The notes under the pieces were generated by a model, which was not told the DNA's origin, searched no databases, and was given only the letters and a program-made list of their open reading frames with translations. A stretch of DNA of 64,000 nt from an uncultured Bacteroidia bacterium (GTDB lineage Bacteria; Bacteroidota; Bacteroidia; Bacteroidales; UBA932). Location: the NCBI GenBank assembly GCA_902774155.1, contig CACYHF010000016.1, forward strand, positions 18,392 through 82,391. Reading direction: 5' to 3'. Each line of letters opens with the position of its first letter. The stretch's first letter is position 1. The position numbers and the translations under genes are program-made. This document shows positions 1 to 64,000 of the stretch, piece by piece.

Positions 1-903
1 GCCGATGCCGCCAAATACGTCTTCGAGGCCTTCCGCCAAGCCGGACTCTGGACCGGCGCCTACTTCTCCAAGCCCGACTGGCACTGCCAGTGGTTCTGGA
101 ACCCGTACTACGCCACCCCTCGCCGCGGAATTAATTATAAGGTGGACCAGCATCCGGACTGGTGGCAGAACTATGTCACCTTCACCCAAAACCAGCTCAC
201 GGAACTCACCGGAGGCCGTTACGGCCAGTTGGACATCCTGTGGCTGGACGGCGGCTGGATCACCGGAGACCAGGTGGGATTGAACGAGATTCTCCCGGAA
301 GCCCGCAAGGTGAGCCCCGGCCTTATCTGCGTGGACCGCACCATCCAGGGTCCCAACGAGAATTACCAGACCCCGGAGCGCAGTGTCCCGGACCGCCAGA
401 TCGACCATCCCTGGGAGTCCTGCATCACCCTGGGCAACGACTGGGGCTGGACACCCCGGCGCAACTACAAGACCGCCCGCAAGGTCATTGACATCCTGGC
501 CGAGATTGTGTCCAAAGGCGGCTGCTTCGTGCTGGGAGTAGGACCCACCCCTACGGGCATCATCGAACAGGAGGCTGAGGTAATCCTGCGGGAAATCGGC
601 GAATGGCTGGGCCGCTGCGGCGAAGCCATTTACAGCACCCGCATTACCGCTAAATATAATGACGGGAAGCTGTGGTTCAATGCTTCCAAGGACGGACGGA
701 CGCTCTATGCCGTCTACGCACTTCCGGACGAAGAGAACCTGCCTGCCACCCTCACCTGGAGCGGCAACCTGCCCAAAGACGGCAAGGTCACCATCCTGAA
801 CAACGGTAAAACAGTAAAGGCCACCGTGAAAGGTGACCAGGTTACCGTAAAACTACCCAAAGGCCTAAAACAGGAGCCTGTGGCGCTGAAGTTTGCCTTA
901 TAA
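1..903 (+). CDS. Alpha-L-fucosidase, GH29 family, 3' part only
   Basis: The reading frame is open from the first base, so the 5' end lies outside the window and about 300 C-terminal residues are visible. The visible part carries the GH29 catalytic-barrel segment with the WLDGGW motif, whose Asp is the usual nucleophile position, then the end of the barrel and a C-terminal beta-sandwich-like region. GH29 enzymes remove terminal alpha-L-fucose from host or plant glycans, normally in the periplasm or on the surface. A sialidase and a GH92 mannosidase elsewhere in the window fit a host-glycan diet. The stop lies in a TTATAA palindrome that also supplies the stop of the convergent gene, so the two overlap by 6 nt. 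Confidence 0.9.
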   Translation, partial: ADAAKYVFEAFRQAGLWTGAYFSKPDWHCQWFWNPYYATPRRGINYKVDQHPDWWQNYVTFTQNQLTELTGGRYGQLDILWLDGGWITGDQVGLNEILPEARKVSPGLICVDRTIQGPNENYQTPERSVPDRQIDHPWESCITLGNDWGWTPRRNYKTARKVIDILAEIVSKGGCFVLGVGPTPTGIIEQEAEVILREIGEWLGRCGEAIYSTRITAKYNDGKLWFNASKDGRTLYAVYALPDEENLPATLTWSGNLPKDGKVTILNNGKTVKATVKGDQVTVKLPKGLKQEPVALKFAL

Positions 904-1578
904 GGTTTTCAGGTACGCGATGACGGAGAGGGCCTGCTGGGCGTTCTCCATGGTATATTTCTTCTCCTTGACGTAGGCCTTGAGGGCGGGAGCCTTGTCC
1001 GGGAACGCTTTATACAAGTCTTTCAGGCGTTTGACCTTGTATTCGCAGCCGCACAGGGTGAAGAAGTAAGTGTTGTCACCCTTGCGCTGCCATACCTCCA
1101 CAGAGCAGGAGGAGCCGTCCTCGTCCATGGAATAGCGATGCCAATCGGCCACCGGGAAGGGTGTGGCGGGTGAAAACTCGAAGGACTGCACCACCTCTAC
1201 CTTGGCCTGCGTGGTGGCTCCCAGGGCCCCCTTGGAGCCTTTATTCACATTTTTGAACTTCCAGTTCACATAGACGGTATCGCCGGGCCAGGCCAGTTCC
1301 TCACAAATCAGGCCTTCTTTCATCACGAACTTCTTTCCCTCCACCCGGATGGAATCGATCATGGAAGCGTTGGTGAGTTCCATGAGGGTTTCGCCCTGCA
1401 GGTAGAAAATCTTCTGCCCCATGGCGTCGATATTCATGACCACTTTTTCGGGACGGGAGAATCCTCTGAAGGAGATTTCTCCGGGAACGAATTCCGGGAA
1501 CAGGAAAAAACGCTGCTGGGCGGCCAACGGGGAAACCAGAAGGACGCTCGCAAACAGAACGGACAAAAAACGTTTCAT
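898..1578 (-). CDS. Secreted protein of unknown function, 226 aa
   Basis: I do not recognise a family. The N-terminus is a clear signal peptide (MKRF, a hydrophobic stretch, then LAAQQ), so the protein is exported. There is no lipobox Cys. The mature part is soluble-looking, with two Cys-containing stretches near the middle and C-terminus (GLICEELAW and LCGCEYK) and a basic, helical-looking C-terminal tail. It lies just downstream of the terminator that ends the leftward susD gene, so it needs its own promoter or some read-through. It is convergent with the fucosidase gene and overlaps it by 6 nt. A role next to the SusC/D system is possible but unsupported. Confidence 0.65.
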   Translation of the reverse strand: MKRFLSVLFASVLLVSPLAAQQRFFLFPEFVPGEISFRGFSRPEKVVMNIDAMGQKIFYLQGETLMELTNASMIDSIRVEGKKFVMKEGLICEELAWPGDTVYVNWKFKNVNKGSKGALGATTQAKVEVVQSFEFSPATPFPVADWHRYSMDEDGSSCSVEVWQRKGDNTYFFTLCGCEYKVKRLKDLYKAFPDKAPALKAYVKEKKYTMENAQQALSVIAYLKTL

Positions 1579-1589
1579 ATCAAACAGTT

Positions 1590-1625
1590 AAAAAACAGGC
1601 GGCGTAACGCACGCCGCCTGTTTCG
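1590..1625 (-). terminator. Rho-independent terminator after susD
   Basis: Read leftward, a stem of about 12 bp (AAACAGGCGGCG paired with CGCCGCCTGTTT, loop TGCGTTA) is followed by a T tract. It sits about 15 nt after the susD stop codon, so it ends the leftward susC-susD unit. Confidence 0.9.
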
Positions 1626-1640
1626 TTGCAAAAATCAGGC

Positions 1641-3509
1641 CTACTTGCCTTCGCCCCACTGGGGAGCGTTCTTGTCCTGCCATACGCGCTCGGTGTTGAG
1701 CACGGAAGTGGAGGTGAAGCCAGGACCGGACTGGTTGGTACCAGGAGTGAAGCCCTGTTCCTTCAGGTTGGCCAGACGGATATCATGCATGATATCGGTA
1801 GGAGAAGGTTCGGTGAACTCGAAGCGGCGAGGAATGGCCGTACGGGCAAACTTGCTGCCGAAGTCTACCAGAGGAAGGAGACTGGATCCCACCTTCGGAT
1901 AACCGGAACGGCGGGCGGTCACAAACATTTCGTCGGGCATCAGGGTGAAGTTCATCAACTGCTGCAGATAAATCTTCTCCATGGAGCCATCCCATTTCAC
2001 GGCGTCGGTTGCCAGCATGGCGGCGATTTCGCCGTCCTTCAGTTCGATGCTGGCCTCCAGCGGGTCGTAGCCGTAAGTGGTGCCATAGTAAGGGATCTTG
2101 TTCTTGCCGGCGACATAGTCCCATTCCTTCACGGAGAGTTCTACACCTCTCTCATAATAGGCCTGGGCCGATCCGGTGGAGATGGCGCCCAGCTGACGGA
2201 GCTCGGCCAGGTACAGGTTGGTTTCACCGGCACCCAGGTAGAGACCCCACCAGGGAACGTCTTCGGTATCCTGGATCACAGGACCGCCGGGGATAGTGGG
2301 GACGGCGAAGTCCACGCGGCCGCGGATCATTTCCTCGTTCAGGCCGGAAGACCAGCTGTAGCTCTTCTTGGCATCGCCCACGGCGAGCTGATAACGGTCG
2401 GTGGTTTCGAAGTACACGCCAAGGTATTCGTCATATTCGGGGGACATGGTCCACACGATAGGAATACCATAATAACGGCACCAGGGCTCACCCAGGATAT
2501 AGGAATCGAAGTTGCCATCCTCGTCCAGGATGATGTTATCCTGCACGAAAGGAGGAAGGTCGTCCACCTTGCCTTCGTCGATGAATTCCTGGATCACCTT
2601 GGAGTTGAAGCCGTTCTTGTAGTAGAAGAAGCGCACGCGAGGGTCGCGGCTGTCCACCATAAAGTTGATGACGTTCTCACTGGAGGAAGCAATCCAACCG
2701 GAATAGGAGTTACCGGTCTGGTATGCCAGGTCACCGCCGGTGGCGGCATCGGCCTTATGATAGATGAAGGCATCGTCCATGCTGTCGATGTAACCGGCAG
2801 GGTTGGACAGGACGCTTTGGGCAATCTGACCGGCCTTGCTGGCGTTCTGGCCGTACAGGCGCACGGCAATCTTGAGCTTCAGGGTGTTAGCCATTTTGGC
2901 CCACTTCTTCATGTCGCCGCCGTAGATGATATCCTGGCTGGCGACAACCACCTGGGTGTCGTCGCGGAAAACGGAGATGTACTCGTCCAGCTCTTCCACG
3001 AAGAGATTGTACAGGTCTTCCACCTTGTCATAAGCAGGCGTCAGAGGGCCGCCGTAACGGTACTGGGAAGCTTCGGTGTACTGGATATCGCCGTTGATAT
3101 CGATGGCGTAGATGGCACCGTAGATGGCCAGGACACCGCACATGGCGGCGTAGGCCTCGGCATCCGGGCGCTCATTGGCCTCGATGAACTTCACGATATC
3201 GTTGCGGTAGTTGAGCATGGTGATATAAGCAGTCTGCCGGTTTACACCGGTGGGCATGCTGTAGGTGGACTCACTGAAAGCGCCCGATGCACCCATCTGG
3301 GTCCACTTGGCATACAGCGGCTGGTTGTAGAACCAGAAAGTGTAGTCGTTGGTCTCAAAGAGGGTCATGGCACGGGTAGCCAGGTAGGAAGGCTCCGCAA
3401 CGGTCACAGCAGCCGGGTTCTGGTTGAGCTCGGCAAACTTGTCCCGGCAGGAGGTGAGACCTACAACCGTGAGCAAAGACAGTGCAATGAATATTTTATT
3501 TGCTTTCAT
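1641..3509 (-). CDS. SusD/RagB-like outer-membrane lipoprotein
   Basis: This is the surface glycan-binding partner that caps a SusC transporter. The chosen start (MKANK) gives a type II signal peptide with lipobox GLTSC (Cys at residue 21), followed by the usual DKFAELNQNP-like start of mature SusD proteins. An upstream in-frame Met at 3542 would lie inside the susC coding region and add an unlikely leader. The stretch with IDINGDIQYTEA resembles the SusD-like_2 branch. It follows susC by 19 nt in the same operon and ends at a strong terminator. The carbohydrate bound cannot be read from the sequence; the nearby fucosidase suggests host glycans. Confidence 0.92.
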   Translation of the reverse strand: MKANKIFIALSLLTVVGLTSCRDKFAELNQNPAAVTVAEPSYLATRAMTLFETNDYTFWFYNQPLYAKWTQMGASGAFSESTYSMPTGVNRQTAYITMLNYRNDIVKFIEANERPDAEAYAAMCGVLAIYGAIYAIDINGDIQYTEASQYRYGGPLTPAYDKVEDLYNLFVEELDEYISVFRDDTQVVVASQDIIYGGDMKKWAKMANTLKLKIAVRLYGQNASKAGQIAQSVLSNPAGYIDSMDDAFIYHKADAATGGDLAYQTGNSYSGWIASSSENVINFMVDSRDPRVRFFYYKNGFNSKVIQEFIDEGKVDDLPPFVQDNIILDEDGNFDSYILGEPWCRYYGIPIVWTMSPEYDEYLGVYFETTDRYQLAVGDAKKSYSWSSGLNEEMIRGRVDFAVPTIPGGPVIQDTEDVPWWGLYLGAGETNLYLAELRQLGAISTGSAQAYYERGVELSVKEWDYVAGKNKIPYYGTTYGYDPLEASIELKDGEIAAMLATDAVKWDGSMEKIYLQQLMNFTLMPDEMFVTARRSGYPKVGSSLLPLVDFGSKFARTAIPRRFEFTEPSPTDIMHDIRLANLKEQGFTPGTNQSGPGFTSTSVLNTERVWQDKNAPQWGEGK

Positions 3510-3528
3510 GGTAATTGCCGTTTCAAAA

Positions 3529-6500
3529 TTAGAATCTAGCATTGATGGTGAAGGTGAAGTAGGTGGTCACACCTTGCAGGTTACGTACACGGAACTCAGA
3601 GGCAGACGTACCACGGACAGACTCCGGATTCTCCTTGTTGGGCATGGTATTCAGGATGTAGCCCAGGTTGTGGGCATTGGCCTGCAGGGAGATACCCTGG
3701 CACTTGATGGCGTTGGCCCATTTCTCAGGGATGGACCATGCGATGGAGACATCACGGACGCAGATATAGTTGAGCTTGGTGAACCAGTTGTCGTTGATGA
3801 CGCCTTGGCCCCAGCTGTTGGTATAGTAGGTCCAGGAGGAAGCGTGGCAAGGATCCACACCGCCGTTCTTCCAAACCTCGGCGAAGGTTTCACCGGTACC
3901 GTACTGGCCGCCACCCACAGTATAGACGCTGCCGTCCGGCTGAGGGATGTTGGTGCCCTTAGGGAAGATACCCTCGGGGATAATACCGTCATTGTAGGTG
4001 AGACCGTCCCAACGGGAAGTATAGGTGACACCGCCGTGAGCAGAATCGGAGCCCTTCAGAGCGGTGGCCAGGTAACCGTAAGCGGTACCATAGTGGGAAG
4101 GATAGGATGCCACATAGCCACCGAAGCGACCGTCGAAGGAAGCAGAAAGGGTGACTCTCTTGAAGCGGAAGGAAGTGCGCAGGGAACCCAGGAAGTCGGG
4201 CACGGAGTTGCCGATTTCCTCCACCTTACCGCTGCGGCGGATGAGGGTGGTACCGTAGTTGGTCTGCCAGTTGTACAGAACCGGGAGACCGGAACCGCCG
4301 GTGATATTGCCGTTATCGTCGTAGGTGTAGTCCTTCAAAGGCATCTTATCGGACATGAGGATACCATAGGTACCACCCACCTTGGCCACGGAACCGATAC
4401 GGTAGTTACCATAGTCGGGATCGCCCTGCAGCTTGATGTAGTTGGCTACCAGGTCGCTCAGTTCCACGATCTTGGACCAGTTCTTGGTCCAGGTGAAGTT
4501 CAAATCCCAGGAGAAATCCTTGGTTTCCACAGGGATCGTGTTCAGGGCCAGTTCGATACCCATGTTCTGGATGTTACCGGCATTGATGAAAGCGCTGGAA
4601 ACACCGGAGGCGCCGGGCAGGGAAACGCTCATGATCTGGTCGCGGGTGTTCTCCTTATAGAAGGTGAAGTCCAGGCCGATGCGGTTGGTGAACATGCGAT
4701 AGTCCACACCCAGTTCCCAGGATGTCTTGCGTTCGGGCTTCAGGTTCTGGTCGTATACAGACGAAGGGATGGTCATGTAATACTTGTCGCTGCCGTTGTT
4801 CTTGAGCTGGGACACGGTGTAGGCCGTATTGATGATATACGGATCGGTGTCGTTACCCACCTGGGCGATGGAGCCGCGCAGCTTGAAGAAGGAGATGCTC
4901 TTCGGCAGGTCGAAGGTCTCGTGCAGCAGCCAGGAAGCACTGAAGGAAGGATAGAAGTAGGAGTAGTTACCATGTTTATCGGCATAGATGAGGGCCGATG
5001 TCCAGTCGTTACGGCCTGTGGCCTCCAGGAACACCTGGTCGCGGAAGGAGGCAGTGGCCTGGGCTACCACGGAGAGCATGCGCTTGGTGGCGCTGATGGA
5101 ACCGGAACCGTTCTTGGTGCCGCGGGAGTTATCGATGAAATAACGGTTGGGCACGATGAGACCGCTGCTGGTGCTGGTGGAAACGGCAAAGTTGTAGTTG
5201 TTGAAGTATTCACCGCGGAGGAAGCCGCCAATCTGCCAGTCTTCGCCGATCTTGAAGTCGAAAATGAAGTTGGTGTTGATGTTGGTCTGTTCCTTGGTGT
5301 TCTGGCTCAGGGAGTAAGAGCCGCCGCCGCTGGAGTTGGCATAGCCGGAATCCGGGCTCTTGCTCTCCTGACGGGTGTAGTAGTAGTTGAAACTGCCGTC
5401 GGTGACCCACTTGAGCCAGGGAGCGAACTGGATGGTGATCTTGAGGTTGGGACGGACCACCGTTTCCTTCTGAATGGTCTCGTTTTCCCAAATGCTCCAC
5501 CAGGTGCCGCGGCCGGGGATGGAACCCCACTTGTCGCCGTACGCTATCTGGGCCAGACCGCCATGGTCGCCCTTATACTTGTCGCGCAGGTATTTGGCGT
5601 CGTAGGTACGGTCCCAGGTACCGCTGATGAAGTTTTCACCGATGTTGGGCTGAGCGTTGCGGGGCTCGGAATTGGTGAAGCTCACGGAACCTTCCACCTC
5701 GATGGCCTTGTTCAGTTTGTGCGTGGCCTTCAAGAGGGTGCTGAAACGGTTGAAGCTGTTGTTCGGGAGGGTACCGGTGCTGTACTTCTCGGAGATGGAA
5801 GCGTAGATGGAGCTCTTCTCGTTGCCACCGGACAGCGTGATGTTGGTGTTGGTGTTGAAGCCCACGTTATAGGCGTCTACGAAGTTGTTGGCTTTGGCTT
5901 CGTAGGGACGGACAGTACCGTCGTACCATTCCATGTTCTTCACAGCGGCGAAAGGAAGACCGAAGGAGCAACCGTCGGTGCCATAGGTGTCGTAAACCTT
6001 CTTGAGGGAGAAAACGTCGGTGGTGCCGTCCATCCAGATGTTGGGGCGGTTGGTGTCCCAACGGGAGGCGGCGTCCTCGTATTCACCGTAACCGGCAAAC
6101 AGACCTTCACCGAAGACATTGTTGAAGGTGGGGCCGGAAGTCACCTTGTCGAAGCCGAGGGTCTGGGTGAAGCTGACGCCCAGGCCGCGGGAACCACGAC
6201 CGCTCTTGGTGGTGATGATCACAGCGCCGTTCAGACCGCGGGAACCGTACAGGGCGGTAGCGGCAGCACCTTTCAGCACGGAGATGGTGGCGAAGTCGTC
6301 CGGGTTCAGGTTCTTGAGCTGGTTACCATAGTCCAGGTTGTTGGAATCCCAGTCGGCGGAGGGGTCGGTGACGTCGTTGTCCAGGATGATGCCGTCTACC
6401 ACGAAGATGGGCTGGTTGTTCTTGCCCAGGGTGGAAGCACCACGGATGAGGATCTTGTTACGACCGAACATACCACCATCAGATCCGTTGATTTCCACAC

Positions 6501-6948
6501 CGGCCACCTTACCTTGCAGGGCCGATACGGGGTTGATCAGGTTGGGGTTCAGTTCCTCGCTCTTGAGCTCGGTCACTGCATAACCCAGGGCCTTGGTGGA
6601 GCGCTTGATACCGAGAGCCGTCACGACGGTACCCTCCAGCATCTCGGCGTCTTCGCTCAGGATCACATTCACGGGACCGCGGTTCCAGGTGATTACCTGG
6701 GAGGCGTAGCCGATGCAGGAAACCTCGAGCACAGCGCCTTGGCGCACGTTGGGGAGTGTGAAGGAACCGTCCAGATTGGTAACCGTACCATTCTGGGTTC
6801 CCTGCACAAACACAGAAGCTCCGATGACAGGTTCACCGGCCGCGTCTTTCACTGTACCAGTGACCGTATTCTGGGCGAAGGCCGTTACGCCTGCTGCCAA
6901 GAAAGCAAGGGTCATGGCAAGTCTCAGAAAGAGATTTTTCATGTGCAT
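3529..6948 (-). CDS. SusC/RagA-family TonB-dependent outer-membrane transporter
   Basis: About 1139 aa. It has a signal peptide ending near AFAQ, a carboxypeptidase-regulatory-like domain (about residues 22-105), a TonB plug (about 115-225, with the SusC-type LEGTVVTALGIKR and VLKGAAATALYGSRG motifs), and a long beta-barrel ending in an aromatic residue. SusC proteins import oligosaccharides across the outer membrane using TonB energy. The start MHMKN matches the MHMK start of the other SusC in the window; a longer in-frame start at 6996 would fall on the recombination repeat. The nearest promoter-like sequence upstream lies beyond the inverted repeat, inside the putative invertible segment, so expression may depend on DNA orientation. 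Confidence 0.95.
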   Translation of the reverse strand: MHMKNLFLRLAMTLAFLAAGVTAFAQNTVTGTVKDAAGEPVIGASVFVQGTQNGTVTNLDGSFTLPNVRQGAVLEVSCIGYASQVITWNRGPVNVILSEDAEMLEGTVVTALGIKRSTKALGYAVTELKSEELNPNLINPVSALQGKVAGVEINGSDGGMFGRNKILIRGASTLGKNNQPIFVVDGIILDNDVTDPSADWDSNNLDYGNQLKNLNPDDFATISVLKGAAATALYGSRGLNGAVIITTKSGRGSRGLGVSFTQTLGFDKVTSGPTFNNVFGEGLFAGYGEYEDAASRWDTNRPNIWMDGTTDVFSLKKVYDTYGTDGCSFGLPFAAVKNMEWYDGTVRPYEAKANNFVDAYNVGFNTNTNITLSGGNEKSSIYASISEKYSTGTLPNNSFNRFSTLLKATHKLNKAIEVEGSVSFTNSEPRNAQPNIGENFISGTWDRTYDAKYLRDKYKGDHGGLAQIAYGDKWGSIPGRGTWWSIWENETIQKETVVRPNLKITIQFAPWLKWVTDGSFNYYYTRQESKSPDSGYANSSGGGSYSLSQNTKEQTNINTNFIFDFKIGEDWQIGGFLRGEYFNNYNFAVSTSTSSGLIVPNRYFIDNSRGTKNGSGSISATKRMLSVVAQATASFRDQVFLEATGRNDWTSALIYADKHGNYSYFYPSFSASWLLHETFDLPKSISFFKLRGSIAQVGNDTDPYIINTAYTVSQLKNNGSDKYYMTIPSSVYDQNLKPERKTSWELGVDYRMFTNRIGLDFTFYKENTRDQIMSVSLPGASGVSSAFINAGNIQNMGIELALNTIPVETKDFSWDLNFTWTKNWSKIVELSDLVANYIKLQGDPDYGNYRIGSVAKVGGTYGILMSDKMPLKDYTYDDNGNITGGSGLPVLYNWQTNYGTTLIRRSGKVEEIGNSVPDFLGSLRTSFRFKRVTLSASFDGRFGGYVASYPSHYGTAYGYLATALKGSDSAHGGVTYTSRWDGLTYNDGIIPEGIFPKGTNIPQPDGSVYTVGGGQYGTGETFAEVWKNGGVDPCHASSWTYYTNSWGQGVINDNWFTKLNYICVRDVSIAWSIPEKWANAIKCQGISLQANAHNLGYILNTMPNKENPESVRGTSASEFRVRNLQGVTTYFTFTINARF

Positions 6949-6994
6949 TGTTGGTTTTAAGGTTAATAATAGATTTTGGTAGGGGCGAATGCCC

Positions 6995-7013
6995 ATTTGT
7001 GAATAAATAGGAA
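6995..7013. repeat. Left 19-bp inverted repeat of a putative invertible segment
   Basis: ATTTGTGAATAAATAGGAA, the exact reverse complement of 8119-8137. It lies 47 bp upstream of the leftward susC start. Together the two copies bracket the recombinase gene, as expected for recombinase crossover sites. Confidence 0.85.
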
Positions 7014-7057
7014 GTTCTTAGTCTATTTTTTTAATTTTTTGGGTTAGTTTCTGTTCA

Positions 7058-7065
7058 CAAATATA
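7058..7065 (-). promoter_or_regulatory. Leftward -7 promoter element inside the invertible segment
   Basis: The reverse strand reads TATATTTG, matching the Bacteroidota TAnnTTTG -7 box. No clear TTG was found at the -33 position. It points through the left inverted repeat into the leftward susC gene. Inversion between the repeats would point it at the rightward susC instead. A partial third copy of the repeat core (TTCACAAATA, 7054-7063) overlaps it. Confidence 0.5.
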
Positions 7066-7097
7066 GTCTTATTTTTTAAATAAGGAAAACTTCTTTA

Positions 7098-8111
7098 TTA
7101 AAAATGCGCAATTTCCAATTCCGGAAATGAGAGTTTTTCCCGCACTTCGTGCGAGAGGGTAGGCAGCAGAAAGCGGGCATAGACCTTCTCCGTGACCAGG
7201 ACTGAAGAATGTCCCAGTAACCGACTGATCAGGTGAACGTTTACCTGGGCCGAGTTAAGCGCTTTCACCGCAAAAGTGTGCCGGGCCACGTGCATGGTGA
7301 GCGGAAAAGGGAAATCCAACTGCCGTCCGATTCTGCCCAGCACCCCGCGCAGCGCGCGGTTCTTGTTGTCAATAGCCCGTGCCAGGGCGGCATCGTCCGT
7401 GAGGTCGAAATCCTCGGCCAAAAGACCGAATACGAATCGTGCCGATGGCCTCCGCGCATGCCATCGGCCTATAATATCCAACGCCTGGTCCGACAACGGG
7501 ATGGTGATGGGCGATTTGGATTTGAACGATACTTTGGACAGGCGGGACAGTTCCCGGCACACATGTTTCCACTCCAGCGTGATGATATCCGAGATACGCA
7601 GCCCGCAGGCGTGAAAAGAGAAGAAAAACAGGTCCAATGCATTTCGGACGCCTTCTTTCGGGGTTTCCTTGTAATAACGTAGCAGCGCCATCAGCTGTCC
7701 GTCGTTCAGATGATGGATTTCTTCCTGGTCATCGGGAGCCAGGCGTTCGGCTTCCTGGCCATACCTTCGGGGACGCGCCGGATAATAGGACCTTTCCAGA
7801 TGGGAAAGCGTTTTGGCCGATACCAGGCCCTCTTTCCCGGCCGCTTTCAAGGTGAAAATCAAGGGGACCAGCTTTCGGTTCACCGTAGAAGTCTTGTTTC
7901 CCTTCCGGATGCAGTAAAGTTTATACTGTTCAATGAGTTCCTCGTCCAGTTCCCGTAATGACAGGGCGTGCTGATGCCGGACCGTTTGGCAGAAATGCCG
8001 AAAACTCTCCAACATGGACATACTGCCGTACCAGGTGTGAAAAGAAATTTCCTGAGCCTGGTAACGTCGGTTGTACAACGACCGGGCATAGCTGTAAAAT
8101 TCAGTCTTCAT
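7098..8111 (-). CDS. Tyrosine recombinase (phage-integrase family), probable DNA invertase
   Basis: 337 aa with the two-part layout of the family: an N-terminal SAM-like core-binding region (about residues 1-115) and a catalytic domain holding the first Arg in HACGLRISDI, the HVARHTF box, the GH of LLGHSS and the final Tyr in KVYARF. These are the R..HxxR..H..Y residues. The gene lies between two divergent susC genes and within a perfect 19-bp inverted repeat, starting only 7 bp from the right copy. Invertases of this family are known to flip promoters of SusC/SusD and capsule loci in Bacteroides. I infer that it inverts its own segment. It could instead be a leftover mobile-element integrase, but no cargo is visible. 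Confidence 0.93.
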   Translation of the reverse strand: MKTEFYSYARSLYNRRYQAQEISFHTWYGSMSMLESFRHFCQTVRHQHALSLRELDEELIEQYKLYCIRKGNKTSTVNRKLVPLIFTLKAAGKEGLVSAKTLSHLERSYYPARPRRYGQEAERLAPDDQEEIHHLNDGQLMALLRYYKETPKEGVRNALDLFFFSFHACGLRISDIITLEWKHVCRELSRLSKVSFKSKSPITIPLSDQALDIIGRWHARRPSARFVFGLLAEDFDLTDDAALARAIDNKNRALRGVLGRIGRQLDFPFPLTMHVARHTFAVKALNSAQVNVHLISRLLGHSSVLVTEKVYARFLLPTLSHEVREKLSFPELEIAHF

Positions 8112-8118
8112 AGTGTCA

Positions 8119-8137
8119 TTCCTATTTATTCACAAAT
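8119..8137. repeat. Right 19-bp inverted repeat of the putative invertible segment
   Basis: TTCCTATTTATTCACAAAT, the exact reverse complement of 6995-7013. It begins 7 bp upstream of the recombinase start codon, so the recombinase promoter must overlap or lie outside the repeat. Confidence 0.85.
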
Positions 8138-8214
8138 AGTTGCATTTTTATATGGCTTTTTTGCTATTAAAAAGTACAAATAAAGCATTGTGCCTTATTT
8201 CATCCTGTTGAATG

Positions 8215-8229
8215 AGGATAAATTATCCT
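8215..8229. promoter_or_regulatory. Perfect dyad upstream of the rightward susC promoter
   Basis: AGGATAA-A-TTATCCT is a 7-bp perfect dyad about 40 bp upstream of the -33 element of the rightward susC promoter. Its position suits an activator or repressor site. No regulator gene is nearby, so this is only a candidate operator. Confidence 0.35.
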
Positions 8230-8267
8230 ATTTCAGTACCCAGAAAAATTAACTTTTTCTCAACGAA

Positions 8268-8299
8268 TTGCCCTTTGTATAAATTATTTATTATATTTG
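8268..8299 (+). promoter_or_regulatory. Promoter of the rightward susC operon
   Basis: TTG at 8268-8270 and TATATTTG at 8292-8299 are 21 bp apart, matching the Bacteroidota housekeeping consensus. It lies outside the putative invertible segment and implies a 5' leader of about 90 nt before the ATG. Confidence 0.65.
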
Positions 8300-8395
8300 C
8301 CTCTTGTAACTATAAGAATAGATAATACAACCAAAAAATCCCACATATTTGAAAACTTTTTTACTAAACCCAATTAACACTAACCATTAACTAAC

Positions 8396-11300
8396 ATGCA
8401 CATGAAAAAAAGCTTAATCAGAGTATCCCTTACCCTGGTGCTGATGCTGGGCAGCCTGGCCGCCTGGGCACAGAACACGGTAAAAGGAACTGTGAAAGAC
8501 GCAACCGGTGAGGGAATCATCGGTGCGGCAGTGCAGATTGTGGGAACCCAGAACGGTGCCATCACCGACGTCGACGGTTCCTTCACCCTCCCGGGCGTCA
8601 ACCAGGGCGACCGGTTGGAAATCTCCTGCATCGGCTATGCCAACCAGATCATCACCTGGAACGGCGGCCCCGTGAATGTAATCCTGGAAGAGGATTCCGA
8701 AATGCTGGAAGGCACGGTAGTCACCGCCCTGGGCATTACACGTGAAAAGAAGACGCTGGGTTATGCACTCCAGGACGTGAAGGGCGACGCCCTCCTGGAT
8801 GCCCGCGAAAGCAACCTGGCCAACGCCCTCACCGGTAAGGTGGCCGGCGTTTCCATCGTCCGTTCCTCCAACGGTCCCGGCGCTTCCTCCCGTATCGTCC
8901 TCCGTGGTAACAACTCCCTCACCGGCCTGAACCAGCCCCTCATCGTGATTGACGGTGTTCCCATGGACAACTTCGTGGGGGCCAACAACAACGACTTCTG
9001 GAATCCTTCGGCCGATATGGGTAGCGGCCTGCAGGACATCAACCCCGAGGACGTGGAATCCATGACCGTCCTGAAGGGTGCTTCCGCAGCCGCCCTCTAC
9101 GGTTCCCGCGCTGGTAACGGCGTTATCCTCATCACCACCAAGAAGGGTGCACAGAATCCCGGTCTGGGTATCACCATCTCCGGCACCGTTGCCCTCACCG
9201 GCGAATTCACCCGTCCGGCCATGCAGAACCGCTACGGCCAGGGCTCCCTGGGCGTGTTCGACAACACCGACTCCCAGAGCTGGGGTCCCGAAATCAACGG
9301 CCAGACCGTCACCAAGTGGGACGGCACCAGCGCCCCGCTGCAAGCCTTCGACAATGTGAAGGGCTTCTTCAACCTCGGTGTCACCGACACGGAGAATGCC
9401 ACCTTCTCCCAGAAGTATGGCAAAACCGGCGTGTACGCCTCCTGGACCCGTACCAAGGACGTGAGCCAGGTTCCCGGCGCCACCCTGGGCCGTAACAACT
9501 TCATGCTCCGTGGCAACTCCACCTTCGGCAAGGGCGACAAGTGGCACTTCGATGCCAAGATCCAGTACATCCGCACCCAGGCCAACAACCGTCCTATCTC
9601 CGGTTCCAACGTGAACGCCAACTACATGCTGAAAATGTACACCATGCCCGTTTCCGTGGACATCCGCGACTTCAAGGATGCCGTGGACGCCAACGGCGAG
9701 ATGTTCTTCTTCGGCAACAAGGACCGCATGGGTTCCAACCCTTGGTGGTATGCCAAGTACAGCACCAACCAGGACGTCCGTAACCGTTTCCTGATGAACG
9801 CCTCCCTGGGCTACGACTTCACCGACTGGCTGTCCCTGGAGCTCCGTGCCGGTTCCGACCTCTACTTCACCGAGACTGAGAACAAGTTCTACGCCGGTAA
9901 CAAGATCGCCGGTAGCGTGACCGGTTCCTACGGCATGGGCGAAAGCCGCTTCTATGAGAACAACTTCTCCTTCCTCCTGAAGGCTCAGAAGGACAACCTC
10001 TGGGGCGACTTCGGTATCTCCGGCTCCCTGGGCGGTAACCTGATGGACCGCGAAAGCCGCGGTATGAGCGCTAGCCAGAGCCAGCTCCTCATCCCCAACC
10101 TGTTCGACCTGAACAACGCCAAGAGCGACAAGCCCAGCGTGAGTGAGAGCTATTCCCACCGCAAGATGAACTCCCTGTACGGCAGTCTCCAGCTCAATTA
10201 TGGCGGCTGGATCTTCCTGGATGCCACCCTGCGTAACGACTGGACCTCCACCCTGTCGGCCAAAAACCGTTCCTACCTCTATCCTTCCGTCTCCCTGTCC
10301 TGGGTGATCACGGATATGATTAATAAGTATGGCCAGACTCCCGGATGGCTTTCCTTCGCCAAGGTCCGCGCCTCCTACGCTGAAGTAGGTAATGACATGG
10401 ATCCTTACCAGCTGTACAACGTGTACACTATGGGCACCGACGCCCGCGCCAACGCCAAGCCGGTGATCAACTCCCAGAGCACCCTGTACAACGACGACGT
10501 GAAGAACGAGCTCATCAAGTCCTGGGAAGCCGGTTTCGACATCCGCTTCTTCGACAGCCGTTTGGGCTTGGATGTGTCCTGGTATAAGACCAATGCTACC
10601 AACCAGCTCATCAACCTGCCCATCGCCGCTATCGGCTACTCCTCCAAGAAGGTGAACGCCGGTAACATTGAAAACCAGGGTTGGGAAGTGGTGCTGAACG
10701 CCGAACCCGTCCGCAACCGCGACTTCCTCTGGCGTTCCACGGTGAACTTCTCCACCAATAAGAATAAGATTCTGGCTCTGGCCGACGGTGTGGAAGAATA
10801 CAGCCTGGGCGGTTATGACAAACTGCGCATCGTGGCCCACGTAGGTGGCGAATACGGTGACATCTATGGTACCAAGTACGCCCGCGTGGAAGATGAGACC
10901 AGCCCGTACTACGGCAAGCTCATCCTCAACTCCGACGGTCTGCCCACCTCTGACGGTTCCAGCAACTATCTGGGCAACCAGAACCCCATCGCAAACATGG
11001 GCTGGATCAACAACTTCACTTGGAAAGACCTAACCATCGGCTTCCAGGTAGATGCCCGTATCGGCGGTAAGATGTTCTCCGGTACCCTGGGTACCATGGA
11101 ATATGCCGGTACTGCCGCCTGGACGGTAGACGGCCGCGACAAGATGCTGGTTGACGGTGTTCAGAAGGATGGCGACGGTTACAAGGTGAACACCACCGAA
11201 ACCACCGGTGAGAAATACTGGAAGCAGGTTTCCGGTGCCGCCGGTTCCAACCTGGGTATCACCGAGGAGAACCTCTACGACGCCACCAACGTCCGTCTGC

Positions 11301-11527
11301 GTAACGTTTCCATCGCCTACAGCATTCCCAAGAAGGTGCTTGGCAACGGATTCTTCCAGTCCATCAAACTGGGCTTCTCCTGCACCAACGTGGTGATGAT
11401 CTACAGCAAGATGCGCGGCCTGGATCCGGAATCCATCTTCGCAACTTCCACCAACGCCATCGGCTTTGAGTATGGTGCCGCTCCTACATCGCGCGCCTAT
11501 GTGTTCAACGTATCCTTCGGATTCTAA
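8396..11527 (+). CDS. SusC/RagA-family TonB-dependent outer-membrane transporter
   Basis: 1043 aa with a signal peptide (cleavage near AAWAQ), a carboxypeptidase-regulatory-like domain (about residues 22-105), a SusC-type plug (LEGTVVTALGITREKK, VLKGASAAALYGSRAGNG) and a beta-barrel ending in Phe. It is clearly related to the leftward SusC in the signal peptide and plug but differs in the barrel, which usually sets substrate choice. Met codons at 8396 and 8402 are both plausible starts. It is followed 14 nt later by its SusD partner, and further on by a CBM9-like protein and a GH92 mannosidase, so mannose-rich N-glycans are a reasonable guess for the substrate. Confidence 0.95.
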   Translation: MHMKKSLIRVSLTLVLMLGSLAAWAQNTVKGTVKDATGEGIIGAAVQIVGTQNGAITDVDGSFTLPGVNQGDRLEISCIGYANQIITWNGGPVNVILEEDSEMLEGTVVTALGITREKKTLGYALQDVKGDALLDARESNLANALTGKVAGVSIVRSSNGPGASSRIVLRGNNSLTGLNQPLIVIDGVPMDNFVGANNNDFWNPSADMGSGLQDINPEDVESMTVLKGASAAALYGSRAGNGVILITTKKGAQNPGLGITISGTVALTGEFTRPAMQNRYGQGSLGVFDNTDSQSWGPEINGQTVTKWDGTSAPLQAFDNVKGFFNLGVTDTENATFSQKYGKTGVYASWTRTKDVSQVPGATLGRNNFMLRGNSTFGKGDKWHFDAKIQYIRTQANNRPISGSNVNANYMLKMYTMPVSVDIRDFKDAVDANGEMFFFGNKDRMGSNPWWYAKYSTNQDVRNRFLMNASLGYDFTDWLSLELRAGSDLYFTETENKFYAGNKIAGSVTGSYGMGESRFYENNFSFLLKAQKDNLWGDFGISGSLGGNLMDRESRGMSASQSQLLIPNLFDLNNAKSDKPSVSESYSHRKMNSLYGSLQLNYGGWIFLDATLRNDWTSTLSAKNRSYLYPSVSLSWVITDMINKYGQTPGWLSFAKVRASYAEVGNDMDPYQLYNVYTMGTDARANAKPVINSQSTLYNDDVKNELIKSWEAGFDIRFFDSRLGLDVSWYKTNATNQLINLPIAAIGYSSKKVNAGNIENQGWEVVLNAEPVRNRDFLWRSTVNFSTNKNKILALADGVEEYSLGGYDKLRIVAHVGGEYGDIYGTKYARVEDETSPYYGKLILNSDGLPTSDGSSNYLGNQNPIANMGWINNFTWKDLTIGFQVDARIGGKMFSGTLGTMEYAGTAAWTVDGRDKMLVDGVQKDGDGYKVNTTETTGEKYWKQVSGAAGSNLGITEENLYDATNVRLRNVSIAYSIPKKVLGNGFFQSIKLGFSCTNVVMIYSKMRGLDPESIFATSTNAIGFEYGAAPTSRAYVFNVSFGF

Positions 11528-11541
11528 TCTTTGCAACTACC

Positions 11542-13560
11542 ATGAAAATGAATAAAATACTTGCTTTAGCAGCGGGGTTGGTAACCTTGGTGGCCTGCGC
11601 CGATTTCGACGAGATCAACAAGAACCCCAAAGCTGCCAATGCGTCCGACCTGATGCCTTACTGGGCACTGAATAAGGCCATCATGTCCGACCAGCAGAAC
11701 CCGAACGACGCAGAGCGTGTGTTCGTCCTCTACTGGGCCGATATCGCCCGTCAGGACGGCGAGAACAGCGGCCGTTCCGTGGGTGCCTCCAACGATGAAT
11801 GGGCCGGCTGCCTGTACAATCTTACCCGAAACTGCGTGAACGCCTCCAACCTGGCCATCAAGATTGCGGACGAAGCCATCGCCAGCGGCAACCTGGGGGA
11901 CCACGAGGCCGGCCTGTTTGCCAACGTGAAACAGTTCTCCCGCATCTGGAGAGTGTACCTCATGACCGAGTTCGTGGACTCTTTCGGCTCCTTCACCTTT
12001 GACTTCGAGGCCAACACGCCTGAGTACAAGAGCGTGAAAGATTGCTACGACTTCATGCTGACCGAGCTCAGCGAAGCCGTTCCCGCCATCGACCTGAACT
12101 ACTCCGGCACCTCCTCCACCGAGCAGGACGCCGACGCCGCCTACCTGCTGGATGCCGCCAAGTGGAAGAACTTCGGCATTTCCATGTGGATGCGCTGCGC
12201 CATGCGTCTGTCCGAGGTGGACGCCGCAACGGCCAAGGCCAACTTTGAGAGAGCCGTGTCCGCAGGCCCCGGTATCCGCACCATCGACGGTATCTTCCGC
12301 ATCCAGGAGCGCAACGCCTGGAACGACCTGGCCGGCGTGATGAGCCGTACCTGGGACTGGCAGGAATCCTCCCACACCTTCGCCAACCTCACCACCAACC
12401 TGGGTGGCGCCAACGTGGCCGATGTCCTGACGGATCCCGGCAAACGTTTCTACAAGAACGCTCCACTTCCCGCCGGTGCAGTGGCCACCACCTATGGCCC
12501 CTACATCAAGGATGCACACGAGTACCTGGGCGTCCACATGGTGAACAAGGACGGCGCAAACCAGTATGAGGTGAACACCGACAGCCCCACCTGGGGTTAC
12601 TTCTTCGACGGCATCCCGTCCAAGCTGGATCCCCGCGCCCTGGTGTACTTCACCCTCCCCTGCGACTACAACAACCGCATTGAAACCGGCTACGCCACCT
12701 TCCCGGCTTCCACCGCCCCGCTGACCACCGTCATCGACGTGGACAACCAGGCCAACACCGTGGATGTGTCCTATGCCTGGAACGGACTTATCGCCGGTTA
12801 CGGCCGCGACGACAAGTTCGCCCGCAACGGTCTGCAGGACAACTCCAGCGCCGGTGGCGTGCACTACGGCAAGACCTACCCGGCCCTGGCCGAACGCTAC
12901 CGCAACAGCCAGGAATACCGCGTGTTCTTCGGCCCTTGGGAGACCTACTTCCTCCTGGCCGAAGCCGCCGTGCGTGGCTGGAATGCCGGTATCGGCGCTG
13001 AAGAGGCCTACAACAACGGTATCAAAGCCAGCTTCGAGTACCTGAACATCGACGCCAACTATTCCGCTTATATCAACTCTGAGGATTACAACCGTGTTGG
13101 TACGTCCGTGAAGTTCACCCACACCGCTGAACCCGCGAACTACACCATCAACTACATGGATCCCGTATCGGGCACCATCAAGACCACGGAGTACAAGTAT
13201 CCGGATGCCAACAAGCTCCTGTACAAGGGTAAGAAGCTCAACGACCAGCTCACCAAGATCATCACCCAGAAGTTCATTGCCAACACGCCTTGGCTGCCCC
13301 AGGAGAACTGGTGCGACCACCGTCGTCTGGGCCTGCCGTTCTGGGAGCTGCCTGTGAGCAGCACCGACTTCCCGTACCTGATGGATGGCGCCAAGAACGC
13401 CTACCTCACCGGCCAGAAGCCCGGCTGCTATGCCCAGCGCATGAACTACCCGAACTCCTTCAAGAATGCCAGCCCCGAGCAGTATCAGAATGCCCTGCAG
13501 CTCATGGGTATGAGCAACGAAAACACCATTACGCCGCTGTACTGGGCTATCCAGAACTAA
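11542..13560 (+). CDS. SusD/RagB-like outer-membrane lipoprotein
   Basis: 672 aa with a type II signal peptide and lipobox TLVAC. The mature start ADFDEINKNP is typical of SusD-like lipoproteins. The helical N-terminal half (LYNLTRNCVNASNLA, WRVYLMTEFVDSFGSF) fits the TPR-like scaffold of the family. It is longer than average SusD proteins. It works with the SusC encoded 14 nt upstream and is followed by a strong terminator, so the two downstream glycan genes are probably a separate unit. Confidence 0.9.
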   Translation: MKMNKILALAAGLVTLVACADFDEINKNPKAANASDLMPYWALNKAIMSDQQNPNDAERVFVLYWADIARQDGENSGRSVGASNDEWAGCLYNLTRNCVNASNLAIKIADEAIASGNLGDHEAGLFANVKQFSRIWRVYLMTEFVDSFGSFTFDFEANTPEYKSVKDCYDFMLTELSEAVPAIDLNYSGTSSTEQDADAAYLLDAAKWKNFGISMWMRCAMRLSEVDAATAKANFERAVSAGPGIRTIDGIFRIQERNAWNDLAGVMSRTWDWQESSHTFANLTTNLGGANVADVLTDPGKRFYKNAPLPAGAVATTYGPYIKDAHEYLGVHMVNKDGANQYEVNTDSPTWGYFFDGIPSKLDPRALVYFTLPCDYNNRIETGYATFPASTAPLTTVIDVDNQANTVDVSYAWNGLIAGYGRDDKFARNGLQDNSSAGGVHYGKTYPALAERYRNSQEYRVFFGPWETYFLLAEAAVRGWNAGIGAEEAYNNGIKASFEYLNIDANYSAYINSEDYNRVGTSVKFTHTAEPANYTINYMDPVSGTIKTTEYKYPDANKLLYKGKKLNDQLTKIITQKFIANTPWLPQENWCDHRRLGLPFWELPVSSTDFPYLMDGAKNAYLTGQKPGCYAQRMNYPNSFKNASPEQYQNALQLMGMSNENTITPLYWAIQN

Positions 13561-13580
13561 GACGCGATCTTAACATTTTC

Positions 13581-13614
13581 AAGGGCGACCCTTCTCCAAG
13601 GGCCGCCCTTTTTA
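13581..13614 (+). terminator. Rho-independent terminator after the rightward susD
   Basis: AAGGGCG pairs with CGCCCTT, with an inner CCCTT/AAGGG continuation and a short loop, followed by five T. It begins 20 nt after the susD stop. Confidence 0.85.
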
Positions 13615-13679
13615 CGCGCCCACGCACGGAAATACCAATTAAAAATGCTACATTTGTAAACTGCATAAAACACTGAACC

Positions 13680-14435
13680 ATGAAACGCATCGTTATCCCC
13701 ATCCTCCTCATCGCGGCTGCCGCCTGCGGGCCCAAGAAGGCCGAAGTCCCGGAAGTGCCCATCCGCACCTACAACGCCCCCAAGGCCACCGGCCCCATCC
13801 TCATCGACGGCATCCTGGATGAATCCGACTGGCAAAACGCCCCGTTAAGCGATTTATTCGCCGATATCCGCGGCGTGGACTTCGAACCCAAGCCCATCAA
13901 GCAAACCCGCATGAAGATGCTCTGGGACAACGAAAACCTATACATCGCCGGTATCCTTGAGGAAGACAACGTGACGGCCAGCCTTACGGAACACGATTCC
14001 ATCATCTACCACGACAACGACTGGGAAGTGTTCATAGATCCGGATCAGGACTGCCGTTTCTACTTTGAGATCGAGCTCAACGCCCTGAATACGGTAATGG
14101 ACCTCCTGATGGACCGTCCGTACCGCGACGGAGGCAAGTTCTACCTGCCCTGGGACCTTCGCGGCCTGAAAACTGCCGTCCATGTGAACGGTACCCTCAA
14201 CGATCCCTCTGACAAAGATCAGGGCTGGACGGTGGAGATGGCCATTCCCATCGCCTCCCTGGCCGTAGATTTCCAGAAAGTGGATCAGCTGCTGGATATG
14301 GACTGGAAGATCGGCTTCTCGCGCGTGGAATGGCTCAAGGCCGGCGGCCCGGAAGAAAACTGGGTCTGGAATCCCACCGGCATGGTTGACATGCACCAGC
14401 CCGAACGCTGGGGCGTCCTTCACTTTGTAAAGTAA
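13680..14435 (+). CDS. Carbohydrate-binding CBM9-like lipoprotein
   Basis: 251 aa. A signal peptide with an AAAC lipobox suggests a lipoprotein. The mature part begins with the CBM9-like pattern ILIDGILDESDWQNAP, then MKMLWDNENLYIAGIL, and later DNDWEVFIDPD and FYFEIELNALNTVMDLL. These are typical of the single-domain CBM9-like (DOMON-fold) proteins found in Bacteroidota glycan loci, and the domain covers nearly the whole protein. A TACATTTG element at 13649-13656 may be its -7 box. The GH92 gene begins 10 nt downstream, so the two are co-transcribed and this protein may present substrate to the mannosidase. Sugar specificity is not readable. Confidence 0.82.
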   Translation: MKRIVIPILLIAAAACGPKKAEVPEVPIRTYNAPKATGPILIDGILDESDWQNAPLSDLFADIRGVDFEPKPIKQTRMKMLWDNENLYIAGILEEDNVTASLTEHDSIIYHDNDWEVFIDPDQDCRFYFEIELNALNTVMDLLMDRPYRDGGKFYLPWDLRGLKTAVHVNGTLNDPSDKDQGWTVEMAIPIASLAVDFQKVDQLLDMDWKIGFSRVEWLKAGGPEENWVWNPTGMVDMHQPERWGVLHFVK

Positions 14436-14445
14436 CTATCACAAT

Positions 14446-16644
14446 ATGAAGAAAATTGCATTTGCACTTGCGGCGCTGGTAATGGCAGCGTGCAGCGCTC
14501 CCCAGGCCCAGGACTATGCGGCCTATGTGAACCCGAAGATCGGCACCGGTGGCCACGGCCACGTGTTTGTGGGCGCCAATGTGCCTTTCGGCCTGGTGCA
14601 ACTGGGTCCCACCAGCATCCCGCAAACCTGGGACTGGTGCTCCGGCTACCACGACAGCGACAACACGGTGATCGGATTCAGCCACATGCATCTTTCCGGT
14701 ACCGGTATCGGTGACCTCTTCGACATTACGGTGATGCCCACCATCGGCCCCACCACGCCGGCCCGCGGCACGGAGAGTGATCCGCAGAGCGGCGCCTGGA
14801 GCTACGCCGACCGCAGTAAAGAAGTGTGCGAACCCGGCTATTACAGCGTTCCGCTGGAGCGCTACGGCATTGTGGCCGAACTCACCGCCACCTCTCGCGT
14901 GGGCTTCCACCGTTACACCTTTCCCGCTTCGGACGACGCCAAGCTGCTTTTCGATATGGAGAACGGCGGCTGCTGGGACCATGTGACAGACACCGACTTC
15001 GAGGTGGTGAAAGACGAAAACGGCCAGGTGAAGGCCCTGGGTGGCTACCGCTTCTCCACCGGCTGGGCCAAGAACCAAAAGGTTTTCTTTTGGGCCGAAT
15101 TCTCCCGTCCGGCCCAAGATTTCTCCGTGAAAGAGAATGTGGCCAGCGACAGAGAGCAGCGCAATCTCAAACCCATCTACGGATATCTCTCCTTGGGTAA
15201 CACTACCGAGGGCGAACAGGTGCTGGTGAAAGTGGCCCTCTCCCCCGTTTCGGTGGAAGGCGCCAAGGCCAACATGGCCGCCGAGCTGCCCGGCTGGGAC
15301 TTCGAGGCCACCAAGGCAAATGCCCGCACCGCCTGGAACAAGGAATTGGGCAAAATCCAGATCAAAACTGAGGACGCCGATAAACGCACGGTCTTCTACA
15401 CTGCCCTTTATCACACCATGATCGCCCCTTCGGCCTTCAACGACGTGGACGGCCAGTACCGCGGCTCCGACGACATCGTGCGCCAAGGTAACTTCCAGAA
15501 CTACACCACTTTCTCCCTGTGGGACACCTACCGTGCCGCCCATCCGCTCATGACCCTGATCCATCCGGAGAAGATGAACGACATGGTGGCCACCCTGTAC
15601 CATATCTACAAGGAGCAGGGCGACCTTCCCGTCTGGCATCTGATGGGCAACGAGACCGACTGCATGGTGGGCAATCCGGGCCTGATTGTGTTTGCCGATG
15701 CCGTGGTTAAAGGCTTCCGCGCCGGCCTCACCGATGAAGAAATCCTGGAGGCTATGACCGTTACGGCCACCACCCCGGACCGCGGTCAGGACCTGCGTAT
15801 GCAGTACGGATACATCCCGGCCGACCTGTACCACGAATCCGTGGCCAACGACATGGAATACGCCATCGCCGACGGCGCTCTGGCCAACTGCGCCGACTTC
15901 CTGGGCAAGGCCGATGTAGCCGCCGAGTACCGTGAGCGCAGCCACTCCTACCGCCATTTCTGGGATCCGGAACTGCAGTTCATGCGCGGACGCAAGGTGG
16001 ACGGCAAGTTCACCGAGCCCTTCGACCCTATTTACAGCCGCCACGAGACCTCCGACTACACCGAAGGCACCGGCTGGCAGTACCTGTGGCTGGTTCCGCA
16101 GGACGTGGACGGACTGGTGAACCTTTTCGGTTCCAAGGAAGCCACCCTGGCCAAGCTGGACGGCCTGTTTGAGGCTCCGGACCACGTGGAAGGTGAAAAC
16201 GCCAGCCCGGACATCTCCGGCCTGATCGGCCAGTATGCCCACGGCAACGAACCAAGTCACCACACCATTTACCTGTACAGCATGCTGGGCGCCCCGGAGA
16301 AAGCCGCCGCCCGTCTGCACCAGGTCTATGAGGAAATGTATTTCAACGACGTGGAAGGCCTGGCCGGCAACGAAGATGTGGGCCAGATGAGCGCCTGGTA
16401 CGTCCTTTCCGCCATGGGCTTCTACCAGGTGGAACCTGCCTGCCCGCGCTTCTGGTTCGGCCTGCCGCTGTTCCCGGAAATGAGCGTTCAGGTATCCGGC
16501 GGCACCTTTACCATCAAGGCCGATGGTCCCCTGGACGGCCATATCGCCTCCGTGAAACTGAACGGCAAGCCCTACGACAAGCCCTACATCGAATACGCCG
16601 ACATCATCGCCGGCGGCACGCTGGAATACAGCTTGCAGAAATAG
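14446..16644 (+). CDS. GH92 family alpha-mannosidase
   Basis: 732 aa with a signal peptide ending at a Cys (AACS), so probably a lipoprotein. It opens with the GH92 hallmark sequence (YVNPKIGTGGHGHVFVG, PFGLVQLGP) and continues with FSHMHLSGTG, the WDTYRAAHPL segment and GNETDCMVGNPG, which carries catalytic-site acidic residues. GH92 enzymes are Ca-dependent exo-alpha-mannosidases acting on N-glycans or mannans. Length matches the family. It is coupled to the CBM9-like gene 10 nt upstream and is convergent with mannose-6-phosphate isomerase, so release and entry of mannose into central metabolism are encoded side by side. Confidence 0.95.
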   Translation: MKKIAFALAALVMAACSAPQAQDYAAYVNPKIGTGGHGHVFVGANVPFGLVQLGPTSIPQTWDWCSGYHDSDNTVIGFSHMHLSGTGIGDLFDITVMPTIGPTTPARGTESDPQSGAWSYADRSKEVCEPGYYSVPLERYGIVAELTATSRVGFHRYTFPASDDAKLLFDMENGGCWDHVTDTDFEVVKDENGQVKALGGYRFSTGWAKNQKVFFWAEFSRPAQDFSVKENVASDREQRNLKPIYGYLSLGNTTEGEQVLVKVALSPVSVEGAKANMAAELPGWDFEATKANARTAWNKELGKIQIKTEDADKRTVFYTALYHTMIAPSAFNDVDGQYRGSDDIVRQGNFQNYTTFSLWDTYRAAHPLMTLIHPEKMNDMVATLYHIYKEQGDLPVWHLMGNETDCMVGNPGLIVFADAVVKGFRAGLTDEEILEAMTVTATTPDRGQDLRMQYGYIPADLYHESVANDMEYAIADGALANCADFLGKADVAAEYRERSHSYRHFWDPELQFMRGRKVDGKFTEPFDPIYSRHETSDYTEGTGWQYLWLVPQDVDGLVNLFGSKEATLAKLDGLFEAPDHVEGENASPDISGLIGQYAHGNEPSHHTIYLYSMLGAPEKAAARLHQVYEEMYFNDVEGLAGNEDVGQMSAWYVLSAMGFYQVEPACPRFWFGLPLFPEMSVQVSGGTFTIKADGPLDGHIASVKLNGKPYDKPYIEYADIIAGGTLEYSLQK

Positions 16645-16645
16645 T

Positions 16646-16763
16646 TTTTGGGCCAGGTCTGGTTTTAACCCTTAGACCTAGCCCATCAATAATGCCCTAC
16701 AGGCCTGTAAAAGGCCGTTTTAATGGGCCAGGTCCCCACCCTAAAATCGGACCTGGCCCAAAA
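16646..16763. repeat. Nested inverted repeats with four copies of a GGGCCAGGTC-like unit
   Basis: The 14-mer TTTTGGGCCAGGTC (16646-16659) is perfectly complementary to 16750-16763. Inside it, ACCTAGCCCAT (16676-16686) pairs imperfectly with ATGGGCCAGGT (16723-16733). The centre holds the palindrome ACAGGCCTGT. The whole fills the gap between two convergent genes, so it may act as a bidirectional terminator. Its nested layout is more elaborate than a simple hairpin. Confidence 0.6.
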
Positions 16764-16765
16764 TT

Positions 16766-17737
16766 TTAGCGGATATACGAAGTCAATACCTTCATGCTGC
16801 CGTCGGGGACAAAACAAATGTCGTCGGCGGTAGCGGGTATTAGGACCGTCTCGCCCTGACGGACGGGGACTTCCGCCCCGTCTACCTCAAGGGTACCGGA
16901 ACCGGAGAGGCACATAACCACCATAAACGAATCGATGCCGCTCAAATCCTTGGCATACGGCAGTGTGAGGTCATAAATGCTGGTGGTAAAGTACTGGCAA
17001 CTGACCACTTCCTGTTCTTCATCCTGTTCCGGACTATAGTGGGTACGGTAGTCCGGATATACGGTGTAGTCAATGGCGTCCTTGGCCAGTTCCGTGTGCA
17101 CTTCGCGGGGTTTTCCGTCCAGGCCCAGACGGCCGTAGTCATAGATACGGTAGGTGATATTGGAGGTCTGCTGAATCTCTGCAATAAAGCAGCCGCCGCA
17201 GATGGCGTGGATGCGGCCGGCCGGCAGGAAGAACACATCGCCGGGATGCACGTCGTAACGGGCCAGCACGTCGGTGATGGTGCCGTCGGCCACCTTGGCA
17301 GCGTACTGCTCCGGCGTAATCTTCTCCGTAAGACCCGTAAGCAGATGGGCGCCCGGAGCAGCATCCACCACATACCACATTTCGGTCTTGCCCTTGGAGC
17401 CGTTATGGCGGACAGCCGCCAGCTCATCGTTGGGGTGTACCTGGATGCTCAGGTCCGTGAGGGCGTCGATGAACTTGATCAGCAGCGGAAATTCGTCACC
17501 GGTGTTCGCATACACGTGCTCCCCCACTAACTCTCCTTTGTATTCTTTCACCAGCTCCGCGATGGTCTTGCCCTTCAGCGGGCCTTCGGCCACCACGCTC
17601 TCGTTGCCGGCCACGCCGGACAGTTCCCAGCTTTCGCCAATGTGTTTCTGCTCGGTTTCAATGCCTTTGTAAGGGGCAATCTTTTCGCCACCCCAGACCA
17701 GGGTCTTGAAAATGGGTTCAAATTTTAACGGACGCAT
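16766..17737 (-). CDS. manA: Mannose-6-phosphate isomerase, class I
   Basis: 323 aa cupin-fold enzyme converting mannose-6-phosphate to fructose-6-phosphate. The IGESWELS, IQVHPND, GKTEMWYVVDA and GDVFFLPAGRIHAI segments carry the Zn-binding Gln/His/Glu/His set of type I phosphomannose isomerases. The protein has the compact length common in Firmicutes and Bacteroidota. It is the last gene of a leftward operon, 12 nt after the M3 peptidase gene, and is convergent with the GH92 mannosidase. It is cytoplasmic, with no signal peptide. Confidence 0.93.
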   Translation of the reverse strand: MRPLKFEPIFKTLVWGGEKIAPYKGIETEQKHIGESWELSGVAGNESVVAEGPLKGKTIAELVKEYKGELVGEHVYANTGDEFPLLIKFIDALTDLSIQVHPNDELAAVRHNGSKGKTEMWYVVDAAPGAHLLTGLTEKITPEQYAAKVADGTITDVLARYDVHPGDVFFLPAGRIHAICGGCFIAEIQQTSNITYRIYDYGRLGLDGKPREVHTELAKDAIDYTVYPDYRTHYSPEQDEEQEVVSCQYFTTSIYDLTLPYAKDLSGIDSFMVVMCLSGSGTLEVDGAEVPVRQGETVLIPATADDICFVPDGSMKVLTSYIR

Positions 17738-17749
17738 ATACTGATGATT

Positions 17750-19747
17750 TTATTTCAAACCACGGGCACGGAGGAGGGCTTCCGGATTGGGCTCGGAGCC
17801 GCGGAACTGTTTGTACAGCACCATAGGTTCTTCAGAACCGCCCCGCTCCAGGAAGGTCTTGCGGAAAAGGGTGGCCGTCTCCTTGTTGAAGATACCATCG
17901 GCCTTGAACTTCTCCCAGGCATCCACGGCCAGGACCTCGCTCCAGAGGTAGCCGTAGTAGCCGGCGCTGTAGCCGCTGCCCATAATATGGTTGAAGTACG
18001 TGGTGCGGTAGCGCGGGATGATTTCATCGATGAGACCCATTTCGGCGCACACCTTGGTCTCGAAGTCACGCACGCTCTGAGCGTCCGTAAACTGGGCCAG
18101 CTGGGCCGATGAGAGTTCGTGCCACTTCATATCCAGGATGGAGGCAGCGCACAGTTCGCCGGTCATAAAGCCCTGGTTGAAGGTGAGGGCTTTCCGGACC
18201 TTTTCCACCAGTTCGGCCGGGATGGGTTCGCCCGTGCGGCAGTTGTTGGCGTAGTTGGTGAGGATTTCGGGCACGAAGGCGAAGTTCTCGTTGAACTGGG
18301 AGAACATTTCCACAAAGTCGCGGGCTACGGACGTGCCGGAAACCGTCTCATAGTGGCACTGGCTCAGGAAGCCGTGAAGGGCGTGGCCGAACTCGTGGAA
18401 GGCTGTCTGTACGTTGTCCACGGTGAGGAGGCTGGGCTGGGCATCCGTAGGATCGGTGCCGGGAGCCGGGAAGTTGCACACGTTCACGATGATGGGCCGC
18501 ACACCGGCTTTCTGCTCGCGGAAGTTGTTCATCCAGGCGCCGCCGCGCTTGGTGGGACGCACGAAATAATCGCGATAGAAGATGCCGATCAGGCTGCCGT
18601 CGGCATCGGTAATCTTATAGGCGTGCACGGAGGGCTCATACACCTCTACCTCGCCGGTCACCTCTTCAAACTGAAGGCCGTAGATCTTGCTGGCGGCGGT
18701 GAAAACGCCCTTCATCACGCTGTCGGCCTGGAAGTAAGGCTTGGTCTGGCTTTCGTCCAGGGCATACTTCTGGGCGCGCAGCTGTTCGGCATAATAGCTC
18801 CAGTCCCAGGCCTCGATCTTGTGGCCCGCGATTTTCTCCATCTCCTTCATCTGGGCCTTGGCGCCGCGCATCGCGGCATCCATGATGGGCTGCAGGAAGT
18901 TGTCCACGGTCTCGGGCGTACCGGCCATCTTGTTGGAAAGCTGATAGGCGGCGAAGTTGGGATAACCCAGGATTTCGGCCAGTTCGGCCCGCAGGCGCAG
19001 GGTCTCCAGCACGATGGCGTTGTTGTCGTGCTCATCGCCGTGGTTACCGCGGGAAGAATAGGCCTTGAACACCTCTTCGCGCTTGGCGCGGTCCGGGCAG
19101 GAACCCATAAAGTCGTAGTATTCGCTCACGGTGATGCCCGTGGCCTCCTTGAAGGCGTTGTTTTCGGCCAAAAGGTTCTGGCCGAATTTCTGGCTCAGGG
19201 TGGCCAGGCGCACGTTGATTTCGGCAAAGCGCTTTTTGGCCTCGGGCTCCAGGCCCACGCCGTTGCGCAGGAAACTTTCGTATATCTTCTTCACCACCAT
19301 CTGCTGCTCACGGGTGAGGCTTTCCGACTGCTCGTACACGGCCTTCACGCGGGCGAAGAGGGCATCGTTCATCATAATTTCGTTGGAAGCCTCGGTGATG
19401 AGGGGCTGTACCTCCTCCTCGATGGCCTGCATCTCGGGCGTGGAGTCACTCTCGCTCAGGTTGAAGAACACACCTTCCACCTTTTCCAGGATGGGAGAGG
19501 TTTCTTCAAAAGCCAGGATGGTGTTCTCGAAAGTGGGGGCTTCCGAGTTGTTCACGATGGCCTCGATATTGGCTTTCTGCTGGGCCAGGCCGGCATCAAA
19601 GGCGGGCCGGTACTGGTCCATGGTTATCTGCGGGAAAGGAGCGGTGCCATAGGGCGTATCCCACTCCTGCAGGAAAATGTTCTCGGGGGTCTGTTTGCAG
19701 GCAGTAAGCATGGCAAAAGCAGCGAAAAGAATCAATAAACGTTTCAT
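17750..19747 (-). CDS. dcp: M3-family zinc metallopeptidase, dipeptidyl carboxypeptidase type
   Basis: 665 aa, the usual length for M3 peptidases. The HEFGH motif (HExxH) lies in QTAFHEFGHALHG, followed by the downstream Glu-bearing RDFVEMFSQFNEN helix, which together form the zinc site. The N-terminus is a signal peptide with lipobox LTAC, so the protein is probably a periplasmic or outer-membrane lipoprotein that trims peptides. Its start codon overlaps the stop of the upstream TonB-receptor-like gene (ATGA), showing tight coupling. Oligopeptidase A is an alternative name within the same family. Confidence 0.92.
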   Translation of the reverse strand: MKRLLILFAAFAMLTACKQTPENIFLQEWDTPYGTAPFPQITMDQYRPAFDAGLAQQKANIEAIVNNSEAPTFENTILAFEETSPILEKVEGVFFNLSESDSTPEMQAIEEEVQPLITEASNEIMMNDALFARVKAVYEQSESLTREQQMVVKKIYESFLRNGVGLEPEAKKRFAEINVRLATLSQKFGQNLLAENNAFKEATGITVSEYYDFMGSCPDRAKREEVFKAYSSRGNHGDEHDNNAIVLETLRLRAELAEILGYPNFAAYQLSNKMAGTPETVDNFLQPIMDAAMRGAKAQMKEMEKIAGHKIEAWDWSYYAEQLRAQKYALDESQTKPYFQADSVMKGVFTAASKIYGLQFEEVTGEVEVYEPSVHAYKITDADGSLIGIFYRDYFVRPTKRGGAWMNNFREQKAGVRPIIVNVCNFPAPGTDPTDAQPSLLTVDNVQTAFHEFGHALHGFLSQCHYETVSGTSVARDFVEMFSQFNENFAFVPEILTNYANNCRTGEPIPAELVEKVRKALTFNQGFMTGELCAASILDMKWHELSSAQLAQFTDAQSVRDFETKVCAEMGLIDEIIPRYRTTYFNHIMGSGYSAGYYGYLWSEVLAVDAWEKFKADGIFNKETATLFRKTFLERGGSEEPMVLYKQFRGSEPNPEALLRARGLK

Positions 19748-21369
19748 ATACGATAAGTTAGACGAATCAGGTAATTCCAGCGCGGAAGGCGCGTATAGGC
19801 GGCCGACAAATGGGTTTTAAGCCCGGCCGACAAGCCCAGGAGGCTGCGTCCCAGCGTCCAGGTATGACCGCCCTTGAAGAGCAGGGATACCGCCGAATTG
19901 GTATTCAGGACATCGGCCGATGCAAAGCTGGCGCCTTTGCTCCAGCACAGGCCGCCGGAGAGGTAACGTCCGTTCCCCATAAAGGCCAGGCCTTGCAGGG
20001 AAAGGTTCGGGACCACCAGGACGGGCAGTTTGAAGCCCAGTTCCGTACCATAGCTGAATCCGTCTTCCCGGGTGATGGCATAGGCGGTGACGCGCACGTT
20101 GATACCGTTGCTGTTGTAGCTCCAGTTCAGGTCTCCGGACCAGCGGACCGGCTGCTCTCCGGGAAGCTGGGAACCGCCCACACTGGCCCACAGGCGCGTA
20201 TTGCCGGCAAAATACTGGACACTGGCCTTCCCCTGCCAGTTGAGCCAGGAGGCTCCGCTCAAACGCTGGGCCTGGGACTGGAAAGCCATTTGGAAAGACC
20301 AGCGGCGGATCAGGTAGGCCGCTCCGGCCCATACCTCCAGCCGGCGGTTCTCCACATTCACCAGGGAAAGCTGGGAGTCCACCCCGCCCTGGAGGATCCA
20401 GTGCTTGGACAGCTGGCTGTTGACGCCACCCGAAAGATGCAGTTGCTCGCTGCCGCGTGTGAGCTCACTCAGGGCGGTTACGAACGCCCGGGTGCGGCGG
20501 GTCGGGGTATAGGTATAACGGACAAACGCCAGCGGCGAGGCGGTATACAGAAAAGCGGCGCTGAGACGACTGGACGGGGAGAAGGTTTTATCGGCGCCCA
20601 GGTAGCCGGAGGCGATTTGTGCGGAGGGATCCGGGGACAAATCGGCCGTATGGGCACTGGCATCGGCCGATACTACCCACCCATTCGAGAGGCTGCCGGT
20701 AGAATAGGATGCCTGCCCCCATAGATGGGCCAGGGCGTTGTTGGTGTACAGGCTGGTGTGCAGGCCGCTGCGGAAAGAACCAGCCGTACCGTCGATGCTG
20801 GTGGTGCCGTTCATACCGCCGAAAACATCGTCTATGGACGCACCTTCCACCGTCCGGTTTTCCCGGAAAGCTTCGAAAAGGCCGCTGCGGGCCACCACGT
20901 CCTTGGTCAGGTGCACACCGGCCAGATAATAATCCCGATCCTGCAAACCCCGCGCACCGTAACGCGCTTGCGCGAAATCCTGACGCGCCAGACTGTTGAC
21001 GATATCCGTGGACCCGAACAGGACCTCCGGCTGGTCAGTCCCTACGTGGTACACGGCTTGGAGCATGATATTAAACAGGTTCTTCACCCTACCCTCCTGT
21101 ACATTCACGGACAAGTGGATCTCCAAAAACTCCGTAGCCAGGACTACCAGGGTATAATCCCCTTCCGGCAAGCCGGAAATAAGGAAGTTACCTTTTTTGT
21201 CGGAACGGGTTTCCTCCACCAGGTTCGTTCCCTGATACAGGCACACCCGGGCATTCTCCACGCCATAACGGCCCATCTTGGAGAGCACCCGGCCTTTCAC
21301 GCCACCCTCCTGTGCCCACAGCACGGCAGTGGCCAGAAGACCCAATAATACCAGCGCCAGTTTTCTCAC
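19744..21369 (-). CDS. Small TonB-receptor-like outer-membrane protein
   Basis: 541 aa, shorter than most TonB-dependent receptors. It has a signal peptide (VLWAQ), a carboxypeptidase-regulatory-like domain (about residues 22-105: GVKGRVLSKMGRYGVENARV, then NFLISGLPEGDYTLVV), a reduced plug-like region (about 110-200, with ARYGARGLQDRDYYLAG) and a beta-rich C-terminal part ending in aromatic strands. The start is a GTG whose GTGA overlaps the stop of the upstream gene. The short barrel could mean a channel with fewer strands or a receptor-like anchor. The substrate is unknown; flanking nuclease and peptidase genes hint at macromolecule breakdown products. Confidence 0.7.
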   Translation of the reverse strand: MRKLALVLLGLLATAVLWAQEGGVKGRVLSKMGRYGVENARVCLYQGTNLVEETRSDKKGNFLISGLPEGDYTLVVLATEFLEIHLSVNVQEGRVKNLFNIMLQAVYHVGTDQPEVLFGSTDIVNSLARQDFAQARYGARGLQDRDYYLAGVHLTKDVVARSGLFEAFRENRTVEGASIDDVFGGMNGTTSIDGTAGSFRSGLHTSLYTNNALAHLWGQASYSTGSLSNGWVVSADASAHTADLSPDPSAQIASGYLGADKTFSPSSRLSAAFLYTASPLAFVRYTYTPTRRTRAFVTALSELTRGSEQLHLSGGVNSQLSKHWILQGGVDSQLSLVNVENRRLEVWAGAAYLIRRWSFQMAFQSQAQRLSGASWLNWQGKASVQYFAGNTRLWASVGGSQLPGEQPVRWSGDLNWSYNSNGINVRVTAYAITREDGFSYGTELGFKLPVLVVPNLSLQGLAFMGNGRYLSGGLCWSKGASFASADVLNTNSAVSLLFKGGHTWTLGRSLLGLSAGLKTHLSAAYTRLPRWNYLIRLTYRI

Positions 21370-22439
21370 TGTTTCTTCAGAACGATATAAGTAGGATAAT
21401 GGTCCGAATAACCGGCAATGAACTTACCGTTGGAGAAGGTACGGAACGGCGTGCCCTTGTACTGGCCGCTCTGCTGGGTCATATAGGGTTTTTCGAACAC
21501 GCGGCCATAGTAGCCATTGTCCAGCTTCTCAATCCCGAGGGAGCCTTTCCTGGCATTCACCAGGGTTTCGCTCACCAGGATGTCATCGAAGATATTGGGG
21601 TTACCCCGGTAATACAGCGAGCCGATGCCATTGTCCAGCATTACCCAGAAAGGATTGAAGAAATCCCCTTTCTTCACTTCCTGAACCGTGCGGCGGCCGT
21701 GCAGATAACCGGAGAGGGATTCGTCCTGGGGATTGTCGTTCATATCGCCCATTACTACGCACTTGATGCCGGGATATTTCTGCGCCATCAGCTGCGTGTG
21801 CTGATACACGATTTCAGCGGCACGGGCGCGCAGATCCAGCCCCTTGTCACCCCTTCTGGAAGGGAAATGGCACACGTAGAAGGCAAAATGCTCCCCATCG
21901 ATGATGCCATGCACCATCAGGACGTCGCGGGTGCGGAAATCGGCCTGTTCCTGCTTATTGTAGGTGGTAATGGGAATGGAGGTATTGAAATCGTACGGCA
22001 GGCAGGCGCTGTCCACCACCTTCATGCGGGCGGGATTGTACAGCAGGGCGCAGTCGATGCCGCGGCGGTCCGGGCTCTCATAGTGCACAATCTTATAATT
22101 GGCCTTGACCACGGCCGGTTCCTTCAACAGGTCTTCCAGGACGTGGCGGTTTTCCACCTCCGCCAGACCCAGCACCGTGTGCCACACGCCGGTTTCGGCC
22201 TTGATATCGGCCAGTACCTGCGCGATATTTTTCAGTTTCACGGCATATTTGTCTTCCGTCCATTCGTTGGCGCCTTCCGGGAGGTATTCGTAGTCGTTCT
22301 TGCCTTCATCGTGGAGCACATCGAAGAGGTTCTCCACGTTGTAGAAGCCAATCACGTGCTTCCCGCCCTTTTTCTTGGCGCAAGCCTGGGTGGGCAGCAG
22401 CAGCACCAGGGCTGCCAGGATGAGGATGATCCGTTTCAT
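21366..22439 (-). CDS. Secreted endonuclease/exonuclease/phosphatase-family protein
   Basis: 357 aa. The signal peptide ends at QACAKKK, suggesting a lipoprotein. EEP-fold motifs are in order: GFYNVENLFD near the N-terminus, LAEVENRHVL with the metal-binding Glu, GDMNDNP in the centre and SDHYPTYI at the C-terminus. Family members cleave phosphodiester or phosphomonoester bonds in DNA, RNA or lipids. It starts 2 nt after the stop of a secreted DNA/RNA endonuclease gene, which favours nucleic acid as the substrate. The 3' end overlaps the next gene by 4 nt. Confidence 0.88.
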   Translation of the reverse strand: MKRIILILAALVLLLPTQACAKKKGGKHVIGFYNVENLFDVLHDEGKNDYEYLPEGANEWTEDKYAVKLKNIAQVLADIKAETGVWHTVLGLAEVENRHVLEDLLKEPAVVKANYKIVHYESPDRRGIDCALLYNPARMKVVDSACLPYDFNTSIPITTYNKQEQADFRTRDVLMVHGIIDGEHFAFYVCHFPSRRGDKGLDLRARAAEIVYQHTQLMAQKYPGIKCVVMGDMNDNPQDESLSGYLHGRRTVQEVKKGDFFNPFWVMLDNGIGSLYYRGNPNIFDDILVSETLVNARKGSLGIEKLDNGYYGRVFEKPYMTQQSGQYKGTPFRTFSNGKFIAGYSDHYPTYIVLKKQ

Positions 22440-22441
22440 GT

Positions 22442-23848
22442 TTACAGATTCCAGAATTTGTTATCCTTGGGTTTCGCGGCCTTCACAGTGGCGGCCACAT
22501 CGGCCGGGAGGTTGGCAAAGAACGTCATACCCGTCTTGGTCTCCAGTTCTTTCAGGGAAAGTGCACAGTCCTTGTAGCCGTTGGGGTCGTCGTAATCCTT
22601 GTGTTCAAGGTAGAAGCCCACCCCGATGTAATTGCCCTTGCTAAGGCGAAGCAGGGCCTTATAATAGGCCTTGGGGACGGCCACGGCGCTGCCGTCATGG
22701 TCTTTGACAGTGGGGCAGCTGCTGTCTGCGATGCAGCCCGTTACCACATACAGGGTGTCGGTACCGTTAGACGATGCGCTCCAATTACGTACCGCGATTT
22801 CCAGTTCGTTCCAGATGCCCTGATTGAACTTTTTCAGCTGCGGCGTCACGTTGGTGGTATAGAAGGTATGCTGGTTGGTCATGGCACCGCCGGCACGGTC
22901 GGCCGAGGCGATCTGGTGACCGCGGTCATACCCCTTTGTGGAGAACTCATAACTGCCGCCGGAAGACACGTTGGACTGTTTGGCCGTCACGAAGGGATCC
23001 TTTAACCAGTTGGAATTCTCGCGGTCGACACGGTTCTTGGTGAACTGGTCGTACAGCGGATAAGCCACCCAGTCCGATACCAGGCAGGGTGCGTTATAGG
23101 AGAAGGAATAGTCCCGTACCCGGTCGAAACGAAGGATGGTGGTGTGCGCGTGCCAGGCCGATACATCTTTCACCTGGGGAAGTTCCATCCAGGCGGGAAT
23201 GCTGGTATACTGGTCTCCCTGATCATCCGGAAGAGGATTCTGCCGCGTTACGGCAACCGTCATATTCACAATCTCCCAGGTGGGAGCCACTTCCGTGGTG
23301 CTCTTATACACGAAGGCAATCTTGATTTTCTTGCCCTTGAAGGCGCCCAGGGGGATGTTTCCGGACTGGGCCAGTTCGAAATAACTATGGGAAACCAGCC
23401 ACTTGGGGACTTCCCTGTCGGACCAGCTGGCGCCATCGTCCGAGGTAACCTTCACGGAGAAATAATCCTTGGGCTCCCCTTTGCTCACATAAGCGAAGGC
23501 ATGGTCGAAGTACAGGTTGGCATCCGTGTAATCCGTGAGGTCGATCTCCGGGGATACGAGCCAGCTTTCGGCTTTACGATTAGCGGAGCCGGATCCCTCC
23601 GAAGCAGAGGCCTGGGCCCCGTACATAGCGTTTTTCCCGGATTCGTACTTCCAGATGTTGCCACTGAAACCACCTTTGTCCTTGTCCTGAACCTTAAAGG
23701 CCCCCAGACCCTTGGTAAAGTCCTGGGAAAGGATGACATCCGGCAGGTCCTTAGGCGGATCCGGCGTGGGCTTGTCGGGGTTGGTCTTGCCGCAGGCGCA
23801 CAGGGCGCCCACAGCCAGGAAAGCACAAAGGAAATAACGGTAATTCAT
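22442..23848 (-). CDS. Secreted DNA/RNA non-specific endonuclease (NUC1 family) with jelly-roll N-terminal domain
   Basis: 468 aa lipoprotein (lipobox GALCAC). Residues about 40-200 look like a choice-of-anchor J or MAM-like beta domain (AESWLVSPEIDLTDYTDANLYFDHAF). Residues about 225-465 are the endonuclease-G/NUC1 domain with the catalytic DRGH motif (GYDRGHQIASADR) and the metal-site Asn helix (FNQGIWNELE). It should cut single- and double-stranded DNA and RNA outside the inner membrane. It is the first gene of a five-gene leftward operon, preceded by a TATCTTTG promoter element. Confidence 0.9.
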   Translation of the reverse strand: MNYRYFLCAFLAVGALCACGKTNPDKPTPDPPKDLPDVILSQDFTKGLGAFKVQDKDKGGFSGNIWKYESGKNAMYGAQASASEGSGSANRKAESWLVSPEIDLTDYTDANLYFDHAFAYVSKGEPKDYFSVKVTSDDGASWSDREVPKWLVSHSYFELAQSGNIPLGAFKGKKIKIAFVYKSTTEVAPTWEIVNMTVAVTRQNPLPDDQGDQYTSIPAWMELPQVKDVSAWHAHTTILRFDRVRDYSFSYNAPCLVSDWVAYPLYDQFTKNRVDRENSNWLKDPFVTAKQSNVSSGGSYEFSTKGYDRGHQIASADRAGGAMTNQHTFYTTNVTPQLKKFNQGIWNELEIAVRNWSASSNGTDTLYVVTGCIADSSCPTVKDHDGSAVAVPKAYYKALLRLSKGNYIGVGFYLEHKDYDDPNGYKDCALSLKELETKTGMTFFANLPADVAATVKAAKPKDNKFWNL

Positions 23849-23875
23849 AAAGCTTTCTTATTTTGTCTCAACTTA

Positions 23876-23883
23876 CAAAGATA
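23876..23883 (-). promoter_or_regulatory. -7 promoter element of the nuclease operon
   Basis: The reverse strand reads TATCTTTG, 27 nt upstream of the nuclease start. The -33 region overlaps the preceding terminator and has no clear TTG. Confidence 0.5.
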
Positions 23884-23900
23884 GGAAAGATTCCGATGAA

Positions 23901-23934
23901 AAAAAAGCGCGGCCCCGTAGGGTCGCGCCTTTCA
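23901..23934 (-). terminator. Rho-independent terminator after the BACON lipoprotein gene
   Basis: Read leftward, GCGCG-A-CCC pairs with GGG-GC-CGCGC around a TAC loop, followed by eight T. Confidence 0.85.
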
Positions 23935-23949
23935 AACTGTGCCGGCAGA

Positions 23950-25482
23950 TTAGTTGGCCGGAACATGAGAGACATACGCGGCACCGCCCACCTGGTTGAG
24001 CTTATAGTCGTTCTTGGTGTAGGAAGTACGATAGCCGATAATGGTGAGCCGGTCACCTTCCTTCACACCCAGGGTGCTGAACTGCTTCGAAGCACCGTTC
24101 CAACCGGTGGAAACACCGTAAACATACACGGAACCGCTTTCGTCACGCAGGTTCAGGTTACCGTAGGTTTCGATATCCCACTTGGTGTTGGGCTCGGTGG
24201 GTTTCTCCACAATACCGGTAATCCTGTACCAAACCTCCTTGCTTTCGGCGGCGGCCAGGAATTCGTCTACCGTGACAGTGGCAACGGGGATATGGCTTTC
24301 ATACTGGGCCTTGGTCATCTGTGCGGAACCGTTGTGCTCTCCGCGCTGGCCCACAAGGGTGACGACATCACCTTCCTTGAGACCGAGCTTCTCGAAGTCG
24401 CCCTTGGCGCCGATACCATATACATAAACCTCACCGGAGAAATCCTTCAGATAGACATTGCCATAGGACTTGTTAGCCACGCTGGTGATAACGCCCGTCA
24501 GGCGGTACAGTGCCGTACCCACAGGAGCAGCCAGGAATTCGGCCACGGAGCAAGCAATGATGGCACCCTTCTGCTTAATGGTAGCGGTAGCGGTGTAATC
24601 CTTTCCGCCGGAAACCGTACGGAAGGTAACATTGGTCTCACGGTCACCACCTTCGTTGGCGAAAATCACCACGTCACCGGCCACGGAATTGATGCTGAGC
24701 CAGCCGGCGGCATCGCTGGGAACGTCCACATACAAGCCGTTGCCCTTGTTGGAAAGCAGGAAGGACACATATCCACCGGGAACATCCAGGCAATCCGTAA
24801 CCTCGGGATCCTCGTTGATATACTTGACTTCTTCCACCTTCATCAGGGACTTGTTGATCTTCACAACCGTGACATCCACCAGTTCGACGGTGCCGTTGTA
24901 AGTGGTCTTGGGACCTTCTACGGTGATTTCGTCACCCACCTCGATACCGAGGCTGAGGAAGTTCTTGGTGCCGCCGTTCTTGTCCAGGGTACCATAGATG
25001 TACACCTCACCGGTGCCATCGTTCAGATACCAGTTACCATAAGTGGTGTTGGCAATGCTGGTGCACACACCCGATACGCGGTAGGTCTTGGAGTCGGGGC
25101 CGGCGATAACCTCTGCGCAGGTGGCATTGGAAATGGTGGCCACACCCTGAATCACATTGATGCGCTGGGTCTTTTCACCGCAGCGGATCTGGATTTCGGC
25201 GGTACGGCCTTCGCCAGCGGAAGCGGAGAAAGTGAGGTTGGTTTCACCGGCACCACCCATAGTGGGGGAAACGGTGAGCCACTTGGCGGTCTTCTCATCC
25301 ACGGAGACATACCAGGAATCGGTAGCAGTAACCGTAATGGAGGTGTTGGCTCCCACGCCGGTGCTCAGAGCAACATAAGAGCTGGAAACCTTGATCTCGT
25401 CCAGATAGTGGTCGGCCTCTTTCTGGCAACCCACAAGGGTGAGGGCTGCAACGATGGAAGCAAAAATATACTTGAGTTTCAT
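23950..25482 (-). CDS. BACON-domain lipoprotein with three OB-fold-like repeats
   Basis: 510 aa with lipobox TLVGC. A BACON-type beta domain lies at about residues 28-115 (DSWYVSVDEKTAKWLTVSP, then GEGRTAEIQIRCG), and a second BACON-like segment sits near the middle. Three related modules follow the same plan: a TYRVSGVCTSI-type strand, then YGNWYLND, then GEVYIYG (about residues 125-215, 305-390 and 395-505). They resemble the OB-fold/DUF5689 modules of Bacteroidota surface proteins. It follows a TonB receptor gene by 18 nt and ends at a terminator. The neighbouring nuclease operon makes nucleic-acid binding an attractive but unproven role. Confidence 0.75.
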   Translation of the reverse strand: MKLKYIFASIVAALTLVGCQKEADHYLDEIKVSSSYVALSTGVGANTSITVTATDSWYVSVDEKTAKWLTVSPTMGGAGETNLTFSASAGEGRTAEIQIRCGEKTQRINVIQGVATISNATCAEVIAGPDSKTYRVSGVCTSIANTTYGNWYLNDGTGEVYIYGTLDKNGGTKNFLSLGIEVGDEITVEGPKTTYNGTVELVDVTVVKINKSLMKVEEVKYINEDPEVTDCLDVPGGYVSFLLSNKGNGLYVDVPSDAAGWLSINSVAGDVVIFANEGGDRETNVTFRTVSGGKDYTATATIKQKGAIIACSVAEFLAAPVGTALYRLTGVITSVANKSYGNVYLKDFSGEVYVYGIGAKGDFEKLGLKEGDVVTLVGQRGEHNGSAQMTKAQYESHIPVATVTVDEFLAAAESKEVWYRITGIVEKPTEPNTKWDIETYGNLNLRDESGSVYVYGVSTGWNGASKQFSTLGVKEGDRLTIIGYRTSYTKNDYKLNQVGGAAYVSHVPAN

Positions 25483-25500
25483 AAGATAAGCCGATAAAGA

Positions 25501-28500
25501 TTAGTTGAACAGATATTTGATACCGATGGAAGCATACCAGCACTGGCCAAGGCCGTGGTTAGGAGTCCAGGTCTGGGTCTGACCGGAGATGGAGGAAGGA
25601 GTGGAGAAGGTGGCATAACCCTGGGCATCCACACCCTCATACTTGAGGATACGGGCATCGGAACCGATAGCCGGGTTCAGGTACTTGGCCACACCCCAAC
25701 TGGAGTTGAACAGGTTCAGCAGGTTCTTGAGGTCGAAGCTGAGCTGCAGGGTGTTCTTGGTCTGGCCGATCTTCACGGTGAAGTCGTGTTTGTAGCTCAG
25801 GTCCAGACGATGTACCCAAGGGCTGTAGAGGCTGTAACCTTCGGCATATTCACCCTGGTGCTTGCTCAGATAGGAATCCTTGTGCACATAGTCCATGAAG
25901 CGGTCGCGGTCGTCGGCGGAGACGAAGCGGAACTGGTTGCTGGCCACCTCATCGTCCGTGGGGATGTAGAGAGCGTCGTAGTTGTAACCGTCGCCGTTCA
26001 TATCGTTCACGGTCATGTAGGAGTAGTTGTAACCACCTCTCCAGGCTTCATAAATGAGGGAATAGTGGTTGCCGCACTTGTCGTGATGGGTAGCGGAAGC
26101 AACGACACGGTCCGGAGTTACGTACTGGGAGTTGTGCAGTTTGATGTAGTTAGGACCTTCGGAAGTGGGAACATAGGTGAAGGCAGACTCAGCTGCGGAG
26201 CCGGGCATACCGGTGATTTCCTTGTTCACGGTGTGGGTGTAAGCGGCCATGAGGCTCAGGCTCTCGATGGGCTGCATGTTGAGGGTAACGTTGGCGCTCC
26301 AGCCATAACCCTTGCTGGTGTTCTCCAGGACAAAGGCCTTGGTGGTGTAACGGTAGCCTTCGGGATAGATGGGACGGTTGTCGGCGCCGTTGAAGCGGGC
26401 GAAACCACCTACATTACCGATGGACCAGTCGGAGATGGAGACAGCGTTAACAGTCTTGTTGAAGATACCTTCGGCCGTGATGCTGAACGGGAAGGAAGTG
26501 GGGAAGGTGTAGTCAATGGCCAGGGAGGACTTCCACACCTGCGGCATCTTGAACTTGGGATCCACGGCGTTCACAGCGGAAGGAACGGTACCGTCTTCCG
26601 GAGAAACGGTGGTGGGATAACCCAGGCTCTGGAGTTTGTTCAGGAGGGCGGCGATGGTAGCCTTGCCGTTGGCGTCGGTCACCAGACCGCCGGCGAATTC
26701 TTCCATGGTGAAGCCACGGGCGGCAGCGTTCTTGGCGTTGATCTGTGCCTGGTACTGAACCAGACCACCGTTGGTGGGCATATTGGTGAAGAACACCAGC
26801 GGCAGACGGCCGCTGAACAGACCGGTACCGCCACGAACCTTCAGGCTCTTGTTACCCAGGACATCCCAGGTGAAACCGATACGCGGGGAGACGGTCACTT
26901 TAGCGGAGGGCCACTTACCGGTGTCGATATGGGTTTCCTGATAGTTGTAAACGCGAGGATAATAAGTGAGTTCCTTGATAGCGTTGTTGGTCATCAGGTC
27001 TTTGTTGTTGAAGAACAGACCGTCCAGACGCAGGCCGTAGGTGAGTTTGAAGCGGTCGGTGGCGTTCCACTCGTCCTGGGCATAGATGCCGGCCTTGTAG
27101 AACTGCACACGGGCAGCGGGCTTCTGTTCGCCGTCATAGCCGTAGGTAAGGCAGACCACTTCCGGAGTACCGGCAAACATATCGGCCACGCTCATGCCGT
27201 CGGCCCAGTTGTAACGATAGTAACCGGTACCGTTACGCATGTACTGGTTATCGGCCATTTGATACTCGAGGTTCAGACCGGCGGTAACCTTGTGGGCACC
27301 CAAGTACCAGGTGAGGTCGTCCTTTACGGTAGCAACGGTGTTGTGCACGGCGTTGTTCCAGGTGAAGAGTTCATAACCCAGGGCGATGTAGTTGTTGCCG
27401 TCCTTGGTGATATCGATGAAGGGGAATTCCTCGGAGTTGGTGCCACGGACATCGTTCAGCAAGGAGAAGGTGGCCAGGAACTGGTTGGACATGTTGTCGG
27501 TAAGACGGCTGTTCAGATCCAGAGACCAGGTGCTCACCACGTTCTTCATGGAGTACATGGCGTTAGCGTAGGACATGGAGTACTGGGACATACGGGCGCC
27601 GCTCATACGGGTACCACCGTCCATGGAAGAAGCGTTAGGGCTGTTCCAAACGTTGTTCAGGGTGTAGTTGTAACGCAGGGCCAGGTGGTGCTTCTGGGTG
27701 ATGTTCCAGTCCAGACGGGCCAGGATCTTGTAGTTGCTTTCGTTGGCGGGGAAGTCGGTCCAGGAGCCGGTGTCGTAGCCGTACTTGCTCATCACGTAGT
27801 CGGAAACGGCTTTCAGGTCTGCGTTGGTGGTGCGGGAGATGTAGTTGTCGGCATCGGCCACGCCGTTGTCAGAGCCTTTCCAACGGTTCACGATGGAAGG
27901 AACCTTGGACATTTCAGCGTTCACGAAGAAGAAGAGCTTGTTCTTGACGATGGGGCCGCCGAAGGTGAGGCCGTAGGTGGTGCTGCGGTTCTTGTCGCGG
28001 GCACCGGCAATCTGCTCACCGTACACGGTGTCACCCTGCAGGAATTCATTCTTGTGATAAATATAAGCCGTTCCCTTGAAGGTGTTGGTACCGGACTTGG
28101 TGATGGCGTTCACACCACCGCCGATGAAGTTGGTCTGGCGGACATCGTAAGGGCTGATCACAACCTGGAGTTCCTCGATGGCGTCGATGGAGATGGGGTT
28201 GCCACCGCCAGGGAGCTTGTCGGACAGACCGAAGTTGTTGTTGAAGTTGGCACCGTCAACAGTGAAGTTGGCAGTACGGCCGTCGGAACCGGCGAAGCTC
28301 ATACCGTTACCGCCGTACGGGGACAGACGGGTAACGTCGGTGATGCTGCGGTTCACAGTGGGCATGGAGGTGATCTGATCGCTGGCGATGTTGGTCACAG
28401 CGCCCGTACGCTCCTGAGCATTGAACTTGGAGGTAGGGGAAGCGATCACGATGGTACCTTCCAGCATTTCGGTGGACTCGGCGATCTTGGCATCCAGGGC

Positions 28501-28812
28501 GAAGGTTTCGGCCAGCTGGAGGGTGACACCGGTGTAGGTGGCATCCTGGTAGCCCAGGCAGGTGAATTCCACTTTGTAAGGACCGCCGGTACGCATACCC
28601 TGAATGGTATAACGACCATCGGCATTGGTTACAGCGCCATAAATAGTACCGGAGGGCTCATGCAAAGCCACAACGGCAGCGCCAATGACAGGTTCGCCGG
28701 CCTGGTCCACCACGCGTCCGGAGAGGGAGGAGGTGGTCACCTGGGCATAGGCGACAGTGCCCGCAATCAGCGTAGTGAATGCGAGCAGAAGGCTTTTAAA
28801 AGCGTTTCTCAT
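25501..28812 (-). CDS. Oar-like TonB-dependent outer-membrane receptor
   Basis: 1103 aa with a signal peptide (VAYAQ), a carboxypeptidase-regulatory-like domain (about residues 28-115: SGRVVDQAGEPVIGAAVV) and a plug with the Oar-type sequence (SITDVTRLSPYGGNGMSFAG, EELQVVISPYDVRQTNFIGGGVN). A large barrel ends in Phe-Asn. It differs from SusC proteins, lacks a SusD partner and instead precedes a BACON/OB lipoprotein by 18 nt. Oar-like receptors in this phylum import or export peptides or other large ligands. The substrate is not readable; the adjacent nuclease operon suggests nucleic acid products. Confidence 0.92.
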   Translation of the reverse strand: MRNAFKSLLLAFTTLIAGTVAYAQVTTSSLSGRVVDQAGEPVIGAAVVALHEPSGTIYGAVTNADGRYTIQGMRTGGPYKVEFTCLGYQDATYTGVTLQLAETFALDAKIAESTEMLEGTIVIASPTSKFNAQERTGAVTNIASDQITSMPTVNRSITDVTRLSPYGGNGMSFAGSDGRTANFTVDGANFNNNFGLSDKLPGGGNPISIDAIEELQVVISPYDVRQTNFIGGGVNAITKSGTNTFKGTAYIYHKNEFLQGDTVYGEQIAGARDKNRSTTYGLTFGGPIVKNKLFFFVNAEMSKVPSIVNRWKGSDNGVADADNYISRTTNADLKAVSDYVMSKYGYDTGSWTDFPANESNYKILARLDWNITQKHHLALRYNYTLNNVWNSPNASSMDGGTRMSGARMSQYSMSYANAMYSMKNVVSTWSLDLNSRLTDNMSNQFLATFSLLNDVRGTNSEEFPFIDITKDGNNYIALGYELFTWNNAVHNTVATVKDDLTWYLGAHKVTAGLNLEYQMADNQYMRNGTGYYRYNWADGMSVADMFAGTPEVVCLTYGYDGEQKPAARVQFYKAGIYAQDEWNATDRFKLTYGLRLDGLFFNNKDLMTNNAIKELTYYPRVYNYQETHIDTGKWPSAKVTVSPRIGFTWDVLGNKSLKVRGGTGLFSGRLPLVFFTNMPTNGGLVQYQAQINAKNAAARGFTMEEFAGGLVTDANGKATIAALLNKLQSLGYPTTVSPEDGTVPSAVNAVDPKFKMPQVWKSSLAIDYTFPTSFPFSITAEGIFNKTVNAVSISDWSIGNVGGFARFNGADNRPIYPEGYRYTTKAFVLENTSKGYGWSANVTLNMQPIESLSLMAAYTHTVNKEITGMPGSAAESAFTYVPTSEGPNYIKLHNSQYVTPDRVVASATHHDKCGNHYSLIYEAWRGGYNYSYMTVNDMNGDGYNYDALYIPTDDEVASNQFRFVSADDRDRFMDYVHKDSYLSKHQGEYAEGYSLYSPWVHRLDLSYKHDFTVKIGQTKNTLQLSFDLKNLLNLFNSSWGVAKYLNPAIGSDARILKYEGVDAQGYATFSTPSSISGQTQTWTPNHGLGQCWYASIGIKYLFN

Positions 28813-28844
28813 AAAGGGTTTTGATAAGAATAAATATTGATAAC

Positions 28845-28866
28845 TTATTATCGTCTTATTATCGTC
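28845..28866. repeat. Tandem 11-bp repeat in the receptor leader
   Basis: TTATTATCGTC occurs twice head to tail (28845-28855 and 28856-28866), between the receptor's -7 element and its start codon. Confidence 0.7.
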
Positions 28867-28880
28867 CCAACTAGCCGCCG

Positions 28881-28888
28881 CAAAGGTA
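28881..28888 (-). promoter_or_regulatory. -7 promoter element of the Oar-like receptor
   Basis: The reverse strand reads TACCTTTG, about 70 nt upstream of the start codon. No clear TTG is seen 19-21 bp upstream. Confidence 0.5.
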
Positions 28889-28903
28889 CAACTTTTTTGG
28901 AAT

Positions 28904-28933
28904 AAAAAAAACGGAACCCTTGAAGAATTCCGC
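28904..28933 (-). terminator. Rho-independent terminator after metK
   Basis: Read leftward, CGGAATTC pairs with GGGTTCCG (two G-U pairs) around a TTCAA loop, followed by eight T. Confidence 0.85.
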
Positions 28934-28964
28934 TAATTTTATCAACAGTCTTTCCACCTATTAA

Positions 28965-30198
28965 TTATAAACTAAAAGCTTTCTTAATGGCCGGAACGCT
29001 GTCCAGTAATTCCCAGCCGAAGAACTGCACGATTTTCTCTTTTCCCTGCACCTTTACGGTCTTGCGGAAAGGCTTGCGGCCCATGTGGCCATAGGCGGCC
29101 GTGGGGGCATAAATGGGGTTTTTCAGGCCGAACTTTTTGATGATGCCGGCCGGCGTCAGGTTGAAGAGCGTCCGCACCTTTTCGGCGATTTCGCCATCGC
29201 TCAGGCCGGCGTGCGCCGTGCCGTAGGTGTCCACGAAAACGCTCACGGGCTGGGCCACGCCGATGGCATAGGCCAGCTGGACCAGGCACTCATCCGCCAC
29301 ACCGGCGGCCACCAGGTTCTTGGCAATGTAACGGGCGGCGTAGGCGGCGCTGCGGTCCACCTTGGACGGATCCTTTCCGGAGAAGGCTCCGCCGCCGTGG
29401 GCGCCCTTGCCGCCGTAAGTATCCACGATGATCTTGCGTCCCGTGAGACCGGTATCCCCGTGGGGGCCGCCGATCACGAACTTGCCCGTGGGATTCACGT
29501 GCAGGATGAAGCTGTGGATGAGGCGGGCCGTCTTTTCCGGCAGGGAGGCCTTCAGGCGGGGAATCACGATCTTCTCCACATCGAAGCGGATCTTGTTCTG
29601 CATGGCGGCATCTACCTTGGTGTGGCCGTACTGCGCCACGGCATCGGCATAGCTCATGTGGCCCAGGCTCTCCGGCACGAATTCGTCGTGCTGGGTGCTC
29701 AGGACGATGGTGTGCACCTTCACCATCAGTTCCAGTTCGTTGTGGCGGATATCGGCCAGGATTTCCAGCAATTTGTGGCTCAGATACAGCGGCAGGGGCA
29801 TATAGTCCTCCGTGTCACGGCAGGCATAGCCGAACATCATGCCCTGGTCGCCGGCACCCTGCTCCTCTCCGTGCCTGCGCTCCACGCCGCGGTTGATATC
29901 CGGGCTCTGCTCATGGATGGCGCTCAGCACGCCGCAGCCGGAAGCGTCAAACATATATTCAGCCTTGGTATAGCCGATTTTCCGGATGGTGTCGCGCACC
30001 GTCTTCTGGATGTCCACATAGGCTTCGGCCTTCACCTCCCCCATCACCACCACCATGCCGGTGGAGCAGGCAGGCCACCTTGGCCTCCGGATCCTGCATC
30101 AGGAACTGATCCAGGATGGCGTCGCTGATCTGATCGGCCACTTTGTCGGGATGTCCCTCGCTGACAGACTCGCTCGTAAACAAATAGTTCTTAGCCAT
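28965..30198 (-). pseudogene. metK: S-adenosylmethionine synthetase, frameshifted
   Basis: MetK makes S-adenosylmethionine from methionine and ATP. The N-terminal part ([32 protein letters not shown]) reads from 30198. After DPEAKVAC the frame is lost, and the remainder ([17 protein letters not shown] onward, with [21 protein letters not shown] and GGGAFSGKD) continues in another frame to 28965. Between the Cys codon and the Gly codon of the normal ACE-T-x-x-TTG region only 10 nt remain where the family has 18, so 8 nt are missing near 30060-30071. The loss removes the conserved Glu-Thr of the active-site strand. Promoter, riboswitch and terminators look intact, so the mutation is recent or a sequence error. 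Confidence 0.88.
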
Positions 30199-30204
30199 AT
30201 ATAC

Positions 30205-30240
30205 AAAAAAATTAGCCCCGGGCTTATATGCGGAGGCTAA
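30205..30240 (-). terminator. Intrinsic terminator in the metK leader (riboswitch expression platform)
   Basis: Read leftward, TTAGCC-T-CCG pairs with CGGGGCTAA (one bulge), followed by seven T, ending just before the metK start codon. It lies directly downstream of a SAM-II aptamer, so it probably stops transcription when SAM is bound. Confidence 0.8.
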
Positions 30241-30267
30241 AAAACACAAAACACTGATATGAAATGT

Positions 30268-30316
30268 AATTTTAGCATTTTTTAACGTGGTTGCAAGCAA
30301 TCCAAATCTATCCACA
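30268..30316 (-). ncRNA. SAM-II riboswitch aptamer
   Basis: Read leftward, the sequence follows the SAM-II consensus piece by piece: GTGG, then GATTTG, then CTTGCAA, then CCAC closing the stem, then GTTAAA, then GCTAAAA. SAM-II is a small pseudoknot aptamer binding S-adenosylmethionine. It begins about 15 nt after the -7 element of the metK promoter and is followed by an intrinsic terminator, consistent with feedback control of SAM synthesis by attenuation. Confidence 0.88.
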
Positions 30317-30330
30317 TATTTTTGGGACGG

Positions 30331-30360
30331 CAAAGGTAGCGTTATTTTTTGAATCTGCAA
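30331..30360 (-). promoter_or_regulatory. metK promoter
   Basis: The reverse strand carries TTG (30358-30360), 19 bp, then TACCTTTG (30331-30338), an exact match to the Bacteroidota sigma consensus. The -33 box lies just past the end of miaA. Confidence 0.85.
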
Positions 30361-30366
30361 AAAAAA

Positions 30367-31170
30367 TTACGGCCTGACCCAGTGGATGCGGATGCCGTCA
30401 CGTTCCATACCGCGGAACCAGGTCATCTGGCGTTTGGCGAACTGATGGATGGCGTTCCCCAGGGCGATGACCATATCTTCGTAGCTGAGTTCTCCCAGGA
30501 CATACTGCGTAACAAACTTATATTCAAGGCCGTAGTAAAGCAGGTCCTGCGCCGGGACCGTTTCCAGCAAACCGCGTATTTCTTCCACTAGGCCTTCCTG
30601 CAGGCGTTCTTCCAGCCGCCGGTCAATGCGCGCCACCCGTTCCTCCCGGGAAACCAGCGTCCCGATATAATACACTTTTTGCGGCAGGGCCGATGCCGAC
30701 AGTCCGTTCTCCTTCTCGAATTTGTACGCGCGCGTGACAGCCTCGATGTACAGACCCGATCCGCCGCAGAGGATGGGGATGGCCCCGCGGGAGCGGACAT
30801 CGGCCCAGGCCTGGGCAAAGGCCACCTGATACTGATAAATATTGAACTTGGCACCCGCCGGGACTATGTCAATCAGATGATACGGCACGTCGCCGTATTC
30901 GCACAGGTCTTTTCCCGTGCCGATGTCCATACCCACATACACTTGCCGGGAATCGGCCGATAAGATCTCCGCCCCACCCAGGGCCTTAGCCAGCTGGACG
31001 GCATACTTGGTCTTGCCGGAGGCCGTGGGACCCAGTACGCAGATGAGGTCGATGTCCCCGGCGGCATAGGCCTGCGCCAGGGCGGCGGGGTCTATGATTT
31101 CCGGCTCCGGCATCTTGGCCATCGGCGGAATGCCTGGCCTATCGGGTAGCAGTTGGGTCTTGTTTAGCAT
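30367..31170 (-). CDS. miaA: tRNA dimethylallyltransferase
   Basis: 267 aa. MiaA attaches a dimethylallyl group to A37 of tRNAs reading codons that begin with U. The P-loop GPTASGKT, the following ILSADSRQVYVGMDIGTGK and the AWADVRSRGAIPILCGGSGLYIEAV segment identify it. It is shorter than most MiaA proteins after the catalytic core but ends in the usual KRQMTWFRG block. The first ATG lies only 4 nt after a -7 promoter box and would be a leaderless start, placing about 45 residues before the P-loop. Met codons at 31122 and 31113 give a more usual N-terminus. It is the core gene flanking the accessory island on its left. Confidence 0.93.
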   Translation of the reverse strand: MLNKTQLLPDRPGIPPMAKMPEPEIIDPAALAQAYAAGDIDLICVLGPTASGKTKYAVQLAKALGGAEILSADSRQVYVGMDIGTGKDLCEYGDVPYHLIDIVPAGAKFNIYQYQVAFAQAWADVRSRGAIPILCGGSGLYIEAVTRAYKFEKENGLSASALPQKVYYIGTLVSREERVARIDRRLEERLQEGLVEEIRGLLETVPAQDLLYYGLEYKFVTQYVLGELSYEDMVIALGNAIHQFAKRQMTWFRGMERDGIRIHWVRP

Positions 31171-31174
31171 AGCG

Positions 31175-31204
31175 CAAAATTACAAATATTGTTTCGCTAA
31201 TCAA
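31175..31204 (-). promoter_or_regulatory. miaA promoter
   Basis: The reverse strand carries TTG (31202-31204), 19 bp, then TAATTTTG (31175-31182). It is divergent from the first island promoter 10 bp away. Confidence 0.75.
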
Positions 31205-31214
31205 TACCCCAGTT

Positions 31215-31251
31215 GGTAGATTGAGAATACCGCCCTCTCTATTTAGATGAA
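31215..31251 (+). promoter_or_regulatory. Island promoter element, copy 1
   Basis: GGTAGATT, 13 nt, TCTCTAT, 4 nt, ATGAA. It has the same order and spacing as six other copies in the island. The first gene starts 38 nt downstream. Confidence 0.8.
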
Positions 31252-31289
31252 ACGAGAACAAACACATTAACTCATTAAAAATACCGATT

Positions 31290-31751
31290 ATGGAATACAC
31301 AATTTGCAAAGCCGTTGAGGCTGCTTTGAAAACGCGGGAACTACACTACACGCATGAAGATGATACTTTTGAACTCTTCATGAGTGATGACAAGGCAAAC
31401 TTTAAAATCCGAGTTATCGCCGACGACGAAAGAGACATTCTTCTTATCATCGGATTCTTCCCCGTAAAGGTGTCGAAAGAGAATCTTGACAAGATGTACA
31501 AGGTCATCAATGACATCAACTATCAAACCATTTTTGGAGGCTTCGTGATTGATTCCGAAGACGGCGAATTAACCTTCCGTCTTGTAAACAATGCTGACGA
31601 TGGCGCCATCAACGAGAAAGTTGCCACCATATGCATCTATCAGGTCGCACACTGCCTCTCGTCTCACTACGAAGAGATTATGCAGGCGATGTATGGTGGC
31701 GACAAATACACCTTTACCTTTGACAGGGTGGATAATCGCCCTCGCGCATAA
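31290..31751 (+). CDS. YbjN-like domain protein
   Basis: 153 aa, acidic, with no signal peptide. The pattern of an N-terminal helix, a strand-rich centre (FELFMSDDKANFKIRVIADDERDILLIIGFFPVKV), a long helix and DGELTFRLVNN resembles the YbjN / sensory-regulator family, which has a type III secretion chaperone-like fold and usually binds partner proteins. It is the first gene of the leftmost island operon, directly under promoter copy 1, and is followed by a small protein, a RyR-domain protein and a WG-repeat lipoprotein. Its family assignment rests on overall pattern only. Confidence 0.65.
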   Translation: MEYTICKAVEAALKTRELHYTHEDDTFELFMSDDKANFKIRVIADDERDILLIIGFFPVKVSKENLDKMYKVINDINYQTIFGGFVIDSEDGELTFRLVNNADDGAINEKVATICIYQVAHCLSSHYEEIMQAMYGGDKYTFTFDRVDNRPRA

Positions 31752-31791
31752 TGAATTATTTAACCGCCGAAAGGCATAAAAACCAATAACC

Positions 31792-31998
31792 ATGAGTATT
31801 TTGAATAGCAACGACTACCAAAGAGGTAATGAGGACGGAAAGAAGGATGCCAGAGCCGGAAGGGACAAGGACTACTCCCGGGCCGGATTGACCCCAAAAT
31901 TCGCCATCTATGGCAATAAAGTGCTCGAAACCTACATCGAAGGTTACAATGACGGTTACAATACCGAAAAGAGGAATCAGATTTATAAAGGAGATTAG
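31792..31998 (+). CDS. Small charged protein, 68 aa
   Basis: I do not recognise this protein. It is rich in Asp, Lys, Arg, Gly and Tyr, with two similar turns (NDYQRGNEDGKKDA near the start and YIEGYNDGYNTEKRN near the end), which suggests a short internal duplication of a Y-x-x-G-x-x-DG unit. It has no signal peptide or membrane segment. It lies 40 nt after the YbjN-like gene and 15 nt before the RyR gene in the same operon, so it is probably translated. Confidence 0.6.
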   Translation: MSILNSNDYQRGNEDGKKDARAGRDKDYSRAGLTPKFAIYGNKVLETYIEGYNDGYNTEKRNQIYKGD

Positions 31999-32013
31999 AA
32001 CACGATTGCAACC

Positions 32014-32310
32014 ATGAATGAAACTTACATCCCGAATCCCGTGGACACATCCGATATTTGTCTTCCTGAAGAACTCCAGCCATTATCAGAAGCCCTCGCC
32101 AAAAACACACACGATATCTGGGCGCGCGCCAGAATGAGGGAAGGCTGGACCTGGGGGCCTGTCAGGGATGACCGACTAAGGAAACATCCGGATCTCGTAC
32201 CCTATGAAGACCTACCCGATACGGAGAAAGAGTACGATCGCCTCACCTCGGCCGAAACCCTCAAATTTATCATCAAACTCGGATACAAAATTCTGAACCA
32301 TTGCGTATGA
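32014..32310 (+). CDS. Stand-alone RyR-domain protein
   Basis: 98 aa, almost entirely one RyR domain: YIPNPVDTSDICLPEELQPL, then the helix ALAKNTHDIWARARMREGW, VPYEDLPDTEKEYDR and the closing helix ETLKFIIKLGYKI. This module was named from ryanodine receptors; bacterial versions are found in conflict and signalling systems, where a ligand-binding role has been proposed. A second RyR copy is fused to a C39-like domain at 38430-39530. The stop overlaps the start of the next gene (ATGA), so the two are translationally coupled. Confidence 0.82.
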   Translation: MNETYIPNPVDTSDICLPEELQPLSEALAKNTHDIWARARMREGWTWGPVRDDRLRKHPDLVPYEDLPDTEKEYDRLTSAETLKFIIKLGYKILNHCV

Positions 32311-33185
32311 AAACCTGTTTTTCTTTTATCCTTTTTCTTTCGGCATTTGCTGTTTCCTGCAGCAGAGTACCCGAAGCGCCTATTCCTGGAGAGCCTGGTT
32401 ACTATGAGTGTTCTGACTGTATGGAACTCATTCGCGGTCCTTTTCTCCGCGTAGTTCCTTCTGGAGATGGGAACGTGAGCGTATGGCACACCGGGACAAA
32501 AAAATGCATCCTTGCGGACATCAGCCCCGAGTGGGACAAGATTTCCGCGGATCAGGGACCCGACATTCTCTTCCGCGGAAAGGATGGGAAGTACGGTTTT
32601 TTCGATTCCCTGAACGGGGAACTGATTATCCCACCTGTACACCGCCGTGCATGGCCTTTCAATGAGGGCCTTTGTGCCGTGGAGGACAACGGGGAGGTCC
32701 GCTTCCTGGACGAGCGGGGAGAGCCTGTGTTCGGGAACCGCGTCTTCCCCTATTACGGCCATCCGCTGGATTATTTCGTCTTCCGGAACGGAGGATGTCC
32801 GGTCCCTGACAAGAATCTCAAATGCGGAGTAATCAACAAGGATGGTAAATGGATTATCCCACCTGAATACAAGGACATTGTGTATCTTGACGATTGCATC
32901 CTCGCACTCGGCGAAGGAAGACGCATCCAATACGGTTTCGATGGAAAGGTGACGAACCCTTTTGTCGTGGACGGAGTCTGTCCCATTCTGTTCAAGAATA
33001 AAGAGACCGGCCTGTTCCTTTATGAAGTGGAGGAGCGGTATGGCTTGATGGACGGAGAAGGTGCGCCTTTGACGGCCGCTCTCTACCGGGGAATCGAGCC
33101 CATTTCAGAAACCCTTCTCCAAGCCTGGCTTGCAGACGAGTTCTCTCGCGTCATCCTGGACAGAAAAGGAAAAATTCATTATTAG
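32307..33185 (+). CDS. WG-repeat lipoprotein
   Basis: 292 aa from the ATG that overlaps the upstream stop. A lipoprotein signal has its Cys at residue 18 (AVSC). The mature protein contains WG-type (KWG) beta repeats of the form GKYGFFDSLNGELIIPPVHRR, FNEGLCAVEDNGEVRFLDERG and CGVINKDGKWIIPPEYKDI. Such repeats are common in Bacteroidota surface and conflict proteins and probably bind other proteins or cell-wall material. It closes the first island operon and is a paralogue of the next gene, which has its own copy of the island promoter. Confidence 0.8.
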   Translation: MKTCFSFILFLSAFAVSCSRVPEAPIPGEPGYYECSDCMELIRGPFLRVVPSGDGNVSVWHTGTKKCILADISPEWDKISADQGPDILFRGKDGKYGFFDSLNGELIIPPVHRRAWPFNEGLCAVEDNGEVRFLDERGEPVFGNRVFPYYGHPLDYFVFRNGGCPVPDKNLKCGVINKDGKWIIPPEYKDIVYLDDCILALGEGRRIQYGFDGKVTNPFVVDGVCPILFKNKETGLFLYEVEERYGLMDGEGAPLTAALYRGIEPISETLLQAWLADEFSRVILDRKGKIHY

Positions 33186-33186
33186 T

Positions 33187-33223
33187 GGTAGATTGTTGAA
33201 ATTCCTCTTTCTTTATCAGTGAG
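33187..33223 (+). promoter_or_regulatory. Island promoter element, copy 2
   Basis: GGTAGATT, 13 nt, TTTCTTT, 4 nt, GTGAG. It begins 1 nt after the stop codon of the upstream gene and serves the second WG-repeat lipoprotein operon. Confidence 0.75.
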
Positions 33224-33319
33224 ACTTGAAATTAAGTCAATTTTTTCTTCCACCTCCTATTTTTGACCAGCAAGGCAGCCGTGAGGTTCCCTTGCTTACT
33301 TAAAAAAACTTTAAAACCT

Positions 33320-34234
33320 ATGAATATGAAACACATCTTTTCTTTTCTGGCTTCAGTTTTCCTGGCCACCATGATTGCAGCTTGTAGCTGCGCCCACTAC
33401 GATGAGGCCGAAGACGTCTACGAAGACGGCCTCCTCCTCAACGATGACCTCGTCGCCGTCCGCTCCTCGGACGGCAGGCTCTCCATCCGGAACACGGCCA
33501 CCGGGAAGGTGACCATCAAGGACATTAACATCGACTGGACAACTCCGTCCCCCCGGGATTCGCTCGCGGTCTTCTGTTCCGATGGCAAGCGGGGATACTA
33601 TAATGTTTACACGGGCGAGATTGCCGTCCCCGCCCAGTACCGCCGGGCCTGGATCTTCTCCGAAGGGATAGCCGCGGTCCAGCGCAACGGCAACATCGGC
33701 TTCATTGACCACCAAGGAGACGTGGTTATCGACTTCCGTTTCCCGTATCACGGCAATCCCCTTTCCTCGTTCGTCTTCAAGAATGGCCACTGTGTGGTGG
33801 CCGACCGGGAGGGTGAGTGTGGGGTCATCGACCGCTCGGGTCAGTGGATCATCCCGGCGGAATATGACTACGTGAGCGCCTACGAAGATTACGTCATCGT
33901 GACTCGCGAAGGCGTGACTCTGCAGATGGGATACGACGGCACTGTTATCAACGCATTCGTTTTGGAAGACCTCAAGGAGCTCACCTATGACGAAGAGGAG
34001 ATCCACCGGACGCGGGACGGCGACATCCAGTATGTGGAAAGGACCGTGAGTACCGGCCTGTTTGCCTATTGCATTGGAGGACGCTACGGCCTCCTAGAGG
34101 GCAAGAGCCTCAAGCGCATCACCGAGCCTCTTTACAAGAATATCTACGCTGTCTCGAAGACGATGTTCCGGGCCTACCTCCTTGACTACAACTCGGAGGT
34201 CATCCTCAACGAGAAAGGAGAAGTAATGAAGTAA
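33320..34234 (+). CDS. WG-repeat lipoprotein, paralogue of the preceding gene
   Basis: 304 aa from MNMKH. The signal peptide ends at lipobox MIAAC (Cys 22). The mature part has the same layout as the upstream WG lipoprotein: a beta-rich N-terminal part, GKRGYYNVYTGEIAVPAQYRRAW, FSEGIAAVQRNGNIGFIDHQG, CGVIDRSGQWIIPAEYDYV and a closing region ending in SEVILNEKGEVMK. Residue identity between the two is visible by eye. It starts the second island operon, followed 15 nt later by a WD40 protein and then an AAA+ ATPase. It probably sits on the outer face or in the periplasm. Confidence 0.8.
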   Translation: MNMKHIFSFLASVFLATMIAACSCAHYDEAEDVYEDGLLLNDDLVAVRSSDGRLSIRNTATGKVTIKDINIDWTTPSPRDSLAVFCSDGKRGYYNVYTGEIAVPAQYRRAWIFSEGIAAVQRNGNIGFIDHQGDVVIDFRFPYHGNPLSSFVFKNGHCVVADREGECGVIDRSGQWIIPAEYDYVSAYEDYVIVTREGVTLQMGYDGTVINAFVLEDLKELTYDEEEIHRTRDGDIQYVERTVSTGLFAYCIGGRYGLLEGKSLKRITEPLYKNIYAVSKTMFRAYLLDYNSEVILNEKGEVMK

Positions 34235-34249
34235 CCAAACCTGAGAGCC

Positions 34250-35302
34250 ATGAAAAAAACCAATCGTATCTGTTTTTATGTCACCCTGCTTCTCTCTTTC
34301 GTCGCAGGGGCGCTCGCCGCCGCTTACTTCTTCAACTGCCGTGAGCTCGGCCAAAAATTGCGTATCCTTGATTCCATCCCGCTCCGGAACGACCAGCGCA
34401 GGCAGTCCTTCCTAAGGGCAGAAGCCCCCATCGAGGATGCCGCCCTCATCGATGACACGACCCTTCTCTATCGGTCGGGAGCTTGCCTCCGGCTCCTGAA
34501 CCTTAAGGAAACTACGCCCGAGATCGTATTCCAGGGCCATTCGCAACCTGTACAGGCGTTCCGCGTGAGTCCCGATCGACGCCAGGCCGTTTCCTCCTCT
34601 ACGGACGGGACGCTTCGCCTGTGGGATGTCCGGAGCGGGGAATGCCTCGCCGTCTCCGAGCCCGTCGACACAACGGCCCAGCCTTACTGGACCCTTCTCA
34701 ACGAGATTGTCTTCCATCCTGATGGAAAGACAATTCGAACGGCCGATATGGAAGGCTTCAAGACCTGGCGGACGGACGACCTCAGCCTCCTCTCCTCCGA
34801 GGAATCCGACATCCTTTATATGTGTAACGGACTTCTCTCCCCCGACTGGAAGACCCTATGCGTCCCTGTTCTGGATGAAGGATTTCAGGTTGTCTCCTGC
34901 AAGGATGGTGGCACATTGGAGTACATCGGCAGCAAGAGTCCCCACGCCTACAGTCCGGACGGGAAACGGGTCCTCGCTGTCAACGCAGAGAACGGCACGA
35001 TGGAGATCTGGGGCATCAATCCATCGGCCGGCAAAAGATGGTCGGTCCTGTGGCTGTATAGCCCGCCTGTGCCCCTCCTGGACGCCGCCTTCTCACCGGA
35101 TGGGAAACAGCTGGTCTCTGCACACGGTGACAGAACGGTCCGGATATGGAACGCCCGGAACGGTGCCGAGAGGGAGGTTCTACACTGGAAGGTTCCCTCG
35201 ATAGACGGGGTCTGCTTTAGTCCTGACGGCATCCGTATAGTTGCCTGGAACGAAGCCTCGGGCGAAATCTGTACCTGGGGACCGTTCTGTTGGGGATACT
35301 GA
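34250..35302 (+). CDS. Membrane-anchored WD40-repeat protein
   Basis: 350 aa. An N-terminal transmembrane segment or uncleaved signal (FYVTLLLSFVAGALAAAYFF) precedes a beta-propeller. WD40 units are visible as VSPDRRQAVSSSTDGTLRLWD, FHPDGKTIRTADMEGFKTW, YSPDGKRVLAVNAENGTMEIW and FSPDGKQLVSAHGDRTVRIWN, with a last one ending in ICTW. WD40 propellers act as protein-binding platforms. In this operon it lies between a WG lipoprotein and an AAA+ ATPase, so it could link a surface sensor to a cytoplasmic or periplasmic machine. Which side of the membrane the propeller faces is not certain. Confidence 0.87.
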   Translation: MKKTNRICFYVTLLLSFVAGALAAAYFFNCRELGQKLRILDSIPLRNDQRRQSFLRAEAPIEDAALIDDTTLLYRSGACLRLLNLKETTPEIVFQGHSQPVQAFRVSPDRRQAVSSSTDGTLRLWDVRSGECLAVSEPVDTTAQPYWTLLNEIVFHPDGKTIRTADMEGFKTWRTDDLSLLSSEESDILYMCNGLLSPDWKTLCVPVLDEGFQVVSCKDGGTLEYIGSKSPHAYSPDGKRVLAVNAENGTMEIWGINPSAGKRWSVLWLYSPPVPLLDAAFSPDGKQLVSAHGDRTVRIWNARNGAEREVLHWKVPSIDGVCFSPDGIRIVAWNEASGEICTWGPFCWGY

Positions 35303-35319
35303 ATTTTAACCATCCTGCC

Positions 35320-36651
35320 ATGAACGAGTCTGTTTTTGGATTGTCCTCCATTCTTGACGTAATGCGGGACACCACAAAGGGAGCTGAAGCAATCGAAAAA
35401 TATGAGGCCCTGTTTGGCCCCATTCACGAAGAGAACGAAAAGGATAATGTGTTCTATCAAGAAAACCTTTCGCAGTTTAACCTTCAAAAACTGGAAGAGT
35501 ATGGGACAATCCGGATGCCTGACTGCATGGAGGATGAACCTGAGGAGGTCAGGGACTTGCTTCTCCGCCTGATCATTGCATCTTTTTCATCGATATGTAC
35601 ATTAACCAAAAACGAGAAGGAGATTATCGTTTCCATCGCCGTCAAAAAAACGGATGATGACGGAACTGTTGAAACCATCGAGAATGACCTTGATGAGTTT
35701 TGGTTTATCCAGGTCCTCAATCTAATGAAGATTTATCTCGAGGAGCAACTTTTCATGACTGTCCTCAGGCGAGAGGACCAGGAACAATACTGGAATGATT
35801 TTCAACAGATCAAAACCCGTTACGAGGAAAACCTCAACGCCCTTGCCCGATTGGCCGGCAAAGACCCGCAAGCAGGAGGCTTTGGGGACGTGGCCGGAAT
35901 GGACAACCTCAAAGACAGCCTCAACAAACGGATTATCTGGGTATTGAAGGACAAGGAAAAGGCCGAGAAGTACCGCCTTTCTCTACCGAATGGGATGCTT
36001 CTTTATGGCCCTCCCGGCTGCGGAAAGACCTTCTTTGCCCAGAAGTTCGCTGAAGAATCCGGTTTCCACTATCTGCTTGTTAATGGTTCGGATCTCGGGA
36101 GCATCTATGTGCACGGGACACAGGGGAAAATCGCCGAGCTTTTTAAAAAAGCCGAACAAGATGCACCGACCGTTATCTGTTTTGATGAATTTGACTCTTT
36201 TGTCCCTGCAAGGGGATCTGATTCGGCTTCCCAACGGGAAGATGAGGTGAACGAGTTCCTCTCACAGTTAAATAATTGCGCAAAGAGAGGAATCTTTGTC
36301 ATCGGCACCACCAACCGGATGGACATGATTGATCCGGCCGTCTTGCGCAAGGGGCGTATGGATATAAAAGTGGAGATTCCCGCCCCTGATGTCGAGACCA
36401 GGAAAAAGATGTTTGCGCTGCATCTGAAAGGGCGCCCCCAGGAAGAAGACATCGACCTCGGATGTCTTGCCGACCTTACGGAAGGCTATGCATCCTCGGA
36501 TATAGCTTATATCGTGAATGAGGCGGCCATCGCAGCGGCCCTGGCCGATGAACTCATTTCAACCAGTCATTTGGAGGAAGCCGTAAAGGCCAACCCTTCT
36601 TCACTGGCGCCCCTTTTGAGCACACGAAAAATTGGATTCAATTCCACATAA
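35320..36651 (+). CDS. AAA+ ATPase, CDC48/SpoVK-like
   Basis: 443 aa from the ATG at 35320. An N-terminal helical region of about 170 residues has no family I can name. The AAA module has Walker A GPPGCGKT (about residues 230-237), Walker B VICFDEFDSF (about 286-295), sensor 1 VIGTTNRMD, the Arg finger region VLRKGRMD and a C-terminal helical lid (EGYASSDIAYIVNEAAIAAA). This is the classic AAA clade of protein remodelling machines. It is the last gene of the second island operon, and promoter copy 3 begins 15 nt after its stop. It probably remodels or activates another island component. Confidence 0.92.
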   Translation: MNESVFGLSSILDVMRDTTKGAEAIEKYEALFGPIHEENEKDNVFYQENLSQFNLQKLEEYGTIRMPDCMEDEPEEVRDLLLRLIIASFSSICTLTKNEKEIIVSIAVKKTDDDGTVETIENDLDEFWFIQVLNLMKIYLEEQLFMTVLRREDQEQYWNDFQQIKTRYEENLNALARLAGKDPQAGGFGDVAGMDNLKDSLNKRIIWVLKDKEKAEKYRLSLPNGMLLYGPPGCGKTFFAQKFAEESGFHYLLVNGSDLGSIYVHGTQGKIAELFKKAEQDAPTVICFDEFDSFVPARGSDSASQREDEVNEFLSQLNNCAKRGIFVIGTTNRMDMIDPAVLRKGRMDIKVEIPAPDVETRKKMFALHLKGRPQEEDIDLGCLADLTEGYASSDIAYIVNEAAIAAALADELISTSHLEEAVKANPSSLAPLLSTRKIGFNST

Positions 36652-36666
36652 TTTTTTGCAACAGTT

Positions 36667-36703
36667 GGTAGATTGTATTGATTACCCTTTCTATTAAGAT
36701 GAA
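36667..36703 (+). promoter_or_regulatory. Island promoter element, copy 3
   Basis: GGTAGATT, 13 nt, TTTCTAT, 4 nt, ATGAA. The only gene between it and copy 4 is a 24-codon ORF. Confidence 0.8.
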
Positions 36704-36759
36704 GGCCAACAGAAACAAAGGCCATCAGGTTTATGTTTAACATTTAAATAAATTCAGCC

Positions 36760-36834
36760 ATGTCTTATTTTGATCCTGAAAACGATCCGATCGACAACGA
36801 TCCTGGAACGGGCGAATCCTCCGGCGAGGAATAG
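36760..36834 (+). CDS. Acidic 24-residue micropeptide ORF
   Basis: An ATG, 24 codons and a TAG encode a highly acidic peptide that starts MSYFDPENDPIDND and ends SSGEE, with no Lys or Arg. It sits about 56 nt downstream of promoter copy 3, alone in its unit, with an A/T-rich leader like those of the other island genes, and is followed by a perfect 15-bp hairpin. No family is known to me. It could instead be a non-coding RNA with a chance ORF. Confidence 0.45.
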   Translation: MSYFDPENDPIDNDPGTGESSGEE

Positions 36835-36869
36835 CACTACGGTTTTTTCTTTTGCCTCTTTTTGTTTTG

Positions 36870-36909
36870 TTCAAAGAAACGGGGTGATGACCTGCCCCGT
36901 TTCTTTGAA
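36870..36909 (+). other. Perfect 15-bp hairpin after the micropeptide ORF
   Basis: TTCAAAGAAACGGGG (36870-36884) pairs perfectly with 36895-36909 around a 10-nt loop. There is no T tract downstream on the plus strand, although a T-rich stretch precedes it. It may terminate or stabilise the short transcript from promoter copy 3. Confidence 0.65.
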
Positions 36910-36950
36910 GTCAAAAAAATCATGGCATCTGAAAATTTTTCAGTAAAACT

Positions 36951-36987
36951 GGTAGATTTCACCAACTGCGCTTTCTTTACATATGAA
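36951..36987 (+). promoter_or_regulatory. Island promoter element, copy 4
   Basis: GGTAGATT, 13 nt, TTTCTTT, 4 nt, ATGAA. It drives the zinc-ribbon-like protein starting 24 nt downstream. Confidence 0.78.
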
Positions 36988-37011
36988 CGTTTAACCTTTA
37001 ATTGAAAACAA

Positions 37012-37383
37012 ATGTTTAATGATTGTTACTGTAGAAAATGCGGTTCAGATGTTAACAACCCGCGTCTGGGACCAAGAAAAGTGTTGCAATCCGGAGGGCT
37101 TTTCTCCTCTCCTGTTTATGACTTAGGTGTGTGTACATCTCATAGTGAGTACGCAGAACAAGTATCTTTCTATTATTATCTTCATGATTTGTTTTGTCCG
37201 AAGTGTGGCTGTAAGGTAGGTGAAATGAATAAATACCACGACGGCTGTCTGGCAAGAGAATTTGGAGAGATTGCTTCAGATGATGCTGTTACACGTTATT
37301 TCCGCTATTGTTATTCCCACCCGGATGCAGAACAGAACATCTATATAGGCACCCAATACGGCTATCCCGGGAATATAGTTTAA
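37012..37383 (+). CDS. Cys-rich, zinc-ribbon-like protein, 123 aa
   Basis: The protein starts with CYCRKCG and has a second CPKCGCK pair near residues 63-70, so it probably binds one zinc ion as a split ribbon. Between them is an aromatic-rich stretch (SFYYYLHDLF). The C-terminal third is Tyr-rich (VTRYFRYCYSHPDA). It has no signal peptide. It is a single-gene unit under promoter copy 4. I do not recognise a family; the zinc-ribbon theme recurs in four other island proteins. Confidence 0.7.
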   Translation: MFNDCYCRKCGSDVNNPRLGPRKVLQSGGLFSSPVYDLGVCTSHSEYAEQVSFYYYLHDLFCPKCGCKVGEMNKYHDGCLAREFGEIASDDAVTRYFRYCYSHPDAEQNIYIGTQYGYPGNIV

Positions 37384-37392
37384 TTTTTCAAG

Positions 37393-37423
37393 TTGTAGAT
37401 CTCAATAATAAAACCTATATTTG
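37393..37423 (+). promoter_or_regulatory. Housekeeping-type promoter of the sigma-like gene
   Basis: TTG (37393-37395), 20 bp, TATATTTG (37416-37423), 17 nt before the ATG. The TTG is part of TTGTAGATC, which resembles the first half of the island element, but the TTTCTWT half is absent. The sigma-like gene is therefore probably transcribed by the main sigma factor. Confidence 0.65.
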
Positions 37424-37440
37424 TAAAAACCACATAAAGC

Positions 37441-38433
37441 ATGAATTCTACTGAGAGAAAATTGCTGGAAGCCTTCTTGGATAAACAGAACCCTCTTCAT
37501 TCAAGAGCAACGACAATTCTTTTCTATGGCACGCAAAAGAACGGGCTCACTTGTGACAATAGTGTGTCTCGGAGCTGCAAAAAAGCAGTACGAATGTGTT
37601 TCCAGGGGAAGAATTATATGGGGGATGAGATCAAAAAACAGTTATATGACACCTTCGTTTCCCTCTTTTGGCAGCACTTGTATAACCAGTCCGAGAAGCT
37701 ATTAAAAGCCGAGAACCTGGGTGCCTGGATTTTTGTTGTAGCATCGCGTTTCTGCAATAGTAACCGGGAAAAGATTAATTACATTCTAGGTATTACATCA
37801 CCTGTCACTATCGTTCCTCTGGATGTCAAATATGACAAAAACGAGGATATGGAGAATGACGTGGAGCCCCTCACACCAGAAATCTCAGACAACGATGACG
37901 ATGACGGCGAACAAGCATCTGATTATTCTCTCGATGTTCCTGACGAGTCCGACGATGATTCTGAATTCTCTTATCAAGAAACAGCGCGCTTGCGGCTGGA
38001 AAGCTACTTTAAGCTTATTTTGTCTTCCGGCAAACTGTTAGATGGAGAATACTATGTCAGCCTTTTAAAAGACGCGCACATCAACATGCTTTCTAAGAAA
38101 GACCTTGCCGCCAAGTATTCACGCACGACAACAAGAATTGACAAGGATCTTCAAAATGCGCGGAGTCAACTGGTTCGGGTTGCGCTGATGGACATTCGGA
38201 AGTCCTGCATGGCAGATTTCAAGGTCTATGGCCATCTTCTGACTCCCGTCTATCAGAAAGCTCTTTCCGACTTCTTCGCGGACAAACCATTCAACTCGAC
38301 GACTGTCGTTGCAGCCTACAGAGCCTTAAGGCATTTCATCAATAACGATTATGATGAGAGGATTCATGAACAAATGAAGGATGAAAGCGAAAGGGAAAAA
38401 GTTGACGAAAAATTTAAAAAATTTGAAAAATGA
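37441..38433 (+). CDS. Divergent ECF-like RNA polymerase sigma factor
   Basis: 330 aa, longer than common ECF sigmas. Residues about 62-112 look like sigma region 2 (EIKKQLYDTFVSLFWQHLYN, then LGAWIFVVASRFCNSNREKI). Residues about 204-250 look like region 4 with a helix-turn-helix (MLSKKDLAAKYSRTTTRIDK, then LQNARSQLVRVAL). An acidic linker of about 50 residues, rich in Asp and Glu, joins them, and an 80-residue C-terminal tail follows. It is the only candidate transcription factor in the island, has a housekeeping promoter and overlaps the C39-RyR gene by ATGA. I infer that it reads the shared island promoters. A non-sigma helix-turn-helix protein is the alternative. Confidence 0.68.
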   Translation: MNSTERKLLEAFLDKQNPLHSRATTILFYGTQKNGLTCDNSVSRSCKKAVRMCFQGKNYMGDEIKKQLYDTFVSLFWQHLYNQSEKLLKAENLGAWIFVVASRFCNSNREKINYILGITSPVTIVPLDVKYDKNEDMENDVEPLTPEISDNDDDDGEQASDYSLDVPDESDDDSEFSYQETARLRLESYFKLILSSGKLLDGEYYVSLLKDAHINMLSKKDLAAKYSRTTTRIDKDLQNARSQLVRVALMDIRKSCMADFKVYGHLLTPVYQKALSDFFADKPFNSTTVVAAYRALRHFINNDYDERIHEQMKDESEREKVDEKFKKFEK

Positions 38434-39530
38434 GCAATAATAATAACAGCGAACCCCGTTCCGATAACAGAATGGAAAGATTTCTTAACGGACAGACCTC
38501 TCCAACAGAGACATTGCGCATACTCGAAGAGGCCGCCTTTGACCCGGAAATGGAAAAAATTGCAGTCATGCATCGCCGGCTACATTATACTGAAGACCTC
38601 CTTAACGATTATGGGCACTTCATTCCTGCGGGGAGTCTGGCAGCCGATGATGGACAGGGCTTATGTGACCTTCAGTGCGAAGCATACATTCTTCGTAAGG
38701 AAGGAATAACAATAGATGAAGACTTGTTAGCCGAGGAATCCAAGAACAATTACTGGCTCAGAGAGGGTGCCGGCACACCGCTATATAAAATGGGCAAACT
38801 TCTGGAGAAGAAAGGGTTCTTGGTGAATCGTTGCGTTGGAGCCTCTATGGAGAAGCTTCAAGAGGATTTGAAAGATCACAGTATCATCGTCGTAGTCAAC
38901 GGCGATATCTTACTGGGAAAAGAACCGGACTTTCTTTCTGAGGATTTCAATATGGAAGATAACCCCAACCATGCCATCGTAGTTATCTCCGTCGATGAGA
39001 AAAATCAGACCATCCGGGTTTTCAATCCTGCAATAAAAGATGAATATGTAGACTACTCTTTTGATGCCTTCAAGGCTGCATGGGGAGAATCCGGCAACTA
39101 TGAAGTAATCGTTCGCAAAAAGAGATTCCCAGAGGAATATAACCCGCAGCCATACGATGTCTCACACATTCAGATAGGCGAAGATCTGGAAGATTTGGTC
39201 GAATTAATCTGCGAGAATGCCCATGATGTATGGGGGAAGGAGAAGCGTACCAGAAACCCGGAAATCGGGTATGCCCCTCTTGACTCTGAAGGAAAAGAGA
39301 CTCCGGGAAAGAATCATTTTTATGTCCCGTATGAGATGCTGTCTGACGATGATAAGAAACCTGATAGGGATATGGTTGTCAATACGCTCAAACTGGTCAA
39401 GCGCTTGGGATATCGATTTGTCAACATTAAAGGCATGTTTAAATGTCCTCACTGCGGCACAGCCATTGAACCCAGTGATAACTTCTGCCGAAATTGTGGT
39501 GAGGAACTAACGTGGGAAACATTCCGATAG
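38430..39530 (+). CDS. C39-like cysteine protease fold - RyR - zinc ribbon protein
   Basis: 366 aa with three parts. Residues about 70-230 resemble a C39-type papain-like domain: GLCDLQCEAYIL with candidate nucleophile Cys79, NPNHAIVVISVDE with candidate His181, and VFNPA. Residues about 239-335 form a RyR domain (NPQPYDVSHIQIGEDLEDL, CENAHDVWGKEKRTRN, VPYEMLSDDDKKPDRD). Residues 339-356 form a zinc ribbon (CPHC and CRNC). It starts on the stop of the sigma-like gene (ATGA), so the two are co-made; the protein could act on that factor. Catalytic activity is inferred, as the usual C39 Gln is not obvious. Confidence 0.75.
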   Translation: MSNNNNSEPRSDNRMERFLNGQTSPTETLRILEEAAFDPEMEKIAVMHRRLHYTEDLLNDYGHFIPAGSLAADDGQGLCDLQCEAYILRKEGITIDEDLLAEESKNNYWLREGAGTPLYKMGKLLEKKGFLVNRCVGASMEKLQEDLKDHSIIVVVNGDILLGKEPDFLSEDFNMEDNPNHAIVVISVDEKNQTIRVFNPAIKDEYVDYSFDAFKAAWGESGNYEVIVRKKRFPEEYNPQPYDVSHIQIGEDLEDLVELICENAHDVWGKEKRTRNPEIGYAPLDSEGKETPGKNHFYVPYEMLSDDDKKPDRDMVVNTLKLVKRLGYRFVNIKGMFKCPHCGTAIEPSDNFCRNCGEELTWETFR

Positions 39531-39569
39531 CTTTGTAGGGTCGGTGACATTTTACCCAAAAGGCCCCAC

Positions 39570-40655
39570 ATGCAGAAATCATCCTCACTTTACATATGTG
39601 CGGCAGCCAAAGACATCTCCCAAGCGGAGAGGCTCTCCGCGCTGCTTTCTGAGAAGACGGGGTATACGCCTGTTTGTGTTCTCTGTCCGGAGGATTATCG
39701 GCAAGGCGAGATTCCTGAGGACATCATTCGTCAGATTAAATCCTGCCATCTTTTCTTTGCCATCATCAGCCGGAACGCCCTGGATTCCTCCTGGCTCGCG
39801 GATCAAATGGAACTCGCGTCGAAAATCGACCTCCTGACAATCCCCGTCCAGGTGGATTCCTTCCGTCTGGAAGGTCGGCTTGGAATACAATTGGGAACCG
39901 CAGACTGCATCCATATCGATAATGAGTTGCAGATGGAGAAAATGCTCTCTAATGTCTTCTCTTGGCTGAATGCTCAGAGTAGAAGCGACTCCCCCATTCT
40001 TGCCGTGGACATGGCATTAAGTGTCAAATGGGCTTCTTGTAATCTGGGTTCGGATTTCCCCGATATTCCCGGGGATTACTATGCGTGGGGCGAGAAATCA
40101 AGCAGAAAGAGTTATGGTTACCGGGATTATCGTCTGACCAACAAGGATTATTATTCAAGAGGTGACCGAGTTTTGCAGACCAACGGACTTCCTTTCTTGA
40201 AATACAACATGGATGGAGACGGACTCTTTGCCCTCGAGGCGATGGACGACCCCGCCACCCTATCTCTAGGCGCCCCCTGGAGACTTCCCACCCGGAATGA
40301 GTTTCAGGAACTCCTTGACAACTGCGAGTGGCAGTGGGTAGAGAATATCGGGAGAACCCTCAATAATAATCCATCAGATGAGCCGTGCCTGAACGGGTAT
40401 AGGGTCACGAGCAAGGCCAACGGAAATCATATCTTCCTCCCGGCTGCCGGGGTGAACTTTAATGAATCGGAATACGAGTCTGTCCTTATGCCCACCTTCG
40501 GACGGTATGGGGCTTACTGGGCTCGGGACCTTCGGAGTACCAAAATAGCCTCCGGTTTGCTTTTCGGCAAATCAGAAATAAAAGTGACGGCTTTCTATCG
40601 GGAAAAAGGACTCTGTGTTCGCCCCGTTTATGATGAATCTTTGCTTGAATTATAA
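39570..40655 (+). CDS. TIR-like and FISUMP-domain protein
   Basis: 361 aa. Residues 1-135 look like a TIR domain (LYICAAAKDISQAERLSALL, HLFFAIISRNALDSSWLADQM). At the catalytic Glu position, four residues after the Trp, there is Gln79, so NADase activity is unlikely. Residues about 146-356 form a FISUMP (Fibrobacter major paralogous) domain: VKWASCNLG, GDYYAWGE, APWRLPTRNEFQELL, GYRVTSKANGNHIFLPAAG, GLCVRPV. No signal peptide is visible. It follows the C39-RyR gene by 39 nt and precedes a larger TIR protein by 6 nt. It may be a regulatory partner of the active TIR protein. Confidence 0.82.
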   Translation: MQKSSSLYICAAAKDISQAERLSALLSEKTGYTPVCVLCPEDYRQGEIPEDIIRQIKSCHLFFAIISRNALDSSWLADQMELASKIDLLTIPVQVDSFRLEGRLGIQLGTADCIHIDNELQMEKMLSNVFSWLNAQSRSDSPILAVDMALSVKWASCNLGSDFPDIPGDYYAWGEKSSRKSYGYRDYRLTNKDYYSRGDRVLQTNGLPFLKYNMDGDGLFALEAMDDPATLSLGAPWRLPTRNEFQELLDNCEWQWVENIGRTLNNNPSDEPCLNGYRVTSKANGNHIFLPAAGVNFNESEYESVLMPTFGRYGAYWARDLRSTKIASGLLFGKSEIKVTAFYREKGLCVRPVYDESLLEL

Positions 40656-40661
40656 CGTTCC

Positions 40662-43127
40662 ATGAAATCCAAGGTCTTCATCAGCTATTCCAGAAAGGAT
40701 CTCGATTATGCCCGCCGGATTGTTTCGGATATCACGGACAAAACCGGCGTCATCCCCTGGATTGACCTCGAAGGAATCGAGAGCGGAAGACAATTCCTGG
40801 AAGTTATCGTTTCTGCGATTGATGCCTGTGAGATTCTTGTTTGTCTATTGAGCAGGAATTCCCTGGAATCTTCTTACGTTAGAAAAGAACTCACCTATGC
40901 TCTCCATATCGGCAAGACTGTCTTCCTGCTAGAGACTGAAGAAGTCGAGATCCCCGACTGGCTATGGGCACTCTATGATGGGAAATACTATCTCCCGCGG
41001 GAAGAGGGGATGATGATGGATGATATCGGCGCTTATTTGAAGCGAGAGAACTCGTCCCCCACCCCAGATATAATAAACGGTCATAAATGCGTTGATCTTG
41101 GCTTGAGTGTCCTTTGGGCCACCTGCAATATGGGCGCGGATGCCCCCTTCCTTCCCGGCGATTACTATGCATGGGGCGAAACGGAATCCAGACGCGATTC
41201 GTTTCCCCTGGAGTCTTACGCTCTCTGCGTGGAGAGAAATGGCATTCTTCGTTACACCAAATATAACGAGGACGACTCCCTTCTTAACCTCGATGAAACC
41301 CATGATGCTGCCCGGTGCTCCTGGGAAAAACCTTGGAGGATGCCCACAAGGGAAGAGATTGCCGAACTGCTGGACAATTGCGTATTCACATATATTGACG
41401 GTCCCCTTGAAGCCTTCGGAGGACAACATGTCAGAGGATGCGTGGTTACCAGCCGCATCAATCGCCGCAGTATCTTCCTGCCGCTGACGGGGTTGCAGGC
41501 GAAGTGGGGACATAACATGGCACCCTCCGAGATGGACCTCTCATCGGGACTCTTCTGGTCGTCCACCCATTCACCCTATCGCCATGGCTGTGTCGTGGAT
41601 GAAAGTGATGCGTACATCCTGTGCTTCAACCAGGAATCGCTCGGCCTGGAAAGCGATTCGCCCCTTTGCCGCCGATACAACGGGCTATGCATCAGACCCG
41701 TTGCCGATCTGAAGTCGCCCGTCCCTGCGAAGCATAACCTTTTCTCCGACTGCACCAGAAAAATCCGAAACGGGAAAGATATCTTCATTTCATATCTTGA
41801 TACAGACCAGGATGCCTTTAACGATATCGTTCGGATGATTGACCGGGAAACAGACCTCAAGGCCGTTTCCAGCAGGGTTGATGACATATACGAAGACAAA
41901 GATGATGCTATCAAGGCGCTCAGACGCTGCCGAGTGGCTGTTTTTATTCTCTCCAAGACATCGGCTCATTCCAGCGAAATGAGAAAACGGGTGCACTATG
42001 CCCAAGAAAGAGGGAAGGTCGTCATTGCTGTGTGGACTGATCTGGAAGACCCTTCCGGGTGGGTCCTATTCGAATTGGAACCTGGTGGAATCATCCGTTC
42101 TATGGACGACGCCCAAATGTCCCACCTGGCATCGTTACTGAAGGCTATGACGGAAATCCCGTACCCGGACATGACGCATCCCACCCTCCATCGCTCCCCC
42201 TTGGCATCTTTCAGCGAAGGGCTGGCCGCATTCTACGAAAACGGGTTGTGGGGGTTCCGGGACACATCCGGAAAGACGATTATCCGGCCTCAGTTCATCA
42301 GCGTTGGAGACTTCCACGGCGGGTGGGCCATTGCAGGAGACTACCGCAGGTATGGTTTCATCGACACCCGGGGCCGATGGGTCTTGAGATGTGACGACTA
42401 TGACAGAATGGGAGCGTTCCACGACGGGCTTTCCTATGTCTGGCAAAATGAAAAGCGAGGTTTCATTGACAGGAAGGGGCGCATGGTAATTCCGGCCGCC
42501 TGGGATCTTGCCGAGTCCTTCTCTGAAGGAAGGGCTATGGTAACGAAGGATGGGAAGCATGGGTTTATCGACAGGACGGGTACGGTGGTCATTCCTTTTC
42601 GATACAAACTCTCCGAAGCATTCAGTGAAGGGCTTGCCGCCGTAATGGATGAGGATGACCGTTGGGGATACATTAACAAAGAGGGCCGAACCATTATCAG
42701 GCATAAGTACCGCAGCGCCTTTTCCTTCCGGGAGGGAAAAGCTTATGTGCTGGACGAAGAAGGGCCCCTCTTCATTGACCAAAACGGGGAACGTTGCTTC
42801 GAAACGTCGTTCATTCACCGCGTCCGGGGAAGCTATTTCCAGGATGGCCGGGCTCTGGTCACCGATCTGGAAGACGAGGACTGGTACATTGACGAAAAGG
42901 GACAATTTATTAACAGACCTGACGGGTGCGAAGGGTTCCTTCCCTTCCGCGAAGGTCTTGCCGTTGTCGTCAGAAACGACAAGGCCGGATATATTGAAAA
43001 GAACGGCCGAATCGTCATTGACTGCATATATGACGGAGCCTGTTCCTTCCATGAAGGACTGGCGGCCGTTCGGATTGCTTCCGATTATTTCTATATTGAC
43101 AGTAGTGGGAAAAGAGTCAATCCTTAG
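40662..43127 (+). CDS. TIR - FISUMP - TIR - WG-repeat protein
   Basis: 821 aa. TIR1 (about 1-128) opens KVFISYSRKD and keeps the catalytic Glu (SSYVRKELTYA, Glu76). A FISUMP domain follows (about 140-348: VLWATCNMGADAP, WRMPTREEIAELL, GLCIRPV). TIR2 (about 372-500) opens KDIFISYLDTD but has Arg443 at the Glu position. The C-terminal 300 residues are seven or more WG repeats (LWGFRDTSGKTIIRPQF, RGFIDRKGRMVIPAAWD, HGFIDRTGTVVIPFRY and others), each with an F-x-EG-A segment. TIR domains with the Glu cleave NAD or make signalling nucleotides; the WG propeller-like part probably senses a ligand or partner. It ends the sigma-led operon. Confidence 0.9.
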   Translation: MKSKVFISYSRKDLDYARRIVSDITDKTGVIPWIDLEGIESGRQFLEVIVSAIDACEILVCLLSRNSLESSYVRKELTYALHIGKTVFLLETEEVEIPDWLWALYDGKYYLPREEGMMMDDIGAYLKRENSSPTPDIINGHKCVDLGLSVLWATCNMGADAPFLPGDYYAWGETESRRDSFPLESYALCVERNGILRYTKYNEDDSLLNLDETHDAARCSWEKPWRMPTREEIAELLDNCVFTYIDGPLEAFGGQHVRGCVVTSRINRRSIFLPLTGLQAKWGHNMAPSEMDLSSGLFWSSTHSPYRHGCVVDESDAYILCFNQESLGLESDSPLCRRYNGLCIRPVADLKSPVPAKHNLFSDCTRKIRNGKDIFISYLDTDQDAFNDIVRMIDRETDLKAVSSRVDDIYEDKDDAIKALRRCRVAVFILSKTSAHSSEMRKRVHYAQERGKVVIAVWTDLEDPSGWVLFELEPGGIIRSMDDAQMSHLASLLKAMTEIPYPDMTHPTLHRSPLASFSEGLAAFYENGLWGFRDTSGKTIIRPQFISVGDFHGGWAIAGDYRRYGFIDTRGRWVLRCDDYDRMGAFHDGLSYVWQNEKRGFIDRKGRMVIPAAWDLAESFSEGRAMVTKDGKHGFIDRTGTVVIPFRYKLSEAFSEGLAAVMDEDDRWGYINKEGRTIIRHKYRSAFSFREGKAYVLDEEGPLFIDQNGERCFETSFIHRVRGSYFQDGRALVTDLEDEDWYIDEKGQFINRPDGCEGFLPFREGLAVVVRNDKAGYIEKNGRIVIDCIYDGACSFHEGLAAVRIASDYFYIDSSGKRVNP

Positions 43128-43291
43128 TCACTTGAAGACGTTTTCTTCACTGGGCAAGTAGTAATGGCGTCGTAAGAAACGAGCCATTCATATGAATTCC
43201 CGCCCGACCCTCCAGAGGTGATCAAAACTAGCCACCAACCCGATTTGTTCTGATATCGTAGCCAATCAAGTTAATTATTTGGGGGGTAGTC

Positions 43292-43328
43292 GGTAGATTC
43301 GTCTGGTTCCTCTTTCTATAAGTGTGAA
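43292..43328 (+). promoter_or_regulatory. Island promoter element, copy 5
   Basis: GGTAGATT, 13 nt, TTTCTAT, 4 nt, GTGAA. Upstream, 43128-43291 holds nothing I can identify. Downstream is a nonsense-interrupted small ORF. Confidence 0.8.
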
Positions 43329-43398
43329 AGCAGAAAGGAAAGAAGATCTTAACTGCTTCAAACAGACAAAATGTTAAACAGTTAAAAACCAAAAGATT

Positions 43399-43539
43399 AT
43401 GGGACGTAATTAAGATCGCGGGCACTTCGAGAGCCGCTTCGAAACCAGACATGACAACGGCAACCGCCGCTCCAGAATGGAAGACATCAGGCGCAACACG
43501 CGCGACAGCCTCTACAAAAACCTCAATCGACACAAGTAA
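43399..43539 (+). pseudogene. Basic small ORF interrupted by an early TAA
   Basis: ATG GGA CGT AAT TAA, then 41 further sense codons in the same frame to a TAA at 43537. The downstream part encodes an Arg/Asn/His-rich peptide (starts DRGHFESRFETRH, ends YKNLNRHK). It lies 70 nt downstream of promoter copy 5. A single change such as AAA to TAA at codon 5 would explain it. Translation could restart at an internal Met (codon 27). It may be a broken small gene or a functional RNA. Confidence 0.4.
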
Positions 43540-43543
43540 CCTA

Positions 43544-43741
43544 ATGACCAAATACCGTCTGCCGGAATATTTCGCAGATGATGTAGAAAAGAGATTGGCG
43601 GCTATGATGGCCGCCATTTGTTTTATTTCCCAAACCAATAATAATTTCAAGCAGGGTTACCGGGATGTCTTCCTGTTTGTTGCTTGTTGTTATATTGGAC
43701 TGCCTATCCTAGGGACAATCACCTGCTTCAAAAACATCTGA
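43544..43741 (+). CDS. Possible small membrane protein, 65 aa
   Basis: The ATG lies 4 nt after the preceding stop. The peptide begins MTKYRLPEYFADD and contains a hydrophobic C-terminal stretch (DVFLFVACCYIGLPILGTI) that could span the membrane. Against it, a terminator-like hairpin falls inside the ORF and its 3' end overlaps the convergent TIR-Sel1 gene. Weakly supported. Confidence 0.3.
   Translation: MTKYRLPEYFADDVEKRLAAMMAAICFISQTNNNFKQGYRDVFLFVACCYIGLPILGTITCFKNI
43596..43628 (+). terminator. Terminator-like hairpin
   Basis: TGGCGGC pairs with GCCGCCA around a TATGATG loop, followed by TTTGTTTTATTT. It would end the short transcript from promoter copy 5. Confidence 0.55.
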
Positions 43742-45175
43742 AACATCAATCTCCAAATTGTGTTTCCTTGCATATCGGTCCAGCATGGATTTGGCCTCCA
43801 CGCTTCCATAATAAGCCGCGTACTTAAGCCAGAAGAGGGCAGAAGAAATGTCTTGTTTCGTGCCCCGATGGTAATAATAGCTTTCCCCTATAAGGAATGC
43901 CGCCTCTATGTCCGGAGGGAAAAAAAGGCGATCCTCTTCTTTGGCAGAAAGCAGAAGATACTTGAGCGCCTTGGTGAAATCTCTCGCCACTCCTTTTCCA
44001 TAATAGTAGCATTTCCCAACAACGGACCTTATCGTCCGGATGTCAGCTCCTCCCAACTCTCCACCATTCTTCTTCCACCAGTCGAACGACTTCACGGGAG
44101 TACTGTCTGGAGCGGTTTGGCCCCACTTATCCAAACCCGAACAATCGAAAGAATGGAGGAAAGCTTTCAAGGCAGCATCGAGATTGACAACCGTTCCGTA
44201 TCCGTTCAGATAGCACTCCCCTATCAGGAACCAAGTGCGGGGAGGACACGCGACCGAGTCTGTGAGGATGTTCAGCCATCGGAAAGCGTCGTCGACATCC
44301 CTGTCGACAACGTTCCCGGTATACTTGTGCCTTGCCATCCACCATACAGCTTCCGGCAGGCCCGCTTGCGCCGCTTCCAGCATCCTTCCCAAGGCATAAT
44401 CCTTGTCGAATATCCTGTCGGGTGCGGTTCCGGCTCTTTCAATCGGTTGCCCTTGTTTTCCGAGTGACTGGTCCAACACCATGATCGCCAGCTGATACAT
44501 TGACCTTATATCTCCAGCAGCCGACGCTATCTCGTATAGACGGGCTTCCGAGTACTTATCCCTCTTTTTTACCTTTCCATCAACGACACTCAGAGCCATC
44601 TGTTCTGTCTCAACCTGTACCCTGTAGCTGTCCCATAAAGACCGCACGTCCAACTGGATCTTTGGGAATAGAGACGCTACGACCTTGCACACGGCAACGT
44701 CCCTACCCGATTCGTTGATCCTTATCCCTGTTATTTCCTTTCCTCCCATGCCAGCGTCCTGTCCTTTGAGTGCGAGAAGAGGGGGTGGGAAACATTGTTT
44801 ATCGGGGGCCGACGAGTATGGTTCTCCTTCGATAATGAAAGGAATGATGTCTTCAGCCCTGCCGGCATCGATGAAATGCTGAACTTCATCCCCAACCCAC
44901 TCGCTTTGAGCGGCGTGAGGAGAGCATATGACGACAAGTGAACGAGAGGAATCCAACCCCTCTTTAATTTTTCGAGAAAGAACTCCGCCTATAAGATCCG
45001 TCTTATCCATGAAGATCGGGCTGATAACCTCAGGAAGCTCCGGGTGCAATCGCAAAACCTCCTGCGGAAACCGGAACTTCTCTATCCTGCGCTGAAGCCA
45101 TTCGGCCCAATCTCCATCTACATTATTGTAGCAGATGAAAGCATAATATGTATAGGGACTCACTCTCGATGACAT
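43709..45175 (-). CDS. TIR-domain protein with Sel1-like repeats
   Basis: 488 aa. The TIR domain (about 8-150) starts YYAFICYNNVDGDWAEWL and keeps the catalytic Glu (SEWVGDEVQHF, Glu97), so enzymatic activity on NAD-like substrates is plausible. The C-terminal 280 residues hold Sel1-type helical repeats (ALGRMLEAAQAGLPEAVWWMARHKY, LIGECYLNGYGTVVNLDAAL, VVGKCYYYGKGVARDFTKAL, LIGESYYYHRGTKQDISSALFWL), which usually bind proteins. It is the only island gene on the minus strand. Its ATG comes 4 nt after a TATATTTG element, suggesting a leaderless mRNA from a housekeeping-type promoter and not from the island promoter. Confidence 0.9.
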   Translation of the reverse strand: MSSRVSPYTYYAFICYNNVDGDWAEWLQRRIEKFRFPQEVLRLHPELPEVISPIFMDKTDLIGGVLSRKIKEGLDSSRSLVVICSPHAAQSEWVGDEVQHFIDAGRAEDIIPFIIEGEPYSSAPDKQCFPPPLLALKGQDAGMGGKEITGIRINESGRDVAVCKVVASLFPKIQLDVRSLWDSYRVQVETEQMALSVVDGKVKKRDKYSEARLYEIASAAGDIRSMYQLAIMVLDQSLGKQGQPIERAGTAPDRIFDKDYALGRMLEAAQAGLPEAVWWMARHKYTGNVVDRDVDDAFRWLNILTDSVACPPRTWFLIGECYLNGYGTVVNLDAALKAFLHSFDCSGLDKWGQTAPDSTPVKSFDWWKKNGGELGGADIRTIRSVVGKCYYYGKGVARDFTKALKYLLLSAKEEDRLFFPPDIEAAFLIGESYYYHRGTKQDISSALFWLKYAAYYGSVEAKSMLDRYARKHNLEIDVSDVFEAGDCP

Positions 45176-45179
45176 ACTG

Positions 45180-45187
45180 CAAATATA
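45180..45187 (-). promoter_or_regulatory. -7 element of the TIR-Sel1 gene
   Basis: The reverse strand reads TATATTTG, then CAGT, then the ATG. No clear -33 TTG. Confidence 0.5.
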
Positions 45188-45246
45188 CGAAATTTTCTCG
45201 TCGGCATATGGGATTTCGAACTCGACGATAAGATTGTATCATATTT

Positions 45247-45283
45247 GGTAGAAATGAACAGATCTGCTTTCTTTTCCTATGAA
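45247..45283 (+). promoter_or_regulatory. Island promoter element, copy 6
   Basis: GGTAGAAA, 13 nt, TTTCTTT, 4 nt, ATGAA. It drives the DnaE-like gene, which starts 62 nt downstream. Confidence 0.72.
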
Positions 45284-45345
45284 AGGCCAAAAATCCAAAG
45301 AGCAGATTATCGCCGCAGCAGCATAAACCCTTTAATTTCACCTGT

Positions 45346-47409
45346 ATGTCCTTTGTCCATCTTCATGTCCTCACGGAATACTCCTTTCTGGAAGCCACCT
45401 GCACCAACGAAACTCTTTTAAGCAAAGCCTACAAACTGGGTATGAGCGCGATTGCCATCACCGACCACGTCTCCCTGGCCGGTGTTCCCTCCTTCCTGAA
45501 GCAGGCACGTCAATACCCGTCTGTTAAGCCCATTATCGGTTGCGAAATATTGGTGGACAGTGATGGCCGGGCGAGGCATCTTCTCCTGTTGGCAAAGAAC
45601 CTCGATGGCTACCGGAACCTTGTGAGGATCGTTTCCGAGGCGCATATCGGCAATGCAGATACCCGCGAAGAGCCCTGCATTGGACGTGCAGTCCTCCAGC
45701 GTTTCCGGGACGGCCTTATCTGCTGTTCCGCCTGTTTCAATGGCGAAATATCGGCCCGTCTTCTCGATGGAGATGCCGATGCCGCAGAAGAAGCCCTCCG
45801 ATGGTATAAAGCTGTTTTCGGGGACGATTTTTACCTGGAGGTCGTGAGACATCGGACTAAGAAAGACGAATGCCACGATGCGTTATTCCGCCTGGCCGAT
45901 AAACACAGCGTCAAGATTGTTGCAACCAATGACGTTCATTTCGTTGACAAAAAGGACGTCGCGATGCAGACAGGTCAGGAGTACTTGAAAAGTGAGAGCG
46001 AAATGCGTCGTCTCTTCCCGGACCATCCGGAAGTCATTGACAACACCTTGGATGTGGCCGGGAAAATCGAGACTTATGATATCCGCCAGAACGAGATTGA
46101 ACTTCCGGAATTCGTTCTACCTAAAAAAGAACTTAAAAAAGATGGATACCTTCGTCAACTTGCTTTCAAAGGAGCGAAGAAGATCTACGGGAAACGTCTC
46201 CCGGAAGATGTTAAGAAACGCCTAGAACACGAACTGAAGGTCATCTCCAGAGAAGGCTTCACGGACCTCTTCCTCATCGTCTGGGACTATGTAAAATGGG
46301 CTCGCCAAAATGGTATTTTCGTAGGTCCCGGTCGCGGGCGTTCCCCGGGGAGCCTCATCCTGTACTGCCTCGGCGTCACCGATGTGGACCCCATCCGTCA
46401 CGGCCTTCTTTTCGAGCGCTTCATAAACCCTGAAACTCCGTCTTTCCCGGATATAGACGTAGATATAGACGCGTCGGACTGGCACCGCGTTTTCGAATAT
46501 CTTTCTCAAAAATACGGAGAGGATCATGTGGGGTTCGTGACCGCATACGGATCCATTCCTCCGCAAGATATCCTCCGCAAAAGGGCTGTTCACGCCTGTC
46601 GGATTGTCCTGGGGCAGAAGCCGCTCTGTGAATACTTACCCCTTAACACCTGTACGTACAAGGTTAACGGACGACACTACCCGGTTTCGCAGTTCTCTGC
46701 CACAGACTGCGACGGGACCGGGGTGGTTCCTTTGGACATCATCGGCCTGAAGGATCTGACTCATATGGATTATTGCCTCCGTCTTGTCAAGGAGCGCTAT
46801 GGGGAAGAGATTGACATCAGGGCTATTCCTCAGGACGACCCGGAGACCTTCGCCCTTTACGCTCGCGGAGACATGGACGGGATCTTCCATTGTGATGATC
46901 CGGATGTAAAAACTATGCTCCGCATCATGAGACCAGACCGTCTGGAGGACCTGATGATAGTGGAAGCACTCCGGCAAGAGATTGGCCTGAACAGTTTCCC
47001 CAAGGCCGTTTCCGTAAAAAGAGGACGAGCAATTCCAGGCACGGGTATCCCCGAGGCGGATGACATCCTCGCAGAAACCTACGGTCTCACCCTCTATCAG
47101 GAGCAGGTAATGATTATGACCCAGATAGTAGCGGGATTCTCGCCGGAGTCCTCGGATTTCCTGCGAAGGGCTTTGGCTCGCAATGACCTTTGGAAGCTGG
47201 AGGACAACCATCGTGTTTTTATTTTAGGGGGACTCCTGAAAGGAGCAGATCCCGATGCGCTAGAGGCCCTCTGGTCTTCCTGGATCTCTGCCAAGCAACG
47301 GCTGTTTAACAAATCCCACGCTGCTTGTTATGCCCTCCTGAGCTACCGGACCGCTTGGTTGAAAGCACATTATCCGGAAGAGTTCGAGGAAACGGCCGAA
47401 TGCGTATGA
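45346..47409 (+). CDS. Shortened DnaE-like DNA polymerase III alpha subunit
   Basis: 687 aa against about 1000-1160 in normal DnaE. The PHP domain (about 1-200) reads HLHVLTEYS, where the third His of HLHVHTEYS is Leu, so metal binding may be weakened. The palm keeps GPGRGRSPGSL, the catalytic pair in PDIDVDID (Asp369, Asp371) and the third Asp in DIIGLKDL (Asp464). The fingers region ends FNKSHAACYALLSYRTAWLKAHYP, and the protein stops there, lacking the C-terminal helix-hairpin-helix, OB fold and clamp- and tau-binding parts. Promoter copy 6 precedes it and copy 7 starts 15 nt after its stop, so the shortness looks native. It may be a specialised, non-processive polymerase. Confidence 0.88.
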   Translation: MSFVHLHVLTEYSFLEATCTNETLLSKAYKLGMSAIAITDHVSLAGVPSFLKQARQYPSVKPIIGCEILVDSDGRARHLLLLAKNLDGYRNLVRIVSEAHIGNADTREEPCIGRAVLQRFRDGLICCSACFNGEISARLLDGDADAAEEALRWYKAVFGDDFYLEVVRHRTKKDECHDALFRLADKHSVKIVATNDVHFVDKKDVAMQTGQEYLKSESEMRRLFPDHPEVIDNTLDVAGKIETYDIRQNEIELPEFVLPKKELKKDGYLRQLAFKGAKKIYGKRLPEDVKKRLEHELKVISREGFTDLFLIVWDYVKWARQNGIFVGPGRGRSPGSLILYCLGVTDVDPIRHGLLFERFINPETPSFPDIDVDIDASDWHRVFEYLSQKYGEDHVGFVTAYGSIPPQDILRKRAVHACRIVLGQKPLCEYLPLNTCTYKVNGRHYPVSQFSATDCDGTGVVPLDIIGLKDLTHMDYCLRLVKERYGEEIDIRAIPQDDPETFALYARGDMDGIFHCDDPDVKTMLRIMRPDRLEDLMIVEALRQEIGLNSFPKAVSVKRGRAIPGTGIPEADDILAETYGLTLYQEQVMIMTQIVAGFSPESSDFLRRALARNDLWKLEDNHRVFILGGLLKGADPDALEALWSSWISAKQRLFNKSHAACYALLSYRTAWLKAHYPEEFEETAECV

Positions 47410-47424
47410 AAAGATTATTGAATC

Positions 47425-47461
47425 GGTAGATTCCTGCAGATTTGATTTCTATATAGTTGAA
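47425..47461 (+). promoter_or_regulatory. Island promoter element, copy 7
   Basis: GGTAGATT, 13 nt, TTTCTAT, 4 nt, TTGAA. It heads the six-gene unit from the PEGA lipoprotein to the last WG-repeat protein. Confidence 0.8.
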
Positions 47462-47481
47462 ATGATTAAATGATTACCGCT

Positions 47482-47925
47482 ATGAAATGCCCGTCTTTTG
47501 TTTTATTCTTCGCCTTCGCTGTAACCGTCATCATTGGACTTAGCAGCTGCACGAATACATTCTCCCTGGGCGGATTCCATGCTTACCAAGATACGGAATC
47601 CGAGTACAACTGGAAGTTTAACCGACGCCTTGACCCTAACAAGTACGACTACATCCTGACCGGAGCGCCGGAGCCTACGCCTGTGACCGGAATCCTGAAA
47701 GTTGACTCGGTCCCCCGGGGTGCACGCATCTATCTGGACGGAAAGAAGACCGGACTTATCACCCCTGCCACAATAGAGGGAATTACCGAGGGAAAGCATC
47801 ATGTTTCCGTCGAGATGAAAGGGACGCGCGTACGCAACACCTGGTATCACATGGGAACCGGCACATACTCCATCCTCTTCAACTTTTATAGTGACGGCAT
47901 ACCCTTCGTTTCGGAAAGACCCTAA
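47482..47925 (+). CDS. PEGA-domain lipoprotein
   Basis: 147 aa from the ATG beginning MKCPS; an in-frame ATG 12 nt earlier is also possible. Lipobox GLSSC is followed by a linker and a PEGA domain (about 75-120: GILKVDSVPRGARIYLDGKKTG, then ITEGKHHVSVEMKG). PEGA domains are surface-layer-type beta modules, often in signalling proteins. It is the first gene after promoter copy 7, 6 nt before the CAP-vWA gene, so it may be an envelope partner of the kinase-phosphatase system downstream. Confidence 0.82.
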   Translation: MKCPSFVLFFAFAVTVIIGLSSCTNTFSLGGFHAYQDTESEYNWKFNRRLDPNKYDYILTGAPEPTPVTGILKVDSVPRGARIYLDGKKTGLITPATIEGITEGKHHVSVEMKGTRVRNTWYHMGTGTYSILFNFYSDGIPFVSERP

Positions 47926-47931
47926 ACAAAT

Positions 47932-49317
47932 ATGGAACAGCGCATTTTAAACAACCCGGATTTTCAAAGGAGTCTCGATGATTCCTTTACAGACACCGCC
48001 ATCCTGGATGCCGCCATCCTGGCCGTGACCAACATACAGCGCAAAAAGCATGGCCTGAAACCCTTCTCCTTTCATCCCAAGCTCCGCGAGATGGCTCTTC
48101 TCCACTCCGAACAGATGCGCCTTCACCATTTCTTCGACCATGAGAACCCCTTTGACTCCCGCTACCACACACTTACAGATCGCTTGAATAAAGTGAAAGA
48201 CAAGAACTTCGGTGGTTTCCTGACCTATGGAGAGAATCTTGCCCAGTACCCGACACTCAAAGGAAGTCTCACCTTCACCGTACGATACGACAGCCACGGA
48301 AATCCGCACTGCTATGACTTGAATGGATCTGAGATGCGTCCTTATACCTGTCTGGAATACGCCAAGGTGGTCGTAGAAGGATGGATGCACTCTCCGGGAC
48401 ACCGGGCCAATATCCTTAACCCTAAATTCGAATATCTGGGCTGCGGCTCGGTCCTGTTCCAAGAGATGGATGCCGCCATACCCATCAATTACTACAATCT
48501 CACCCAGAATTTCGGGGGAGGTGAAATTAGAAAGACTAACGCCTGTGGAGATGATTTAACCCCCCGCCCCACAGTTTCTATCCATAACGCCTTTGGGGGC
48601 TTGGCAACTAAAAACAAAAGTATTATGAAAAACGATTATGCAAACGAAACCATCATGGAAGGTGGTTATGCCCCTGAAAACGGCGAGGAGAAGACCCTCT
48701 GTATCCTTGAATTGGATCACTCCGGCTCGATGAGTGGCGTGGATTCCAGCGGCGAGTCCAAGATGAAACAACTCAACGATGGTTGCCAGCAGCTTTACGA
48801 TGACATCCTTGCCGACGAGCGGCTCTCCCAGATGCTTGAAATTGCCATCGTTTCCTTCAATCACCGTGTCCGTGTTGAACAAAACCCCGCACTGGTGCAG
48901 GACTTTACGATGCCGACTCTTACGGCTGAAGGTGGCACCAACCTGGTCGATGGCGTTCGTCAGGGAATCCAGCTGGGGGAAGAGAGGAAGGACTACTATA
49001 AGAAGCATGGCAACCCTTACAAGTGTATTCTCCACTTTCCTATCACTGATGGCCAGGCTAATGTCAGCCCCCTCATCGAACTGGTGAAGGAAGGCACCGC
49101 CCAAAAGCACTTTCATATCATCCCCATTGCAATCGGCGACGATGCCGATATGGATGCGCTCAACAAGATTGCCTCCAACCGCGCTTTCAAGATCAAGGAT
49201 GGTCACATCAGTTCCTTCTTCGTATGGCTTTCCAACAGCCTTGGTACTATTGCGAACGCTGCTCCCGGCAGCGAAGTCACACTCGAGAATCCTTACGAGA
49301 CCTTTGCTGTAAACTAA
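47932..49317 (+). CDS. CAP-domain and TerY-type von Willebrand A protein
   Basis: 461 aa. Residues about 20-205 form a CAP/SCP domain (NIQRKKHGLKPF, the HFFDHENPFD and YGENLAQ motifs, MHSPGHRANIL, ending NLTQNFGGG). Residues about 245-440 form a vWA domain with an intact MIDAS: ELDHSGSMSG, the Thr of EGGTNLVDG and TDGQAN. CAP domains are normally secreted, yet there is no signal peptide here. The linker (about 205-232) is encoded by intergenic-looking DNA and ends at a good start context (AAAACAAAAG before ATG 48625), so the vWA part may also be made separately. With the PP2C and kinase genes downstream it forms a TerY-P-like triad. Confidence 0.88.
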   Translation: MEQRILNNPDFQRSLDDSFTDTAILDAAILAVTNIQRKKHGLKPFSFHPKLREMALLHSEQMRLHHFFDHENPFDSRYHTLTDRLNKVKDKNFGGFLTYGENLAQYPTLKGSLTFTVRYDSHGNPHCYDLNGSEMRPYTCLEYAKVVVEGWMHSPGHRANILNPKFEYLGCGSVLFQEMDAAIPINYYNLTQNFGGGEIRKTNACGDDLTPRPTVSIHNAFGGLATKNKSIMKNDYANETIMEGGYAPENGEEKTLCILELDHSGSMSGVDSSGESKMKQLNDGCQQLYDDILADERLSQMLEIAIVSFNHRVRVEQNPALVQDFTMPTLTAEGGTNLVDGVRQGIQLGEERKDYYKKHGNPYKCILHFPITDGQANVSPLIELVKEGTAQKHFHIIPIAIGDDADMDALNKIASNRAFKIKDGHISSFFVWLSNSLGTIANAAPGSEVTLENPYETFAVN

Positions 49318-49331
49318 TCGTTAGTTTCTTT

Positions 49332-49369
49332 TTCCCCGGGAGGTCCCTCCCATAGGCCCTCCCGGGAAA
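49332..49369. other. GC-rich hairpin between vWA and PP2C genes
   Basis: TTTTCCCCGGGAGG pairs with CCTCCCGGGAAAA (one bulged C) around a loop of about 12 nt. No T tract follows, so it may be a partial terminator or an mRNA processing element setting the ratio of vWA to phosphatase and kinase. Confidence 0.55.
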
Positions 49370-49407
49370 ATCTTCCCCCAATACTGAACCGAATAAAACT
49401 ATATTAT

Positions 49408-50451
49408 ATGAACACCCCCGTTTACCTGTTCACCGTACTGCTTTTTGAATTGTTCATGGTCCTGATGCAGGCCTCCAGCGTTAGGAACACCTATGCTGGC
49501 TGGAGAGACATCGTCAAGGCCGACGATGTCCCGGAGGCCCCTCCCGTTCCGGAGGAGAAAGCTGCGATAGAACCTAATGTTCGCAAATGCAGTCATCTTA
49601 ACACCGGGTCCCTTATCGTGAACGCGCTCTCCATCCAGGGCCGGGGCCACCTTCAGAACGGCACGCCATGCCAAGACTGTCACCACATAGAGACCCTCGA
49701 TGAAGGCCTGTTCCTTGCCGTGGTTTCAGACGGGGCCGGTAGCAAGGAAAATGCCGAAACCGGTTCCCAGATAGTATGTGAAAAGTGCGCCGAGCATTTA
49801 AAAGACGCGCTCAAGAGACTCGGATGGGACTCACTGGTCTGTTCCTGGGATGGTGTCTTCCGGAAAGTCGTCGAACTGATCCAATTAGACCTCGCCGCTT
49901 TCGCCAAGAATAATGAAGGCATAAGCTTCGACTCGCTGGCCGCTACCCTTATGGTCCTTGTCATCGGCCCAGGTAAATCTCTTTTCGGCCATGTGGGAGA
50001 TGGACGGGCCGGCATCCTCACCGACGATGGCTGGCGGGCCATCCTGACTCCCCACAAAGGAGCTGAAGCCAACCAGACCGTCTTCGTCACCAACGATGTT
50101 CTTGCCCCCGGGCTCACCCTGTCTGGTGTTCCTGTGCCGGAAACGATGATCATCGACAATCCAGTTTCCGCATTCGCGATGATGACCGACGGTTGCGAGA
50201 ATGGCTTATGGATGACAAGCAGGAAAGAAGACCTCCCGGACGGAGATTTCCGCCATATCCCCCTGAATCATCCATTCGTTCCGGCTCTTGATGACATCCT
50301 TGGACGCCTTTCTGGCTGCCAGGATGAAGAGGAATGCGCTGAACTCCTGTACAGGATTGTCACCCGTTATAATCGCCCCTTGCAGAACGAGCATGACGAC
50401 AAGACGCTTTGCATCGGCTTCACGCCGATAAAGGAAAAAGACAATAAATAA
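49408..50451 (+). CDS. PP2C-family protein phosphatase
   Basis: 347 aa. A hydrophobic N-terminal segment (VYLFTVLLFELFMVLM) may anchor it in the membrane. The PP2C core (about 72-340) has the metal-binding motifs VSDGAGS, GHVGDGR, MMTDGCE and HDDKTLCIGF, so it should be active on phospho-Ser/Thr. It lies between the vWA gene and the kinase gene (11 nt before the latter). This order matches TerY-P triads, where the phosphatase and kinase act in opposition on shared targets. Confidence 0.9.
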   Translation: MNTPVYLFTVLLFELFMVLMQASSVRNTYAGWRDIVKADDVPEAPPVPEEKAAIEPNVRKCSHLNTGSLIVNALSIQGRGHLQNGTPCQDCHHIETLDEGLFLAVVSDGAGSKENAETGSQIVCEKCAEHLKDALKRLGWDSLVCSWDGVFRKVVELIQLDLAAFAKNNEGISFDSLAATLMVLVIGPGKSLFGHVGDGRAGILTDDGWRAILTPHKGAEANQTVFVTNDVLAPGLTLSGVPVPETMIIDNPVSAFAMMTDGCENGLWMTSRKEDLPDGDFRHIPLNHPFVPALDDILGRLSGCQDEEECAELLYRIVTRYNRPLQNEHDDKTLCIGFTPIKEKDNK

Positions 50452-50462
50452 TAAAGAAAACT

Positions 50463-51689
50463 ATGATACTGTATCGAAAGGTCATCCATCCTGACCGGAA
50501 AATAAGCTATGAAATGATGGAGCTTGTCGACACTCCTATCAGCTCGGGTGGCGAGGGCGGTGTCTTCCGCCTGGCCGGTAAGGATTGGTGGCCCGTCCGT
50601 TACGGGAACAAGGAGGTTCATAAAAGAGCCTGCGCCAAGATTTACAACAAGGCGTTTCTGGACAAGCACGAGAAAGAACTGGAGAAAAAGCTCTTCTTTA
50701 TGATTGACAAGTCTAACCGCCCTCTCCACCTGGACGACGGGGCAGGCGGCCTTATTCAGATCTGTTATCCTTTCGCTCTCCTATATAATGCGCCCAACGG
50801 CCGTTTCGTTGGTTTTTTGATGTATTTCGCATTGGAGGGCAGCGCCCCGCTGACGTGTCTTTCGGTTGACCGTTCGCCTCAGTATTACAAGAAACTTCGC
50901 GAGATAGGCAAGCTGGACCATACCTCCTGGGATCTCTTCGTTAAGTTTCGTTTCCCGGACGGAACGCATACGGCAAGCAATCGCTACGTTATTCTTTTTA
51001 ATATCGCAAGTGTTATCAGTCGTCTTCACGAAACCGGGAAGTATGTCATCGTTGACATGAAACCCGACAACTTTTTGATTTCACTTAATGGCGGCGTCTC
51101 GCTTGTAGATGTCAATTCCGTGCAGGTTTCCTCTGGCAGGACATGCTTTAAATCCCTGGTAACAACCCCGAATTACATCGCTCCCGAGATGCAGAAGAAC
51201 CCGCAGGGTAAAAAAACGGTCGCCTTCGATCTCTTCAACCTTGCCGTAATCTTCTATCAGGTCCTTACGGGGACGCACCCTTTCAGCTATTCAATCAAAG
51301 GAGGGGCCATGAACCAGGGAACCTCCATCCAGGAGCATATCTATAGCGGGAAGTTCGCCTGCGGGAAGAGTCGTAAACACTTCATCCTTCCTCAACAGCA
51401 TCAGCGCTACGACAACCTCCCGGATAGTATCAAGCAGCTGTTCATCCGGGCTTTTGAAGGCGCAGCCAGAAGCCGTCCCTCGGCCCGTGAGTGGATGGAT
51501 GTCCTCAGGCCGATTGTGAAAGCGACGAACGCATTCCATTCCAATACGCCGATCCGAACAACGGCGCCACCGCCGCCGAAGCGCCACGCCCTCTTCGCCT
51601 GGAAGAAAGCCTGTCCCATTTGCGGAGTCCCTTATCTGGATCCTGACACATCCCGTTATTGTTACAACTGCGGCACAGAACGAAAATAA
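50463..51689 (+). CDS. Serine/threonine protein kinase with C-terminal zinc ribbon
   Basis: 408 aa. Kinase features: a Gly-rich loop (SSGGEGGVFRL), the Lys in RACAKIYNK, the catalytic loop VDMKPDNFL (Asp, Lys and Asn kept; HRD is VDM), DVN in place of DFG, and an APE-like sequence (NYIAPEMQ). The C-terminus has a Pro-rich hinge (TTAPPPPKR) and a zinc ribbon (CPICG and CYNCG). It belongs to the kinase type linked to TerY-like vWA and PP2C genes. Targets are unknown; the AAA+ ATPase, TIR proteins or sigma-like factor are candidates. No membrane segment. Confidence 0.9.
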   Translation: MILYRKVIHPDRKISYEMMELVDTPISSGGEGGVFRLAGKDWWPVRYGNKEVHKRACAKIYNKAFLDKHEKELEKKLFFMIDKSNRPLHLDDGAGGLIQICYPFALLYNAPNGRFVGFLMYFALEGSAPLTCLSVDRSPQYYKKLREIGKLDHTSWDLFVKFRFPDGTHTASNRYVILFNIASVISRLHETGKYVIVDMKPDNFLISLNGGVSLVDVNSVQVSSGRTCFKSLVTTPNYIAPEMQKNPQGKKTVAFDLFNLAVIFYQVLTGTHPFSYSIKGGAMNQGTSIQEHIYSGKFACGKSRKHFILPQQHQRYDNLPDSIKQLFIRAFEGAARSRPSAREWMDVLRPIVKATNAFHSNTPIRTTAPPPPKRHALFAWKKACPICGVPYLDPDTSRYCYNCGTERK

Positions 51690-51713
51690 GTTAACCCTCA
51701 AAATGATAGTCTT

Positions 51714-52265
51714 ATGAACACTTGTCCTAAATGCAAAGCGACCCTTCCCGATGGTGCACATTTCTGCCACACTTGCGGAACCACTCTCGATGAAAACATC
51801 AGGCCCTCTTACAACAACGGTCTTGTCCCGTTTGTTCCCGCATCCTCCGGCACCATCACCCGGGTTGTCCCGCCCGTAAAGAGAGACTGGATGCAAAAGC
51901 TGCTGACCAAATGCATCCTCGCAACCATCGCCACACTTGCCATCGCTGTCCTGATTCTCCTCTTCCACATCTGGCCAGGATGCTTCGTTTCGGGGGCCCT
52001 TCTCCTCTTTGCGCTTGCGACTACCGCCGCCTGTATCGCCCTCAACATCCCTGAGGTTTCTATTGATTTCGTCCATCAGTTGGGCGAAGACAGGGCCTGT
52101 TCACTCTATAACCAGATTGTAAACGTTACCCTTATCTGGGAGGCGTTCTGGCTCGCCGTCGGCCTCGTTTGCATGTTCTTTCCCTGGTGGGTCGTACTCA
52201 TTGCGGAGAGCGCTAATATCTCTATCCTGGCTATGATTATCGGCGGCATTCTGGATTCTATTTAA
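51714..52265 (+). CDS. Zinc-ribbon membrane protein
   Basis: 183 aa. An N-terminal zinc ribbon (CPKCKATLPDGAHFCHTCG) is followed by a linker and three or four hydrophobic segments (ILATIATLAIAVLILLFHIW, FVSGALLLFALATTAACIAL, WEAFWLAVGLVCMFF and a C-terminal one). The ribbon resembles those of the kinase and of the downstream WG protein, suggesting a common docking module. It lies 24 nt after the kinase gene and 17 nt before the WG gene. It is probably the inner-membrane anchor of the complex. Confidence 0.8.
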   Translation: MNTCPKCKATLPDGAHFCHTCGTTLDENIRPSYNNGLVPFVPASSGTITRVVPPVKRDWMQKLLTKCILATIATLAIAVLILLFHIWPGCFVSGALLLFALATTAACIALNIPEVSIDFVHQLGEDRACSLYNQIVNVTLIWEAFWLAVGLVCMFFPWWVVLIAESANISILAMIIGGILDSI

Positions 52266-52282
52266 CTTAACCACGCTCCCCT

Positions 52283-53392
52283 ATGACCTGCCCGAATTGT
52301 CACGAATCCCACCATGCTCCCGGAGCCCTGTTCTGCCATATATGCGGACAGGCTCTGGGACTTCCTGCCCCGCAGACGGAGATTTCTTCGACCCACAATT
52401 TGGAATGGGCCGATTATTTCTCCGAAGGGCTTGCCATGGTGGTTACGGGTGGGAAGACGGGATTCCTCGACAGGAAAGGCAACTTTATAATCCCGCCAAC
52501 CTTCAATCAAGAAGGGAGTTATATCTTTGGACATGATTCTCAAATGGGGTTCTCGGAAGGCCTTGCCGCCGTTTCCAATGGACAATATCCCTATCGGCAA
52601 TATGGCTGTATCGATCCCTCGGGTGCGTGGGTGATTCCTCCCAAGTACACCTGTATATGGCATTTCTCTGAAGGACTGGCCCCTTTTCTTCAGAAAGACA
52701 AATGGGGCTATTTGGACAAGGCAGGCCACATCGTCATCCCACCCATCTATCAACAGGCTGGTTTCTTCTCCGATGGCCTGGCGGTTGTTCAGACAGCCTA
52801 TGACAAATATGCGTTCATTGACAGGACCGGACAAACGGTTATAAAGAAAAGCAGTAATCTTTTCCACAAGGTGGGATTTAACCACGCGTGCGCTTTTCAC
52901 GACGGTCTTGCCAGAGTGGAATGTAACGGCCGAAAAGGTTTCATCAACCGTGCGGGATCCTTCTCCCCTGTGAGATATGCCGAGCTGGAGGATTTCTCCG
53001 AGGGGATGGCTGGATTCAAGATTTCCAAGCCAGGGAAAGATGCCAGATGCGGGTTCCTGAACACGAATCTGTCCATTGCCATCGAACCCAAGTTTGACAG
53101 TGTTTCTCCTTTCCACGAGGGTCTGGCCGTCGTACGGACAAATGGCCGGTCCGGGTATGTGAACACATCGGGAGATCTTGTCATCCCCTGCCAATTCGAC
53201 AGCGCCGCCCCGTTCAGTGAAGGTATGGCCGCCGTCACCATAGGAAACAAGATCGGCTTTGTCAACGCATCCGGGGTGCTCGTTATCGTTCCGACGTTTG
53301 AAAGTGCCAGACGTTTTTCGGAAGGCATTGCGGCCGTAAAAGAGAACGGCAAGTGGCATTACATTGACAAAACCGGAAAAAGAGTATTCTGA
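52283..53392 (+). CDS. Zinc-ribbon and WG-repeat protein
   Basis: 369 aa. It starts with a zinc ribbon (CPNCHESHHAPGALFCHICG), then about eight WG-type repeats fill the rest: KTGFLDRKGNFIIPPTFNQ, KWGYLDKAGHIVIPPIYQQ, RSGYVNTSGDLVIPCQFD and similar, alternating with F-S-EGLA segments. No signal peptide is present, unlike the WG lipoproteins at the left of the island, so this copy is cytoplasmic. It is the last gene of the operon and of the island. The repeats resemble the C-terminal part of the TIR-FISUMP-TIR-WG protein, hinting at a shared ligand or partner. Confidence 0.85.
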   Translation: MTCPNCHESHHAPGALFCHICGQALGLPAPQTEISSTHNLEWADYFSEGLAMVVTGGKTGFLDRKGNFIIPPTFNQEGSYIFGHDSQMGFSEGLAAVSNGQYPYRQYGCIDPSGAWVIPPKYTCIWHFSEGLAPFLQKDKWGYLDKAGHIVIPPIYQQAGFFSDGLAVVQTAYDKYAFIDRTGQTVIKKSSNLFHKVGFNHACAFHDGLARVECNGRKGFINRAGSFSPVRYAELEDFSEGMAGFKISKPGKDARCGFLNTNLSIAIEPKFDSVSPFHEGLAVVRTNGRSGYVNTSGDLVIPCQFDSAAPFSEGMAAVTIGNKIGFVNASGVLVIVPTFESARRFSEGIAAVKENGKWHYIDKTGKRVF

Positions 53393-53452
53393 TGTGACTA
53401 TCCCCTATCTGGAAAACACGTACGGCAACTTTTGTATCCTTCTCCGTTCCAT

Positions 53453-53489
53453 ACCCGTAATAAAGACGGAGAATCTAGAACAATCTACC
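53453..53489 (-). promoter_or_regulatory. Degenerate, inward-facing copy of the island element
   Basis: On the reverse strand GGTAGATT is followed after 13 nt by CGTCTTT (five of seven matches), but the DTGAA part is missing. It faces back into the island, antisense to the last WG gene. Confidence 0.3.
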
Positions 53490-53499
53490 TTTTTTGTAT

Positions 53500-53507
53500 T
53501 ATCTTTG
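53500..53507 (+). promoter_or_regulatory. -7 element of smpB
   Basis: TATCTTTG, followed by CAGTCTT and the ATG, so the mRNA is probably leaderless or nearly so. No TTG is seen at the right spacing. Confidence 0.55.
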
Positions 53508-53514
53508 CAGTCTT

Positions 53515-53970
53515 ATGCCCAAAGCCAAGAGCAGCATACAGATCAAGAACCGCAGGGCCTCGTTTGATTACGAGTTCCTGGAGACTTATACCGCCGGCAT
53601 CCAGCTGGTGGGAACGGAGATCAAGAGCATCCGGGCGGGCAAGTGCTCGCTGCAGGACGCGTATTGCTTCTTCGTGGGGAACGAGCTCTTCGTGCGGGGT
53701 ATGAACATCGCCCAGTACCACTGGGGCAGCTGGGGCCAGCACGAGCCCGTGCGGGATCGCCGCCTCTTGCTTAACCGCAAGGAACTCAGGCACTTGCAGC
53801 AGGCCGATAAACAAAAAGGCCTCACCATTGTAGCCGTAAAACTCTTTATTGCCGACAACGGTTTTGCCAAGCTGGTAATCGCCCTGGCCAAGGGTAAGAA
53901 AGAGTACGACAAGCGCGAAACCATCAAGAAAAAGGACCTCCGCCGGGAAATGGAGCGGGGCGGTTACTAG
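53515..53970 (+). CDS. smpB: SsrA-binding protein
   Basis: 151 aa from MPKAKSS. SmpB binds tmRNA and brings it to stalled ribosomes. The IQIKNRRASFDYEFLETYTAGI opening, the GTEIKSIRAGKCSLQDAY block, RDRRLLLNRKEL and the basic C-terminal tail (KKEYDKRETIKKKDLRREM) are diagnostic. An upstream in-frame ATG at 53494 would lie inside the promoter element, so the start at 53515 is chosen. It marks the return to core genome on the right side of the accessory island. The stop overlaps the stop of the convergent M23 peptidase gene by 4 nt. Confidence 0.95.
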   Translation: MPKAKSSIQIKNRRASFDYEFLETYTAGIQLVGTEIKSIRAGKCSLQDAYCFFVGNELFVRGMNIAQYHWGSWGQHEPVRDRRLLLNRKELRHLQQADKQKGLTIVAVKLFIADNGFAKLVIALAKGKKEYDKRETIKKKDLRREMERGGY

Positions 53971-54875
53971 TCCAGGGACTGCGAGGTGACGGTGGTCATA
54001 AAGACCAGGCGGGAATACTCTTCCGGAGAGAGGGAGGCGAAGAGGTAGTTCACCGGATCCTTGATTTCGCCTTTATATATCACTTCAAAATGCAGGTGCG
54101 GGGTGGGATAAGACGACGAGATGCCCACCGTGCCCACTTTCTGTCCGCGGCGGATCCGCTGCCCGCCCGAAACTTTGATATCGGCCAGCAGGCAATAGCG
54201 CGTGGCGTAGCCGTTTCCATGATTGATTTCCACTACGTTACCCAGGCCCCTGCGGGAACGCACCACCTTTGATACGGTGCCTCCGGCCGCTGCAAAGACG
54301 TCCGTTCCCTGAGCGGCAATCAGGTCCAGGCCCTTGTGCGTCATGGGCAGCTTGTACACCGGATTCTGCTTCTCCCCTACCGATGCGCCCGCCTGCACGT
54401 AGGACATATCCTTAAGCGGCAGGGTGAGCGGCGGAATACTGTCCCGGCGCTGCTCCAAAAGGCCGAAAATGGCCGCGAAATTGGCGTCCACATTCCCCGC
54501 CATGGCCATGGTACTTTCTACCGTGGAGGCGGCCGATGACAGGTAAAAACTCTCTGACAATGAGTCACTTTCGGCAATCAGGTCGGCCGCGGTGAGGGCG
54601 TCCAGCGAAGGGGCCTGTGTTTCGAAGAGTTCCTCATAGATGGCATCGTCCTTGTCCAACAGGCCTTCCACCACATCGCCGATAAGACGCTCCTTCTCCT
54701 TCAATTGCGCATAACGTTCCCGGTACAGGTTGTTTTCCCGCTGCAGCTGACGCTCCTCCTTAGTAGAGAAAAACACCGCAAAAAGGATATAGAACACTAC
54801 CGACAGCGACGCCGTGCTCACCACATAGCGCAGCAGAGTGGACAAAAACTTCTGTATGGGAGTACGCTGTTTCAT
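53967..54875 (-). CDS. M23-family peptidase with membrane anchor (second of a pair)
   Basis: 302 aa. A transmembrane segment near the N-terminus (STASLSVVFYILFAVFF) is followed by a coiled-coil-like stretch (ERQLQRENNLYRERYAQLKEKERL). The C-terminal LytM/M23 domain has the zinc ligands in THKGLDL and PHLHFEV. Such proteins cut peptidoglycan cross-links or regulate other cell-wall hydrolases in the periplasm. The ATG at 54875 overlaps the stop of the upstream paralogue by one base (TGATG), so the two are coupled and probably work together. Confidence 0.9.
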   Translation of the reverse strand: MKQRTPIQKFLSTLLRYVVSTASLSVVFYILFAVFFSTKEERQLQRENNLYRERYAQLKEKERLIGDVVEGLLDKDDAIYEELFETQAPSLDALTAADLIAESDSLSESFYLSSAASTVESTMAMAGNVDANFAAIFGLLEQRRDSIPPLTLPLKDMSYVQAGASVGEKQNPVYKLPMTHKGLDLIAAQGTDVFAAAGGTVSKVVRSRRGLGNVVEINHGNGYATRYCLLADIKVSGGQRIRRGQKVGTVGISSSYPTPHLHFEVIYKGEIKDPVNYLFASLSPEEYSRLVFMTTVTSQSLD

Positions 54876-55792
54876 CACTTGGCCGGTTTGCGAACCAGTT
54901 CAAAGTAGTCCTGGGAAGGGATGGTGAGGTCCATATAAAGGGCCGGATTCACATAATTCTTCCTGTAAATCACCTCATAATGCAGGTGCGGTCCGGTAAT
55001 GCGGCCACTGCGTCCGCTCAGGCCCAGGCAATCCCCGCGGGAAACTTTCTGTCCCACTTCCACATCGGTGCGGGACAGGTGGGCATAACGGGTTACATAG
55101 CCGAAACCATGGTCCACTTCAATGTGGTTGCCGTAACCGCCCCTTTCGTGCTTCACCAGGATTACCGTACCGTCGCCGGTGGCATATACCGGATTGCCGG
55201 GCGGGCAGGCGAAGTCCATGCCGGTATGGCGCTTGCCGATACCCAGGATGGGATCTGCGCGCAAACCGAAGGGACTGGTCATCCGATAGGTGCTGGGGTC
55301 CGTGTTCATAGGAGGAATGGAGGGAATATGCGCCGCCAGGTCGCCGGCCGTAAGCTGCAGGGTCCGGATATCATCGAACGATTTGGACTGTACATACGCC
55401 CGTTTTTCCAGCACATCCAGTCGCCGGACCACCTCCTTCAGGCCTGTTCCTTCCAGATTGGCATACCGTTTCTCCCCACCGAAGCCGCTCTGCCGCACGG
55501 CTTGCGGAATCTCGTCCAGACCATACACGTTGCGGTAGATGCGGTCGTCCCGGACTTCCAGCATGGAAAGGAGTTCGTCGTAGCGGTCCAGTTGCTGGGA
55601 CATTTGGTCCATCCGCGTGTTCCAATGCGCGTTCTGGCGCTTCAGGATGGCGGTTTTGGGCAAATCAAAGCCCAGCACCGACACATAGAACCACATATAA
55701 AACAGGAACAGGGCCGCCCCGGAAAGGACGACCAGCAGCCACATCCAGCTACCATAATGGCGTACGATTATGTTTTTGCCCGATGGGGTCAT
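54875..55792 (-). CDS. M23-family peptidase with membrane anchor (first of a pair)
   Basis: 305 aa from MTPSGKN. A transmembrane segment (WLLVVLSGAALFLFYMWFYV) is followed by a coiled-coil-like region (about 40-120) and an M23 domain with the zinc ligands in RHTGMDFACPPG and GPHLHYEV, so catalysis is plausible. It is a paralogue of the next gene. The start follows a TACCTTTG promoter box by 6 nt; an earlier in-frame Met at 55810 would lie upstream of the transcription start. It is divergent from alaS, an arrangement I believe is common in Bacteroidales. Confidence 0.9.
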   Translation of the reverse strand: MTPSGKNIIVRHYGSWMWLLVVLSGAALFLFYMWFYVSVLGFDLPKTAILKRQNAHWNTRMDQMSQQLDRYDELLSMLEVRDDRIYRNVYGLDEIPQAVRQSGFGGEKRYANLEGTGLKEVVRRLDVLEKRAYVQSKSFDDIRTLQLTAGDLAAHIPSIPPMNTDPSTYRMTSPFGLRADPILGIGKRHTGMDFACPPGNPVYATGDGTVILVKHERGGYGNHIEVDHGFGYVTRYAHLSRTDVEVGQKVSRGDCLGLSGRSGRITGPHLHYEVIYRKNYVNPALYMDLTIPSQDYFELVRKPAK

Positions 55793-55798
55793 AGCTTG

Positions 55799-55830
55799 CA
55801 AAGGTAACAAAAATCCTGCCCAAATGCCAA
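55799..55830 (-). promoter_or_regulatory. Promoter of the M23 peptidase pair
   Basis: The reverse strand carries TTG (55828-55830), 21 bp, then TACCTTTG (55799-55806). The ATG follows by 6 nt. Confidence 0.7.
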
Positions 55831-55855
55831 AATAGGATATTTTGCGGAAAAAACG

Positions 55856-55863
55856 TACCTTTG
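55856..55863 (+). promoter_or_regulatory. -7 element of alaS
   Basis: TACCTTTG, 31 nt before the alaS ATG. No clear TTG 19-21 bp upstream. Confidence 0.5.
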
Positions 55864-55894
55864 TAGGCTATATTGAAATAACCTGGATATAAAT

Positions 55895-58506
<2,612 letters not shown>

Positions 58507-58507
<1 letters not shown>

Positions 58508-60954
58508 TGAAAAAACTAGACCAGTTCTTACTGAAATCCTTTGTGGGACCGTTTTTGGCGATCCTGGGGATTGTGGTATTCATACTGGTCATGCAATTCC
58601 TTTGGCTGTACATCGATGAACTGGTTGGTAAGGGCCTGGAATTCAAGGTAATCCTGGAATTCCTGATGTGGGGAAGCTGTCAGGTGTTGCCGCTGGCCAT
58701 TCCGCTGGCCACCCTCCTGAGCTCCATGATGACCCTGGGCGATATGGGCGAACACTTCGAGCTCACCGCCATCAAGGCATCGGGCATCTCGCTCATGCGT
58801 GTCCTCCTGCCCATGATTGGCGTCAGCATCCTCATCAGTATCGGCGCCTTCTATATCGGCGACCGCCTGGTCCCCTACTCCATCAACCAGATCTACACCA
58901 TGCGCGACGACATCGGCCGCACCAAGAGTGAGATCAAAATCCCCACCGGAACCTTCTACGACGGTATCGAGGGCTACGTCCTGCGGGTGGACCGCCGGGA
59001 CAAGAAGACCGGCATGATGTACAACATCCTGGTTTACGATCACAGTACGGGCAAGGGCAACACGCGCATCACCGTGGCCGACAGCGGCATCATCAAGATG
59101 TCCAAGGCCAAGGACTACCTCACCTTCCAGCTCTTTGACGGCGTGAATTACCAAGAGGAGAACAAGCGGCAGTACCGCGACACCTCCCTGGCACTGCAGC
59201 GCATCCGCTTCCACAACCAGGAAATGGTAATTCCGCTGGAAAACTATGCCTTCCACCACTCCGACAGCGCCCGCTACGGCGAACAGGTCCGTTCGATGAA
59301 CCTGAATAGCCTGCAGCACGGACACGATTCCCTTGTCAATCTGGTCCACGAGGGCACCCTCCGACACGTTGAGGAGTTCCGCAATCAGGCTCATTTGGGC
59401 TACCAGAATCAACTGGACACGGCTTGGCGTAGCGTGTCCACCACCCTGCTGGATCCCCCGTCGGACAAACGTTGGACTTCCCTTCTGAACAAACAGCACG
59501 GTATGGAAGCGGCCATCAGTTCCGCCCGGCGTATCCAGGGTATGGCCAACGGACAGATTATGGATTCGGCCGAATACACCCACTTGATCCACCGCACGGA
59601 CGTGGAAATCTGGAAGAAGTACGCCCAGGCGCTGGCCTGTCTGCTGCTCTTCTTTATCGGCGCGCCCGTAGGAGCCCTCCTCAAAAAAGGCGGACTGGGC
59701 GCTCCGGCGGTCATTTCCCTACTGTTCTTCGTGCTGTACTGGGTGGTGGACATCACCGGCGAACGCCTGGCCAACAACGGCAGCACAACGGCTTTCGTGG
59801 GCAAATTCATTTCGGCCTTCGTGCTGGCGCCCATCGGCACATGGCTCACGGTCAAGGCCGTTAAAGATGCCAGTATCTTCAACATAGACCTGGTGAAATC
59901 CGGGTTCCGCAGAGTAAAAAGCAAATTCTTCCGTATGTTCAGAAAAACCCGTATCGTCTATATGGGCACGCCGGAGTTCTCCGTGGGCCCGCTGGATGCC
60001 CTCATCAAGGGTGGCTATCATATTGTAGGCGTGGTAACGGTGCCGGATAAACCTTCGGGCCGCGGCCTCAAGATGAACGAATCGGCCGTCAAGAAGTACG
60101 CCGTTGCGCATGAACTGCCGTTGCTGCAGCCGGAAAAACTCAAGGACGAAGATTTCCTGAAAGACCTGGCCGCCTGGAAGGCCGATCTCTTTGTGGTGGT
60201 GGGCTTCCGGATGCTGCCGGAGGTAGTGTGGAGTATGCCCAAACTGGGGACGTTCAACCTGCACGCCGCCCTGTTGCCGCAGTACCGCGGCGCCGCCCCC
60301 ATCAACTGGGCGGTGATCAACGGAGAGAACATCACGGGCGTGACCACCTTTATGATTGACAAACGAATCGATACCGGCGGTATCATCCTGCGCTCCGAAT
60401 GCCGCGTAGAGCCCACGGATACGGCGGGCACCCTGCACGACAAACTTATGGAACTGGGTTCGCAGCTGGTAGCGGAAACGGTGGAAGGGCTGGTCCAGAA
60501 GAACGTGGAACTGCGTGTACAGCGCAGCTTCATCCAGGGCTCCGAGCTCCTGAAACCCGCCCCGAAGCTAACACACGAGTTGCAGCACATCGACTGGAAC
60601 GACACCACCCGGCACGTCTACAACCTGATCCGCGGCCTTTCCCCTTTCCCCTGCGCCTATACGGAACTGGTACCGGAAGGAGACGCCCCTGCCGTGCAAC
60701 TGAAGGTGTTCTTCGGGGAAATGCGATATGACCTGCACGCAGAACCGGGCACGGTGCTGAGCGACGGCAAGACTTACTTCGCCGTGGCCACGCAGGATGG
60801 GGCCATTGCCATCACAGACCTGCAACTGGCCGGCAAGAAGCGGATGGATGTCCGCAGCTTCCTGCTGGGCTTCCGCAATCCCACTTCCTACAGGACCACC
60901 CCCGGCACCTCCAAGGCCGAAATCGCCAAGGCCGCTCCGAAGGAAGATGAATAG
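58507..60954 (+). CDS. fmt: LptF/LptG-type permease fused to methionyl-tRNA formyltransferase
   Basis: 815 aa with two unrelated halves. Residues about 1-470 are a YjgP/YjgQ (LptF/G) permease: MKKLDQFLLKSFVGPFLAILG, an N-terminal membrane cluster, a periplasmic middle and a C-terminal membrane cluster (LLLFFIGAPVGALLKKGGLG). Such permeases extract lipopolysaccharide from the inner membrane. From about residue 477 the chain is methionyl-tRNA formyltransferase (RIVYMGTPEFSVGPLDALI, FNLHAALLPQYRGAAPINW, MIDKRIDTGG), with the Asn/His/Asp active site kept. A Met at 59935 could allow separate translation of Fmt. No stop or frameshift separates the halves. Confidence 0.88.
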
Positions 60955-61588
60955 CATTGTCATTTTAGGTAACGGGGCGTTCCCCACGGAGCCGTATCCG
61001 GTCTATCTGCTGGATTCGGCGGAAGGGGTGGTGTGTTGCGACGGGGCGCTGACTAAGTTACTGGAGCACAATCCATCGGCCCGGCCTATGGCCGTAGTCG
61101 GAGATCTGGATTCCCTGCCGCAGGAACTGGCGGAACGCTTTGCCGATGTGCTGGTGCACGAAAACGAGCAGGACACCAACGACCAGACCAAAGCGCTGCG
61201 CTGGGTGCTCACCCACCACCCTGAGGTGCAGGAAATCACCTTCCTGGGTGCCACGGGCCTGCGGGAAGACCACACCATCGGCAACCTGGGACTCCTGATG
61301 GACTATCCCCGACAGTTCGATCTGGGCGACCGGCGCCTGTGTATGGTTTCTGATTTCGGGACCGCTTTCACCGTTACAAACAGTTGCGACCTCCACCTGG
61401 GTGAAGGCCGCAGAATCTCCCTGTTCAGTGCCGACAATTCCCTCCGGGTAAGTTCAGAGGGATTGGAGTGGCCCTTGGACGACGTGGTGTTCGACGCCTG
61501 GTGGAAAGCCACGCTCAACCGCACGTCCTCCCCTATCGTTTCTCTCCATTTCAATCATCCATCGGCCCTGCTGGTGCTGGTGGATTAA
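60947..61588 (+). CDS. Thiamine pyrophosphokinase
   Basis: 213 aa. It makes thiamine diphosphate from thiamine and ATP. The motifs VVGDLDS, QDTNDQTKAL and GATGLREDHTIGNLGLL form the nucleotide and thiamine site; the C-terminal beta domain is present. The ATG lies 8 nt inside the end of the upstream fusion gene, so it is translationally coupled. A longer in-frame extension upstream lies within the Fmt coding region and is not used. Confidence 0.92.
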   Translation: MNSIVILGNGAFPTEPYPVYLLDSAEGVVCCDGALTKLLEHNPSARPMAVVGDLDSLPQELAERFADVLVHENEQDTNDQTKALRWVLTHHPEVQEITFLGATGLREDHTIGNLGLLMDYPRQFDLGDRRLCMVSDFGTAFTVTNSCDLHLGEGRRISLFSADNSLRVSSEGLEWPLDDVVFDAWWKATLNRTSSPIVSLHFNHPSALLVLVD

Positions 61589-61599
61589 GCATTATCTTT

Positions 61600-62760
61600 A
61601 TGCGTACCACCCTCTTCCGAATCGTTGTATCGGCCTTCGCCGCGGCCGTCCTTTGCGCCGCTTCCTGCACGGCCCCTGAAATCCAAACGACCATCGTCTT
61701 TGCCGAAAACAGCGACGATTGCCACTATTACCGCATCCCCGCTATGTGCCTGGATGAGCAGGGAAACATCATTGCGGTGACCGACCGCCGCTACGAAAAC
61801 ATCGGCGACCTGGGCTACCGCAATACCAGCATTGATATTAGTACCAAACGCAGCACCGATGGCGGAAAAAACTGGGGCGAACAGCATTTCATCGCCCGCG
61901 GCGACACGTCCCGGGTGCTGGGCTATGGTTTCGGCGACGCTTCGCTCACCCTTACCCGCAGCGGTAAAATCCTGTGCATGATGGCTTGCGGAGAAGGCCC
62001 CAAAGGCTTTCGGAGAGGGCTTAAGCATACTTCGGTGAGTACCAGCGAAGACGGCGGCATCACCTGGAGCGAGCCCCGCATCATTCCCTTCCCCGAAAAC
62101 ATCCACAGTGCTTTTGTCACTTCCGGCAAGGGCGTCGTAGATGCCGATGGCGACATCCTTCTGGTGGCCTGCGTGCTGGCGCAGGATTACCCCGACCCCA
62201 TGCCCTGGCCCTGGCCGGTGGAGCCGCACCTTTTCTACTCGAAGGACGAAGGTCAAAGCTGGACGATGCAGGCGGAACCGATTGTTCCCCGGGGCGATGA
62301 ATCCAAGCTGGAGCTGCTCCCCGACGGGCGCCTGCTCTTCAGCGCCCGCAACGGCGTCTATGGACCCAGGATCCTCAACACGGGCGTCAAGGGCGAAGAC
62401 GGTATCTGGCACTGGGGAGAGGGACATCCTTCCGAAGGCCTGCTGGCCAACAGCTGCAACGGCGACATCCTCCTTTGGCGGAAAGGGATGGTCATCCACT
62501 CCTATATAAAGGATAAGGACCGGCGCACCGGTCTCACCCTGGCCGTGAGTTGCGATAATGGCAACAGCTGGACCGACTTCTTAACTATTCAAAGCGGTCC
62601 AGCTGCTTATTCTACCATGGTTTGTTTCCGAAACGGAGACATCGGCATCCTCTATGAAGACGGATCCCGCAGTGAAGACGGGGGCTACGACATCGTCTTC
62701 TCCCGCATCCCCCGCCGACTCCTTTCCTCCGCTATTGATTCAGTGCGTCCGCGCTCTTGA
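61600..62760 (+). CDS. Exo-alpha-sialidase, GH33
   Basis: 386 aa from MRTTLF. A lipoprotein signal ends at AASC. The RIP motif (YYRIPAMC), four Asp-box-like units (STDGGKNWGE, SEDGGITWSE, SKDEGQSWTM, SCDNGNSWTD), the Glu of ESKLELLPDGRLLFSARN and the Tyr of AAYSTMV match the six-blade sialidase fold and its catalytic residues. It removes terminal sialic acid from host glycans, complementing the fucosidase and mannosidase at the other end of the window. It starts 11 nt after the thiamine pyrophosphokinase gene. Its 3' end overlaps the convergent TrpB-like gene by 29 nt. Confidence 0.92.
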   Translation: MRTTLFRIVVSAFAAAVLCAASCTAPEIQTTIVFAENSDDCHYYRIPAMCLDEQGNIIAVTDRRYENIGDLGYRNTSIDISTKRSTDGGKNWGEQHFIARGDTSRVLGYGFGDASLTLTRSGKILCMMACGEGPKGFRRGLKHTSVSTSEDGGITWSEPRIIPFPENIHSAFVTSGKGVVDADGDILLVACVLAQDYPDPMPWPWPVEPHLFYSKDEGQSWTMQAEPIVPRGDESKLELLPDGRLLFSARNGVYGPRILNTGVKGEDGIWHWGEGHPSEGLLANSCNGDILLWRKGMVIHSYIKDKDRRTGLTLAVSCDNGNSWTDFLTIQSGPAAYSTMVCFRNGDIGILYEDGSRSEDGGYDIVFSRIPRRLLSSAIDSVRPRS

Positions 62761-64000
62761 TGAACTTGGCCAGATCGTCTTCCGAGACGTGGTAATTCTG
62801 CATTTCGCCGGAGAAATACTGATCGTAGGCGGCCATATCCACGAAACCGTGACCGGAGAGGTTGAAGAGAATGGTCTTGGCCTCGCCGCTTTCCTTGCAC
62901 TTTAGGGCTTCAGTGATGGTGGCGGCAATGGCGTGACAGCTTTCCGGAGCGGGGATGATGCCTTCGGTCTGGGCAAAGAGCACGCCGGCCTTGAAGGAAT
63001 CCAGCTGCTCGATATCAACCGCTTCCATATAACCATCTTTCATAAGTTGGCTCAGAATGACACCGGCGCCGTGGTAGCGCAGACCACCGGCGTGGATAGC
63101 GGCGGGCTTGAAGCTGTGGCCCAGGGTGAACATCGGCAGGAGGGGGGTCATACCGGCTTCGTCGCCGAAGTCATATTCGAATTTACCCTTGGTTAGCTTG
63201 GGGCAGGAATACGGTTCAGCCGCGATGAAACGGGTCTTTTTCTCGCCGGAGATGACGTGGCGCATGAAAGGCAGGGCAATGCCGCAGAAGTTGGAGCCAC
63301 CGCCGAAGCAGGCAATCACAATGTCGGGATACTCGCCGGTGAGGGCCATCTGTTTCTCGGCTTCCAGGCCGATAACCGTCTGGTGCAGACACACGTGGTT
63401 GAGCACGGAGCCCAGGGCGTATTTGCAGTTGGGCGTGGTCATGGCCAGTTCGATGGCCTCGGAGATGGCGCAGCCCAGGGAACCACGGTCGTTGGGGTTG
63501 ATGGTGAGGATATCCTTACCGGCGCGGGTGCTCATAGACGGAGAAGGCGTCACGGCCGCGCCAAAAGCCTGCATAATGCTGCGGCGGAAGGGCTTCTGTT
63601 CGTAACTCACCTTTACCATATAGACGGCGCAATCGATGCCGAACTTCTTGGTGGCATAACTCAATGCACCACCCCACTGACCGGCGCCCGTTTCCGTGGT
63701 CAGGTTGGTGATGCCCTGTTCCTTGGCATAATAGGCCTGGGCAATGGCGCTGTTCAGCTTGTGGCTGCCGGCCGGGGATACGGATTCGTTCTTGAAATAG
63801 ATGTGGGCAGGGGTACCCAGGGCTTTTTCCAGCTCATACGCTCTCACCAGCGGGGTGCAACGGTAGGCGGCATACTGCTGCCGTACTTCCTCGGGGATGG
63901 GGATCCATTCGTCGGTCTGGTTCAGCTCCTGATCGGCGCAGGCCTTACAGAAGATGGGATAAAGGTCTTCGGGTTTCAGCGGCTGCTTGGTGGCAGGATG
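62732..64000 (-). CDS. TrpB2-type tryptophan synthase beta-like protein, 5' end missing
   Basis: The frame is open to the window edge, giving 422 C-terminal residues. The PLP lysine lies in SHKLNSA, and TETGAGQWGGAL, the phosphate-binding CFGGGSNFCG and the C-terminal NLSGHGFVD are present. The visible N-terminal part (PIFCKACADQELNQ) and spacing match the TrpB2 branch, which is often unlinked to trpA. It would join indole or a related nucleophile with serine. No other trp genes are in view. Confidence 0.9.
   Translation of the reverse strand, partial: HPATKQPLKPEDLYPIFCKACADQELNQTDEWIPIPEEVRQQYAAYRCTPLVRAYELEKALGTPAHIYFKNESVSPAGSHKLNSAIAQAYYAKEQGITNLTTETGAGQWGGALSYATKKFGIDCAVYMVKVSYEQKPFRRSIMQAFGAAVTPSPSMSTRAGKDILTINPNDRGSLGCAISEAIELAMTTPNCKYALGSVLNHVCLHQTVIGLEAEKQMALTGEYPDIVIACFGGGSNFCGIALPFMRHVISGEKKTRFIAAEPYSCPKLTKGKFEYDFGDEAGMTPLLPMFTLGHSFKPAAIHAGGLRYHGAGVILSQLMKDGYMEAVDIEQLDSFKAGVLFAQTEGIIPAPESCHAIAATITEALKCKESGEAKTILFNLSGHGFVDMAAYDQYFSGEMQNYHVSEDDLAKFIKSADALNQ

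What the first reader, a model, noticed from the sequence alone, without database searches (positions are those of the whole stretch)
31215..47461. Seven copies of one promoter element with invariant spacing control the accessory island
At 31215, 33187, 36667, 36951, 43292, 45247 and 47425 the plus strand reads GGTAGATT (once GGTAGAAA), exactly 13 nt, then TTTCTWT (once TCTCTAT), exactly 4 nt, then a close match to DTGAA. The 13-nt spacers share no sequence, so this is a two-block promoter and not a copied repeat. Each copy sits just before a transcription unit. It differs from the TTG/TAnnTTTG promoters used by the flanking core genes. A fixed two-box layout implies one dedicated sigma factor or activator and one regulon.
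Basis: seen in the sequence. Interest (0 to 1): 0.9.

Follow-up and report, generated by a model that had tools for sequence, protein, structure and literature searches.

The report
Sigma-factor promoters of a TIR–RyR island
Seven copies of one switch-on sequence lead the genes of a bacterial island, and related islands carry their own version of it beside the same pair of regulator genes, which suggests that one dedicated sigma factor, possibly tied to an immune-type signal, turns the whole island on.

Summary
Seven plus-strand copies of GGTAGAWW-N13-TYTCTWT-N4-DTGA lie at the stated places, and the extended pattern (3 mismatches or fewer) has no other match in the 2.43-Mb genome. They head the run of plus-strand genes from 31.3 to 53.4 kb.

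The pair recurs in other Bacteroidales: a sigma-like gene directly precedes the RyR gene in 19 of 22 loci (window included). In 12 of the 22 (11 of 21 with near-duplicates L046/L053 merged) I found a version of the element: spacer 13 or 14, and a -35 box that differs by lineage (GGTAGATT, GATAGATT, GTTAGATT, GTCATTTT). In six related genomes most genome-wide matches to the local version lie at this locus.

Not shown: transcription starts, binding, anti-sigma function, the signal. Ten loci gave no recognisable element, and the window matrix alone was not enriched in the second set of loci. A TIR-made ADP-ribose-type messenger sensed by the RyR domain is the boldest reading left open.

The parts
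31215..31251 (+). element copy 1 (GGTAGATT-N13-TCTCTAT-N4-ATGAA); leads YbjN-like, small ORF, RyR and WG genes
33187..33223 (+). element copy 2 (TTTCTTT, GTGAG); leads WG, WD40 and AAA genes
   Evidence: a TAnnTTTG at 33258 lies between it and the ATG at 33320
36667..36703 (+). element copy 3 (TTTCTAT, ATGAA); leads a 24-codon ORF (36760-36834) and a hairpin
36951..36987 (+). element copy 4 (TTTCTTT, ATGAA); leads a small zinc-ribbon-like ORF, sigma, C39-like/RyR/zinc-ribbon protein and two TIR genes
43292..43328 (+). element copy 5 (TTTCTAT, GTGAA); leads small ORFs without recognised family
45247..45283 (+). element copy 6 (GGTAGAAA, TTTCTTT, ATGAA); leads the DnaE-like gene
47425..47461 (+). 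element copy 7 (TTTCTAT, TTGAA); leads PEGA, CAP/VWA, PP2C, kinase, zinc-ribbon and WG genes to 53392
37441..38433 (+). divergent ECF-type sigma factor, 330 aa, with C-terminal extension; proposed reader of the element
37416..37423 (+). TAnnTTTG (TATATTTG), housekeeping -7 type box, 25 nt before the sigma ATG
38430..39530 (+). protein with N-terminal helices, C39-like peptidase fold, RyR domain and zinc ribbon; proposed anti-sigma and sensor; overlaps the sigma gene by 4 nt
31290..31751 (+). YbjN-like protein
32014..32310 (+). stand-alone RyR domain protein
32307..33185 (+). WG-repeat protein
33320..34234 (+). WG-repeat protein
34250..35302 (+). WD40-type repeat protein
35320..36651 (+). AAA ATPase, FtsH/CDC48-like, partial likeness to IetA
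37012..37383 (+). small protein, weak zinc-ribbon match
39570..40655 (+). TIR domain protein with weakly matched C-terminal Lcl_C/Fib_succ region
40662..43127 (+). two TIR domains plus WG repeats
43709..45175 (-). TIR-Sel1 protein on the minus strand, with TATATTTG at 45187-45180 and no element
45346..47409 (+). short DnaE-like protein (PHP, NTPase and finger parts only)
47482..47925 (+). PEGA-domain protein (ATG at 47482; 47470 in the same frame is possible)
47932..49317 (+). CAP protein with a weak VWA match
49408..50451 (+). PP2C phosphatase
50463..51689 (+). protein kinase
51714..52265 (+). zinc-ribbon protein
52283..53392 (+). WG-repeat protein, last gene of the run

Best explanation
The seven elements are promoters used by RNA polymerase carrying the island's own ECF-type sigma factor (37441-38433): GGTAGATT would be the -35 box, TTTCTWT the -10 box, and TGAA would lie near the start point. 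The sigma gene has a housekeeping-type box (TATATTTG at 37416) and also lies downstream of element copy 4, so sigma and partner would be made at a low level and then amplified. The partner (C39-like peptidase fold, RyR domain, zinc ribbon) would hold the sigma inactive until its sensor part meets a signal; then all seven units come on together. Shown here, at sequence level: the element, its restriction to the island, its recurrence with lineage-specific -35 boxes beside the same gene pair, and the likeness of the family to sigma factors. Inferred: that this sigma reads it, that each stretch is one transcript, the anti-sigma role, the signal.
For: Restriction: 7 of 7 matches of the extended pattern in the island. 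Sigma: relatives L054 and L051 score 45.7 and 44.3 bits against a cut-off of 42.9 for TIGR02937 sigma70-ECF; L044, L045, L052 have E between 1e-6 and 2e-8; 7 of 11 family members match it at E<=1; window to L044 blastp 4e-28. The family profile's one PDB hit at E<=0.1 is an RpoE chain, 9n9q, E 0.002. Best Foldseek hit an ECF sigma, E 0.0074, prob 1.00. Recurrence, set 1: a matrix from the seven window sites alone puts 12 of 36 hits (score>=12, gaps 13/14) into promoter zones of 11 loci, zones being 4.4% of bases; 200 column-permuted matrices: mean 1.75, max 8. Matches at the locus among all genome-wide matches: GRTAGA-N17-YTCTWT 3 of 4 in G707 (L043), 3 of 5 in G708 (L044); N16: 7 of 9 own, 2 of 4 in G717 (L053), 1 of 2 in G710 (L046). 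Set 2: a count of all split 5-mers that did not use the window motif brought up GTTAGATT...CTCTTAT; with up to 1 mismatch 3 of 3 matches at the locus in G376, 3 of 5 in G1152, 2 of 2 in G419. G329: the 2 exact matches of its GTCATTTT version are at its sigma locus; a third, 1 mismatch, is elsewhere on that contig. TAnnTTTG 25-41 nt before the long-type sigma start in 9 of 9 loci; 1-6% expected per 80 nt. ECF sigmas need near-consensus boxes and a rigid spacer (passages of PMC6411747).
Against: The window sigma itself has no significant Pfam or NCBIfam match, and no Foldseek hit reached E 0.001. In set 2 (nine loci) the window matrix was not enriched: 2 zone hits at score 12, equalled or exceeded by 44 of 200 permuted matrices. 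I recognised no element in 10 of 22 loci (L047, L049-L052, L086, L087, L092, L093, L096). The split-5-mer count had no shuffle control. The gap scan peaked at 14 (15 of 39 in zones) but 12 and 16 also gave 9 of 27 and 8 of 27, and gap 13, the window's, 1 of 33. Loose genome-wide counts in relatives do not as a whole exceed the reversed-pattern control; only clustering at the locus speaks. The GTTAGA pattern has off-locus matches in G284 (2 of 2) and G1284 (1 of 1) and none in G011, G081, G1299. In L046/L053 the gene before the RyR gene matches no sigma model (L053 tested). No anti-sigma family appeared among the 25 of 54 Pfam families shown for the partner. P values use patterns partly fitted on the same loci.
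Confidence: 0.83

Rival explanations
1. The element is the binding site of a DNA-binding activator or repressor of the island, and the housekeeping polymerase starts transcription nearby.
For: Two fixed blocks could be contacted by a dimer; copy 2 has a TAnnTTTG box (33258) between it and the first gene; the window sigma has no family match of its own.
Against: The blocks are neither direct nor inverted repeats of each other; between element and first gene TAnnTTTG occurs only at copy 2; a third block (TGA 7/7) sits where a start region would be; the recurring neighbour gene is sigma-like.
Confidence: 0.1
2. The element is read by another alternative sigma factor of the genome, which the island borrowed.
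For: Other ECF sigma factors probably exist in the genome; I did not list them.
Against: All 7 matches of the extended pattern are in the island; the box differs between genomes that carry different local sigma lineages.
Confidence: 0.05
3. The copies are remnants of a dispersed repeat or mobile-element end, not regulatory.
For: Seven near-identical short stretches in one accessory island.
Against: Spacers and flanks are unrelated (mean pairwise identity 0.34 and 0.29), all copies have one orientation, and relatives keep the layout but not the letters.
Confidence: 0.02

Closest known systems
ECF (sigma-70 family) sigma factor with cognate promoter and adjacent regulator
   Same: Two boxes with fixed spacing, sigma gene next to a likely partner gene, one element upstream of the sigma's own stretch, sigma70-ECF match in relatives.
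   Different: Window protein is 330 aa with a low-confidence linker and a C-terminal extension and is below any family cut-off; the -35 box GNTAGATT is not the GGAACA used for the sigma-H complex in PMC6411747 (passages).
RyDEP and other phage RyR-domain proteins (preprint PMC13232231; parts 1-2 of 6 of the text read)
   Same: RyR domain PF02026; H265, W268, D312 of the partner are invariant in 13 of 13 rows and seem to match RyDEP H75, W78, D117 (placed by eye); TIR genes nearby.
   Different: Those are phage evasion enzymes or sponges; here the domain is fused to a C39-like fold and a zinc ribbon beside a sigma gene in a bacterial genome. Binding was not tested.
EACC2/caspase conflict systems with a coupled ECF sigma factor (PMC8195603, passages)
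   Same: A peptidase-bearing sensor next to an ECF sigma, proposed to switch many genes.
   Different: Caspase and EACC2 domains there; C39-like fold and RyR here.
CRISPR-linked protease Csx29 system (PMC10028731, search listing and start of abstract only)
   Same: Protease and sigma factor mentioned in one defence setting (how they connect is recalled).
   Different: I did not look for CRISPR parts; none appeared in the Pfam scans of the island.
RpoE of an RNA-guided transcription complex (PDB 9n9q)
   Same: The one solved chain the sigma family profile hits at E<=0.1, over region 4 and the part after it (the region naming is mine).
   Different: Weak match (E 0.002); no guide-RNA protein was seen in the island.

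Membership tests
ECF sigma factor | match to sigma-70/ECF family models | tested here: inconclusive
   Window protein none; 7 of 11 family members match TIGR02937 at E<=1, best 5.3e-12; two pass the curated cut-off.
ECF sigma factor | region 2 and region 4 fold | tested here: inconclusive
   Model pLDDT 74.8, helical parts joined by a low-confidence stretch 120-176; best Foldseek hits ECF sigmas, E 0.0074 at best.
ECF sigma factor | own two-box promoter with fixed spacing before target genes | tested here: met
   Sequence level only; no element recognised in 10 of 22 loci.
ECF sigma factor | directs core RNA polymerase to the promoter | not testable with these tools
   needs biochemistry
Anti-sigma factor | gene paired with the sigma gene | tested here: met
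   A recognisable sigma-like gene directly precedes the RyR/zinc-ribbon gene in 19 of 22 loci (window; L043-L045, L047-L052, L054; L086-L093), not in L046, L053, L096.
Anti-sigma factor | match to a known anti-sigma domain family | tested here: not met
   None among the families shown at E<=1 for 13 members; 25 of 54 families were displayed.
Thoeris anti-phage system | ThsB-like TIR protein plus ThsA effector | tested here: not met
   TIR domains present; PADLOC gave weak ThsB matches and no ThsA for the 10 island proteins scanned; the other island proteins were not scanned with PADLOC.
Bacteroidota sigma-A promoter | TAnnTTTG box in the place of the -10 block | tested here: not met
   None of the 7 elements has it; the box is named for Flavobacterium psychrophilum in passages of PMC9723704.

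The most novel reading that the evidence does not exclude
A nucleotide immune signal switches a sigma factor: TIR proteins of the island make an ADP-ribose-type messenger from NAD, the RyR domain of the C39-like/RyR/zinc-ribbon partner binds it, the partner lets go of (or cuts) its sigma factor, and the GNTAGATT promoters turn on the whole island. This would join TIR/NAD signalling directly to promoter choice, with a family of co-evolving, mutually insulated sigma/promoter pairs in Bacteroidales.
Probability: 0.25. Interest if true: 0.9.

Novelty: new variant of a known kind. Interest (0 to 1): 0.7.

Why it matters
A sigma factor devoted to one accessory island, with its own promoter code, is seldom recognisable from sequence alone. 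Here a code can be read in several lineages, with a -35 box that changes with the local sigma, which gives natural sigma/promoter pairs to test. The partner joins a peptidase-like fold to a RyR domain, a domain that a recent preprint reports to bind TIR-made signals in phages (PMC13232231). If the partner senses such a signal, NAD-based immunity would have a transcription branch. I saw no description of the pair: the searches were made, in an open-access library only, and several showed just the first 8 to 15 of many hits, so this is weak evidence of absence.

Tried and rejected
Scans of genome contigs and viral contigs with the sigma protein alone found nothing. Searches with the window sigma found 1 of 41, 3 of 398 and 1 of 295 genomes, the own included; one of them (G392) was a weak match with stops, whose contig start I only read. 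Using the RyR partner as query solved this; in viral contigs it found none. With the partner alignment at E<=1e-30 the phylum sample gave only the own genome of 395 and the genus sample 37 of 400, about a dozen near full length and the rest mostly the RyR domain alone.

A first pairwise motif search timed out. An unrestricted split-5-mer count of whole loci gave repeats and A/T-rich or G/C-rich noise in relatives. The window matrix failed in set 2. Among the 12 zone hits some are doubtful (L052 10700, L054 14990, L045 9943); L052 is counted as without element. Matches inside the sigma coding sequence of L050, L051, L086, L091 and L093 were not counted. L046 was dropped as near-duplicate of L053; L094 and L095 are the contigs of L053 and L046 again and were not analysed; L042 (G392) was not counted. 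The start positions used for L046, L047, L049 and L053 are off by a few bases.
Full report
What was claimed. Seven plus-strand copies of a two-block element with invariant spacing, each before a transcription unit of an accessory island, read by one dedicated factor.

Check. The seven copies are where stated. GGTAGA is 7/7, the following TT 6/7, TTTCT 6/7, the last T 7/7 and TGA 7/7; spacers average 0.34 pairwise identity and flanks 0.29, so this is not a copied repeat. In the own genome the extended pattern with up to 3 mismatches has 7 matches, all in the island and on one strand, 0 in the controls. The two boxes alone at 3 mismatches are weaker: 8 in the window against a chance mean of 2.05, reached by 1 of 100 shuffles; the eighth is on the minus strand at 53462. 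In 398 family genomes the 1-mismatch pattern looks like background; one other genome, G046, also has 6 matches (2 and 4 on the two strands, places not listed), the own has 6 on one strand.

What it leads. The island (2-kb windows from about 30 to 54 kb) has 43-55% G+C; the surroundings have 50-62%. From 31290 to 53392 the plus-strand genes form seven stretches, each with the element at its head. By Pfam they encode YbjN-like, RyR, WG, WD40, AAA, zinc-ribbon, TIR, DnaE-like, PEGA, CAP, PP2C and kinase proteins. The minus-strand TIR-Sel1 gene has TATATTTG at 45187 and no element. That a stretch is one transcript is inferred from the arrangement.

The candidate reader. The protein of 37441-38433 has no significant family match of its own. 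Through relatives it does: L054 and L051 pass the NCBIfam cut-off for sigma70-ECF, and L044, L045, L052 match below it; L047 and L049 match other sigma models only weakly, L048 and L053 none. Window to L044 is blastp 4e-28. A model of moderate quality (pLDDT 74.8; stretch 120-176 poor) matches ECF sigma factors best in PDB, with E no better than 0.0074; the family profile hits one PDB chain at E<=0.1, an RpoE, at 0.002. L043-L045 show a further helix-turn-helix-like match after region 4.

The partner. The next gene overlaps the sigma gene by 4 nt. Its protein has a RyR domain and zinc ribbon behind a C39-like fold (model pLDDT 76.4; matches to C39 peptidases and to the RyR-like protein of B. 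thetaiotaomicron). N-terminal helices could be an anti-sigma domain, but no such family was among those shown. A preprint reports that phage RyR-domain proteins bind, and one cleaves, 2' and 3' cyclic ADP-ribose, with H75, W78, H100 and D117 at the ligand (PMC13232231, parts 1-2 of 6). H265, W268 and D312 of the partner are invariant in 13 of 13 rows and, placed by eye, seem to stand for H75, W78 and D117; the stand-alone RyR protein at 32014 seems to keep all four. Binding here is not shown.

Recurrence, set 1. Twelve loci came from the partner as query; L048 is the G329 contig, and L046 and L053 are near-duplicates. A matrix from the seven window sites alone put 12 of 36 high hits into promoter zones of 11 loci (L046 dropped; zones 4.4% of bases); 0 of 200 column-permuted matrices reached 12 (mean 1.75, max 8). 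At score 11 it was 16 of 72 against mean 3.93, max 12; at 10, 23 of 139 against 7.61, max 18. Among gaps 8-20 zone hits peak at gap 14 (15 of 39); gap 12 gave 9 of 27, gap 16 8 of 27, gap 13 1 of 33. Genome-wide, GRTAGA-N17-YTCTWT has 3 of 4 matches at the locus in G707 (L043), 3 of 5 in G708 (L044), 1 of 7 in G718 (L054), and in the own genome 2 matches, neither in the island; with N16 7 of 9 in the own genome, 2 of 4 in G717 (L053), 1 of 2 in G710 (L046). Totals of these loose patterns in relatives are as a whole no higher than the reversed controls. Genes behind the elements include RyR, C39-like/RyR, WG, DnaJ, M20 peptidase and fn3 proteins; of the ten scanned, four have no family above cut-off, one of them with WG just below it. 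L048 carries GTCATTTT-N13-[AG]CTCTAT twice; the two exact matches in G329 are these, and a 1-mismatch match lies elsewhere on the contig.

Recurrence, set 2. Nine further loci (L086-L093, L096) came from a genus search. A sigma-family gene directly precedes the partner in 8 of 9. The window matrix was not enriched here, a result against simple extension. But a count of all split 5-mers in their promoter zones, without use of the window motif and without a shuffle control, brought up GTTAGATT...CTCTTAT in L088, L090 and L091 as the first pattern below five A- or T-rich ones, with the window's spacing; L089 has one, spacer 14, 59 nt before its sigma gene, and L045 of set 1 has GATAGATT-N14-ACTCTTA 52 nt before an ORF. 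Genome-wide with up to 1 mismatch the GTTAGA pattern lies at the locus in 3 of 3 (G376), 3 of 5 (G1152) and 2 of 2 (G419) matches; its matches in G284 (2) and G1284 (1) are off the locus, and G011, G081, G1299 and the own genome have none.

Tally. Versions of the element were recognised in 12 of 22 loci: window, L043, L044, L045, L046, L048, L053, L054, L088, L089, L090, L091 (11 of 21 with L046/L053 merged). None was recognised in L047, L049, L050, L051, L052, L086, L087, L092, L093, L096. In L046 and L053 the copy before the sigma-place gene is 364 nt from the ORF start used. Binomial values for the clustering range from 2e-14 to 1e-2 and are too favourable where patterns were fitted on the loci.

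Basal promoter. In all nine loci with a long gene in the sigma place (window, L043-L049, L053; in L046/L053 the gene is not recognised as sigma) TAnnTTTG lies 25-41 nt before the start; in the four short-type loci tested it does not. TAnnTTTG is the sigma-A -7 box in Flavobacterium psychrophilum (passages of PMC9723704). So sigma would be made at a basal level; in the window copy 4 also lies upstream of the sigma stretch, giving room for self-amplification.

Verdict. A dedicated sigma/promoter system is the best account (0.83). The signal is open: TIR genes and RyR domains side by side suggest, but do not show, an ADP-ribose-type messenger (0.25). The kind, an ECF regulon, is known; the partner's make-up and the readable co-variation of box and sigma make it a new variant. 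The literature searches listed no description of this pair, in an open-access library and with capped lists.

Noticed in passing
window 45346-47409: A DnaE-like protein of 687 aa with PHP, NTPase and finger parts only, shorter than the replicative DnaE models, inside the island behind its own element copy.
   Followed up: partly
window 36760-36910: Element copy 3 leads only a 24-codon ORF followed by a 16-pair hairpin (the stretch 36696-36940 folds at z = -3.56): perhaps a small RNA or peptide.
   Followed up: partly
window 43399-43741: After element copy 5 come a very short ORF and small ORFs; unclear what this unit makes.
   Followed up: no
window 39570-43127: In the protein of 40662 the first TIR domain keeps a Glu in SSYVRKEL, while the second TIR and the TIR at 39570 do not (read by eye; the catalytic role is recalled).
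   Followed up: partly
L044 15125, 16700, 18224 (minus strand): Three copies share GTTGTAATC after the -10 block, a longer third block than in the window.
   Followed up: partly
L050 9696, L051 1742, L086 9652, L091 9571, L093 10776: In five short-type sigma genes an element-like match (spacer 14) lies inside the coding sequence, about 250-310 nt before the partner gene: conserved codons or an internal promoter, undecided.
   Followed up: no
L043, L044, L045 sigma genes: A further helix-turn-helix-like match (YlxM, in L044 also Sig-70_X6) after region 4, as if region 4 were doubled.
   Followed up: no
window 35320-36651: AAA ATPase with partial likeness to anti-phage IetA/IteA models.
   Followed up: no
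window 53462 (minus strand): An eighth, weaker match (2 mismatches) just past the island's last gene, on the other strand.
   Followed up: no
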